A stretch of 58,091 nucleotides of DNA from Cytidiella melzeri (lineage: Eukaryota; Basidiomycota; Agaricomycetes; Polyporales; Irpicaceae). Where the stretch lies: NCBI GenBank assembly GCA_022592445.1, contig JABYQR010000293.1, forward strand, positions 1-58,091, given 5' to 3'. This document shows, piece after piece, positions 1 to 58,091 of the stretch (within the stretch, counting starts at the first letter, position 1; each line of letters starts with the position of its first letter). The notes under the pieces were generated by a model. It did no database searches, was not told where the DNA came from, and saw only the letters and a program-made list of their open reading frames with translations. The position numbers were made by a program, and so were the translations under genes.

Positions 1-3000
1 AGCACCTTCTCCTTTGTCTCAAATAACATGGTTTCTTCACCAATTATTCGCATATGTATCCAATATTAATTGAACAAAGCCACTAGACATTAGGAACAGT
101 ACATGTATATACAGAGGGCCAGACACCCCTGTGGCAACTACAGATCAGGCTACACTGAGAGATCTGTCAAGTAATTGTTGAATCAGACTTCATAATTGTA
201 TTCTACACACTTGATTACCCTATATAGCCAAAAAGAACTAAGTGAATCAAAGGGGAAGCCATGGAATTATACTACACAGCGCTCATCGTTGTAGACAGCG
301 AGCGCGGGAGCAGGGACGTTGCCGGAGATAATCCGCGCGTGATTGATGGGAGATGATGGTGAGCGCGAGGGCGGGAGCACGATGGCTCGGCAGGGACTGA
401 TGATCAAGGGTTTAGAGAAGGGTGAGAGAAAAGCCCAGATCCCCCGCCGATCAGGGGTTGTTATGATGGCTTCTCATGAGCCCGTTATTGCGGGATGGAT
501 AGGTGGACGTCATTTGCCTCGCCTTTTCCCTTTCATCACTCCTGTCTCACTCTCATTGTTCGCCATCCTTGCCGCTTCCTCTTGAAATACTTCGTTCGCT
601 GGTAATTCCCTTTTATATACGAAACATTCCTACTACCTACCGCTAACGCAATAGTATTACTTTTTGTTTGCTAGTAGCTCAATGATTTGCTCCCATTGCA
701 CTACCTCTCTTTTCATTTCGCAGCCTTACATCATTGGGCTATGGCTTGATTGGCTGCTTGAAGCTAGCTGCACCACTAGCAGCACCACATTGCTCTTGTG
801 ACACATTTCACGTTTGTCCCTTGTTTCATTGTGTGATGCTCCTTTCCTTGCCTTGCTACTGCATGGACTTCAATTCACTATAGCCTCTATCACTTTCTAT
901 TTATATATGCTGTGTCTGTACTTTGCTTAGCTCATGATGCCACATCCCTGCGAGTTTCCCCTCAGGTTTGCCCCTGCTACTTTGTTCCTTGCATTTTGAG
1001 CAACTCTGCAGTGCATATTTCTCACCCTGCATTACTTTCTCCTTCATTGCAACCCCCCTTTGTGTTCCCACTGCGTTTATTTCACTGTGTTACTTACTGC
1101 ACTGTGTTTCTCCTTCACTGTGACCCCCTTTTACAGCTGCCCCTTCCACTTCTCAAGGCTACTGCATCGTTCTCTTTCACTGCAACCCCTTCTCCTTTTC
1201 AAGGCTACCATGTCTTAGACTGTGCTTACACTGCATTGCTATTTGCGTTTCTACTGTGTTTTCCATTGCATTTTGCGATTGCCTCTTGCAATGAGCTAGC
1301 TTAGTCCTTTCTCTTGTACTTTACGATACCACTTCCTCTCCCTCCTCTTGTGTTATTGTGTTCCAATCACTACCCTTTCTTCATCACTGTGTTGCTCCTA
1401 GCGCTATCACTTTTACACCACTTTCATTTGCAACACTTTTGTTTTATTGCACTTTGCATCACTTTGCATTGCATTCTATTGCACTATCTGCATCTTGTTA
1501 CTTTGAATTGCCCCCTGCTACCTACTTGAAGCTAGTGCTTTCAGCCTTGCACTCTGAGTCCCCCATTGCGCAGTCTATTGTGCTTTTTCTGTTCATCACA
1601 TTGCTACAGACGATGTACTATTGGCATCCCCTTGCCCCACAATGCATTGTTATACCTCTATTGCCCTTTTGCACTACCTTCCCTTTTGCTCTGAGCCCTG
1701 TGATGCATCAAATCTTGCCTGAATCTAGATACAGCCTAGGACTCTTGAACTAATTCGCAACATACATTCACGCATACCCTCAACCCCTACTTATGCATGT
1801 CATCACCTCTTGTGAAGTCTGGTGTGTTTGTGCCTGGTTCCTTTGTGTTCACGGGGTGTCTTAGTGTCTCATCAGGTTTGCTGGGGAAGTTGCTGGCCAA
1901 AAAGGATAACAACAGAGGGGTGAGTGATGTGAATGATGCAAGTACAAGCAGTGATGCCAAGTGCGAGTATTTTGTTGAGCCAAGTTTGCAGTGGACATAA
2001 ACACAGTTGAGACACAGGGAGCACAATGACTTAGAAATGCAAGATGAGTGTCTAAATGTGAGTGCAAAGTGAAGAAAAAAATCTGGGGGGGTTGTATTCT
2101 GCGGAAAGGGGCTACATGAATTGTTGTTTTTGTACTTATACTACATCTTTTAAACCTTTCCCTCTTTGTAGCAAGTCCAAACACAAACACAAGAACCACT
2201 ATGTCTGACCAGTTGAGCAAGTGGAGGAATAGCAATGAGTGAATCAGCAGAAGGCAGGACACAGCATACGCCAGGGCAGGAGTCCAGTGTGCAACTTCTA
2301 AGTCAAAAGAAGTGCCAGTCTTGCAATCAAGTGATGCAATGCTGATCAGGGGATGCACATTGTGGTGGAATAGGGGCCACAGTGAAATGTAATCTGATGA
2401 TCACTTTTCTGCAAGTGTTAGTCCAACTTGTACCAAAGAACTTGGTAGCATGCTTGGGCCGTTGACTTGGGGGGCCTGTCCAGTTGCAGACACAGATAGC
2501 ATTGTGAAAAGCAAGACACGGGCTCACACCAACCTGCACTCTCAGGGATTACTGGCAGGCTGACATAAAGCCTTGTGACATGGTAGGACACTGTCTCTGT
2601 GTTGCTTCACAATGGCCATGTCTGATGGACTCGGAACAGCAGGGACTTGCTGTAGGAAGATCCAACATGTAATTGGGTAGAGATTGATGAGATCAGGTGC
2701 TTAACCATTTTTTGGGTGTATCGTTGGTATGTTGCACTTTGTTATGAACAGTCTTCACACCCTATTATTTTTCTCCATTTCTTTGATCATATCAGTAACT
2801 GGCTGCTTTCCCTGCCCTTGCTTTGACAATCCAACTCATCTTTTCTTCCTCACACCTTGTTTCACATCACCTTCCTTCAACACAGACTATTGTGTCATCA
2901 AATTCCTTCTCTTTTCCATTGAGACCTTGCACCTAGCTCTAAATCGTTACCATTGCCTTGGATTCACCCTTGGCCCTTTTATACCTCTGCTGCCATTCCA

Positions 3001-4455
3001 TCGGGTCCAACCATGTCTATTTCCTGTTTCAGGTTCAACCTTCTTTCTATTTTTCTCTTGCTTATTGTCCACCTTTCTATTGTCTATTGTTCTCACTCCT
3101 TGATGTATTGGAGTGAGGAGCGGGCGCGGGCAAGATGAGGTTAACCACTTGATAGAAGAAGAGACAAGTTGTAGAAACATGAGTAGGTACTTCTGAGATT
3201 AGATTCTCGATCAACTGTATAGTCCGGAAAACTCCACGTAGTGTGAGTTGCACCGGCGAGGCACTCATCCAACAATATGATGGTCTCTTTACCTATTGGG
3301 TTGCCCAAGTAGTTATTGTTTCTTGTCTATTGTTCTCCCTTCACACTCCTCCAATTTGTTACCACTGTGTTGGACTGGTCCAAAAGTAATTAGGTCAACA
3401 TGTGTAAATAGCCACTAGACATGGGGCTAGAACCTCAGTCTATCCACTTTGTATCAACATTCCTTCTATTGATCTATCATCTGTCTGCCATTGTGCTGTA
3501 CAGCAACTACACGGTCTAGACCATCATTCAACCTTGCATATAGCTACACCAAGGGGTTCTGACTTGACATTAGTTGGTCTTAACACACTTCCCCTTCCAA
3601 TGTTTCAAAAATTAGCTAGCTATGTGTAGAATGAGTGGTCCACTACTCTCCAACCTTTGCTAGTACCTGCACATTCATGAGGAAGATGGGGAAAGGTGAT
3701 TTACCTACGGGATCCAATCACAGTGAGGTCCAGCATCATGAGTTCCCCCTCAGAGTTGATGCAATGTTGCTGTCAAGTGAAGGTGACCTTAGGGTGCTGT
3801 TGGTCGGAAGCTTGATGTCATGATGGCTGATTCTGTAACCTTCACTCAGAGTATAATTGTGGGAACACACATAGGCACACTACAAGCTGAGTGGGAATTT
3901 GACTCTCTGGCTGTGCACATAATTTCAATACCGGGAAGCTTGGATCACAAATCATTCTGTACTCAGATGCAAGCCAATTCATGTGAGGGTTAAATTTGTG
4001 GGAGAATGATAATGTTGCTAGGGTTCTAGAATTGGCCATCACAACATCAAGTTCCAGTATAAAGCACCCTAATGTTGGCTTCACTTGACAACAACAACCT
4101 TGCATCAACTCTGAGGGGGACCACGATGAACATAGCCTAGCTGAGGTAGTCATGAAACTGTGGGTTGATCAACTGCAACATCAGGAAACAGCACCAGTTG
4201 CCATGGAGCTCTGACAAGCTGTGCATATCCTTAGGTAGCCTGGATATATAAGTATGTCTCCCAATGAAGTTTGTGAAGTATGTTGTACTCTAGCCAATTG
4301 AGCAGCTGTGTGTTGGATCTCAAGTAGGTTATTTACATTGCAAAAGTTTCACTATCTACACTGTGTTAACAGGTCTGCTACTACAGCAAATGGGCGGGGA
4401 AAAAATTGAGTACAGGAGCTAATCTAAGACATTTCCAAACCCTTGATTTCATCGG
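1..4455. other. Gene-poor, repeat-derived flank
   Basis: No convincing gene is seen here. From about 640 to 1780 and again from 2740 to 3090 the plus strand is strikingly rich in C and T, with short recurring words such as TTGCACT, CATTGC and CCCTTTTGC. The open frames there are low-complexity (Leu, Phe, Ser and Pro rich) and show no exon structure. The rest is AT-rich intergenic DNA. It probably consists of old transposon remains, but I could not assign a family. Confidence 0.5.
3711..4160. repeat. Imperfect inverted repeat next to the large transposon
   Basis: The segment at about 3711-3842 returns as a diverged reverse complement at about 4023-4175. Both arms contain CCCCCTCAGAGTTGATGCAA, then TGTCAAGTGAA and a GGGTGCT block. 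The arms are about 130 bp long and separated by about 180 bp, so the sequence could fold into a stem. A word from the outer arm, CATAGCCTAGCTGAGGTA at 4131, recurs at 18361 beyond the far side of the 13 kb element. This suggests a dispersed repeat family that pre-dates the big insertion. It may be a degenerate fold-back or MITE-like element. Confidence 0.55.
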
Positions 4456-4456
4456 G

Positions 4457-4478
4457 TAAAAAAACAAAACGTTATCGC
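4457..4478 (+). repeat. Left terminal inverted repeat
   Basis: This 22 bp sequence is the exact reverse complement of 17511-17532. The next ~150 bp holds short inverted words (CTTTACATTGCAATGTAAAG is a 20 bp palindrome at about 4549-4568) and repeated GTTATCGCGC-like motifs. Such motifs are typical of subterminal transposase-binding sites. Confidence 0.85.
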
Positions 4479-4781
4479 GCGTTATATTGCGTGGCGGGGG
4501 TTTATCGCGCGCGCTAGACATTATAATGATGTCCGCATAAGGCAGGTCCTTTACATTGCAATGTAAAGGCCAAGTGGCATGCGGTAAACGATTTTAAACT
4601 AATGTAAAAGCCCAGCACGCGATGTAAAGTAGTAGTGGCAGCAATATATAACATTGTTAACCATTTTGACAGACGTGCGTACATACAAGCCCTAGGTACA
4701 TCCATTCGCTGTGTAAAGCCTCTCCGTACCACCTCAAGCACTCTGAAATTGATATAGCAACTCTTTCGAGATCAAGATATT

Positions 4782-7700
4782 TTAGTATCGAGCAAAGCCA
4801 TATTCACCAGGATTGTCTTCGTCGATGTCGCCAGTCTCAGAGCCAAGCTCATCCTCTTCCTCTTCCTCGTCGTCCTCTTCGTCCTCGTCGTCCCCGACAT
4901 TGTAGCCATAGTCTCGAAGTTCAGTAGGATCTGCTTCCTCGTCGTCGTCCGATAGGTCGCCAGGATCCGCTTCTTCCTCAATGTCGCTCTCTCCGGGCAC
5001 GACGTCGCCTTCGGCGATCGCACATCCGTCGGATTCGTCTGCTGTGAAGTGACCAATTAGTAGTCACTCGTGTAGCATTTGCGTAGTCCACTTACCATCT
5101 TGTGGAACCACTTTGCGTGCTTTGGTGCGAGAGGTTTCTTTTTCGAGTGTCTGTAGTACGTGTTGAATCCGGTCGTATATTCCGAGCATGGTATGCCCAA
5201 CTCCCCCACCAAGGAACCGCATGAACATGTCTCTGTCCGCGAACCTGTACATTGAAAGCATGAGTGAAGTAAACAACAAGAAATGAATGTGACGTACATG
5301 TTCACGTAGAAGTACCGCCAATCCGTCGTTAACCGAGCGTTGTCGTCGTCCTCGGCTTCCTCGTATCGCCTTGCTTCCGAAGGTCCACATAGCAGCTCGT
5401 CTGTGCGCCCGTGATGAAAGCCGGGGATGAGGTGGACTGCGCGAACAACCTGGCTTGGGTCCAGGAACCCAAAAGCTCCGCCACTGTCTTCACTCACAAA
5501 GCCAACGCGGTGCAAGCGTTTGTGACGAATCCGCCAGGAGCTGACATGTCTCGGCCGAACCAGCGAACCCAGAGCAAGTCGACGTGAGTGAATTCAGTCG
5601 CATTTGAGTTGGGTGCAAGGTAGCGAGCTTCGACATGATAGATCCCAATCACGCGCGCATACCAGTACGGATGGGATGTGGCAGGATCCTCCTGGTCTTC
5701 TTGAGACAGCAGCATGATGTCTGGGTGATTTCGCGGGTTGATGGTATCCGAATCACGCCGCATATCATACGTCGTGTAGTTGACCCGTAGAGTCTGATGC
5801 ACATAGACACGATTATCCTTTATTTGAAGTTTGTGCTGCTCCTCGTCCGTAAAGTCGTCCTCGTCCCCGGTATACGCCTTTCCAGACAATCGACTGATGA
5901 GGTGGGTCTTCATCTGCGGGATGAACTCCTGGTGCAGAGCCAGTTAGTTCGCTGTTACCATCCAACTCGGTCGACAATCGTACCTTGAGAGCGAGATCTG
6001 CCTTGTTGTTCAACACGAACTCCAACATATCGAAATGATCACGGCGTGAGTCGGACATGTGATGATGAAGCTCGAATGCTGTCGCTGGTAAAGTCTCTCT
6101 GTCCCTGCAATGAGACTGCACAGCATGCTTTCTTGGGCGGCCTCGCTTACGAGTCTGAGGCTGCTGCTGGGGAGAGGACGGTCCTGGCAATCCGTCGTTG
6201 CCTGCCATACGTAAACGTCGATCAGCTTCACGCAGCCGAAGCATATCTCGCGCATGTATGCTCTCGAGTATCCGTTCGCGCCGGGTGTGCGTCGCTATCT
6301 GCTTCTCGTGGTTCTTGCGGTCTGTTCGCGGATAAAACCTCTTCACCCTTCGATGTTCAAGCTCACCCTATCATCAGAAAGCATGGTCAGTCCCAAGAGC
6401 GCACGAGTGAGATGGCAGACGTACAATCTGCGTAGTAAATCCATCTGACGTGCCAAAGCGTCTTATCGCATCTGGCAGATGGCCAAGGTTATGCCACTTG
6501 AAGGTCTGCAGATTGAGACGTCGTTTGTTCCTTGGCTCCTTGGGCAACGCTGCCCCCTTGCCTTTGTCCGACACTGCAGGGTGGCCAGCACTGCTCTTGG
6601 CTAACTTCGAGCCATGCTTCGCCGAAACCGCCTTTGGTTTTTTTTGGTCCTTGCCCGATGCCTCCCGAGTCTGCTTAACATCCGCAGCCCCTTTGCGACG
6701 GCTTCGCGCTGAAACCTCGCCGTCTACCTCGCGAGTGTCCACATACTCGCATTCCTTTGCAAACGCTCGCACAGACTTTCCCAAAGAGCTCGTAGCGCCT
6801 TCCATCACGGTTAGAGTACTCTCCGTGTGGAGGCGGAGTTTTGCGAGCGCATGCCAGACTAGTAAGCACCACACGAGGTCCAGTACAATCTTCATGAGAG
6901 GGTTTGGCAGGAGGCCCTCGATGCATGGTATGAGACACTGACATGAGGTCAGCCTTGCGTCGAACAGGCATAGCGCCACCAAAAAACGTACCTGTAGGGT
7001 GTCTTCGAAATCCCGTGCTGCAAAGTTCTTCATACCCGAAGCGTTCACCTTGAACTTCCGAATTGTGTCACGGCCGAACGTGGGCACTCGGCGGAAACTG
7101 GGCAGGTGCAAGAGATCAGTCTCTTGACCCACCAAATATAGAGAATGCTTACCGTCCGTTCAGCTGAGATACCTTGTCACCGCCGTAGGCCCAGAGACAG
7201 CTTATCAAATGAATAAACAGCGCCTTGAACACACCCAGCTCAAACTCGTGCATGACATCGGGTACAAACATGGAGTAGAAGTTGACATCATGCGGCGCAA
7301 AACGGATAGAAAATATGCTCTGTGGAGATAATTGGCTTATTATCTCAGGATGATACAGCTGAATACGTACTCTGACAGGTGTAAGCGACTTGGACTCCAG
7401 CAGCTGCTCGACCATCTTGCTTTTGGTGCCGTATCCACGCACGAATATCCATTTCCAAGCTCTCGTGATGATGGACTGTGTCTGGACGCTGTCTACACGA
7501 GGATTCTGACGTCGTGCTTTCATGTCCTTCTTCGTCCCCATGTTGGCGATGTCCTTCTTCTGTACCAAGCACAGCGGGCATGGGCATTTTGCAAGGAATC
7601 GTATACAGGCGAGGGCAACCCTGACTCAACCGCTTCAATAACCGAAGGAGTAACTACAGATCACGAACTTACTTTTCAGGGTAATCTGCAGAGTAGGTGA

Positions 7701-9535
7701 GGAGGCGAGGGAAAAGGCGGCGGAGTATTCCGTCCCCACATTGAACAAGCATTCCGTGTCGATAAGCATGCATGAACTCCTCGTCGAGAATCAAAGCCCA
7801 GACGGCTTGCAGTAGTTGGGAACGACATAATCGAAGGACATTGGCGGTGGCGGGCACACCATACTCTTTCTCATAGCTGTCTTGAAACGAGTCCGGAAGC
7901 TGCGTAAAACAAAAGTCAGTCTCACTATCGTTCACATTTCTGACGGAGACTTGCCTTGGGAGCATAGCATAAATGATGCGCCGCGAACGTTGACGGCATG
8001 TTTCTCATGTACTTGGACTGGGCTCCTAGAAACACGTAGAACGGCCAAAGAGACGCCGAGCCAAAGCTGGTGAGATGTGTTGCGTCTGACCACGCCATAA
8101 TGGGCGCTGCACAATACTCGATATCATCACCGTCTTCGGGGTTACGAGGCAGAGCATTAATCTTTCTCTGCTCATCAAGCATTGCATCGGAGTCGTATAG
8201 CTCAGAGTAGATGCGCTCCCCACGCGTATCAGACGTGCGACCAGTCTCAGGAGCATCTGCGCCTGTGCTGCGCCGAAATAGTCTGTACGGGTTCATATGG
8301 AAATGGCGTTGTGTAGCGTCCTCATGTGCAGCTTTCAAAACTCCTGTGAGAGACCGGTGCCAGATGCCCTTGACCTCGAACTCTGGCGCGTCCTCGTCTG
8401 ACTTGTACTCCGTGCCCTCCCTGGGAAGCTTGATCTTGACCGAACTCTCCCGCCACCCGTCATCGGCTGAAAAAGTTCCTGACGGCTCACAATACCCATC
8501 CAAACGTTCCATTTCACGCTCGTAAGAGAAACCTCGCAGATCCCGACTATCGAAGTCTGGCGCCGTCAAGACCTCACTTGCCAAGCGATTTCCTTCTCCC
8601 GCAGACTTGACATTGGAACCACTGTAGAACCAGCGAACATAGCGATAAATCGACACGTTCAAGAACGGGGCGAACCACTGGCTGGCCATATCAGCGACCT
8701 TTCTGCCGAAAACACAGAGCGGATTGCTACTTGTCGTCTTGGCTGTTTTTGCGATGCAAGGGGAATCTACCAGCATATCAGAAGTCACCAGAGTGTCGGG
8801 ATCATGGCGCGGTACTGTGCCAGTGTATTCACGATACAGTCCAAAGGCGTTTGTGGCGGTAGTGTGAACGGGAGGAGGATGATTCGGGAAGGATGAAGGC
8901 TCAGCAGCACTGGCCGGAGCAGGATCAATAACGAGACCTGCGGCTTGTTGAACTGGCAGCGCTGCTGCCTGCGGTTGTTGCGCTAGCGAAGCAATATCTG
9001 CCACAGCCCTGACACGTTTGTCTACGGTGGGGACAAAGTCGAGGTAAGCCCTGGGCATCTTGCGTCTACGTCCCGACGCGCTGAATATAGCCGGCGGTTG
9101 TTGTTCGCATTGTATACTTGAAGGACCGGCCTCGTGCTGATCTGGCGTCGTGCTTGAAGGACCGGCCTCGGGCTGTTCTGGCAGGACGCGAGAAGGGCCT
9201 GCCTCGGGTTGAATATACACGTCCTCGAACGTATCGAAAGTCTACAGTTTTGTTAGTACGATGCCTAGCATGGTGTCATTGTAATCACATACCTCATTCA
9301 AAGTCTGTCGCAAGTGTCCCCTTTCACCCTCTACAGCCTCTCCCTCAGTCTTCCGTCGAATTTTCGCGGACACTAGGAGTTTGTTTGTTTTGCGATCCTC
9401 CCTGCCAGCCTTCTTGAAGTTTTGATACGTTCTCTCAAGCGACTGGATAGCAGCTTTGCATTGCTTTTTGTGCCAGGTTAACGCGCGCATATCCTTAAAG
9501 TTTTTGTCTCCACACGCAGAGCAGGTAAAAGACAT
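4782..9535 (-). CDS. Plavaka-type transposase (spliced, probably frameshifted)
   Basis: The protein catalyses cut-and-paste movement of the 13 kb element. The start at 9535 opens with a C2H2 zinc finger (CSACG...HKKQC). Next come EAGPS repeats, a core containing AAPIMAWSDATHLTSF and WPFYVFLG that fits the first catalytic Asp region, a CPCPLCLV cysteine motif made by splicing near 7600, a PDVMHEFELGVFK motif, an RGRPRK basic tract, and a C-terminal part with LLWVRWFGRDM and DWRYFYVNMFADRDM. The tail is very acidic. About ten short introns can be placed, one with a GC donor near 7955. Near 5521-5532 the frame moves by one base between GGF and HKRLHRVGF with no plausible intron, so this copy is probably disabled. 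The family call rests on remembered motif resemblance. Confidence 0.8.
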
Positions 9536-11468
9536 GACAAAATATATCCACAGCAGCAACACCAGCGTGCGCATCAGCCCGAGAGCGTGTCACTTGCACG
9601 GTGATAATATAAGACTGCGAGAAGCAATGGCGACAATGAGATAGTCGCGAGCACGCTAATGACCCCTTGGCGACAGTCAAGACCACCGATAGCGATGCGT
9701 GACCTACGCCAGCAGCTGCGCCGCTAGCGAGACGTCCAGGTATCGGGGAGGAGACGATGGAGGAGGCTACGCCGGCAGCAACGCTGCTAGCGAGAAGGAG
9801 GTGGTGGTGGTGGGCGAAGAGGGGAGGAGGCTACGCCGGCAGCAACGCTGCTAGCGAGAAGGAAGTGGTGGTGGTGGTTGCGGTGGTGGTGGTTGCGGTG
9901 GTGGTGGTTGAGGTGGTGGTGGTTGGGTGGTGGTGGTTGAGGTGGTGGTGGTCGAAGCGGTGGAGGAGTCTACGCCGGCAGCAACGCTGCTAGCGAGAAT
10001 GAGGTGGTGGAGGTGGAGGAGGAGGTGGAGGGGTCTACGCCGGCAGCAACGCTGCTAGCGAGAAGTAGGAGGAGGAGGAGGTGGAGGAGGAGGTGGTGGT
10101 GGTGGTGGTTGCGGTGGTGGTTGCGGTGGTGGTCTAGGTGGTTGTCGGTGGTGGTGGTGGTGGTGGTGGTCGAGAGGGGAGGAGGAGGAGGTGGTCGAGG
10201 CTGAGGAGGAGGTGGTGGTGGTTGAGGTGGTGGTGGTCGAAGCGGAGGAGGAGGAGGAGGAGGTGGTGGTGGTGGTCGCGGTGGTGGTTGCGGTGGTGGT
10301 CTAGGTGGTTGTCGTCGTGGTGGTGGTGGTGGTGGTGGTGAGGGGGGGGGGAGGTGGTGGAGGAGGAGGTGGTGGAGGAGGTGGTGGTGGTCGTCGTCGT
10401 CGTCGTCACGATGGTGGTCGTCGCGGTAGTGTGGTTGTCGGGGGTTGACTCTGACTTGCCAGTCGCGTTAGACGCAAAGGTAAGACCTCAGAGCGCCCAA
10501 CCGTGTGACACCGCACAAGCGCTCAAACCACTCACTCTTCGTGTCACCGCCACCTCGACCTCCACCATCGCCAGCCCCGACAACCTCACCACCGCGACCA
10601 CCACCACCACCACCTCCTCCTCCTCCTCCGCTTCGACCACCACCACCTTCTCCTCCTCCACCACCACCACCACCACCACCTCAACCACCACCACCTCCTC
10701 CTCAGCCTCGACCACCACCACCTCAACCACCACCATCGCGACCACCACCACCACCACCTCCTCCTCCTCAACCACCACCGCAACCACCACCACCACCACC
10801 ACCGCAACCACCACCACCACCACCTCCTCCTCCACCTCCTCCTCCTCCTACTTCTCGCTAGCAGCGTTGCTGCCGGCGTAGACCCCTCCACCACCTCCTC
10901 CACCTCCACCACCTCATTCTCGCTAGCAGCGTTGCTGCCGGCGTAGACTCCTCCACCCTCACCACCACCACCTCAACCACCACCACCACCGCAACCACCA
11001 CCACCACTTCCTTCTCGCTAGCAGCGTTGCTGCCGGCGTAGCCTCCTCCTCCTCTTCGCCCACCACCACCACCTCCTTCTCGCTAGCAGCGTTGCTGCCG
11101 GCGTAGCCTCCTCCTCCTCTTCGCCCCGATACCTGGACGTCTCGCTAGCGGCGCAGCTGCTGGCGTAGGTCACGCATCGCTATCGGTCGTTTAGACTGCA
11201 GCCTCGCTGCTTGGACTCGGATTGACCGCGTCCATTACGCCTCAATTGGAGAAACCACCTTCTGTTGGGCTCTGTCTCTGGGCAACTCGTTGTCAGTAAG
11301 TACAGTATCTTGCTTCGCTCTCGCTCGTTGCTCATGGTTGCCAAGTTCTCCCCACCTCCTGCGCCGCAAATAACTCAAAGCTCTACTCACGAATCGTGCT
11401 TGAACATGTCGTGAGTAGTTCACCCTAGCTGCGTCTTGCATCACAACTAACGCTTCCGCAGCTTTGCA
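9536..11468. promoter_or_regulatory. Divergent control region of the transposon
   Basis: This 1.9 kb gap separates the leftward transposase start from the rightward accessory gene start and holds no gene. It is filled mainly by a palindrome of GGT/GGA and ACC/TCC triplet tracts with ten copies of a ~29 bp unit. The long open frames in this stretch (poly Thr, Pro, Val, Trp, His) are by-products of triplet repeats. The layout suggests a shared bidirectional promoter, a transposase-binding array, or both. Confidence 0.55.
9684..11187. repeat. Large palindrome with ten ~29 bp iterons
   Basis: The two arms (about 9684-10430 and 10440-11187) are inverted copies. Each outer edge carries ACCGATAGCGATGCGTGACC, then CAGCAGCTGCGCCGCTAGCG and GACGTCCAGGTATCGGGG. 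Moving inward, each arm has four units of the form CTACGCCGGCAGCAACGCTG followed by CTAGCGAGA. Left copies start near 9771, 9829, 9970 and 10032. Right copies are near 11078-11106, 11019-11040, 10920-10947 and 10855-10881. The edge variant makes five per arm. Each unit is itself partly palindromic (GCAGCAACGCTGC). The spacers are GGTGGT or GGAGGA tracts on the left and their complements on the right. The centre near 10435 is unique sequence. Confidence 0.9.
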
Positions 11469-14400
11469 ATGGCCAGTCTACCACAGACTCTCGATAAACC
11501 CACGGTTATGTGGGCTTCTGACAAGGACATCCCCCGTTACCCCGGCCTCTACGTATCTCCCAATGCGACCACTCTGCCGAGCACTGCACCAGATAATCTA
11601 CCAAAAAACGTTGGTCGCCTCCCCCTCCCTTGGCCGTGGCTATTTACGAGACACGCCAACCAGTTACACTACTGGACCGCGCTCACCCCAAAGCAGTCTC
11701 AGTATGTTGGACTGCTGGAGCCGCTTTCTGGTCTTAAAGTTGTTCAAGGCCCCGACAGAAAGTGGAGGCTTGAGAACGTTGCAGAGTGGCGCAACCTAGA
11801 GGCCTTCATGCGGAAACTCCTCGCGTCAATGCATCGCAGTTTTCCCTTGGGAACACGCACGCCTCTCCTCGTCCAGGTAGAGACCGACTCATTTCCCTGG
11901 CCACAGGTGTATGGATACGATCGCAGCTGGTCTTCGCGGAAACAAGCGAGGTCTTATCTGAGCATCGTGCGAGGCGTGTTCGTCATCAATGTAGCAAAGT
12001 TGACGTACGCTGGCCACCTCTTGCCTAGGCACTGGGTGGAATCATTGCTAGAGCGCAAGTTAATTTCCATAGACGAGGCGAACTTGGTGCAGGAGTCTGT
12101 GATCTGTCAAGTCACCAGCCCCGTCACAGGCACCCGCATTGAAAGGCTGGGACTCATTGTCGATGTCACCGTAGCTCCTCTGAGCTCGACCTTGGAAAAC
12201 TTGACGGAGGTCATCAACCAGTTCGAATTGCCGGTATGGCTGTACTTCGGGCTTCGCCCAGCAATATCTGCGCATCCGTGGTCTGCCAAATATCTGCCCT
12301 CCGCAATCGAGTTGGATGCATCTCGTCGAGGTCCTGCAGCGGGTTTGGCCATTGGTGGATGGGGTGAGGAAATTGAAGAGGTTCAATCGACTGCAGACTT
12401 GCAGTCATTGTCTGACTGGCAGCCAGCGAATGCTTCCTCGTCATCTCTTGCGGTCCCTTCGTCGTCTCCTTGGGGTCCGCCTCCGGCTCAATCGTCGTCC
12501 TCAGCCTGGGCGACTGGCAGCATGGGTGCATCTCCTTCGGCCTCATCGTCGGCCAACAATGTGTCACGCCCTCCCGGCCCCCTTCATGTGTCTGCCTTAG
12601 GGCGAGATTCTGTCACTGATCAGGCTCCGGGCGAAACGCCTCAGCAGTTCTTTGCCAGGATTGATGCGAGCAAAGCTGCAAAACTTGCCAAGATGAGCCC
12701 TGCTGAAAAGGCTCGAGTGCAAGCAAAGGAGAGGCTACATGCTGCGCTCGAGCTCCCGAATAAATCGCATGGTTGCCGGGTGTTCAAATGGTCAGAGGAC
12801 AGCAGTGGCGCCTGGATCAGAACGTTTGTCGGGCGCAAGAACTGGCGCGACGCATGGGCCAACTCTGCCGTTTCGCAGCGCAGGTATGATCCTGTGCGTA
12901 ACGAGTTTGACATCTGCGAAGTACTCGACTTAAACGCAGTGACTGAGGACGAGGAGATGATGGATTCCTGGTACGACGACGACGACGTCACAATGACGAT
13001 GCAGAACACACACATTCATCCCAGTCCTCAGCCTTCTACATCCCGTCGTTCGCGTACTCGATCTCCTCAACGTCGCTCTCGATCTCCTCGTCGTCGCTCT
13101 CAATCTCCTCGTCGTCGCTCTCGATCTCCTCGTCGTCGCTCTCGATCTCCTCGTCGTCGCTCTCGATCTGCTCCTCGGTCTCGCTCACCTCGACGTCACT
13201 CTCGCTCCCCTCGTGCACTGCCGGTCATCATGCCTTCTCGCCCCTTGCCACCTCATCAGCAGCCACAGCCGAGTGCCTCTACCAGTGGAACCACACCCTC
13301 GTCCGTGCCCAGAACTCATTCTCCCGTCCCCGAATTATCCATGTGTAATGGTATCACGTTCAGCACGGCGCTGACGCAGCGCTATGGCATCATCGAGCAC
13401 ACAGCGCAGGCGACGTACAGGAATCCCGAAACTCTGCTACCTGACAAGAAGATCTATATCATGATGGGGGTTTACAATGAGACGGTCCTTCCTCAGTACT
13501 CCACACCAATGCGGGACTTTTTCACGTATCTTACAAGCCCGCCGAATGAGTTTGTGACGCCGCCACCCACCCTCACTGATCTTGCGCCCGGTACTACTCG
13601 AGGATTCCCGTGGCATCGTCGGAGGGACCTGATCGTCCAAACCGTGTTAGACAATCGCGGTTGCCCTTGGTACTTCGTGTACGCCCGGGATCCACGAGAC
13701 AACGATGTTCCATACTCGCTTTGCCTGGCCGACCCCGTCAGCGTCAACCATCTCCTACGATCGGAGGTCAGCTCGTCGATGTTTGATGTCACTCGCACTC
13801 TGCTCAGCTGGGGAGTGCCCTTCAACACACTCCAGCCAATTGCTGATCCGCGCACGCTTTGGGCGTCGCCCCCAATGCCAATGTATTTCAACCAAGTGCC
13901 GCTGGGGCTTGGAATTGTCGAGCACAAGCACAAGTTTACACTCGACGATTACAAGGCATATGTTGCTAAGCGTGACGAGATCATCACGAGCTTTCAGGGA
14001 CGTGCTGCTTTGTTACGGGGCGGCTTGCTGTGGCGACTGGCGCGCGACTCTTATGCAGACGATTCAGAGGTATGCAAGGGTCCAAGTGGATTCGCAATGC
14101 GAGATAACCATCGTGTGCTGGGTGACTGGGATTACGTGGATGACGACCTGTCGTTACATCAAGAGGATGTGATCTGTGGGGTGTACAGAGTCCAGCCGGG
14201 TAAGTGACATGTTTACCAAGCGAGGCGCAACTGACGATACTCCCTCAGAATCTGCCAACGCGGGACCGTCAGGTACTGCCTATCGCTCATGGTGGCCAAC
14301 TGCATGGACATGGTCGCAATCTGGGATGACCCTCGACTACTGGAGTGCCGGAAACGAGCGATTTTTTGTCAACCATCGCCGGGCGATACTCGAGGGCACT

Positions 14401-14520
14401 ATGCAGCCCAAGACTGCCCAAGAGTGGCGCAGGACTTTGAGTCCTAGGAAAGTGGTAAAGACTAATGTGGTCGAAAATGCCCGGCAACTCGCTAGTCGTG
14501 CTTTACCCGCTGCACGATAA
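11469..14520 (+). CDS. Transposon accessory protein with an RS-rich region
   Basis: A 912-codon open frame begins at 11469. A GTAAGT..CAG intron at about 14203-14248 then removes its early stop and adds about 90 residues (SANAGPSGTAYRSWWPTAWT and onward), ending at 14520. The N-terminal third (residues 1-280) looks globular, with many Trp and Pro (LPLPWPWL, YVGLLEPLSGLK). A Ser/Ala/Pro-rich linker follows. Around residues 520-580 there are arginine-serine repeats of the form RRRSRSPRRRSRSP, like splicing-factor RS domains. The C-terminal part is again globular. I know similar proteins only as uncharacterised, Agaricomycete-specific and often near Plavaka-type elements. Its position inside the TIRs makes it element cargo or an accessory transposition factor. 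It appears intact. Confidence 0.75.
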
Positions 14521-14858
14521 ACGCGCTCTGAATACATAGCACGTATGCTCTCGTGATTGCTGCAGCTCTGTGTACGCTATGGTGGCTCTCTTTTGTGCTG
14601 GGACTGTTTTGTGTTTCAAAGATTTTGATTATTGATAGCAACATGTACACAAGCAATCTGGACTCGCTCATACTGTTTAGATTTCATGCTGGAGTGATAT
14701 CACTTCGCGCTCACGTGACTCGACACGGTCGACGCGTCGTAAGAGCAGCACCTGTCACCTCCAAACCTTGTTTCAGGATGCGCATAAAAGAGGCGCCCCC
14801 CTGTCCACCTTCTCTCTCTCGTACTCACACCCTCTCTCTCTCGTGCCCAGACCTCACC

Positions 14859-16878
14859 ATGCCCACCAATAAGTCAAAGTACTCTGCCCATCCTCTTCGC
14901 AACAAGCCAAAAGCTTCCGACGCTGCTCCTGCTGCGAAGAAGCGCCGATCGAAAGCTTCTCACTCTGCTCCTGCCCCGAAGAGGCCCCGCCTGCCACAGT
15001 CACCGGACAGCTCTGACGACGACGCAGGAGGGCAAAACAGCAACGTCGAGAGCGAGAGCGAGAGCGAGAATGACGTGCCGATGGAGGATTTAGCCCCCAA
15101 GGAGCGGGTCATGGCCATTCATGCTGCCCTCATTACCGATCGCGGGTACGTGTGTGTGTATGCGTCTTGTTTCCATTTGCAGCTGATTCTAGGTCACTAC
15201 AAGCAACGATCCAGTCTTGAAGAGGCTCGTGAGCAAGGCACGCTGGCTTCCCCGCATAGCCGGAATGGTCTCAGACAACATGGATGACATCTTCAGCTTT
15301 GGTGCCAAAGTTGGCGGCGGCATGATTGAGGAGGGCTCGCAAGTCTGGAAGGAGCTCAAGGCAGGCAGCGCAACCTCGTAAGTTTTGCTTCTCTGCCCGC
15401 ATACAGTTGACTAGGAACGCATATATGCATCGCAGGGAGGGCCGTGTTGTCTGGCGAGTCGCCAACCAATGGAATGCTCTGGTAAAAGTAATGCCAGAGT
15501 TCGTAACTGATCTCAAGTACTACGTCAAGAGCGAGGAATGCTTTCGACTGCTCCTCGCTTTCGTAGGGCATCTCTTTCAACATGACGTGCTATTCAATGC
15601 TGATTGTCTGATGCTTCAGATGGTAAAACATGCTTCGGCCGCGCGAAGGGACGACATCGCTGGTCTCAAGGGTAGTATCCATAACTACATTATCTCTGAG
15701 GAACCCATTCCGGCCGGCACTCCAAAGAATCAGCTTGGTTGGGGGAACATCACCACCGCACGGCTGCTGGTCCCTCAACACATGCGAGTGGCCTTTGACA
15801 GAAATCCTACAAGGTGCGTGCTCTTCCGTCTGGGATCAGCCTCGCACTAATAGCAATGTCATGGAGCTTCTGCAACGCGGTGACGTCTGGGAAGAAGGAT
15901 ATCACGAAAAATATTTGGCTAAAAACTTGCCTTCTTTTCTCTGGGACGACGACGAAGGATCGGATTGCGAAATGTTCGACGAAGGCCTTCTGAGGGGTCC
16001 GTTGCTTCTGAAGGTACGCGCATACATCGTGCAGTTATGGACAACCTCACTCGCTCTTCTGTAGATTTTTCGTCATTTGTTCACAGGAAAATCTTCGGCA
16101 GTGCAACCAAACTTCGCATCAGCTTCTGTCGGGCGATCTCGTCTTATCAAAGTACACAAAGTCCGACGTGTTGAGCCAGGCATGATCGCTTGGGCCGCAG
16201 TTATGGTATGTGGTCACCTACGCATCTGCACTCTAATACGTAACATTTCTGTAGGCTAGATTCTCCCTGAGCAGTGTAAGTACATGGAAAATCAAAGACG
16301 GCGCTTTCTCGCTGCAGGATATGTGGGACACGATCATACGTCTCTTCGACTCTGACCTTGAACTCGGCGACCCGGAGTGGGCCCGCGATACCCTCCGTTG
16401 GTGGAATCGGTGAGTGAACACGAGCGGAACGAGCAGCATGACCGTCGTGTAATGAATTTCAAGGGAGATTTTTGGGCCTGAGTACGATGAGGAGTCGGAG
16501 GACGAAGATCAAGCGCCGACTTTCATGGACATGATCGAAGAGCAGCGACGTATTCGACGTGAGGTCCGAGAACAGCAGGCGACTCAGGCTGAAGCGGCGA
16601 CCAAAGAGGCTAGAAGGCGTAAAGCTCAAGCTCACGATGAAGCTTTGAGTCAGGCAGAGGACGGATTTGAACCTGAGGCCACCCCTCCGCGATACAACTC
16701 CGTGTCACAGGGAGGCGAGGAAGACTCCGAGGACGCTTTCGGACTTCTTCAAGTCTACGGCGACATTGCCGACCAGGCAGATTTTGAGACTGACTCAGTT
16801 TCAGCTGGCAGCGGGAGCGACAGTGAGCACTCTGACAATTCGGGCGACGAGAAAGAGTATGGCGACGGGTGGCCCTAA
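14859..16878 (+). CDS. Transposon accessory protein, DUF6698-like
   Basis: The start MPTNKSKYSAHP at 14859 leads into a basic, Lys/Pro-rich nuclear-type N-terminus and an acidic Ser/Glu stretch. A spliced globular region follows, with RWLPRIAGMVSDNMDDIFSF, LKGSIHNYIISEE, GWGNITTARLLVP and EPGMIAWAAVMARFSLSS. This order (LKG..., TxxLLVP, IAWAA) fits the fungal DUF6698 family as I remember it. The C-terminus is a charged coiled coil (EEQRRIRREVREQQ) with an acidic end, GDGWP, at 16878. At least six short introns are needed, including GGTACGTG..CTACAAG near 15147-15201. The function is unknown. The gene lies inside the TIRs, 340 bp after the RS-rich gene and on the same strand. Confidence 0.7.
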
Positions 16879-17269
16879 GGTAAGTCGCGGTACTGATACC
16901 GCTTGAATTCTGACTCCCTGATGGTTAAGCAGACAGCAGACAACAATCGCAGGACGTCATCTTGCACGAACACTCTCGCTTTTCTTTCACGGTCGCTACA
17001 ATTCAATGACACCCACCTCCGCCTGCAACACTCTCGCATTCCAATTTTCTGCTCCTGTCTCTGCTCTCGCGACGATCTCGATTTCTTTTCAACCTGGACA
17101 CTGTAACTTGCTGTAGCTGTTCTGCTATGATGACTATTTCTTTCACCATGCTCGTGCTGTATTATTAATTAGCTGATGTTCTTGCCATTGCGCTGTTCAA
17201 TCCATTGCCATTGTTGCTATGCACCCTAATGCGAGAACTACTGCCTTGAAAGCATTGCATTGATGTGTA

Positions 17270-17350
17270 TGACAATATAAACTACCGGCGGCGAGATTAT
17301 CTTGCAATATAAACTACCGGCGGCGAGATTATCTTGCAATGTAAACTATG
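17270..17350 (+). repeat. Right subterminal tandem repeat of the transposon
   Basis: A 32 bp unit containing CAATATAAACTACCGGCGGC and GAGATTATCTTG is present twice in tandem. A third degenerate copy follows (CAATGTAAACTATGGGCGGA). The AATATAAAC and TTGCAAT words match motifs in the left subterminal DNA. They are probably transposase-binding sites. Confidence 0.7.
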
Positions 17351-17510
17351 GGCGGAGACATTAAAATGTATTACCATGCAAGATAAAGTGGCCTGCGGAC
17401 CATTATCGCGGGTGCCGGGTGTTTATAACTTTCCAGGTACAGAGATTGTGTGGGATAAAGTTTGCTCAATGTTATATTGTAATGCTCGGGTTTACATTGG
17501 TAGGTATTGT

Positions 17511-17532
17511 GCGATAACGTTTTGTTTTTTTA
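17511..17532 (-). repeat. Right terminal inverted repeat
   Basis: This is the exact 22 bp reverse complement of 4457-4478. It is preceded by GGTAGGTATTGT and AT-rich subterminal words. The flanks outside the two TIRs (TTTCATCGG on the left, GAGATGTTG on the right) show no clear direct repeat, so the target-site duplication is lost or very short. Confidence 0.85.
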
Positions 17533-17768
17533 CGAGATGTTGTTGCACCAGCACTGCACATGAACCACAGCATATAGAAATTCTCCTGGCATTGTCCTCA
17601 TACCTCAGCACACCTCACCTCCATTTCTCCAGGTCTTTTCATTGATTTAGTGTCTGTCAGTAAGTATATTGTTGCTTGCTTTTCACTCACCTTCAAAAGT
17701 CACTGTACTGAAAATATTCTTACAGCTAGCTGTCTTTTATCTTAAGCCCTTCAGCACCCTATAACATC

Positions 17769-18221
17769 ATGCAGTTCTCACCCTCCCTCCTTTTGTTTGC
17801 TGCCATTGTAACCAGTGCATCCTATATGGTGGCTGTGTCTGCCATTCCGCAAAGCAGTACAGGATCTTTCCATACAATGCCCTTCAACAACTTGGAGAGA
17901 CAGCTCTCGGCCAAAGAGAGTCAAGAGACAGGTAAGTTGCTCAGCCTGCATGTCTTCTCTCACAGTGATCTCACCAACTTGTTTATGTCATCAGAGGTCA
18001 AGAACGCAGCTGACAGGCTGACAGAAGCAAGCAAAGACAATCCAGAATTTAGGAATACACTCGCCAAGTTTCTGACGGAATCTGACGGAAATTTATTACC
18101 AGAACAGCACCAAAAGGACGTGTTGACTCTTGCCAGATGGGCTCATAGCCATCCTTCAGACCCGATAACACCGAAGGTGACATACCTTTTTACACAACTG
18201 GCCGCCCAGGGAGCCCACTGA
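17769..18221 (+). CDS. Small secreted protein of unknown function
   Basis: The start at 17769 gives a typical signal peptide: MQFS, a hydrophobic core (LLLFAAIVTSASYMV) and a likely cleavage after AVSA. An in-phase 63 bp intron, GTAAGT..ATCAG at 17932-17994, would join T to EVKNAADRL and leave about 129 residues. Reading through it is also open, so the intron is inferred from its strong borders and short length. The mature part is helical and charged (LTEASKDNPEFRNTLAKFL, LPEQHQKDVLTLARW) and has no cysteines. I do not recognise the family. It lies just outside the right TIR of the 13 kb element. Confidence 0.6.
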   Translation: MQFSPSLLLFAAIVTSASYMVAVSAIPQSSTGSFHTMPFNNLERQLSAKESQETGKLLSLHVFSHSDLTNLFMSSEVKNAADRLTEASKDNPEFRNTLAKFLTESDGNLLPEQHQKDVLTLARWAHSHPSDPITPKVTYLFTQLAAQGAH

Positions 18222-18640
18222 GAACCTGTTCTGCTGGAATAATGCTTATCCGAAGGGAGGATTAGGGTGGTCGAGCCTGAGCTCTGGGTGTCTCTACTTC
18301 GCCGTAAATGCGTAAATGCTGTAGTTCCAACCTCCGTGCAACCATCATCAATCATCATTGACATAGCCTAGCTGAGGTATTCATGTGAGTGTAAGTTGAT
18401 TAGCTTCAAGTAACAATTTCGTGAGGTACCATCCGTCCTCGGACCTTTAAGCACGGGCTGTATCATACTCTGACCATGAGCGCAGCTCTATGTTGAATCT
18501 TTAAGTTAAGTACTCTAGATCGAAAAGTACCTTTTTCTACGTACCGATACCATTACAACATTCACCACAACTCCGTTCGCGAGATCACTATAGAGTTCGG
18601 AGACCTCTGCGGGTCCGGCGAACCTGCCTAGCATGAGTGA

Positions 18641-18930
18641 TCACCTCGTCTCTCGTTTTCCGGCGACTGTACGTCCATCTGAGCCAGGATGAACGGGAAG
18701 ATCGACGATCAGCAGTGGGAACACGCCTCCAATTTGAGCAACTCGGTCGTGAGAGAGCCATGCTGCAGCGAATAGACCTTGAAAGAGAAACGGATTTGTC
18801 AGCGTGCAGGCTACTATGATTGTGTGCACAGCACCTTACCCAACGCGCAAGTGATGGTCGCGACGCCAACAGCGAGAAATGGGTATGCGAGGAAGAGTAA
18901 CGTATACACTATGCGCCTCCGTGTTGCCAT
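18641..18930 (-). CDS. Possible small membrane protein (two exons)
   Basis: The start at 18930 gives MATRRRIVYTLLFLAYPFLA, a basic tip followed by a hydrophobic span. A GTAAGG..TTCAAG intron (about 18779-18839) follows, then LFAAAWLSHDRVAQIGG and a second hydrophobic segment, ending ETR at 18641. The length is about 75 residues and the family is unknown. It could instead be a terminal exon of the membrane protein gene just upstream on the same strand, since I could not fix that gene's 3' end with certainty. Confidence 0.35.
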
Positions 18931-19059
18931 TAGTCGCTGTCAGCCATGAAACACGTTACAAATGAAATTTGGCGAAACAATACTTGTAATAAGGACGCTG
19001 CAAACTTGACCCAAATATGATACGTACCTGGTATGTCCACTTTGCGCTAGACGCCCCCA

Positions 19060-19692
19060 TTACGAAAACATCGGCCGAACCGACTGAATGAGCACCCCTA
19101 AGAGAGCACCAAACGACGCCGAGAGACACAGGTAGGGGCCACGCTCCGTATAGCTGATGATGCTCGCCACAGGTGGGATGGTCGTGATTAGCGTGGCGAG
19201 GAAAGACACGAGAAAACCCGCCTTGCCATTCAGATTCCAAGAGTCAAAAGCAGCCATGTTAACCGTCAGCGCAGTCTGGTTGTATGTAACGAGGAGACTA
19301 CTGACCACGACAGTCACCGTAGAGATCCGCCTACACACCAGGTCTTTGCTAGATTCAAAATCTGCTCCACCCAGTTGCGCCATGCGCCACGCGTACTCAA
19401 GACTCGCGCGACCGAAGGAGATCATGACAAGGGCAGTAAATGCCGATTCAAGAATAGGTCTGAGCCATGGCCATGCTTCCGGATTTTGACCTTTCCAGTG
19501 TGCAAGCATTACAGCTGCAGCTGAAGGCGGCCCCTGCGCTGTTCCTTCGTCCAAGCTCAAGCCTTCGGTAGAAGAGAAAGTATGCGGATGTAGTCATGTT
19601 CTTCATCGGTCGCTGGTCCAGCTGCACTTGTCTCCGGTTTCACACTTCTGGGAGATAGCAGAGAGGAAACCATTTGAAGTTGTAGTCTAGCG
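19060..19692 (-). CDS. Multi-span membrane protein, N-terminus unresolved
   Basis: An open exon at 19060-19560 encodes at least four hydrophobic segments: LESAFTALVMISFGRASLEY, ISTVTVVVSSLLVTYNQTAL, AGFLVSFLATLITTIPPVAS and LCLSASFGALLGVLIQSV. It ends PMFS. No ATG lies in this frame directly upstream, so at least one 5' exon is needed. An ATG at about 19689 (MVSSLLSPRS) reads into a stop in its own frame unless spliced. I do not recognise the family. The left boundary is supported by the stop codon, the right boundary is a guess. Confidence 0.45.
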
Positions 19693-20407
19693 TTTTGACC
19701 AGCAGCTAGTGTGTAACCAGTTGCTTACCGCTGCAAGAGAAACATGTGTGGTGTAAACACAACGTTGGATGGAGAAGTGGTTTATACCTTGCCGTGGAGG
19801 CAAACGTCTGACATAATTCAATTGCAAAGAATTACGCGTTTCACCTACGATAGTGTCCTGCAGCGGCGAGGTGAGGAAACAGAGTAGATCACCATCACAG
19901 TGTTGGCCTAAGTTTTTGGCGATGGGTTTTCTGATCATTAAAGAATTTCAGGTGAACAAGTCATCTCGGGCATCGGAGAATCTGTATTCACGTTTCCAGG
20001 AAAGATCAGTCGCAATTAAACATTCAGAACACATGCCAGCGACCTGCCTTAAATTTCCGTTCCAGCTCGTTCGTCTTCCGTCTCGAGGCAAAGCCCTGAG
20101 CAAACGGTTTTCCAAGTCGTGATCTGCTGTACCGCAGCATAGGTTCGGTAGCTTGCATGCGTTTCACATGTTCCACTCATTCATTAACAGTTGCTTCTTG
20201 TGAACGAGAACAGCGTGCAAGACATCCCAGCAAGCTCAGGGGTGCCCTTAACGCCTAGCATGCATCTATTGGAAGGCTCGCAAAGCGTGTATACAGCATT
20301 CTACAGTAAGAATGTCAACAATCATCCATTTCAAGCAAACACGAATGGCGTGAAGGAGTCGTTACTATCATCATAAATCATGAAACTGCTCAAAGCCCCG
20401 GTAACGT
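19693..20407. other. Intergenic, no supported gene
   Basis: These 700 bp contain a possible 5' exon for the leftward membrane gene (ATG near 19821, MSDVCLHGK, followed by GTATAA). Nothing else shows coding structure. Confidence 0.3.
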
Positions 20408-21640
20408 TTATTGCATCTTAATCTTCTTCTTCTGAGCATCTAATCCTCCAAACGTCTTGACAGTTCTGGTAGCAAACATGCCGGCCAAGACGATAGCACA
20501 TAAGGCGCGTGCATATTCTGGATCCATTGGCGCAACCTTTACGAACCCTTCGGCATCGGTCGACGCTGCCCCCAGCCAGCCAAAAATTGCGGAATGCAAG
20601 TTCGCGAAGAACGGCTGAGCGTGCGTGAGGGTGGCGTATAGACCCGTAATGAACGGTGCACACCAAAGGTCGGTCGTTGTCCAGCCGTAAGGGAGGAGTT
20701 CTGGCGGCGTGGAAAGTGTAAGAGTGTGTGGTTGAAGGAAGGAGAAAAGGTTGATGAAGAAGAAGCCTGCGTTGGCGGTGACCTGTTCTCACTATCGTTA
20801 GATGTTAATACATGTGGTCGGAACGCGAGAAATGCTTACCAGTGATGTGAGAAGTAACGTCCACGGCGACGTCGATATTGCGCTGCTCGAGTTGGTGAGC
20901 ACGGCCGGTGGGATAAGGTTGCAAAGCAGGTATGCTCGAGACACCCCGTCCATGAAAGAGAGCGGCAGTTCACTGCTCAGTGACATTGAGTGCACGGACG
21001 GTAGTTTCTCAACGGCGGCCTGCATGGCAATATATAGTATAGGAACTACACCGGAGACCATGAACGACGGGGGTACACCGAGGTAAGGAGCTGCGATGGC
21101 CACGAAGATATTCAGCAGTTGCATTGACTAGGAATCACGAAGCAGAATCAAGCTAGAGATTTGCAGACTCGGACCACTACACCAGTGCGCGAGATCCGTG
21201 TACTTACAAGTGATAGCTTCACCTCCGTACACTACGGCGAGTGTCGCCGCAGCCTCCCGCGCGAACGAACGGTCCTCAACCTTTGCAACGGTCTCCTTGC
21301 CCGAGTTTGCTGTATTTGCGAGGTGCTTTGCCTGCAGCTGCTCGCGTATTTGTCGAAGAACCAGGCAGAGCCGGAATGCGCTTCCGAGGTCGAGCATGCT
21401 AATAGGCGTGCCCACCCAGTTGCTTAACGGCTGCACTGGGCTCAGAGCATTGCGGTAGAATTGAACAATGGGCTCGAGTACAGCAGACATGAGTGAAATG
21501 GAGGTCAAAGGAAGAAGTGTGAATTTTTGGAGTGTCGCCGACGTGAAGGTCGACAACGAGAGCTGAACCAACCGGACCTCGACAGGCGCGTTCAGAAGGC
21601 AACATGGCTCAAAACGCTTGATTGCTTGCAGAGGTCCCAT
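20408..21640 (-). CDS. Fungal membrane protein of unknown function (three exons)
   Basis: The start at 21640 gives MGPLQAIKRFEP. Splicing at GTAAGT (about 21208) to TTCCTAG (21129), and at GTAAGC (about 20836) to AACAG (20782), joins three open exons without a stop. The last exon reads VTANAGFFFINLFSFLQP, then DLWCAPFITGLYATLTHAQP, and ends KKKIKMQ. There are roughly five hydrophobic segments, in regions such as LLNIFVAIAAPYLGVPPSF and RALCAIVLAGMFATRTV. The exon structure is convincing, but I do not recognise the family. It is transcribed in the same direction as the other membrane genes to its left. Confidence 0.65.
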
Positions 21641-22112
21641 GGACTAGTGGCTGTAGCGGCCCTAACCCGGGAATGTGAGGTGGTCTAAATCATCAACGGA
21701 ATCACCCGTCTGTGCGCTGGTTCAAGACCGTCCCCTCCAGAAAACTTGGTGACTCGCCACCGAGCGCGCCGCAAGGCGTGTCTCTGGTTCGGGATAATCC
21801 GTCCTTGACTGGCCAGGGAAGTAATTCCGCAACCTGCAGGACGCGCCGAGTTAGTCTTCGGAGACAAGGACGAGTCGTCTGTTCGCGCAGATGGGCCGTG
21901 CCCCCTACAAACCTTTTCTTTCTTACTCTGGGCTCAGCTTCAGCAGCAACAGACAGCGCCGGCATTACCAAGATAAAGGGAGTATATATAGACGAACAAA
22001 CTGAAGGAGACAAGAACGCGATTACAACAGAAGAACGCTTATGCACTATGTACAATATCCAGATCAGCCAGCCAATCATTCAACAACTCCCAACTCATCC
22101 ACAGCAAAGAGT

Positions 22113-23282
22113 CTAGCAGCACTTGCCTGCCTGATTCGCCTGAGCGTCGACACTTGGCGTAACCAAAATCGAGTCACCAGTAGACGGCTTGATGGGGTCC
22201 GACGACTGTTCAAGCGACTTGCTTGATACAATGCGGTAGATGTCTGCAGATTGTCGTCAGTACGCATAATGAGGGAAGGAAGCTGTACCTCTCGCTCACC
22301 AGTCAGGATCGTCTGAAATGCAGCCTCGACGTTTGAAGCATCCAAAGCTGAAGTCTCGATGAACGACAGTCCGTTCTCAGCTAGATGTAGTCACCATGAG
22401 CCATGACTTCGCTGTTCCGAGTGATCCACATGCAACAAGACTCACCTGCGAAAGACTTCGCCTCGTCCGTCGGGACAGCCCTGAGATGCTTCAAATCGCT
22501 CTTGTTTCCAACGAGCATGATGACAATGTTCGAGTCAGCGTGGTCCCTCAGCTCCTTCAGCCATCTTGTGACGTTCGTGTACGTGGCGTGCTTTGAGATG
22601 TCGTATACGAGGAGAGCACCGACTGCGCCACGGTAGTACCTGTTTGGTACAGACCCGAGCTCTCAGCGAAAACGCGAGACAGCGCGGGAGCGGGTAAAAC
22701 GTACGCAGATGTAATGGCGCGGTAACGCTCCTGTCCAGCTATAAGAAGGAGAGATGTTGTCAGCTCTCCATCCCGAACGTCGTCCAAGTCCTATCGTTCA
22801 AGGCAACACGCTGACGGGGAATTGCTCCCCTGTGTCCCGTCTAGCAAGAAAAATTCGAACAGTAGGGAGGCAGTGACAGAAGACTTACCGGTATCCCAGA
22901 TCTGCGCCTTTACAGTCTTGCTGTCAATAGCCAGCGACCTTGTTGCAAACTCAACACCGATGGTCGACTTTGACTCGAGGTTGAATTCATTCCTCGTGAA
23001 TCGCGAGAGAACTGTGTGGAAGACCCAAGATTACGCAAAGGAAGAGAGTAGTGTCGTCAGACCGTAACATATGTGGGAGTAGAGATAACGTACGGTTGCT
23101 GCGGGGAGGCACGTCAGCAAGGTCATGCTGCCACAACAGAAGATCGAACGTACGATTTTCCGACACCAGAGTCTCCAATAAGGACGACCTATTGTGCAAA
23201 GCAAGTAGCTCAGCACAGAGAGTACGTGTATAAACGCAAGGCGTACCTTGAACAAGAAGTCGAAGTTGCTTTGATCAGCCAT
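22113..23282 (-). CDS. YPT31: Rab GTPase of the Rab11/Ypt31 family
   Basis: This small GTPase should act in trans-Golgi and recycling-endosome traffic. The start at 23282 gives [12 protein letters not shown]. Spliced exons then give [12 protein letters not shown] (P-loop), [40 protein letters not shown] (switch II), LVGNKSDL (the guanine-specific NKxD motif), [14 protein letters not shown] and [15 protein letters not shown]. The C-terminus is GKCC, a double-cysteine site for geranylgeranylation. The [12 protein letters not shown] segment is diagnostic of Rab11 rather than other Rabs. At least six introns are present, one exon being only 5 nt long (23094-23098). The protein looks complete. Confidence 0.95.
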
Positions 23283-23971
23283 GGCAGCTTTTCCTTATTT
23301 TCTTGGCTATGTTCGTATGAAAGCTTGTATGTGGTATAGAAAGAGTGGACGAAGACACCCGGTAGTTCGAGTAAGCGTGAGAGGTCGACCTAGAGCGGTT
23401 GGGTCGCAGGAGACGATGGTGGTGTGTGTATGATGAAGCCAGTTGGAGGGCTGCAGCACTCGGGCTCTGTGTCTTCGCGGAGTTTGAAACAGCCAGAGTT
23501 TCCTCCACCGCCTCGTTCAACTCCCCGCACTCGTCAAAATGATTTCACACTTCTCAAACACTCTGCTCTTATATCTCTGACGCTGTTTTGAGGAAAAAAT
23601 CACAGCAGCAGCAAGGAGCGTCCTCAGATTACGTCCTTCATAGACAAAAGTCGGTTGTCAGCTGATCCTCGTTTTCAGAGACAATTCATGCGAAGTAACG
23701 TCCCTTACACGAATGCCCAGATTCACAAAGTCAATCTGCAACATAGCATCAGGCCTAAGGTGATCACTAACGCCGCCACTAGCAGTGCGCACTGTACTGC
23801 GCACTGCGGACAGTCTCGGTAGAGCGGACCGCTGCTAGTCTCATCATACTAGTAGACTGGAGGGTCACATTGGTCTATTTCACTGCGGCGGCGACATATA
23901 AGCTCAAGCACCCAAACCGAGAGCCTTCAACGCAAAGACTACTTGGGTTGAAGCGCAACGCAGAATTGAAG

Positions 23972-24483
23972 ATGTATTTACAACACAGCAAGCGGATCTG
24001 TCAAATCATCAAGGTTAGTACACCAAATTTCTTCGAGACTTGGAAAGGCGCAGCAATATCTTAGAACACTCCTGCGCTACTGGCAGCTCAAACCCGAGCA
24101 TGAATCCGAATACATCGAGCTGCACGCGGACGTATGGCGAAGCGTATTATCCGCCCTCGAGCGACACAACATCGCGGACTACTCCATTCACTACCACAAG
24201 CCTCTTCGGCTCCTGATTGCCACCTTTAAATATACCGGCGCGGATTTTGAGAAAGACATGGCGGCGATAGCTGCCGATCCAGAAACACAAAGGTGGTGGA
24301 AGGTCACGGATCACATGCAGGAGAGTTTCCAGCAGGACGCCACAGGGAGCGGCGGAAGTGTGCCTTGGTGGACGGTATGTTCTGTGATTTCATGCGCAAC
24401 GTACTATCTGACATGCAATGTTCGATTTCCAGGATGTACCAGAGGTGTTTAGGTTCGAGGGACGCGGATCCCAGTCATTGTAG
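23972..24483 (+). CDS. L-rhamnose mutarotase family protein (RhaM/DUF718)
   Basis: The predicted reaction is interconversion of alpha and beta anomers of L-rhamnose in the cytosol. The start at 23972 gives MYLQHSKRICQIIK. Introns at 24014-24086 and 24375-24432 join it to LKPEHESEYIELHADVW, SIHYHKPLRLLIATFKYTG, MAAIAADPETQRWWKVTDHM and VPWWTDVPEVFRFEG. The PEH..Y...H..VW and DPETQRWWKVTDHMQ motifs are characteristic of the family, and the ~113-residue length is right for it. An in-frame ATG at 23870 would add a 34-residue unconserved extension. I prefer the later start. Confidence 0.88.
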
Positions 24484-24739
24484 TACTGGGATGTACATCA
24501 TAATATATTCTCGCACGTCCGAACTCTGCATCATTGGAGACATCTGTCACCAAGCTAGCACCGCCGAAACACTTGAAGAATAAGTCACAGTCTCCAGAGT
24601 CGCTCATCTATCCTATTGACGCTATCCTCACGCTGACACAGCACGCTTTTCACAGCACATAGTGCCTCACTGAACGTTCGACAACCTTGACAAGATCTTT
24701 GTGTGCGTACTAACTCGATTTGGTGCTCATCATTTGGCC

Positions 24740-25060
24740 GCGCACAGATGTACCAGGACAGATGACAGTGACTTGTCGGAATAGGGAAGACGAGTGAGAT
24801 GTGAACGGATGCAGCTCTCGTGTCTGATTACGCCGTAAGTGTCGGAACTTATATGTTCTCTCATGCCAATGTTATTCACAAGCATAATAGTAAAAGCCAA
24901 TTAGCGTTGCAGGAGCTCGAGAGGCCCCCAGACTTCAAAAGCCAGCCCTTTCAGTATTGAAGACACACCAAACACAGATGTGCATCACGCGGCTGTCTCT
25001 TCGCCAACCCCGGCAGTCCTGTAAGCACTAAATCAATACTACTGTCCAGATACATTGAAC
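24740..25060 (+). repeat. Upstream block of the peptide-precursor duplication (copy A)
   Basis: This stretch aligns with 44400-44714, and partly with the reverse complement of 51600-51700. Shared words include GCAGCTCTCGTGTCTGATTA, GTGTCGGAACTT, TTCACAAGCA and CCCCGGCAGTCCTGTAAGCA. It contains exon-like borders (GTAAGT near 24836, TTGCAG near 24912) but no intact reading frame. It therefore looks like the relic of a gene that was copied together with the precursor genes. Confidence 0.6.
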
Positions 25061-25507
25061 TCACGCAGTGAGTCACTCTGCTCTTGTACTTCTCACCGAC
25101 GGATATGATCGTCGAGAACGTTGTAGACCCCCACATGCGTCGACACGTACATGATGGAGAGCTCCGTCAGTAACACCTCTTCGTTGTGGTATCCAGACCG
25201 ACTATCAACAGTTGTCTACTCTCTCAATGGCTGACCATTCATCTGTCCCTCAAGCCGCGGCGATGGGCATGGATTGTGGCAGCTTTTGTCCAATTCCATA
25301 CGTTAGGCTCCAGGAATGTCGCACATGCGTCAGAGGGACTTGGTTCTCATCTGATCACTTGCAGCATGGTAACATGCCTGGCATCAAAAATTCCACCTAG
25401 GTATGTGGAATTTTAAGCTTCCAATGTACGCACGCGATGAACATACCGCTTCTTAACACTTCGAATCACTCATAGGCAACAATCATGCCAATACAATGCT
25501 CCCGCAG

Positions 25508-25540
25508 TGATTCTCACCGTACTACCGAGAAGCGTATAAA
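25508..25540 (+). promoter_or_regulatory. Conserved promoter of precursor gene A
   Basis: The motif GATTCTCACCGTACTAC is followed 8-9 bp later by AGCGTATAAACTC, with a TATA box at 25535-25540, 93 bp before the ATG. The same motif and TATA spacing occur upstream of genes B and C, while neighbouring DNA has drifted. This argues for a functional core promoter shared by the family. Confidence 0.7.
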
Positions 25541-25627
25541 CTCAGTGCATCTTGACCTAAGGAGTTTGTAAACCACTCCAACTCTTTCGTGCACATACGC
25601 AGTAGTCCTTTTCCTATTGCTCTCAAC

Positions 25628-26452
25628 ATGCGTGGATTAATTGCTGCCCTCGTCCTTTCGGTCGTTTGTACGGGGCATTTGGGTGAGCACCGCAGTGTAT
25701 TTGTGTAGAATCAGAATGAATCTTACCCACGCGCCTCCCCCCTGCCCCCCTGCAGGTTACGGTTTACCGATGGCAGATGGTTTTGGTGAGGACGAACTGT
25801 TCTACAGGCTTCAGCAACTGGGGTTTCAATGTTACGTGTCATCTCCCCTCTATAATATTATAGAAAAACGCGGGATTCCAGCTCGCGCCAGCTTCAACAT
25901 TATCGATCCTACTTCCGACACCACGAACCTGACGCCCTCTGCTGCTGCTCCCCAAGGTGAGGCAATACGTCGCAGGCCTCGCTGTTGGCTAACTTATGTC
26001 TGAAAACTGAACCGTCAGAGAAGCGCATGGATACCAATCCTCCTATTCCTGCGGAAGGGAAGCCTCTTGCTGCTCTGGAAGGTAAGGCACTAGTATACCG
26101 TAGTCGTCGCTAGCATTGTTTGCCTTTGTCTGAACCTTTTTTTGTCAGATAAACGTGGAATCCCAGCTCGCGCCTCTTTCAACATCATTGACCCCACTTC
26201 TGACACCGCGGATTTGCAGCCTGGTGCTGTGATCAAAGGTGGTACGTGATAATTCCACTGGCAGCGGCTGTTCGCTCCCTCATCACTACAACTTCTTTCC
26301 AGACAAACGCGGTATTCCGGCACGGGCAAGTTTCACCATCCTCGATCCTACTTCGGATACCAGTGAACTGAAGGCGGAGACTGCTTGTGAGTCACGGAAA
26401 GCATTACCCACTGTCTTCCACTCGTTGATTGCGGCTGTCAATTTGTTCAGAG
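25628..26452 (+). CDS. Secreted Kex2-repeat peptide precursor A
   Basis: The ATG at 25628 gives a signal peptide (MRGLIAALVLSVVCTGHL), then a short spacer (GYGLPMADGFE) and four modules each opened by KR. Modules 1 and 3 carry the core GIPARASFNIIDPTSDT. Module 4 carries GIPARASFTILDPTSDT. Module 2 is unlike the others (MDTNPPIPAEGKPLAALED). Every module occupies its own exon, and all introns interrupt codons after the first base. The last donor follows ACT GCT T and the next acceptor supplies AG, so splicing makes the stop codon TAG. Predicted products after Kex2 cleavage are peptides of about 20-29 residues. Repeat precursors of this kind give secreted signals or RiPPs in fungi. The family is not one I recognise. 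Confidence 0.8.
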
Positions 26453-27976
26453 AGCTCGATATTCTATATCATGCTGTTCGCGACATCTGACCCGATGTCG
26501 TAAAGAGCTAGAAGAGTCCGAGCAGGCTTAGCTGTTTGTTATACCCGATATCTGTTTTACTAGTGCTATTTGTGTTTGTGAGAAAATATGTGCGGCCATC
26601 TATACTACATGGCTATTGCATGGTCTGAAGGATGATGTCAACTACATGGACTCTTGCAAGCTCTCACAGTTGTCGCAGCATTTTCGTGTGGTTTTATTTC
26701 CCCTTCTGCCTCCGTCACTGTATTCCGTTACCCACTGGTGGCACTTTCAAGGCCCAAGCGACCTGAGCCCCAGAGCGAGACACGCAGCGGTCTGCGTGCT
26801 CTTCCTTGGGCTAGATCCAACGATGTACTTGGCCAGTGTCTATCAGGCGAGAATTGGAGGGCAGCTCATGCATCATACTGTTTCATTTCATTTTGTAACA
26901 CAAGGTTCATTGGGATCACATTCAAGCGCCAAAAATCTACATAAGATTGTCACGGACTCACGGTCACGTTGTGACTAACTTACTTCATTCCTTACCTCGT
27001 CGAGGTTGTTGTGCTGAATTGGCGGTACGAAGTGCTTCTATAAGTGTACGCTAATGAAGGGTAAGACAACGTAGTAAGCTTCACGAGCACCGTGCTGAAA
27101 CCTTCACAAAGTTCACGTAGATGGTCCTCTTTTAGCCACTCACTTCAGTAGGTGCATTGCGCTACCTTCGAAACACGCACCACGACCACGTTTCGTACAC
27201 GTCGCTATCTTCTCGGACGAAACATCTCGGGAGGTTATAAGAGAACCGGCCGACATCGCTCGAAGCAGTGGCGGCTTATGACCTTGTCTGAGCTCAATGG
27301 TGCAAGGAAGCAGTGCCATTTGAGCTCAGTATACCCGCATTGTTCAGCTTAACCATGGCATCGCCCTGAACCGTACCACTCAAGCAGCTCTCTCAGCATG
27401 AAAAGCCAAAGTGGAGAGCCTTGGAACCCCTGAAATGGAGTAATGCACCCATGTCGTGTCCAATGAACTCCGAATCTGCGGTTACCGTTGTTCCTCCAGG
27501 TCCGACAATTAACCTCATTTACCAGCTGCGGATTCGAAATGAGCTGTCCGGAGGTTTATGTTGCGCTTTCGGGTGTATGTACGCGTGGTGAGTACGACAA
27601 AATTATCCAGGAAGTCGTTGCTCATATGGCATCTCTGTAGAAGAAACATGCTACTCGTGTGTTTTCAACACCAAGTTTTACCGTCTGCGTTGTGTTGCTG
27701 CACTCTTCTATGACAAGACTCAGACATAGCGGGCATTATTACCATCAAGAATGACTGGCCTCTGTCGTTCTACTGCTGAATCTTCTGCCAGCCCATGTGG
27801 CTCACACACATGTCTGGCGTGCGAGCGGGCTATGTTGAAGAATGACTCTCTTCCGGCTGCTCACAAGACTATCATGAGCTCGATGGACAGCGCGTGGTCA
27901 CATAGGTGGCCGCTCGGCACTGGGTCTATGTTCATGTTCTCTTCATTCATGTTTGAATACGATGTGTTCTACAAGG
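26453..27976. other. Intergenic, duplication tail then featureless DNA
   Basis: The first ~150 bp still align with DNA downstream of gene B (AGAAGAGTCCGAGCAGGCTTAG here against AGAGTCCGA...GAAGGCTTAG there), marking the 3' limit of the duplication. The rest holds short open frames without exon logic or family resemblance. I see no supported gene. Confidence 0.4.
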
Positions 27977-27983
27977 TATAAAA
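27977..27983 (+). promoter_or_regulatory. TATA box of the PL14 gene
   Basis: TATAAAA lies 48 bp before the chosen ATG at 28025. It supports that start over the in-frame ATG at 27953, which lies upstream of the box. Confidence 0.55.
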
Positions 27984-28024
27984 GCTCACAGCTGGTCCGC
28001 ACTGATAATTCCAAACAACCGAAG

Positions 28025-29052
28025 ATGTCCCTCACTCATCTGTCTACGCTCATAGTTGCACTGTCGGCCACAATACAAGGGGCAATATGCAAAGCGATTC
28101 CAGCCGCATCGATCTCCAGTCCTCTTTTCCCTGTGTCGCCTCAACTCCAGTATTGGACTACCTCTACCTCCATCTCTGGCGCGCTCCCATTGTCCGACGC
28201 CACCTTCCGTCCACACAATGAAATTACTGCCCTCCCTCACCCATACGTCGACGCTCCTGACGGAGAACTATCCATGCAGGCATTCTTCCCCGCCGGCTCG
28301 TACAATTTTCAGAACACTCCGCAAGGGGGATTTTCCTTCTACGCCCCTGGCCCTGCCAGCGTAGATCTCACTACCGCAAAGGAAGCCACATTTGGTTACA
28401 CTGCGTATTTCCCTGCTGGCTTTGATTTCGTTCAAGGTGGCAAGGTCCCTGGACTCTGCAAGTTATCATTTTCGCAGTCTACGACAGACCTTTGACTTTT
28501 TCTCTCGGCCCTTTGTAGATGGCGGGAACAGCGACAGCGAAGCTTTATCCTGCTCAGGCGGCCGGCGTGACGACGGGTGCTGGTCTTCTCGCCTGATGTG
28601 GCGCACGGACGGAGCGGGAGAGCTCTACACCTATCTCCCTCCCGATTTTACCCAAAATCAGGTAGTGTGTAGCATCCCGCCTTTCTCTACCTGCAACGAC
28701 GTGTACGGCGCGTCCATCGGTCGTGGCTCGTTTGATTGGGCGACAGGAGGTCGAACGACTGTTGCTCAGCGCGTTCGCCTGAACGACGACGGACAGGCGA
28801 ACGGAGAGCTTCAATTGTTCGTTGACGGGGAGAGCGTGATCAATGTTGGAGGGCTGGTGATTTCCAATAGTTCATCCGGACGCATTCGCGGCATGCAATT
28901 TCAGACGTTTTTTGGAGGTACGTTGTCGCTATGTTTGGACGGTTTATTGAAGCTGATTTGTCGTGGCAGGCTCAGATCCCTCGTGGGCCACTCCCATAGA
29001 TCAATTCGTGTGGTTCTCAGACTTCTCCGTGGCTATCACAGAATTGTTGTAA
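28025..29052 (+). CDS. Secreted polysaccharide lyase family 14 protein
   Basis: The likely role is eliminative cleavage of uronic-acid polysaccharides (glucuronan or alginate type) outside the cell. The start at 28025 gives a signal peptide (MSLTHLSTLIVALSATIQGA). The catalytic domain has AFFPAGSYNFQNTPQGGFSF, LTTAKEATFGYTAYFPAGFD, GGKVPGLYGGNSD, SSRLMWRTDGAGELYTYLP and SFDWATGGRTTVAQRVRLND. It ends with FFGGSDPSWATPIDQFVWFS. These are PL14 hallmarks. An intron with a GC donor (GCAAGT..TTTGTAG, 28458-28518) and a GT intron (28918-28969) are required and restore the conserved GLYGGNSD and FFGGSDPSW junctions. The gene appears intact, with about 305 residues. Confidence 0.9.
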
Positions 29053-29277
29053 TTCACCATTGAAAGCTTTGCTCGTTCCCTCTTACGACTTGTTCACTTG
29101 TTCTTTTGTAGTTGTCATGGTTTACGACTGCTTATATTTTACTTGTTTCAGCGGATATGGAAGATTGCCAGGGAATGCAATTAATGCTACAATGGTATGA
29201 TGTATATAAATACTCGATAGATGCAACAACTACAAAAGTCCCCAATTACACCAAAGGACGATATTCACCGCACAGCT

Positions 29278-31287
29278 CTACTCTGTACCTTCGTCTCCGG
29301 TTGGTAGCCGTCTTCTAGACGGGGTCGATGGGTCTTCTGCTCCAGTGGCACCAGCGCTGAGCAACCCTTCTTCTTCCTCACGCGCTCGTGACAGATGTCT
29401 CCCGCGCATGTGAGGCTTGGGGCGGTAAAAGAATGACTGCGTGACAATTGTTACGTCGAACATGAGGGTACCTGCACTTCCGAGGAGATATCTGCGGGTA
29501 ACGACTTGGTTTTAGATAACTCGGTGGACAAACTGTCGGCTGACTCACGGGATGCTTTCGCGAAGGAAGGCGCTGGCTTCATGCTCCGGCAAACTGAGCC
29601 TCGGAGAGGTCAAGATGGAGGCAACGTAAAGCGAGTTTCCCAAAAACGCGAAGACGAATAATGAGATGGATAGACCCTGTGTTCGTCCCATGTAAGTTGG
29701 CAGGCCCGGAGTTGGGAAAGTGGGAATACACCCACCTCGACAGATTTTCTAGCATACTGCGCGCCCAAACATAAGCGATTAGTAATTCAGCACGAATGTG
29801 TGTTAGTTACTGAACGCACGTTCTTCCATATTTGTGGTAATCGGGACGTCAGGTACAGTGTCGTGCACGCCCAGGCTGAAATGCGGCCAATAACATATTC
29901 TGTCGCAGGTCCTTCGTCTTCGGGAGGTTCTGATGGTGGGACATCGCCGGCAAACCGAAGGTCTTCAAAAGAAAGCGCACTGCCGCCGGCAGTTCTACCT
30001 TGTCTCTCTAATGCCATATTCTCCGCTGGCGTAAACACTCTGTCTGGGACCGTTCCTAGCACAGCATCACTTCTAACCAAGACACGACCAACACTCATAC
30101 CCCTCTTTCCTCGCTGACTGTCGACCAACGTCCCCAAGCTGAACATCGCCCATACGCTCAAGAACACCATACCTGCACCTTTTCTACTTGCCCTAGAACT
30201 CCGACGTTGCGCGCTGGACTCTGAGGGCCAGTCGGTTTGGCGTTCTTCTCCATCCCTGAAGACTGTCCTGCCACGACTAGCAAAGTCGTGCTCTTGGGAA
30301 GAAAAAATAGGGGAAACTGGAATAGGAAGCTGAGGGCTCATACGTGCAACTGATCGAGTATGGGTTCGTCCCAGGCTTGCTCCCCTCCCACTTTGTTCTC
30401 GACTTTGGCTCCATGTCACCTTCTTGAGGGTCCCTCGCCCACCCTCGGAGTGGAAACTGTCGGCAAGCCGCGCGAGGACATCCTCATCCACGTCCTCTTC
30501 TGCATCCTGGGTCTCGACGCTCAGGTGAGAGAAATGGTTCTCCGTTGTATGATTTTGGCTATGTCGCCATCGAGTATGTTCTTCCTGCTGCGCAGCAAGC
30601 GCAGCAGCAGCCGCAACATTCGCAGCGACGTTGGACAGTGCACGGTAATGTGTAGGCGGTCGCTCGACCGATAGTCGTCTCGGAAGGGTAGCAGAGGAAG
30701 CCGTCCGCGAACGACCTGGGAACGGCGTTGGTTTTGAATTCGAGCGGTAGTAAAGGTATTGGCCCACGAGGGTGACGTCCACGAAGCAAAAATATATAGC
30801 GAGGTACGTCTGTTCTCGGCATTAGCCCGCTGTATGCAATTTTGTTGAACTGCGCGCCACGCACCTGGAAGGGCAGCTGATGCGTCAAGATGCATCCCAC
30901 CAGATTCGACACGTCTCCTGCAGACAATCACACACAAATCAGATTTTCCAACCTCAGCAGGCTGCCCAGACGGTGGAACGCTTTTTTAATCTCACTCACC
31001 AAGAAGCCAATTGGCAAGAAAGGGCCACGCGAGGCCGTCGACTGACCGACGTCTGTGATTCTCGAGCACCTGTCTGCATTGCGTGACCGTCAGTGTTTCA
31101 GTTTTGAGCGACGGATGAGGTGGATGGCGTGTATATCGCGCAAAAGTCGAGTGGTGGCACAGACTATTGAGCCCGCACGGGGATGAATCGGCAGATCAGG
31201 AGTGAGCACTCACGGAAACTGTGCACCAAGCCAGCATCCTATCGAGGCATACCCAAGGAAATCGCTGAGCGATATGTAGAAGGCCAT
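29278..31287 (-). CDS. PQ-loop vacuolar basic amino acid transporter (YPQ-like)
   Basis: Proteins of the YPQ1/RTC2/PQLC2 family export cationic amino acids from vacuoles. The start at 31287 gives MAFYISLSDFLGYASIGCWL, then the first PQ motif (GAQFPQVLENHRRRSVDGLA) after an intron. NWLLGDVSNLVGCILTHQLP and YLAIYFCFVDVTLVGQYLYY follow. A Ser/Arg-rich stretch of roughly 280 residues comes next, then TTLYLTSRLPQIWKN (second PQ motif), GLSISLFVFAFLGNSLYVAS and YLLGSAGTLMFDVTIVTQSF. The hydrophilic tail ends at 29278. The transmembrane order and two PQ loops fit the family. The long central insert is common in fungal homologues and probably cytosolic. The gene converges on the PL14 gene. Confidence 0.88.
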
Positions 31288-31475
31288 GGACGTCGTACGC
31301 AGCGACGTGGTCGTGAGAGGACGTACTGAGTATTAGCTCGAAGCGACAGGTGGCTTACACAGGCCCACCAGCGCTTGCCCTGGCGATTGGCTCTCAGAGC
31401 ACACAAAAGTTTGAATCGTTTCTCGTCGACGCTGAAGGAGAAAAAGACTATTACACGGGAGCTTTAAGATACAAA

Positions 31476-32995
31476 TCACGACTCTGCAGCCTCCGCTAGC
31501 AATTCTGCCTGATATTTGCGACCAAGCTCTGTGAGCAACTCCTGCAAAGCTTCGCCATCCATCACGGAGTCAATGTTCATTATCGACATCCCCAGTCGGT
31601 GGTCGGTAACACGATCCTGCACACACATGAGTATATCACCGGGGTAGTCTACATAGTACCTACCTGCGTGTAGTTGTACGTCCTGACTTTTTCGCTCCGG
31701 TCTGCGCTCTTCACGAGGCTCCGTCTCAGGTCGCGGCGGTCAACTGTATCCTGCGTCAACTTGCGATCCATCAAACGCGCACGCAGCACCATGAACGCTT
31801 TGCGACGGTTCTTTGGGATGCGATGAGCATGACACGGGTAACAGCAGTTACACATGACACATACCTGATGTTGACTGCGCTCGTCTTGCATGGACACAGT
31901 GATGCCAGTAGGTATATGAGTAAGACGGACCGCAGATTCAGTTTTGTTTACGTGCTGAACACCAATGAGTCTCACACGGCATCGCAAGCTAGCAAACACG
32001 TACCTGTCCACCCGCTCCCCGCGAGCGCATCACTTCGATTCTAACCTCGTCCATGGTAAACAGATCATCTTTGACTTCGTTACCATTATCCTCTTCCAAA
32101 GGCAGAACCTATCCGGTGAATTCGAGCACGGTTCGGTATACTGAATGATGTGCACGCACCAAAACTGACACTGTACTTGTATGCACGCGACCACTTCCCT
32201 CCGTAGCTGGCACTCTCTGCACTCTATGCACACCACTTTCCCACCTCAGAGTATCATAGGCCTTCTGCCCCTTGACCTCCAGCATAGCATCCTTCATACC
32301 CCCGTTCTCCGTAGTGTTGCTCGCCGTGACAGCGGCCTTCCACCCCAGGTGACCTGCCACAGCCGTATACATCCGAATCATGTTTCCAACGAACAGCGCA
32401 GCCTCGCTCCCGCCCACACCTGCTTTTATCTCAAGCATAGCCGACAAATGAGACGTCTCAGAGGGTGGAACAAGCAGCGAAGGGAACTTCTCCTGTGCCA
32501 TCACTGACAGTTTAGATACCAACTCTGTGTACTCCTCACCCGCCAGCGAGCGCATGGACGGATCAGGATCTTCAAGGAGCACAGTCGTCTCTTTCAGGAG
32601 CTACTGCAACACACGGTCAAGCAGCAGTTCAGAGTTGAAAATCACAGTCGTTACATACATTCCGTGTTTCCTTCCACTCTTCCCATGCGTTTCGCAGCGG
32701 CTCCATGAGAGATAATTGTTTCATATTCTCCTTGTCTTCAGGCGTATTCAATGTCTCGGAGAGCTGAGAGAACAAAAAAAAAAGTCAGATTGGGATACAG
32801 GTGTCCTTGTGCACAAACCCTCACCTGCGACTGGAGCTCCGTCCGACGTTGCATTCGTCGCGAGACAGCCTGTACTATTGGAGACTTGTCTAACGAGCCG
32901 AGTATATCCGACTGTGCAAGACGAAGGGCAGTCCAGTGGAAGCATCGCAGAGGTCGCGGACGCGATGCATGAAGGCGGAAAGCAACTCGCAACAT
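31476..32995 (-). CDS. MRF1: Mitochondrial peptide chain release factor 1
   Basis: This factor releases finished proteins at UAA and UAG on mitochondrial ribosomes. The start at 32995 gives a basic presequence ([20 protein letters not shown]). The body has [60 protein letters not shown] and [11 protein letters not shown]. The catalytic GGQ loop is [20 protein letters not shown], and the end is [17 protein letters not shown]...AAES. Several short introns are spliced out, including one immediately before the GGQ exon. The GGQ and the RF1-type [13 protein letters not shown] motif are intact. Its 3' end is about 190 bp from the start of the PQ-loop gene, on the same strand. Confidence 0.92.
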
Positions 32996-33280
32996 AAGGG
33001 TCCGAGACGCGCGCAGCTAGCAATCAACGAGAAAGTGCGGCACTCACCACTTGTAGTTACAGCAGTTGAAGGGACCGCCTACTGGACCCACACCAAAAGC
33101 GCGCAGGGGAAGAAAACCATGGTTATTCACAGACAATGTGTGCGATATACAGCTCGAGATTACGGTATTGGGCTAAACTAAGGACTAAACGGAAAATCGA
33201 CAGGTAGACAAGAACTTGCTAGTAGGACAGTTATAATGCTGCAAAGCTTTAGTGAAGTGTACGCTAGTCATCGGGCCGTT

Positions 33281-36152
33281 TTACCACCTTTCATCTTCGA
33301 TATTGCCGATACATTTGAAGTAGAGCGCATCGTTGTCAATAACAACCTCCGTCACAAGGATGTTATTTCCAAGTCCGATGAGATTCGGCGACATGCCAAG
33401 CTTGGTGCTCAAGTTGACGTTCTCCGACGACGAGAAGGCGAGAGTATGGGAGCCGACGGTAAGGACGAACTACACAACGTATGCATTGAGCATGGGGCTG
33501 ACGGGAACATGTTAAAGGGGAGACTCACGATAGCGCCATCTCTTAAAAGGGAGCTGAAACGCTCAAAGTTGTGTTTCTGAAGTGCATCCGCACTGGCACT
33601 TTGAACAATCCTTGCACACGAGCCTTCCACGCCAAATGCGCTCACCAGGCCAGCTGCATTGTCGCCCTTGTAGAACTTGCCTGGCACGCCCCTGAAGCCG
33701 CCGCTGACGATAGAGTCAAGTGGTTTCAACGAAGGGGTCCTGGCAGGATGGATATCTTTCAAAACCACGGGCAGATCCACGGCGGGGCCCAGTACAATGA
33801 GGAGTGTCGGGGAATTCGACGTTTGCTGTCTGCAAGCCATAGCATCAAAATGCATGCCATTTGTTGGATTCGAGATACTCACGATGCGGATGGTACTTCC
33901 AAAGGCGTAGGCGGGACGCTGCGACCTGAGCTACTACAGAACATCAAGAACGTAGGTCAACGTGATGTAATCTTGATTGCAGTTTGTGACTTACAGAGGA
34001 CCGAATATCGTAGTGTGTTTCCACGCTGCTGAGGCAGAGATGGTTACGTTGTTACTGCTATCTCGACCAATTAGTGCCGTCGGAGGGTTGAGCAGTGGTT
34101 TCTGAGCGACAATGACAGATGCTGGTCTGAATATACGAACGCAAGCTTGAATGAGAGGAGGTTATGCGTACGAAGACATGACTCACTCTTCTGTAACTTG
34201 CATCATAATCACGTCCGATGACCCAGCGGACGCCGCCGCTAACGCATCTTTGATGGGCTGGTCTGCGTTGAGTGTTACCACGGCAGCAGGGTCCGCAGCC
34301 TGAGGCACTTCAAGCGGTTCAGGAGCGATATCCAGGTGCCCAACCAGATAACTACCATGCTGACTGTGAGCATGATCATGATCGCTTTCTCCTTCCGCAT
34401 CCTGATCACTTGTATCGTCAAAATCAGGAAGTGCATTCGCAACAGCAGCCTCCAGACCAGCAAGCTGAAGCACCTCCGATGCAGTGGGAATGGAACTATC
34501 AATGGCTTCTACAGAAGAGGCGTGTGCATTGTCTTCATCGATCCCGTTCGAGCCAACTGCGTTGGTGATCCCATGCTGCGAAGAGACAGGTATACTGACA
34601 GCTTGTTTTCGTCTGGTGTACAAGGCACCATTCTTTCCAGCAGTAAGAACGGAAGTACTGCCATATATTGTGCGTGGGGAGTCGCCTTGACCTGAATTGG
34701 ACAACACGACGGGGGATCGAGGTTTTTGTGACTCCGCACCGTTGGATCCTTCGGTATCGCCTGCGACGGGCCGAGTCAGCGCAGCTTTGACAGAGAGTCC
34801 GCTGCGGTCGGTGAAGGAATCATCCATTATCTTGATGCGAGGATTGGCTGCTCTCGCACGGTGGGCAGGTATCTTTGCACTAAGGGGACTCGGGAGGGCT
34901 GAAATAGGCGAGGGTACCGTAATCGTTTGCACCGCTGTCGAGGCACTTTCCTGCATGTCCACATCGCTGCCTCCGAACAACGATCCATCGTCTGGGGACG
35001 AATGATGCCCGGCATCTGGACTCTCTATAACGTGTGCTCGATCACTATCGTCTGGGAAAGTATCAGGCCCAGCATCCAGGGTCTCTACAACGAGTGCTCG
35101 ATCCACATCGCTAGAGCTTTCATCTACTAAAAGTTCGGAATGAATAAGTGGTAAGTCGAGTGAAGGCTCCTTTGAGGCAGGCTTAGGTTCATAGCTCTGC
35201 GCGCCGGTCGACGCGTCTAGCGGCGCATTAATGGATTTTGCGGGGCTTGCTTTCGTCTTCACAGCGGGTATACGCGGCAGCTTCGCAACAGGACGCTTTT
35301 TGCGTGGTCTGGGAGGGGCAGACACGCTCTCCGCCCCATCTTCTTCGGGTCGGCTAGCTTTAGGAGCTCGACCACGTCGTCGCTTCACCACTGGGGCATC
35401 GTCCTCATCCTCCGAGGCAGGTCGCTTCCTTGTATTAGAACGTGATGATGGCCGAGCGGATTGTACTTCTGACTCAGAATCTGCAATGATTTCGTGGTCT
35501 CGGTCATTAATGTGTGGCACTTGCGGGGCAACGCTGGAAGCCACTTCTGGTTGAGAATCAGCCTTCGCTTTTCCTTTCGGCTTCGACTCTATTATGAATT
35601 GAGACACGGGAGGTCTTCCGCAAAGACATAGCTTACTTCGAGGTGGGCCTTTTGGGAACAATATTTCGCCATCCTTGAACAGCGTTAAATCTGTATAGTC
35701 TCGCTTGTCATGGAGACGAGCCCAGAACGCCTCAATGAAGTGCTCAGAGCCTCCGAAACTTGAAGCCGGCTCCCAACTGGATGTGAGAAAGAAACACAGC
35801 AATATCAGTACACGGAGTCTCCTGCGGCCCAAAGGACGAAGCTGGGCGTGACAAAATTACTCACGTGTTGTCTTTCGCATCATAACCCTTCCACTAGTGA
35901 GTGCTGTGAGCATCAAACCTCTCCATATGCCGACGAGATCACGAATCGCATACCTTGACATCGTATTGCTGTTGTTCAGATTAGTTGCGAGGCTTTACAC
36001 ACGTTCACTCGGCGGCTTACCCATGCTCTCTTTCTTCCCGTCTTCACAAGTCTGGCACGATGTATTTGCTCTGGGGAAAAATGTGAGAGCTTGTCAAAGC
36101 TTACGGGCAGATGCAGCTCACCGACTTCATACTCGGCTTCTCCGTCGCTCAT
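33281..36152 (-). CDS. Chromodomain protein with long disordered linker
   Basis: The likely role is reading methylated histone tails in chromatin. The start at 36152 gives MSDGEAEYEVEQIHRARLVK. Four short introns then assemble AWQYDVKWKGYDAKDNTWEP and ASSFGGSEHFIEAFWARLHD, a classic chromodomain with its aromatic cage positions (Tyr in YEVE, Trp in VKWKGY, Trp in NTWEP). About 450 disordered residues follow, rich in Ser, Pro and Asp, with basic patches (RKRPASEDEDD, KRRRGRAPK). A C-terminal globular part read through four more introns (SPTLLIVLGPAVDLPVVLKD, GGFRGVPGKFYKGDNAAGLV, KLGMSPNLIGLGNNILVTEV) ends at 33281. I do not recognise that last domain. The gene shares a promoter with RAD54. 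Confidence 0.8.
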
Positions 36153-36417
36153 CGTTACTGCAGAGGGCGGTGTTCAAAGGGCTGAGAGGAGGTCGCCGAA
36201 GATGCACAGACGCTCGAGCCTCACCAAGCGCCAATTGAGTTTACGGAACGGACACGTGACACGGTGACAGCCACGCGTCGCGTGCACCATAACGCGTTTG
36301 TCACGATCGTGTGGCTCGGTCCCTGCCCAACGACTTATCCCACCAACGACGACAGTACCCGTACCCAAACTCCAATTCCCACACAAACAACGACTGCTAA
36401 GTGAACATTGCTCTGGG
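36153..36417. promoter_or_regulatory. Shared promoter between chromodomain gene and RAD54
   Basis: 265 bp separate the two divergent starts. The stretch contains ACACGTGACACGGTGACA and CGCGTCGCGTG, and two CACGACGACAG/CACGATCG-like words, but no clear TATA box on either side. A bidirectional promoter for two chromatin genes is inferred from the spacing only. Confidence 0.4.
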
Positions 36418-39400
36418 ATGTTGCGACGTGCGCCAACGACGGCGGATGGCAAAGTAGTCGATCGATTACAAGAGAGTCATCGGGTCACCAAGCCTTTCAA
36501 GCCCCCAACCATCGCAGCTCAGCGGCAGCAGCCTCAGCGGAAGCGCAAGCGAGTCTCGTACAAGGGTACTGATGCAGGTGGCGACGAATCAGACTCTGAC
36601 GAGGAGACCGGGAGGAAAGCGAAGAAGAAGAAGGCTGGCAAAGACGGTTTCGAGACCCCCAGAGACAATAACATCCAGGAGTTTCCTGTATTCAAAGCAA
36701 AGCCCTTTGATGAGATTGCCCGCAAATTTGCTATTCCCGCCATAAAGGACTCGAATGGAGAGTACGTCCATAAAGTCGCTTCGAATATCGCCCTCGGTAT
36801 ACGGCCCTTAGCGAACCTGATTCCCCGTCCTCTCCACGATCCCATGGAGGACCATGCGATCGTACTATATGACCCGACTATAGACGACAAGGAAACTGAC
36901 GAAGAACGAAAGGAACGAGAGAAGGAGGAGGAGAAAGAACGCTTAGCGAAAGTCGCTGCGGAGAAGTATAATGGTCTCTATAACCCTCACAAGAGTCTCA
37001 AGCATCTTTTGGGCGGTAGCAAAGATAAGAAAACGAATATGGAAAAGGTGGCTGTGGTAATTGACCCAAGACTCTGTAAAGTCTTGCGTCCGCATCAGAT
37101 AGAAGGTGTAAAGGTTGGTCCTGCTACTCTTCCAGCTCAGCTCGAAGCTTGACTGACATCTGGTATAGTTCTTGTACAAATGCACAACTGGGGGAATAGT
37201 AGAGAATCAGTACGGTTGCATCATGGCTGATGGAATGGGCTTGGGTAAAACATTACAATGCATTGCGCTGCTATGGACTTTGTTGAAGCAATCGCCACGA
37301 GCGGGAAAACCCACCATCGAGAAGTGTATCATCGCATGCCCTTCAAGTCTAGTTCAGAATTGGGCGAATGAACTAGGTGAGTCTTTTATTCTGTCTACCT
37401 ATAGCTCTGCTCATGGTGTTGCAGTCAAATGGCTCGGTAAAGATGCGATCGCTGTGCTCGCTGTTGACGGTAAAGGGACTAAGGCTCAGCTGCTCGAAAA
37501 AGTCGCGCGCTGGGTCGCAGCACACGGTCGTAATGTTTCGCAGCCCGGTGAGTAAGGCAAGCGGATGCTCTCGATACGATTACTGACATTGAGAAGTTAT
37601 GATTGTCTCGTACGAGACGTTGAGAACGCTCACAGCCCACCTGGCAAATGCTACTATCGGCCTCTTGTTGTGTGACGAGGGACATCGCCTGAAAAACTCG
37701 GGTATGCCGCCCAGCTAGCTCATTTCATGCCAAAAGTCTCACCCCTGCGCCAGAGAACTTGACTTTCACAGCGCTGAACGGCTTGAACGTGAAACGCCGA
37801 GTGATCTTGTCTGGTACCCCTATACAGGCAAGTGGGGGATCATACTTGAATGCGAAAGCATGACTGATACTGTCCACCCTACAGAACGACCTATCGGAGT
37901 ACTTCTCCTTACTTAATTTTGCAAACCCCGGCTTCCTTGGTACAAAGAATGACTTCAGAAAGAACTTCGAAAACGTAATCATACGTGGACGTGACGCAGA
38001 CGCTTCTGATGCTATGAAAGCGGATAGTGAGAAGAAACTCAAAGAGCTCGGTGGACTGGTTACGAAGTTCATCATCCGACGAACGAACGAGCTACTCTCA
38101 AAATATTGTAAACATATTTCTCCCTGTCTAGGCAATTGACTGACATTGACCAACTGATAGTGCCCGTCAAATATGAGCATGTCGTTTTCTGCCGACCATC
38201 GAATCTCCAGTTGGAATTGTACCGTTTGTTCATCAAGTCGCCCGTGATTCAAGCTCTTCTACGGGGTATAGACTCTCAGCCACTCAAAGCGATCAACATT
38301 TTGAAAAAGCTTTGCAACCATCCCGAGCTGCTCGACCTACCCGGCGACTTGCATGGTTCAGACCACTTGATCCCAGAAGGCTTCAATGGTGCTGGCGCAA
38401 GTGCGCGTGACCGCGGCAGAAACCAGGATGTACACTGCGAATGGAGCGGGAAGTTTACGGTGCTGGAGAGGTAAGAGTTAGGTTACGGTTCTGCGATTTT
38501 GCAGCCATTAACACCGTCCAGGTTCCTACATCGTATCCGAACGGAGACCAACGACAAAATTGTCCTCATCAGCAATTATACACAAACCCTCGATCTGTTC
38601 GAGAGAATGCTACGGTCAAAGAAGTTAGCTGTTTGACATGTCCTTTGTTCGACTTGACTGATATCAAGTATTTTCTTACACTTACAGGTATGGTTATTTC
38701 CGACTTGACGGGACCATGACTACCAACAAGCGTCAGAAGCTTGTCGACCAGTTCAACAATCCTGAGGGAAAAGAGTTCATCTTCTTGCTCAGTAGCAAGG
38801 CCGGCGGGTGCGGCATCAATCTCATTGGCGCGAATCGTCTCATCCTGTTCGATCCTGGTATGTTTTGTGAACCACACCAGATGAAAGCAAAACCGACTGA
38901 CATCGGACAAAGATTGGAACCCTGCAGCTGACCAGCAGGCATTGGCACGAGTTTGGCGTGACGGCCAGAAGAAAGAATGTGAGTGGCTCACTTCCGAATT
39001 GCGTACTCCTCGTTGAGTCTACCTTCGGTATGAAGGTTTCGTCTACCGCTTTATCTCTACTGGCACGATTGAGGAGAAGATCTTTCAGCGACAAGCGAAC
39101 AAGCAAGCTCTGTCTTCTTGCGTCGTGGACGAAAAGGAAGACACGGAGCGCCACTTCTCGCTCGATTCCCTGCGAAAGTTATTCTTGTTCAATGAGAATA
39201 CGCTCTGTGAGACACACGACACCTTCAAGTGCAAGCGGTGCAAGAATGGTCGTCAAATTCTCAAGGCACAGGCGCTACTGTATGGGGATGCTAGCACGTG
39301 AGTCCTCGATGTCCCTGTAGGCCTTGCGATTATGCTGACTGCGTTCCAGGTGGAACCACTTTACCAACGAAGAGCTGAAGAACAACCATGACGACCTCCT

Positions 39401-39458
39401 TCGAGCGGAGGTTGGTCTACCGGAGATTTCTTTTGTGTTCCAGTATATCAGCCATTGA
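36418..39458 (+). CDS. RAD54: DNA repair ATPase RAD54
   Basis: RAD54 is a Swi2/Snf2 motor that helps RAD51 in homologous recombination. The start at 36418 gives [20 protein letters not shown], the next ATG after a non-conserved upstream extension of the same frame. The motor reads [38 protein letters not shown] (motif I), [13 protein letters not shown] (DEGH box), [77 protein letters not shown] and [16 protein letters not shown] zinc-binding [15 protein letters not shown] near the end is typical of RAD54. About nine introns fit. All motifs are present; I remember motif I as ADEMGLGKT in yeast and man, against ADGMGLGKT here. It ends at 39458. Confidence 0.95.
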
Positions 39459-39653
39459 AGTGGCATATATTTGCTTTGCACATTGCTTTCTGCTTTCGCA
39501 TTCGGATTCACCCGCATCTGGAAATCGACCAAGGACTTTGGCATTCACGGATAGTAATACACATTAAATTTCCGTCAATACCCTGTACATTCGCACTTGT
39601 CAGTAACGTAACTGACTGTAAATCCTATCCACTCGTACATACATGTGCAAAGC

Positions 39654-40919
39654 TTACGTGACGATATCGTCCCAAGCACCCCAGTCTCCTCCCACCCGCC
39701 TGACTTTGATTTTCTCCCCAGCGACACCAAAATATGCCGCCTTGCTCCACGTCTGCATTTCTTCCTCGCTGAAAGGCCCAAACACTTGCCCATCGGCTGC
39801 GCCTGGCACGTCCCATTTGTATTCGTACTTGACATCTGCAGAGGGAGGCACCCAGGACTGGTCTACCTTGCCTGACGATCTTACGGCACGAACGAGTTCT
39901 TCGTACGTCTTGTTGTATATCTCGGTGTCGCCGAGGGACATGATTGTAGATGCAAGATGCGTGAGATTGTCTATGTCGGATGGCGCTGTCGGTGCTTTGG
40001 CCGGTGCTTTAGACGTCGTGTCGACCTGCATGGAGTACTCCTCCGCAAGCCGTTTTGTCTTGTTATTTGGCCTGCGACATCATAGGTTATTAGTGTTTAT
40101 AATGTACTCTCAAGAGACCAATACGCACTTTTTCTTTTGCGAGCCGTTCTTCTTTGCCTGCGCACCCATACGCTGCAACGCTTCCAGTACAGTCTCCCCT
40201 TTCTTGAGCAGCGGGAGCATGGCCTTCTCCATCTCCTCCTTCCCTCCCAGTTGCTGCAGCTCCCTCTCCTCTGCCTGCTCCTTCTCCCTCTGTACTCTCT
40301 CCCGCTCCTTGTGCTGTTTCCGCGCCTTCTTCATCTCCTTCTCGTCGAGCCCGTCCATCCATTTATCATGAACAGCATGGGGATCAAAAGTCCGCACATA
40401 CATGCCATCCGCAGAGAACTTTCCTTCCTCCATCTCCTCTCTCATATTGAACGACGACAACTCGAACCCCATGCCCGCCTTCTTCTTCCTCTCAGCGTCG
40501 TCCTCGTCCTCCGGTTCCTCGTCCTCGTCATCCTCCGACCCAGCTTCTCCAAACTCTTGTCCCTCAATATCACCCAACCGTAAGAACTCTTCCTTCTTCT
40601 TCACGCTCTCCTGTTCCTTCTTCTCCTCTTTCTCTCCCATCGCGAACATGTCATCTTCCTCCTCCTCTGCAGCCCCCTCCGCACCGCTTTTTCGACTTAG
40701 CACCACACCTTCACCATCGTCACTAGAGTCCGAATCATACCCTTCCGTCCTAACGCGCCCTTTCCGCTTCGCTTGGGGGTCCTCCAGTTGCGAGTCCACC
40801 TCCTCTGCAAAGTTGGCAGGGTCGTCTTGCGGTTCAGCGAACCGTGTTTTCTTGGATGCGTGTGAGGAGGGCCCTTCTTCAGAAGACCCTGCACGTTTAT
40901 GCGCTGCTCGTGGGGCCAT
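39654..40919 (-). CDS. LIN1: GYF-domain protein, LIN1/CD2BP2 homologue
   Basis: Homologues are U5 snRNP-associated splicing proteins. The start at 40919 gives MAPRAAHKRAGSSEEGPSSH. A charged, mostly disordered body follows, with EGYDSDSSDDGEGVVLSRK, MGFELSSFNMREEMEEGKF and TFDPHAVHDKWMDGLDEKE. One intron (GTGCGTATTGG..GTCGCAG, about 40074-40131) leads to the C-terminal GYF domain: YEYKWDVPGAADGQVFGPFS, EEMQTWSKAAYFG and VRRVGGDWGAWDDIVT. The GPFS..EM..W...G.F core is characteristic. The gene is convergent with RAD54, with 195 bp between the stop codons. Confidence 0.9.
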
Positions 40920-41219
40920 GGTGAGTGTAGTAGTGGGAAAACTTGAGGTCGGTAACGGGCGCGCTTGTGACGATCATGTCAACAACTTGCTTTCAGACCG
41001 CCACTATACTGTATGTGCTACTAGACTCGTCTCTGTACATGGCCGGCGCAGTCCAACAATACAACAGCGCAACCCTCATGAATAGACGGACTAAGTCTTA
41101 GCACGTCAGCTACTACAGCAGTAGCCATTCAAGTTGCAGGTACTAGACGTTCAGCAGCTATTCTCGCCGAGCCAACGTCTCTCTCCACCCACTAGCACGT
41201 TACGCTTAGTTGGGACGCT

Positions 41220-41405
41220 ATGGTGAGTTCTGATGCTGCTTCATTTTTCTGTCTGATAAGAATCGTCTCATTGTAGAATACACACCTCCGAGTGCTGACA
41301 ACAGTCTGCTTTGGCTCAAGGTTTTCTGTAGTTACGCATCAGCCCGTTGCACCAATTCTCGCAAGCTTCCAGCAGTACACCTACGCGGCAGATTTTGCCG
41401 CGTGA
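41220..41405 (+). CDS. Possible 43-residue protein with intron after the ATG
   Basis: ATG at 41220 is followed directly by GTGAGT..ATTGTAG (41223-41277). The spliced frame then runs NTHLRVLTTVCFGSRFSVVT...YAADFAA to a stop at 41405. An intron right after the start codon is common in small fungal ribosomal and mitochondrial genes. The gene would also be divergent from LIN1. However, its 3' end overlaps the antisense GNAT gene and I recognise no family, so this may be chance. Confidence 0.22.
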
Positions 41406-41999
41406 AAATCGCGAGCAAGCAGCCCCAGCCAAATCTTGTCTACAAACTTGCCCTCCTTCCAGACCGCCTCGCGTATACGCCCTTCGTGTTGAAACCCACT
41501 GTCACGATCGGCGAGCAGGGGAGAACACCACACATGAACACGTTCAGCACTTTAGCCAACGAGAGTGACGTTGACAGACTTACAGGTGCTCGTACATGGC
41601 TACAGCGCGTTCGTTCGAACTCCAAACGCACAAGGACAGCCTGTGCAAGGCAAGCCCCGAGAACGTGTATTGGACCAACCAGTCCATGACCTCCGTGCCG
41701 AAGCCCTGACCCCACCATTTCTCGCTAAGGGCGATGCCTATTTCTGCGTTCCTGTCGAGTGGGTTACGCTGTGAGAGCAATGTAAAGCCCATGGGCTCCT
41801 TCGTTTCCTGGTTTTCGACGACGACAAATAAGAGGCAGTGGGTCATGGCATCCAGTCGTGCTTTGTGCCCCGCAAGGTTAGGGAGGATGTAGCCATCGGT
41901 CAGGTTGAGAAGCACGGGGTATTCGTCAAAGAGGCTGAAGAAGAAAGCGTCGTCTGCGGGACGGTAGCCTCTGAGTGTGAGTCGCTTTGTCGCAAACAT
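41381..41999 (-). CDS. GNAT-family N-acetyltransferase (RimJ-like)
   Basis: This enzyme should transfer an acetyl group from acetyl-CoA to an amine on a protein or small molecule. The start at 41999 gives MFATKRLTLRGYRPADDAFF, a typical GNAT beginning. The core has GFTLLSQRNPLDRNAEIGIA, LSEKWWGQGFGTEVMDWLVQ (acetyl-CoA loop WWGQGFGTE) and ALHRLSLCVWSSNERAVAMY. One intron (GTAAGTCTG..TCGTGACAG) then joins EHL to GFQHEGRIREAVWKEGKFVD and KIWLGLLARDF, the usual end of the family. About 175 residues, intact. Confidence 0.88.
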
Positions 42000-42776
42000 G
42001 ACGCTTGTGTCTGTGTGTTTGCAGGGAGGCTTGGCTGCCTGTAAGAGCTGGGGTACAGGGAAAGTATGTGTGTCCCGTCGAATATGTTCCCATTATTACT
42101 TAAACCGTTGTTGTCGGGGATCTAGCTTCTTGTATTTGTCGTGAGTACAGCTTTTCTCTCCGATGTGAATGAGACCGTCAAACTGATAAAATATCAGAAG
42201 AGTGTAAAACAGATGAAATGTGAAGCGGTGGGACTGTAAATGCACAAAGGTTTTGTTGAACAGATCCATGACTTCCAGCTAACTCTAGTTCAGGAATCGT
42301 GGTCCCACGCCCCGCGAAAGCGACAACTACGCACATCTGTTGGGTTATGATCCATCGCATTGACCACGATCGACGCCGCACGCGTTGAGCCCATGCTTAT
42401 GTTAGCCATGCGAGTGATCGCACCTTGCAAGTACTGCACCACAGACATGAGACCGTCACGGTGAGAAATTCCTTGCGCAAATGTGAGAAAAAATCACAGC
42501 TAACAGTCACCCAAGAAGGCCTTTGGAATTGGGAAGTCTACCTCCATCACAGATGCGAGATGCCCCATCCACAAACTTCGTTCTCTCGATCCGAGTTGAT
42601 TCGCCCACCTTCGCATACCAAAAGCGAGAAAAGCCAACTCTTTGCGTGTACCAAAAACGGCGTTTGTTACATTTCGACGTGCAGCGTTGCCCATGATGCC
42701 GGTATACCAACTATTCGTCGAGCTCCTGCGTCGAGCTCTACGCACAGCACCTTACCCAACCACGACCCTATTCACC

Positions 42777-43769
42777 ATGTCGCCTGTCCCATCTCCTCCT
42801 GTCGTCGAAGGCGAAGCCGACTTTCACTATCCCGCAGCGGGTAAACCTCTCAAGACCTGGTACAAGGTCACTGGAGAACTCACTCCGACATCCACACCGC
42901 TCTTCATCCTCCACGGAGGCCCTGGTGTTGGCGCAGAAGCATACAACATCTTCTCCGACCTCACCGTCAAGTACGGCATCCCCATCATCCAATATGACCA
43001 AGTAGGCTGCAAACGCTCGACTCACCTGCGCGAGAAAGCAGACGCTGGGGAAGAGTTTTGGAACGAGGACCTCTTCATCACAGAGCTTCACAACCTCGTA
43101 CGCCACTTCGGGCTCGATGCTGACGGACGTCAGTACGATGTCATAGGGCACTCGTGGGGCGGCATGTTTGGCACGCCTTTCGCAGCCCAAAGACCTCGAG
43201 GATTGAGAAAGTACGTCGTTTGGTCGGCGGCTCCGTCTATTCAGATCTGGGGTGATGCGCAGAGGGAGCTTCGAAAACGGCTGCCACAGGATATCCAGGA
43301 CGTGATGGAGAGGTGTGAGAGGGAGGGAAGGACGGACAGTAAGGAGTACAAGGACGCCGAATGGGAGTTCTACAAACGCTTCATGTGTCGTCTGGATCCG
43401 TTTCCGGCCGACATAATGGACGGCCTCGCAGAGCTGGAGAGAGACCCAACAGTGTATACTTCAATGTATGTGCGTTCATCGTTATTGACAGTACGAGTTT
43501 ATCATTAAAACGATCAACACCACTTTAGGAAGCTCACCAACTGGACTGCAGTCGAGAAGATCTCGACCATTGACGTTCCGGTTCTCCTGCTGAACGGAAA
43601 GTATGACCAAGCGCAGGATAGCTGCTTGCTTCCCTTTTTCGAACGATTGGACAAAGTCAAGTGGGTCCGCTTTGAGGACTCTGCACATATGGCACATTTT
43701 GAAGAAAGAGAGAGGTTCATGCAAGTTCTTGGGGAATTCTTGACGACAGGGAGTAGCCTAAGCACGTAG
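42777..43769 (+). CDS. Proline iminopeptidase-like alpha/beta hydrolase (S33)
   Basis: The family removes N-terminal proline or hydrolyses amino acid amides. The start at 42777 (TTCACCATGTCG) gives MSPVPSPPVVEGEADFHYPA. Key motifs are LFILHGGPGVGAEAYNIFSD (oxyanion HGGPG), IIQYDQVGCKRSTHL, DVIGHSWGGMFGTPFAAQRP (nucleophile Ser in GHSWGG), VLLLNGKYDQA (acid) and FEDSAHMAHFEERERF (catalytic His). An intron at 43466-43528 (GTATGTGCG..CTTTAG) is needed. About 309 residues, all catalytic positions present. No signal peptide, so it is cytosolic. Fungal enzymes of this subfamily are often called L-amino acid amidases. Confidence 0.92.
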
Positions 43770-43919
43770 TATGTAATGCAATCATATCATGCCAGAGCTC
43801 AACTTGCTTAGTTTGTGCTGTTGGTAGACACAATGTAGGAATAGACACTCACAAAGTGAGCTGTACGCCGGCGGCGTAAGATAGTATGTGTTTGCTTGAA
43901 GACGCAAGATTGATAGTCT

Positions 43920-44076
43920 GTAGTCTCGTTCCCAGACGCCCTGATTCACCTTCTTAGAAAGGCAGGAGGCGGCAAGAAAAAAAACAAAGAAGAGAACCAG
44001 GACCTTTCCTTGTCTCCTGTCTTGCTGTCTCCTGCCTTGTTAGGTGGTTCAGCCTAGACGTCTGGGACCGAGACTA
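43920..44076. mobile_element. Small MITE with 8 bp target-site duplication
   Basis: TAGTCTCGTTCCCAGACG at 43921 mirrors CGTCTGGGACCGAGACTA ending at 44076 (one mismatch), with further inner pairing of GGCAGGAG and CTCCTGCC. The element is about 157 bp and non-coding. It is flanked on both sides by GATAGTCT (43912-43919 and 44077-44084). An 8 bp duplication suggests hAT or a similar superfamily as the source of transposase. Confidence 0.7.
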
Positions 44077-44399
44077 GATAGTCTCTTGCAATGGTGAATC
44101 CCACGAGAACCACGGCGCGGGGCCTGTAATGCTGCAGTTGTGCTGTCAACGATGCTTTACTGCCTACATATATTCCTATGGGTGACTGAACGTACAACTG
44201 CAAGGTTTGTGAGAAATTTGTTGAGTAGGGTGTTGAAATTGACATGATACAAAACAGCTATCGAAGTTTGAACTCTGTAATTTGGCTTGTGCCGAGCCTC
44301 AGTCCGTCGGATTCAGATGCACTGCGGCTGATTCCTGTTGAACGTCACGGTCTCAATCTAAACTTCAACGAACAAGGGGTGCTTGAACATTGGTAGTGC

Positions 44400-44714
44400 C
44401 TACATCGCCGTGCGCAGATATGATATGGCAGATAGACAACAAATTGTCAGGAAAAGGAAGACGATTGGGATGCATACGGGTGCAGCTCTCATGTCTGGAA
44501 CTCTGGTGAGTGTCTGAACTCTGCGTATATTCTCTCTTGACGATGTTGTTCACAAGCACTAGTAAACTAGTAGAAATCGATTGCCGTTACAGGAACGCGA
44601 GGGGCTCTCAGACTTTCAAGACATGTCTTTCAGTATTTGAGACACATGAGACAAGGACAACGCTGTGGCTTCATGGAAGACCCCGGCAATTCTGTGAGCA
44701 CTGAGCTGCTTACA
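44400..44714 (+). repeat. Upstream block of the peptide-precursor duplication (copy B)
   Basis: This block aligns with 24740-25060 upstream of gene A (GGTGCAGCTCTCATGTCTGG, TTCACAAGCACTAGTA, GTTACAGGAACGCGAG, CCCCGGCAATTCTGTGAGCA). The alignment to A stops at the left end of a 2.9 kb element and resumes after it near 47630, so the block was once contiguous with the promoter of gene B. Confidence 0.65.
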
Positions 44715-44717
44715 ATT

Positions 44718-47626
44718 AAAAGATAGTATTATTACAGATGATCATGCAGAGAAGAATAATAGTTACCAAAAAGGAAATCCCCAGCGAAGAAAAATGTTTT
44801 GGGTTGAGACGGCAACAAGAATAGATAGAAATGTGAGACAGTCAGGCACATCAGGCACACGAGGTAGAAAAGACAGGGATGGCGCAAGGGCTACGACAGG
44901 ATAGGGACAGGAAATGTGGGAGAAGGGGCTGGATGGGCAAGGGTGAAATAGGCATAGAAAGAGCAAGAGAAGGGGAGAGGAGGAGGGGGAGGGGGGGTGG
45001 GGAGTAGTACTTTACTGATTAACTGTTGACGTTGACTGTTGAAAGATCAAACACGCCGATCACCGCATAGATAAAGGTGCTACTCCAGTATGCAAAGGGT
45101 GTGAGCACCTGTTCATTTTCAAAGTCTATGTCAATTTGCTGTGCTTACCAGGTAAGGATGCCACTTATTTCTTGAGGCATGAACTTCGAGTTCTCAGTAG
45201 CAATTTACATAAACAAACAAATCGTGAATTCAACGCTCATAGTACAATACAAAAGCCATGTTATCCGGAGACCCCTTCCCAGTCACTTTCACCTCTAGGT
45301 GTACCACCGACGGAACATGCCAGATGGTCTGATTTGTTCGTTCTGAAGAGGTGTTAGCCATCAATACGCAATCTTTGTATAATAGATTAGCACATACAGT
45401 GTGCACACCATGGTACTGAACATAACATGGTCAGAATCCCCATACATGTAGTCGCTTGAACTGACATGGACATACCTCCTCAATGCTGTTCACCTGAAGT
45501 TGATGTGACACGGAGACAAGGCTCAACGTGACAAACAGGGACACGAAGTGGATGACGACGAAGTGGTGGTGGTAGGCGTGAAGCTCAATACTCTCACCAG
45601 CTATAAACCTTATACAGATGTCTAGCCCAGTAAAGACCAAGTTAGTATTCTGTCTACCAGCTATGTAGTACAGAGGGGTTTGCTTACCTAGCCCAGTAAA
45701 GACCAAGAGGTCGAGATGGGGGGCTAGGAGCGTACATGCAGCAGTATATATAGACTTCAGGGACCTGCGCACAGACCATGTTGAGGGCAGGCTTTGCAAG
45801 AAGCCGTGTGAACGAAGAACAAAAGAACTACCTAAAGGAGAACAATAGCTATTGTCTAGTCCTTGCCAAGAACTCTACACGTGAGAGAATCTATCTAAAA
45901 GGAGACCAACTATTGTATTCCATTCCCACACCTGTGAGAACATCCTTCCATAAAGAGAACAATAAGGAAAGAACAAAAGGAGTCCATGTGGATGGTATCT
46001 ATGACGTCAAACCCTAGCTATGGGCTGAGCCATGTGTCTGTAGCCATGTGGTCTTACTTAAGCTAAGTCACATGCCAGTGTGACGTAGTAGCAAGTAATG
46101 TGACCGTGTGGAGCGTCTAAGCCACGTGATACGGGCACTTAATAGACGTGAAAAGGGAGTTTGTGCAGAGAAGGTTGCAACTGAGCTGCAGCCCGGAGTT
46201 TTACAGATAAAAACAAGAGATAAATTGCGAAAATTAAGGGCTAGTCAGGCCATCCATGACATGATGAGCCTTCATGACAGGCTTGACCTGCGCCATCAAG
46301 GCTCGGAGCAGCTGTCTGGCATCCTCCTGGGCAGCTGCATCTCAGACTGGCAGAGGGACGATGAAGTTGACGTATGGATTGGGGTTGGCCTCCCGTTCAT
46401 TGAGCCTGTGGTGCACCATCTAGATGGAGATGGACATCGGTAAGGATGTATGCAGCTTGTGACGGAACTCACCTCAGAGTCTGTCCAATCCAACTTATGC
46501 AGCTGGGCAACACAGTTGCACAGGTTTACACAGCAGCTCTGGCGACACAGTCGCACAAGATGCGGGAGCAATTGGACACCACAGGCAGTCCCAGAACAAC
46601 ACAGGTGTCTACGACAACTGAGATAGCAAAAGCAGGAGTGAAACCAGCAGTGAGGGTGAGGCCGAGAGCAACAGCAAGGGCGAAGGTGCGAAAGGGAGAG
46701 GGCAAGGACAAGAAACGCTGAGGGCGAGGACATGGAAGGGAGAGGGCGAGAGAAAAGGCGAAAGCGAGAGTGAGAGCAGTCAAGGGCAAGGGCAACAATG
46801 AGGGCAAGGGCAACGACAAGGGAGAGGGCAAGGGCAACAACGAGGGCAACAAGGGAGAGGGCAACAAGGGAGAGGGAGAGGGTGAGGGTGAGGGTGAGGG
46901 CAAGGGCAAGAGGGCAACAAGGGCAACAAGGGCAAGAGGGCAACAAGGGCAAGGGCAAGGGCAACAACAGGCAAGGGCAAGAGGGCAACAACAGGCAAGG
47001 GCAAGAGGGCAACGAGGGCAAGGGCAAGGGCAACAACAAGGGCGAGGGTGAGGGCAACGACAACTCACTGTTGTAACCAATGATGACAGACACATCTGCA
47101 GTTGGATTGAGTGAGACAGCTTAAGTGTTGTGTAACTCTGCAGCCGCTCGTTCTCGCACCTTCCCACAGACATGTTGTACGGAGAAAGGGAGATGAGAAA
47201 GATGACTGACGCAGCTTACCGTTCAAGTGGGTGCAACTGGGGCTCAGCTGCTTGGCTAGGTAAAGCGTGGCAAGGGCTGAAGATGAGAAGGCAACATACC
47301 TGCGGTCCAAAACCTGCACAATCCTATCCCAATCCTACCCCACATGACCTCCTTTGCGTCCGGTCAGCGAACGAGTGTCGTCAGACTGCTCGATGCGGTT
47401 TTTGACTACGCCACAGGCGTGTCGAGTCGGTACCATGCCACAAGCGTGTACTAAACAATGAGTGGCGAGGAGGAGGGCAACAAGGGCGAGGACGAGTTGG
47501 AGGTGATGGCAAGAAGTGCGTTGGAGTGGACACAGCAAGAGGGGAAAAATAGGAAGTGGCAGGGGATTACCATATTGGGCACTAATATTGTTGTGGGCGA
47601 TAATAGTAGTAATAATACTATCTTTT
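44718..47626. mobile_element. 2.9 kb TIR element inserted upstream of gene B
   Basis: AAAAGATAGTATTATTAC at 44718-44735 is the perfect inverse of 47609-47626, and both ends are flanked by ATT. Homology between the upstream regions of genes A and B is interrupted exactly here. Inside I find no recognisable transposase. It holds scattered open frames (for example 46108-46443), a minisatellite, a direct repeat of TAGCCCAGTAAAGACCAAG at about 45625 and 45691, and a homopurine stretch near 44960-45000. It is probably a non-autonomous DNA transposon of unknown superfamily. Confidence 0.72.
46700..47060 (+). repeat. Purine-rich GGGCAA minisatellite
   Basis: The unit AGGGCAA / GGGCAAGGGCAACAACAGGC recurs many times in variable order over about 350 bp. 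The plus strand is nearly free of T here. Long open frames on both strands (Arg/Gly/Gln or Leu/Pro rich) result from the repeat and are not genes. Confidence 0.8.
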
Positions 47627-47908
47627 ATTTGTAATATATAGGAGCACTAGATCCATTTAGTATCCAAATACATAGATACCCACTGAACTCACGCACACAT
47701 ACAGCCCGTATTTTCTATGATTTTCTCTCACCAACAGACATGATCGTCGAGAAAATATCAGACTCGACTGACATGATTGGTGCATGCATGATAGAGAGCT
47801 ACGTCTGTAACACCTCCTCGTTGTGGCACAAATGCAACTTGGGACACCACGAATCACTGAATAAGCCAGAAACATGCTAATAAAACGCTTCCGCAGGCGA
47901 ATCTCACC

Positions 47909-47940
47909 GTACTACTGAAAAGCATATAAACTCAGCACGA
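47909..47940 (+). promoter_or_regulatory. Conserved promoter of precursor gene B
   Basis: AATCTCACCGTACTACTGAA and AGCATATAAACTC, with a TATA box at 47935-47940, lie 85 bp before the ATG. Sequence and spacing match genes A and C. Homology to the gene A upstream DNA continues back to about 47630, where the inserted 2.9 kb element ends. Confidence 0.7.
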
Positions 47941-48019
47941 CTCAATCTAGGGAGGCTGTGGACCACTTCAGCTCCTTTCGTGCTCGTACACAGTAGTCCT
48001 CTCCCAATCTCTTCTAAGC

Positions 48020-48854
48020 ATGCGTGGCTTCTACCTCTCTCTCGTCCTTTCCGTCGTCTGCATGGCGCATCTCGGTAAGCACAGCAGTATACTTGAGTAA
48101 TATCGCAATTAATGTTGCACTCCTGCAGGTTACGGTGAACCTGTGGCAGATGGTTTTGGTAAGAATATAGTTGCAGGCTCCGTCGACTGACTCCTTACTA
48201 CTATGCGTCACTTGACCTTCATGAACGTCATAGAGAAACGCGGAATTCCGGCTCGCGCAAGCGTCAATATTGTCGACCCTACTCCCGACACAGCGATTCT
48301 GACGCCTTCTGCTGCTCTCGAAGGTCAGGCAGCGTGTCGCATCCCCCACTGATGATTCACTTACATCTGAATCGGCGTATCGTATCAGAAAAACGCGACC
48401 TTACCGTCATTCAGAGATGTGCGAGCGACCCTTTCTCAGAAAATGCAGATGTGAAGCCTGCTGCTGCTCCCGCAGGTGAGGCAATATGCTTTTACCATCG
48501 CTATTGTCTGCCTTCATCTAAACCCGGTCTTTTGTTAGACAAACGTGGAATTCCATCCCGTAACTGCTTCAGCATCATTGATCCCACTTCCAACACCGCG
48601 GATTTGCAGCCTGCTGCTGTCCAAGGTATTTCATACGTGCTGATCGCCCTTTCACCAGCTCGAAGCTACCAATGTGACCACAATCAAACGCGCTATTCCG
48701 GCACGAGCAGGCTTCATAATGGTCGAACCTACTTTGGATACCGCTGACCTGAAGGCCGAGATTGTTTGTGAGTGACGGAACATGTTCTTTCCTGTCTTTC
48801 ATCTGTTGATTGCGGCTTTTGACTCGTTTAGAGAAGCACAGTATTCCAGGGTAA
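48020..48854 (+). CDS. Secreted Kex2-repeat peptide precursor B (partly decayed)
   Basis: This is a paralogue of precursor A with the same exon plan. The signal peptide is MRGFYLSLVLSVVCMAHL and the spacer GYGEPVADGFE. Module 1 is KRGIPARASVNIVDPTPDT. Module 2 is divergent (KRDLTVIQRCASDPFSENAD). Module 3 is KRGIPSRNCFSIIDPTSNT. A fourth module (RAIPARAGFIMVEPTLDT) is still readable near 48690, but the acceptor before it has been lost (TTTCCAG in gene A, CACAATC here). It may be skipped, giving a protein that ends EKHSIPG at 48854. If it is included, the next junction again forms T|AG at 48833. Two cysteines not found in gene A appear in modules 2 and 3. Expression status is uncertain. Confidence 0.65.
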
Positions 48855-48912
48855 CGCTGTTTGTGACGGCATGGCCCTTGACCCGACCCCGTGCAGAGCC
48901 TGAAGAGTCCGA

Positions 48913-49339
48913 TCGCACTGGGTAACCACGGCCCAATTTCCGGTGGAAAAACATGAGAAATACGTGAGAAAAAATGGCGATTTTACGGTACCTTTTTGTA
49001 GCAGAAATAGCGCCAAAAAACACTGAATATTTCATCTTGTTTTGCTTGTGAGCGAATGGATGAAAAGTGGCTTTTTTCTCAATGCGTTTTTCCGGCCTTT
49101 TGGTTTCTGTTGAAAATACCATTGAGAAACGCTCCGTTTAGGCATCACCAAAAGGCCGGAAAAACGCATTGAGAAAAAAGCCACTTTTTCATCCATTCGC
49201 TCACAAGAAAAACAAGATGAAATATTCAGTGTTTTTCGGCGCTATTTCTGCTACAAAAAGGTACCGTAAAATCGCCATTTTTTCTCACGTATTTCTCATG
49301 TTTTTCCACCGGAAATTGGGCCGTGGTTACCCAGTGCGA
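48913..49339. mobile_element. 427 bp fold-back element downstream of gene B
   Basis: Two near-perfect arms of about 205 bp (48913-49120 and 49140-49339) face each other around a ~20 bp loop. Ends are TCGCACTGGGTAACCACGGC and its reverse complement. Both arms encode the same spurious peptide in opposite directions, which confirms the mirror. Removing it joins GAGTCCGA to GAAGGCTTAG, matching GAGTCCGAGCAGGCTTAG downstream of gene A. So this is an insertion into the duplicated region. The near-identity of the arms suggests a recent event. Confidence 0.85.
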
Positions 49340-49948
49340 GAAGGCTTAGTTGTGTGGTATATTGATTACAAAGTTCTCATGTGGATACTTGTCTTGCTGT
49401 TTGTGTTTGTAACGAAATACATGTGGCCAACTGGACCCTTCTTCACCCAGAGATCTTCTTGTGGCAGGAATTCCTCATCCCCCTCAACCACCGACTCTGA
49501 CAACGAATGGCACCGTGATCGATTCAGATTGTTTTCAATCTCCCTCAGGCTCCGGCGTCACGGTCCACTGGCATGGCAAGCAGAATGTGCGCTGTCGCGC
49601 GTACTATCGCTCTGGGGCTCGTGCCGACCCAATCTCAAGGTGTAAATAGCTAGCTCGCAAGAAAAAGGATGCCATGAAGGCAGCTGAGGGGCTCTCTGTA
49701 CAAAGGCGCTGCCGCGATAGTACTGAGGGCTTGAGCTTACTACATGAATTTGATAATATCCCAAGAAACCATCACTAACTACGTGGCAAGGACAGCGGCA
49801 TATATTCATCTATGGCATACACAAAACTGTACAGAAGAAGGGACACGCATATCAAAACTGTGTTCTCGGAATAACACAAAACCAAGCTTCCTCGGACGCT
49901 GCACGAGGTAGGGTCACTGACGTTCTAGGCAGCGTGACCACCTCGTTT
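49340..49948. other. Gap between tail-to-tail precursors B and C
   Basis: These 600 bp hold the rest of the gene B downstream homology (TGTTTGTGTTTGTAACGAAA) and the terminator side of gene C. Open frames are short and unsupported. No gene seen. Confidence 0.4.
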
Positions 49949-50575
49949 CTCTAGCCAAACAGCGAATAAGTGAAAAGAAAGCGAGTAAAGTGTTAGATGA
50001 CTTACAAACAGTGACATCCTCCACCTCAGTGGTGTCAGACGTAGGATTGACGATGTTGCAGGTCGGCCGTCCCGGGATATCGCGTTTGTCTGAAGAGAAA
50101 TTACGATTAGAAGGACAGGTCAACAGAATGCCTGAGAACCGCGACGAATGAGTACGTATTACTCACCTTCAGCAGGCTTCAAGTCCGTAGTGTCAGAAGT
50201 GGGACCAATGATGCTGAAGCAGGGGCGAGATGGAAATGCGCGTTTCTCTGACAAAAGATGGTTGAGATGAAGACAAACAAATGATAACGACGGCTATAAC
50301 ATATTCCCTCACCTTCGGGAGCAGCAGCAGGCACCAGGTTCGCTGAATCGGAAGTAGGAGCGATGATGTTGAAGCCCGGGCGTTAAAAATAGCAGTAAGA
50401 AACCCGTCAAAGCTTGAAAGCAGACCGAATACTCACCAAAGCCATCTGCTACCGGAAAACCATAGCCTGCCAGAGGAAAAGATTGATTTAAAGGTTACGC
50501 AAGTAAGCTGCGGTGCTTACCGAGTTGCGCCGTACAGACGACGGAAAGGACGAGGGCGACGTAAAATCCGAGCAT
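49949..50575 (-). CDS. Secreted Kex2-repeat peptide precursor C
   Basis: This is the third paralogue, tail-to-tail with B. The start at 50575 gives a signal peptide (MLGFYVALVLSVVCTAQL) and spacer GYGFPVADGFE. Two expressed modules follow: KRAFPSRPCFSIIGPTSDT and KRDIPGRPTCNIVNPTSDT. Each is an exon with phase-1 borders and now contains one cysteine. A third module (PGFNIIAPTSDSANL) lies inside the second intron but has lost its acceptor and KR, so it is a dead exon. After VEDVTV the donor follows GTT T and the acceptor gives AG at 49950-49949, making a TAG stop across the junction. The skipped frame beyond would read KRGGHAA. Confidence 0.72.
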
Positions 50576-50663
50576 GTCAGGAGCGATTGGAAAGGGGACA
50601 GCTGTGTACGAGCACGAAAGAGTTGAAGTGGTCCACAACCTTCCTAGATCAAGGGGCACCGAC

Positions 50664-50695
50664 TTTATATGCTTTTCAGTAGTACGGCGAGAATC
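50664..50695 (-). promoter_or_regulatory. Conserved promoter of precursor gene C
   Basis: Read leftward, GATTCTCGCCGTACTACTGA is followed by AGCATATAAAGTC, with TATAAA at 50669-50664, 94 bp before the ATG. This is the same arrangement as in genes A and B. Confidence 0.7.
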
Positions 50696-50775
50696 ACTGA
50701 GCATTTTGCCCACCAGTGAGATGTATTGCCCCGAAGCGGTACATTCGTGAAGTGTGTACATTGGACCAGTTTGAA

Positions 50776-51800
50776 TTAGTGCATACCTAGGTAGATCTGG
50801 GCAAGTGCACAGGGGAGCGATAAGATGCGTGGAAAGTATGTTAGCAAAGACGTAGCCTCGCTGCCAGTGATGATTTGAAAACCGATTACCCCGACGGAAT
50901 AGGTTATGCGTGAAGATTCTGACACTAAATAAGTAAGCCAGGGACCACCGCGATCCATCCCCACCGGTACTGCCAGTGCTAGAGAGACAGATAGACGAGT
51001 GACCATCGTGAGAGCAGACCAATTCCGATGCTCTGTCTGGATGGCATCGCGATGCAAGCATGGAAGGACCACCGGTGCTAATTCAACTTTACGTTCATGC
51101 TGCAATGGAGAGGCTTTGGGGACGGTATTCTCCATCACGCATGCGCTGATACATGTGGGCTTTGCAGTCTTCTCTTCGATGATGTCTGTTGGTGTTATCG
51201 TGTCTTTGACTGTGAGAAACCGAGAACAGAGTGCTATGCTGACTGCGTACCTGAGTTCGAACGTATGTGTGCAGTAGAAGCATGGCCACAATGCTCACAG
51301 GGCTGCCAAGGTATGTGAAGCCACTGCCTTGCAATAGCCCGGCCTCTCACAACGCTCACGAACATCTCTTGCATGGCTTCGTCGAACTTCGTTCCGAGCA
51401 ACACGGAGGCAGTCTTGAGAATCGCCCGCGCCATCCCTCCATGGACATTGCCCGTGCCTGGGCAAACAGACCTCTTGTCTTGGGCGGAGTACCTGTGTCT
51501 GATAACATATTTTGTAGGCTGGTTTGGAGTCTTTGAAGTCCTCCTGTGAAGCCAATCGTCTTCTATCCATAAGTAAGGCTTGTGCCCCTTCGCACAACAT
51601 GGTGGTAAGAAAAGTTCCGACACTCACCGGCGTAATCAGACAGAGCTGCACCCGTATGCATCCCAATCGTCTTCCATTCTGATAAATCGTCGTTTCATCT
51701 GTGCTACATCTGCGTGCGGCGATGTCGAATGAGTACCATAAGTAATAGTAAGTAGGCAGCACAATCATTGACCGGATCCGGCGTATATACATGTACCGGG
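50776..51800 (-). other. Uncharacterised, possibly coding region between C and the UstYa gene
   Basis: Read leftward, several open pieces can be seen: GMARAILKTASVLLGTKFDE (near 51420), GFTYLGSPVSIVAMLLLHTY (near 51310, strongly hydrophobic) and PVGMDRGGPWLTYL (near 50940). Splice-like borders lie between them, but I could not build one continuous frame and recognise no family. The right part (51600-51700) is homologous to the relic blocks upstream of genes A and B. This may be a decayed gene or a divergent membrane protein of the cluster. Confidence 0.3.
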
Positions 51801-52206
51801 GCACCGGCCGAGCACCGGCCGCCGTTTGAAGAATAACTCAAACTACTTACACCCGACTCGAGTGCGTCCATGTAAGTACAGTACTTGCAACTCGACCTCC
51901 AATCGCCCATTAAGATGATATAGAGAGTACAGCATCTCAATCATTTACAGCTCAGCTACAACCTTCCAAAGCCTTGGTTCTCGTGGGACTGACAATTGTA
52001 ACCGACTCTTCCAATGGTCTTAGTTCGTCAATGCCGGGGTTTTTCTTGGACTCTGTAAGCCTTCTCGTCGTTATTACTGACAGCAAACAACCCAGATATC
52101 GACTGTCAACAGCGTACAGTGGTAAACAATCTCATCCTAACAATCGAAATGCAATTTAATGCATGGTGAATGTCGAAACCTTGACCTTTATCTAACGCTC
52201 GTGCGT

Positions 52207-52930
52207 TTACATGGGTGCTTTGTGCTGCTCAACAAACCTCCGCACTTGCGTCCAATCCCGACACCTATGCAAGGTCCCCATGCTAGTAGCCAAGTACTTG
52301 CCTTGGGCCCCTGGCGATTCGACCTCTACGGTGTGGATGAGCGTGGTATCCGCCGCGCACAACACCATCTCTCGCATGTAGCTCAGACAATGGTTCATGT
52401 GGTGGTCGAATCCTGTTCCGTTCCCAGGGAATGCAAGCGCATGAGCCTTGGCGGCAACGTACGAGTGACGAAAGACGTCGAGACAGTGCAACTGGTGGTA
52501 CATCCCGACTGCGAAGACGTTTGGACTCCATCCCGAGCTGGAGCTCTTTCTTTCGGACTCGGTGGGGACTGGGCCGAGTGTCACGAAGCCGGACTCGCCT
52601 CCAGGGAAGAGAGACTTCCAGTCCTCGTCAGAGTACAGTCCGTAGACTTCGTCGTCCAGCCACTCAACTTCCATCGCGGTCTCTTGGACGTGGATGGGAA
52701 GTGCATTGTGGTAGTCGTCGTTCCTGTACGCTGTGCCGATGTCAATCTCAGAGGGTAAAGTGCCTACAAGGTGACGCATACTGACTGTGGGCTGCCAGCT
52801 CGGGGTGAAGAATTATCTGCATGCGTTGCAACATCTGCAGCTTTGTGATGAGCTCGAGTGCTTGGAAGCAAGAGAAGATGACGAGCACGAAGGCTCCCCA
52901 TCGAAGTGCGCGAGCAGAAGTAAAGTCCAT
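52207..52930 (-). CDS. UstYa-like (DUF3328) protein
   Basis: UstYa-family proteins are membrane-anchored oxidases that cyclise or chlorinate fungal ribosomal peptides (ustiloxins, cyclochlorotine). The start at 52930 gives MDFTSARALRWGAFVLVIFS and a membrane span. The body reads TAYRNDDYHNALPIHVQ, WLDDEVYGLYSDEDWKSLFP, GFVTLGPVP, MYHQLHCLDVFRHSY and HHMNHCLSYMREMVLCAADT. Two HxxHC motifs (HQLHC, HMNHC) followed by CAADTTL define the family. Between HPELAAHSQ and SEIDIGTAY the frame shifts by one base near 52780-52790, with only an 18-22 nt GT..AG stretch available. This is either a frameshift, a missed exon or a very small intron. It is the nearest enzyme gene to precursor C. Confidence 0.8.
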
Positions 52931-53165
52931 ACTGCGTGTGGCGGCAGTCAAATTCTTGGCCTGTAGCCTACCTATTATAAGGTCTGTCTAATGGCTGTTT
53001 GTGGTAATATCGAAACGACACTGACGCTAAATCCATCACCGGGATGACATGTCACCATCCTGCGTCTCACGCTCGCCTCTACTACATCGAGCTGGATGGC
53101 ACCATTCCTCTCCCATGAACGCTACCCCGTTCTTCCCTTACCATCTCTCAGTCCGCCCTACGAAC

Positions 53166-53588
53166 ATGGCCAGCTACCAACCTCTCCCTGACAGTTCTGA
53201 GGAGCTCTTGCACTACGTCGACGAGGCGACGAAAGATCTCGTGCCCAGTGGTCTATACCACCCGCCCTTCTCACCTCAGAAAAAAGCCTCGACTTTGCTC
53301 AAACTCACGATTGCACTGTCTCTCATCCTCAGTGTCTCCCTTACTGCTGCCAACGTCTGGGCAAGCCAGGAGATGCCCGTCTCTCTCGCGCGCGTCTTGC
53401 CCGTCCCAAATGTGATGCAGCTCGAGAGGGCAGACCAGTATGACGGGCTTAGCGATGTGTCTCGTCGAAAACGTATGTTGCCTATAGTTGCGTTTTGTCT
53501 GAGACATAGAACTTACATTTGACGTCTTTTGTCAGTGTACTATCACGGAGAGGAGAAGTTGCCAGTAGCAAGTTCTGACGAAGTCTGA
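53166..53588 (+). CDS. Short single-span membrane protein beside the UstYa gene
   Basis: The start at 53166 gives MASYQPLPDSSEELLHYVDE. A basic patch (QKKAS) then leads into a membrane span (LLKLTIALSLILSVSLTAAN) and a lumenal part (VMQLERADQYDGLSDVSRRK). An intron at 53473-53535 leads to LYYHGEEKLPVASSDEV, ending at 53588. About 119 residues, type II topology. The N-terminal plan (PLPDS..., one span, LERADQYDGL) resembles the anchor part of UstYa-like proteins, but no HxxHC motif follows. It could be a truncated family member or a partner of the divergent UstYa gene 236 bp away. Family assignment is uncertain. Confidence 0.5.
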
Positions 53589-54345
53589 CATGGGATGCGT
53601 ACAATTGGCCGGTAATCCATGGCGGAGAAAAAGCAAAGTTCATCTGTCTAGTTGAATGACTACTTCGAGAGTCGAGGGGCATAGTTTACGATGTGTGACT
53701 GTGACTCATGTTGTCTCATTCTCTGCAAAGTTGGCACCTGCGCGTTAGTCTCACAAACGTTCTTGCTCGTTTCCTCCAGCAAAGTTTGGACGGAGATATC
53801 AATTCGAGATGGTACTGCATCAAGCTCCCACACTTCGTGGATGAACATACTTTTGCTGTAGCAGCGCCGCCAGTGCCGGAATGCTTCGAATCCCACAGTG
53901 CAGTGATCCAGGTCTATGTTCAATTCTCGCAATGTCAGACAGTCGCTGACAAGTTTCGATGATCTTTAGGTACTGAAAATAGCACCGTCGTGGCAACATT
54001 AACGTTGAAAAGTTGTCTATGCGCAGTTGCGCTCAACCTTTTCCTACAGCTTTTAGGATTCACTGGACCTCATCTGCAGTTGGCGATGACACCCAAGATT
54101 GTCGTAAATCTCCGGTCCACGGCTGACTCAGGAACGCTGCTTGCTATCGAGCGCGCTGATATCAACTGAATCGCTTTCCTGTCCAACTTCTGGCTTGGTA
54201 CACTCTGTCGTTGCCTACCAATGGGCAGCATACCTGACAAAGCCACCCCGCACCATCCCCCCGCCCACCCCTGCCCCATAGTACGCAGAGCACCCCCCGT
54301 TAGCCCTCGACCCTCCACCTGACTGATCCTACCTCTGGTATACCG
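53589..54345. other. Intergenic, no supported gene
   Basis: An open frame of 90 codons on the minus strand (53660-53932) has no start context, introns or family resemblance. A pyrimidine-rich stretch at 54240-54340 probably belongs to the promoter of the seven-span gene. Confidence 0.35.
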
Positions 54346-55660
54346 ATGTCCACCGCCCTCAACGAGACGAGTACAGAAATCTTTACGGAGAAGGCCTTCC
54401 TGCAAGGTGCTCTCCTAAGTGCGGTCGCGTATGGCACCGAACTGCCGCTGTTCATGATGACATTCTGGCTCCTGTGGAAGAGTCGGTCAGGCAGGTCTGT
54501 CGTTCGAAAGTACGCTTACATCACGTACCTCGTCGTCATCTTCATCCTCGGCACTCTCGCGTACGCGTCGAGCGCGCAATTTACGCAACTCGCGTTCATT
54601 GATAATCGCAACATGGAAGGCGGCCCTGGCGTGTACGAGGAGACGATGTTCTTTGTTCCTGTCGACGGGCTTGGAAACGTGTGCGCGATCATATCTACTT
54701 GGCTATGCGACGCTTTGCTGGTGAGGTTGTTTTTCCTCTTGCTGCGCTTCAAACATCCGAGCTGAACCCACCCAATGAATTCCCCTCTAGGTATGGCGCT
54801 TCTACGTGATATTTTACAATTGAGGGTTCCGAGATTTGTGATCATGCTGTTCCCAACGCTCCTTTGGTTGGGCTCATTTGGTATGCAGCTCGGAGACGTT
54901 AGATGCTCGTTGATAACTCAATCTGATCTTACACGCTCTGTTCACGTAGTCACCGGCCTGCTATTCTCTCCCTGGGTCGACGGTGGCTCAATTAATTGGA
55001 CCATGCCTTTCTTTGCTTTATCACTCTCGCTCACCATCATATTGACCATCTGCATTGTATTGCGGCTCCTGATCTTCCGGAAGCACGTCGTTGGGGTACT
55101 TGGCAACAGCCACGGCTCCCCATACACGAGCATAGCAGCGATGGTGGTGGAATCTGCTGCCATCTTTTCCATTTTTTCCATCTTGACCATCGTCCCGTTC
55201 GCATCGAAAGATCCCCTAAACGAGGTATTCTTTCAAGCTCTCAGCGGCGTTCAGGTCAGCATCGCTTCATTGCTGCTTTCTTATATACCACTCACTGAAT
55301 ACTAATCACCCGCAGATTGTCGCCACATTCCTCATCATGTTCCGAGTTGCGCAAGGCAAAAGCTGGGACGACAGTACAGCCCAACAGAGCGTCAGCACTG
55401 TTCGGTTCGAGACCGTACAAAGCGGGCTGTCCTCCTCTGGTGGTCCTGTCAATGGCCATTGCATCGGCATTGCCACCAGTACACAGGATGGTCAGTTGGC
55501 GGCATATGTAGACTTTGAGCGCACGGGCATGTTTACGACGACAAGCGGAGACCGTACCACACCCAACACCCGCTTTAAAGAGCAAAAGGACTCAACAATT
55601 GGTGCCAGTGAGGGTGAAGGTGATGCCTTAGAGGTGGTTGCTATTCCGAAGGACTTGTAA
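54346..55660 (+). CDS. Agaricomycete seven-span membrane protein, apparently frameshifted
   Basis: The start at 54346 gives MSTALNETSTEIFTEKAFLQ. Hydrophobic spans follow: ALLSAVAYGTELPLFMMTFW, AYITYLVVIFILGTLAYASS, VCAIISTWLCDALLVWRFYV, FVIMLFPTLLWLGSFVTGLL, FALSLSLTIILTICIVLRLL, SIAAMVVESAAIFSIFSILT and VQIVATFLIMFRVAQGKSWD. A hydrophilic tail ends at 55660. I know this layout from a large, uncharacterised family in mushroom-forming fungi. After WRFYVIFYN the frame meets TGA at 54821-54823, while the conserved continuation LRVPRFVIML is one base off. No intron fits there. The gene is probably a recent pseudogene, or there is a sequencing error. Confidence 0.6.
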
Positions 55661-56670
55661 TAATATTCTGGTGTGATGCCCTAAGGCTGCTATTGGAGAC
55701 TTGTAGGTTTGCAATAGGATGTTCTAAAGCTATTTTTTGGCATCAATTTACAACAACACACCAGAAGGTAAAAATCAACAGCTTATAACGCAACATGGAA
55801 ATGTGGAAACACAGTGACGAAATAGTATAGGAGTATGTTGATGATACCGAGCTCGCAAAAATATGCTCATCATGCATACAGACACCGCACATCAGGGTCC
55901 ATTATTATTGAAAAATAGTTGTTGAATATCTTGAATATTATTTACCTATTGTGCGAATATCCTTGGTGCCCAATATTGGTGAGATATTCTGTAAGGAAAT
56001 GTGCGGATGCATAACTATAATCCAGATCCGCAAGGAGCGCCCGTCGGCATTCTCCCTGCAACCATGACTTCGACAAACGCGTCATAACTCCACACACCAC
56101 ACCACAGAAACTCATCAGAAACCCAGGCCCGCTCTTCCCCAAGTGCGCGTCTGTACACCTTTGTTCTTTCTCTGATGCATCGCGATGTCTCAGCTCGTTC
56201 CTCACTCCCTCCCTCGCGTCTCACCCTGTGTTGCTCCGTTGCTGATGGGGTTGCCCACGCCGTTCAGATCCTTAGGACCGCTAATAGAGCCCTTCCGGTG
56301 AGTGTATGCGGTGCCTTCGTCCTAGTTCCACATTGCTGACCCAAATACGTACGTAATGTCTCAATCGTTGGTGACTGATAACGCGCACTGTGTCCGCCGC
56401 AACGAGCTCTGGCGTTAATAACGCTAGCAGCCCTACTGTTGATCTCTACCAGGACGCTTACTATTCGACAGGCAGTGGGCATACTCCCAAACGGTCAGCA
56501 ACAACACATGACGCGAGCACTTTGTCTCGTACAGGGCGTTCTCCCCACAAGAACTGAGGTTATTGGTGAAGCAATTGCAAAGTTCCTCGACCGAACAGGT
56601 GCGCACACAACTCTCTTAGGGTCATCCCTTTCACTTTCATCTGACGGTCTCTTCTTCTCGCAACGTGCAG
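55661..56670. other. Intergenic DNA with possible gene fragments
   Basis: Short coding-like pieces occur (SVADGVAHAVQILRTANRAL near 56235-56295, ended by GTGAGT; and RTEVIGEAIAKFLDRTG near 56554-56600), but I could not assign them. They may be further gene fragments belonging to the chimeric region to the right. The first 300 bp are AT-rich and empty. Confidence 0.3.
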
Positions 56671-56758
56671 GAAATCTTTGGGACACTTCAAACACTCAAG
56701 GACTACCCACACATCACCGAGCCCGTTCTCAGAGTACGCGATCTCTCTTTCGCTCAGG

Positions 56759-57116
56759 CCACACCGACCTCCGTGCAGCATATTGCTTGGGCTGCAGGTC
56801 CATACCATGTTCATACAGTGCCGGCTGATCTGTCGTCTGCAGAGGATACTTCTGGTTCTACCCAACCTCTCATGCATGCATTCTGCCTCCCAGGACCCGG
56901 ATCCCAATTGACGGCGACAATATCTTTCATGCTTTTGCCATGAGTTTCTACACGTCCGAATTTGGCTTGTACCCCTTCGGTTCGCACAAAGTCGTCTTTG
57001 TTGACGAGCTCCCAACTCAGCGATTCGACGCCGCTACGCTATCGCTCGTCAGTGTGGATCTATTGCACGGCAAAGATGCAATAGATCAAGTATACGAAGC
57101 AAGACTATGAGGTACG
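56759..57116 (+). pseudogene. TAF2 fragment inside the broken TFIIS gene
   Basis: TAF2 is a TFIID subunit with an M1-aminopeptidase-like fold. The reading frame gives TPTSVQHIAWAAGPYHVHTV, LMHAFCLPGPGSQLTATISF and, after a one-base shift, AMSFYTSEFGLYPFGSHKVV and FVDELPTQRFDAATLSLVSV, then DLLHGKDAIDQVYEARL. Order and spacing match the TAF2 core. A stop follows directly, and the upstream and downstream parts of TAF2 are absent. The frame break near 56935 and the truncation at both sides show a non-functional fragment. Confidence 0.75.
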
Positions 57117-57377
57117 TATATCGATTTACCCAGAACTCCGCACATTCATTGGTGTTCGAAGGCTATCACAGTGTTGAAGAAGATGTCGCAAACTGCAGTC
57201 ATCTCCAGTACATTCACGAAGACGGTTCTCGTCATAAATTACTCCTTCCGTATACGTTGCGAAGCAGCTCAAGCTCTCGTCACAGTAGGTATTGCAAATA
57301 GGCTGTCCCGAATATTGCTCATCAAGTGTGCATAGTGGACTACCCACACATCACCGAGCCCATTCTCAGAGTACGCG

Positions 57378-57406
57378 ATCTCTCTCTCTCTCTCTCTCTC
57401 TCTCTT
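57378..57406 (+). repeat. (CT)n microsatellite
   Basis: About 13 CT units lie in the pyrimidine tract of a TFIIS intron. The corresponding intron start near 56741 has only CTCTCTTTC, so the tract expanded after the duplication. Confidence 0.8.
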
Positions 57407-58091
57407 TGTGCCATCACCGCAATCTTTGACCCACACGCCGCACAGGAAAGCAAAGCAGGTCTAGCAGTTGGCAAGCTACGCTCGCATGCGTCGAAACAAG
57501 TGGCCGACCAAGTGAAAGACCTTGTAAAGAAATGGAAGCAGACCGTCGAGCAGGCGAAGCTGCAGAATGGCAAGGGATCCGCGTCGTCGGGTGTGTCGAA
57601 GCCACAAGGTGAGTGCGTCCGCCTAGGCTGATACTTCACAATACCCTCAAACTATCTGGCAGCTCGAACACAGTCCCTGTCTGTTGCTCCTTCCACACCT
57701 ACCACACCCAGCGCCTCGACACCGGCGATGTCTCACCCCAAACCGTCAGACGTGATAAACTCAAAGAGCAATGGCCATCTGCTCGTGCAGCGTTCATGTA
57801 CGTCGACAGAGCTTGGAATTCCAGCTGAACTCACGCGAATCCTGCCTGCACGACAGCGACATCGACATTGACTGAACTTCGAACTATTTTGCCAACTGCA
57901 TGGCGCTATGCGTGCATTGACAAAGACAGCAGGTCACTTATGAGCGTAATTCTCGTACACACGTCATGTATCCGTATACGTACAGTCTGCACACATATAT
58001 GGAAGTACTGTCAACTGCCATGAGAATGCCGAGCTGAATGCGAGCGCGAGAACCGCGATATAGGGCGGCGGCCGCTGGTCATGACTTAAAA

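What the first reader, a model, noticed from the sequence alone, without database searches (positions are those of the whole stretch)
25628..52930. Undescribed family of Kex2-processed repeat precursors beside a UstYa-like gene: candidate basidiomycete RiPP locus
Seen: three paralogous secreted precursors (A 25628-26452, B 48020-48854, C 49949-50575) with signal peptides and modules that start with KR and carry a core of the form GIPARASFNIIDPTSDT. A DUF3328 protein with HQLHC and HMNHC motifs lies 1.6 kb from C. Known: dikaritins (ustiloxin, phomopsin, asperipin) come from Kex2-cleaved repeat precursors modified by UstYa proteins. Inference: this is a related system in a basidiomycete with a new core. 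The cores lack Tyr, unlike known dikaritins, so the chemistry, if any, must differ. The alternative is an unmodified secreted signal or effector peptide.
Basis: partly seen in the sequence, partly recalled or inferred. Interest (0 to 1): 0.92.

Follow-up and report, generated by a model that had tools for sequence, protein, structure and literature searches.

The report
Repeat peptide precursors beside UstYa oxidase
A basidiomycete fungus carries five related genes whose products are predicted to be cut into short secreted peptides, and at three places in its genome such a gene sits within 5 kb of an oxidase-family gene that would likely modify the peptides, a pairing that resembles known fungal toxin pathways but with peptides that contain no tyrosine.

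Summary
A, B and C are real, and the genome (Cytidiella melzeri, Polyporales) holds two more paralogues: D on contig C727 and a diverged single-module E on C271. Each KR-led peptide has its own phase-1 exon. The peptide is under purifying selection: modules 3-7 of D differ at 33-93% of synonymous but only 4-13% of nonsynonymous sites. Of eight UstYa (DUF3328) matches found in 49.7 Mb, three lie within 5 kb of a precursor. These three blocks (window, C727, C271) also hold a proline-iminopeptidase-like hydrolase, a small one-helix membrane protein and a multi-pass membrane protein. A fourth UstYa1 locus (C335) has only the small membrane protein. The blocks are related by duplication, so they are not independent, but gene order differs and linkage persisted. 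UstYa modification is plausible and untested. Basidiomycete repeat precursors near DUF3328 genes are in print as a class (103 of 1680), so this is a new variant, not a new kind. Missing tyrosine does not exclude cyclisation: victorin is closed through Phe and Leu. B and C look partly decayed. No transcript or peptide evidence was available.

The parts
25628..26452 (+). Precursor A: exons 25628-25682, 25756-25785, 25864-25956, 26019-26081, 26149-26241, 26303-26386, 26451-26452; 139 aa, four KR-led modules, stop codon split T|AG over the last intron
   Evidence: splice model with GT/AG at every junction, all phase 1; no annotated protein for it among the hits
48020..48854 (+). Precursor B: exons 48020-48074, 48129-48158, 48234-48323, 48389-48475, 48539-48625, then a last module at 48686 without its own AG acceptor in the usual place
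   Evidence: annotated as BC835DRAFT_1310163 (P0001) with the same first five exons
49949..50575 (-). Precursor C: exons 50575-50521, 50466-50437, 50247-50167, 50089-50006, 49950-49949; two changed modules; the first module has lost KR and acceptor
   Evidence: one search has the fourth exon one base short by a range slip; annotated inside a fused model BC835DRAFT_1523573 (P0002) that ends at the same residue but keeps a short exon (ANLVPAAAPE) from the remnant first module, which my model leaves out
25448..25627 (+). Upstream region of A with a TATAAA box and flanks shared with B, C and D
   Evidence: alignment of the upstream regions of A-E, 71% mean column identity; E is the least alike
47840..48019 (+). 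Upstream region of B, same shared elements
50576..50755 (-). Upstream region of C, same shared elements
52207..52930 (-). UstYa1 (DUF3328/PF11807), exons 52930-52786 and 52730-52207, 222 aa, one N-terminal membrane helix, HQLHC and HMNHC
   Evidence: dN/dS 0.14-0.21 over the 6 pairs of the four copies
53166..53588 (+). Mp: 119-aa one-helix membrane protein, divergent from UstYa1 across 235 bp; exons 53166-53472 and 53536-53588. No Pfam family; not demonstrably related to UstYa
   Evidence: annotated with a longer start as BC835DRAFT_1421533 (P0031, 136 aa)
54344..55550 (+). Extent of a predicted multi-pass (about seven-helix) membrane protein gene; copies stand in the C727 and C271 blocks
   Evidence: six helices over threshold in two long ORFs, not a spliced model; no Pfam family over cut-off
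42600..43739 (+). Proline-iminopeptidase-like alpha/beta hydrolase; copies stand in the C727 and C271 blocks
   Evidence: PDB 3wmr, E 3.4e-46
41214..42202 (-). GNAT-type acetyltransferase, also in the C727 block (77% nt); not found in the C271 stretch held

Best explanation
Five paralogous genes of Cytidiella melzeri encode precursors of one to seven KR-led peptide modules, which Kex2 would likely cut into peptides of 19-29 residues that the neighbouring membrane-anchored UstYa protein is predicted to oxidise before secretion. Shown: the genes, one exon per peptide, the modules, purifying selection on the peptide sequence, and a UstYa gene within 5 kb of a precursor at each of the three loci that hold one. 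Inferred from family knowledge: entry into the ER by the hydrophobic leader, cleavage after KR by Kex2, trimming of KR by Kex1, and action of UstYa1 from the ER/Golgi membrane on the peptide. My guess for the site (about 0.2 on its own) is a hydroxylation or crosslink at Phe8, in A and most of D perhaps with the Ile residues at 10-11 (AFNIID), by analogy with victorin. The linked iminopeptidase-like hydrolase and the linked multi-pass membrane protein would be, respectively, a trimming enzyme and a transporter or receptor; both roles are guesses from linkage.
For: Precursor modules occur at only two loci by core search (16 of 16 candidates), plus one diverged member E. Each of the three loci has UstYa1, at 1.6, 1.5 and 4.4 kb from the nearest precursor, while only 8 UstYa matches were found in 49.7 Mb; a random site has a 0.16% chance of one within 5 kb. 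Modules 3-7 of D: pS 0.33-0.93 but pN 0.04-0.13 over 10 pairs; A (modules 1, 3, 4) against D (3-7) w = 0.105. UstYa1 copies w 0.14-0.21; both HxxHC motifs invariant in 12 aligned homologues. Shared upstream elements in A-D. A Kex2-type P-domain match exists (C112). Blocks differ in gene order but keep the hydrolase, UstYa1, Mp, multi-pass gene and a precursor.
Against: The three blocks are duplicates of each other, so the linkage is not three independent events. A lies 26 kb from UstYa1. C335 carries UstYa1 and Mp with no precursor found in the 20 kb held, so UstYa1 can be kept without one. No Tyr or Trp in the peptides of A and D, while 65.6% of repeats in KEPs near DUF3328 genes have Tyr (PMC7329392). 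The Ile pair of the guessed crosslink is missing in E and in D modules 1 and 2, and Phe8 in 4 of 18 modules. One D junction reads ER instead of KR, so D modules 3 and 4 may stay joined as 57 residues. The conserved stretch is about 22 residues, longer than the 8-14-residue repeats of known dikaritins. KEP peptides detected in four agaricomycetes were linear or minimally modified (PMC9769878). No Irpex lacteus protein is among the named UstYa1 hits although Mp has a relative there. No expression or peptide data.
Confidence: 0.5

Rival explanations
1. The precursors give ordinary linear KEP peptides, secreted and unmodified, acting as signals or on other organisms; UstYa1 acts on something else or merely travelled with the block when it was duplicated.
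For: KEP peptides detected in four agaricomycetes were linear or minimally modified (PMC9769878); only 6.1% of basidiomycete KEPs in one survey have a DUF3328 neighbour; no Tyr, Trp or His-His in A and D modules; C335 keeps UstYa1 and Mp without a precursor found; A has no adjacent UstYa.
Against: UstYa1 neighbours a precursor at all three precursor loci although gene order changed; UstYa1 stays under purifying selection; the hydrolase and multi-pass genes accompany the precursor at those three loci and are absent at C335, where no precursor was found. A fourth close copy of the multi-pass gene, on C468, could not be looked at.
Confidence: 0.35
2. The peptides are structural or surface-active, like the Rep1 repellent peptides of Ustilago maydis, rather than signals or metabolites.
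For: Kex2-type repeat anatomy fits (Rep1 is named in PMC6339444 section 15); peptide length 19-29 residues.
Against: Composition is charged and polar (DPTSDT, DLKP), and conservation of a specific 22-residue string suits a ligand or enzyme substrate better; the Rep1 sequence was not compared.
Confidence: 0.08
3. The family is decaying: B and C are pseudogenes, and the locus is a relic.
For: B's last module lacks the usual acceptor, C's first module has lost KR and acceptor, and both differ from D at more nonsynonymous sites than A does (pN 0.196 and 0.213 against 0.123).
Against: A and D keep GT/AG at every modelled junction and open frames, with w about 0.1 between them.
Confidence: 0.05

Closest known systems
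Dikaritins (ustiloxin, phomopsin, asperipin-2a) and victorin, made from KEPs in clusters with UstYa/DUF3328 genes (for victorin the UstYa part is recalled)
   Same: Leader plus KR-bounded repeats; UstYa-family gene within a few kb; victorin is likewise not closed through Tyr (Phe and Leu; PMC9233826 passage)
   Different: Basidiomycete; peptides of 19-29 residues without Tyr; one exon per peptide; no product known; linked iminopeptidase-like hydrolase and multi-pass membrane protein
Basidiomycete KEPs accompanied by DUF3328 genes (103 of 1680 in Umemura 2020, PMC7329392)
   Same: Same kind: secreted repeat precursor and DUF3328 neighbour
   Different: The abundant DUF3328-linked types there carry Tyr, His-His or Trp; A and D have none; that survey works from annotated proteins, and A and D appear unannotated
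Linear KEP peptides of agaricomycetes (Coprinopsis cinerea and others, PMC9769878)
   Same: Kex2-type processing of secreted precursors in Agaricomycetes
   Different: That paper's text has 0 occurrences of DUF3328 or UstY; some of its peptides likely come from Ste13-type trimming, for which no module here has a signature

Membership tests
Kex2-processed repeat protein (KEP) | three or more repeats of at least 8 residues between Kex2 sites | tested here: met
   by count: met by A (three like modules of four), B (three like of four) and D (seven, one led by ER instead of KR); not met by C (two) and E (one)
Kex2-processed repeat protein (KEP) | ER signal peptide | tested here: inconclusive
   hydrophobic core of 2.6-3.07 Kyte-Doolittle over 11 residues in A-E; SignalP was not available
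Kex2-processed repeat protein (KEP) | cleavage by Kex2 shown | not testable with these tools
   one Kex2-type P-domain match found, a lower bound; cleavage inferred
Dikaritin-type RiPP | UstYa/DUF3328 gene beside the precursor gene | tested here: met
   3 of 3 loci that hold precursors, at 1.6, 1.5 and 4.4 kb; gene A itself is 26 kb away
Dikaritin-type RiPP | Tyr in the core, used for the ether crosslink | tested here: not met
   no Tyr in any module peptide of A or D, nor in the 18 module cores listed
Dikaritin-type RiPP | tyrosinase and S41 peptidase in the cluster | not tested
   no scan of the whole cluster for these families was made
Dikaritin-type RiPP | cyclised product | not testable with these tools
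   needs mass spectrometry
UstYa family (UstYa1) | PF11807 match over cut-off and two HxxHC motifs | tested here: met
   71-79 bits against cut-off 25 for the four copies; both motifs invariant in 12 sequences
UstYa family (Mp, 53166-53588) | sequence relation to UstYa | tested here: not met
   no Pfam match up to E 0.1, and profile comparison probability 0.5%
Alpha-pheromone-like KEP | Ste13 signature (X-A or X-P dipeptides after the Kex2 site) | tested here: not met
   0 of 18 modules have A or P at position 2
Basidiomycete CaaX pheromone precursor | C-terminal CaaX box | tested here: not met
   A, C, D and E end in ETA, VTV, GTA and AAA; B's end is uncertain, NCBI's model ends in RTG

The most novel reading that the evidence does not exclude
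The block is a self-contained peptide signalling system: a repeat precursor, an oxidase that gives the Tyr-free peptide a new Phe-based crosslink, a peptidase that trims it, and the linked multi-pass membrane protein as its own receptor, duplicated and diversified so that each block makes and reads a different modified peptide (A-D type against E type).
Probability: 0.12. Interest if true: 0.88.

Novelty: new variant of a known kind. Interest (0 to 1): 0.56.

Why it matters
Whether UstYa enzymes modify Kex2-cut peptides in basidiomycetes, and without Tyr, is open: Umemura (2020) wrote that cyclisation 'might hardly occur in Basidiomycota'. A family with a strongly conserved 22-residue peptide, duplicated UstYa blocks and a natural single-module variant (E) makes that testable by mass spectrometry and gene deletion. 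The exon-per-peptide layout also shows why surveys that start from annotated proteins would miss such genes: A and D have no annotated protein among the hits here, and C is annotated as part of a fused model.

Tried and rejected
Haplotype explanation for C216 and C727 (two nuclei of a dikaryon): rejected, because the neighbouring region 36500-41100 (helicase- and CD2BP2-like genes by recall) has one match in the genome, and identity in the shared block is only about 69-86%, a repeat element apart.

Mp as a truncated UstYa (my own first impression): rejected.

Other UstYa loci: C35, C401 (three genes) and C335 were scanned over about 20-30 kb per locus for KR-led repeats, for module-exon clusters and for the family pattern. 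Nothing of the family was found. One search gave one cluster of two unlike exons in L045, taken as chance. The 78-bp tandem repeat in L046 lies in a plus-strand ORF, while the KR reading is on the minus strand.

AlphaFold model of UstYa1 from 12 sequences: mean pLDDT 53.8, too poor for a fold search, not used. No solved structure matched by sequence up to E 0.1.

Homologues: one protein search with precursor D (2 hits up to E 1, both Cytidiella; only the 7995 candidates sharing most words were scored), one with UstYa1 (27 hits) and one with Mp (7 hits, 4 of them Cytidiella). Whether Cytidiella was among the genomes of the published KEP surveys was not checked beyond the library search.

Rows dropped before the selection estimates: the odd modules A2 and B2, D modules 1 and 2 (computed as their own pair only: pS 0.154, pN 0.019), and E.

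Literature: 'Cytidiella melzeri' has no paper in the library. Searches for UstYa with proline iminopeptidase and UstYa with Irpex lacteus gave 0 papers; Kex2 with intron and exon terms listed 2 papers, on ant peptides and subtilisin-like proteases by title. A search for UstYa, DUF3328 or receptor terms (two of five terms required) gave 2,992 papers; the 12 listed hold neither UstYa nor DUF3328, and the rest were not seen. Searches gave the listings from which papers were chosen. Seen of each paper: PMC7329392 outline, abstract, passages, sections 7, 9 and 13; PMC6339444 outline, abstract, sections 15 and 24; PMC9769878 outline, abstract, passages, section 10; PMC9233826 passages only.
Full report
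What is there. The window is contig C216 of a 49.7-Mb draft genome. Proteins from the same 58,091-base contig are named in NCBI as Cytidiella melzeri, a basidiomycete of the order Polyporales, family Irpicaceae. The three precursor genes of the finding are confirmed at their coordinates. They share an unusual anatomy. A 55-nt exon encodes a hydrophobic leader (MRGLIAALVLSVVCTGHLG in A) and a 30-nt exon encodes YGLPMADGF. Each KR-led module then sits in its own exon of 63-93 nt, and in A, B and D every modelled exon starts and ends in phase 1. In A and D the stop codon is split T|AG over a last intron. The same holds for C and from the end of NCBI's model; the last module exon of C was cut one base short by a range slip. 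NCBI's protein for B has the first five exons of my model; its fused model for C ends at the same residue but keeps a short exon from the remnant first module that mine leaves out.

More members. A core search of the whole genome found modules only at C216 and at a second contig, C727 (16 of 16 candidates scored; DNA search). There stands gene D, 230 aa with seven modules, one of them led by ER instead of KR. While looking at another UstYa locus, C271, I found a leader exon of the same family (tblastn E 2.7e-4). About 150 nt after it comes one KR-led module, VSPAGGCFFKTDAGLDTSDFSAAA; the small exon between them is uncertain. This gene, E, aligns without gaps to the GIPARAAFNIIDPTSDTADLKPAA modules; 3 of 20,000 shuffles of its core score as well. 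Its module had no other match in the genome up to E 10. So the family has five known members, and E shows that the core can change greatly.

Selection. The 10 pairs of modules 3-7 within D differ at 33-93% of synonymous sites but at only 4-13% of nonsynonymous sites. D modules 1 and 2 carry a changed core and are a recent pair (pS 0.154, pN 0.019). A (modules 1, 3, 4) against D (3-7) gives w = 0.105; B (1, 3, 4) and C (2, 3) against D give 0.195 and 0.239; the odd modules A2 and B2 were left out. Most modules are therefore old copies whose peptide sequence has been held. These are simple pairwise estimates on 72-nt stretches with near-saturated dS, so the ratios are rough. B and C look partly decayed: B's last module lacks the usual acceptor, and C's first module has lost its KR and acceptor.

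The neighbourhood. Eight UstYa matches were found in the genome (8 of 8 candidates). Three of them, all called UstYa1 here, lie 1.6 kb (C), 1.5 kb (D) and 4.4 kb (E) from a precursor. A random site has a 0.16% chance of a UstYa within 5 kb. The three loci are related by duplication, so this is not a three-fold independent test. Each also has a small membrane protein (Mp, 109-119 aa in my models) head to head with UstYa1, a predicted multi-pass membrane protein and a proline-iminopeptidase-like hydrolase. A GNAT acetyltransferase gene is shared by C216 and C727; it was not found in the C271 stretch held. Order and orientation differ: in C216 and C727 the precursors lie beyond the 3' end of UstYa1, in C271 beyond the multi-pass gene, and in C727 the Mp-UstYa1-multi-pass unit is inverted relative to the hydrolase. 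A fourth UstYa1-Mp pair, at C335, has no multi-pass gene, no hydrolase and no precursor found in the 20 kb held. A fourth close copy of the multi-pass gene, on C468, could not be looked at. Both UstYa1 (w 0.14-0.21) and Mp (w 0.21-0.34) are constrained over 6 pairs each. Mp is not detectably related to UstYa. Outside Cytidiella, Mp has 3 relatives: one in Irpex lacteus and two unnamed. One of the unnamed lies on a contig of 10,931 bases, the same length and source as the contig of a 63%-identical UstYa1 relative, which suggests that the pair is linked in another fungus. No Irpex protein is among the named UstYa1 hits.

Mechanism. A leader, KR-bounded modules and a Kex2-type match in the genome make Kex2/Kex1 processing the natural reading, though no cleavage was shown. 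UstYa1 keeps one N-terminal helix and both HxxHC motifs, as expected of an enzyme acting in the secretory pathway. The peptides of A and D have no Tyr or Trp, so a dikaritin-type Tyr ether is excluded for them. Victorin, however, is closed between Phe and Leu (PMC9233826 passage). Phe8 is kept in 14 of 18 modules, E included. Ile stands at 10 in 12 of 18 and Ile, Leu or Val at 11 in 13 of 18; E and D modules 1 and 2 keep Phe8 but not this pair. A Phe-Ile crosslink could therefore hold only for part of the family. I give UstYa oxidation of some kind about 0.5, and the Phe8 site about 0.2. The main rival is that the peptides stay linear, as the KEP peptides detected in four agaricomycetes do (PMC9769878).

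Against what is known. Umemura (PMC7329392) found 1680 basidiomycete KEPs, 103 of them near DUF3328 genes, and noted that cyclisation might hardly occur in this phylum. The kind is therefore known. New here are the family itself, the lack of Tyr, Trp or His-His in A and D, the exon-per-peptide layout (for which the one search made gave no precedent), and a duplicated block with a hydrolase, Mp and a multi-pass membrane protein. Both KEP surveys read start from annotated proteins with three or more repeats. A and D appear to have no annotated protein, C is annotated as part of a fused model, and E has one module, so such surveys would likely miss them.

Verdict. The RiPP interpretation is plausible but unproven. 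The finding is a good candidate for testing UstYa chemistry in basidiomycetes, not a new kind of system.

Noticed in passing
window 53166-53588; C727, C271, C335 copies: Small conserved one-helix membrane protein of no known family, head to head with UstYa1 in 4 of 4 copies in this genome, with one relative in Irpex lacteus and two in unnamed sequences.
   Followed up: partly
G000:C401:98320-103994 and 6697-21133: Three further UstYa genes; a distant relative of the multi-pass membrane protein lies between two of them (C401:101598) and another lies 14 kb from the third (C401:20897), so UstYa and this membrane family may be linked more widely.
   Followed up: partly
window 42600-43739 against C271 and C727: The iminopeptidase-like gene of the window is closer to the C271 copy (90% aa over the longest piece) than to the C727 copy (79%), opposite to UstYa1 (69% and 86%); conversion or retention of different copies would explain it.
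   Followed up: no
window 48913-49339: Inverted repeat with 165-nt arms, 96% complementary, 97 nt apart, between B and C: looks like a MITE-type insertion.
   Followed up: no
window 44702-47000: High-copy repeat, mostly 94-99% identical to dozens of places in the genome: probably a transposable element inserted in the block.
   Followed up: no
window 55882-56500: Repeat element with many copies (80-99% identity) next to the multi-pass membrane gene.
   Followed up: no
A module 2 (26019-26081) and B module 2 (48389-48475): In A and B the second module has a quite different core (MDTNPPIPAEGKPLAALE; DLTVIQRCASDPFSENADVKP) while keeping KR and exon phase; it could release a second peptide or be degenerate.
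   Followed up: no
window 9796-11123: Low-complexity glycine- and tryptophan-coding repeats on both strands, picked up by the KR-repeat scan; not related to the precursors.
   Followed up: no
L048 112-785 (C401 about 10.0-10.7 kb): An exact repeat about 670 bases apart gave KR-led pairs in the scan; not examined.
   Followed up: no
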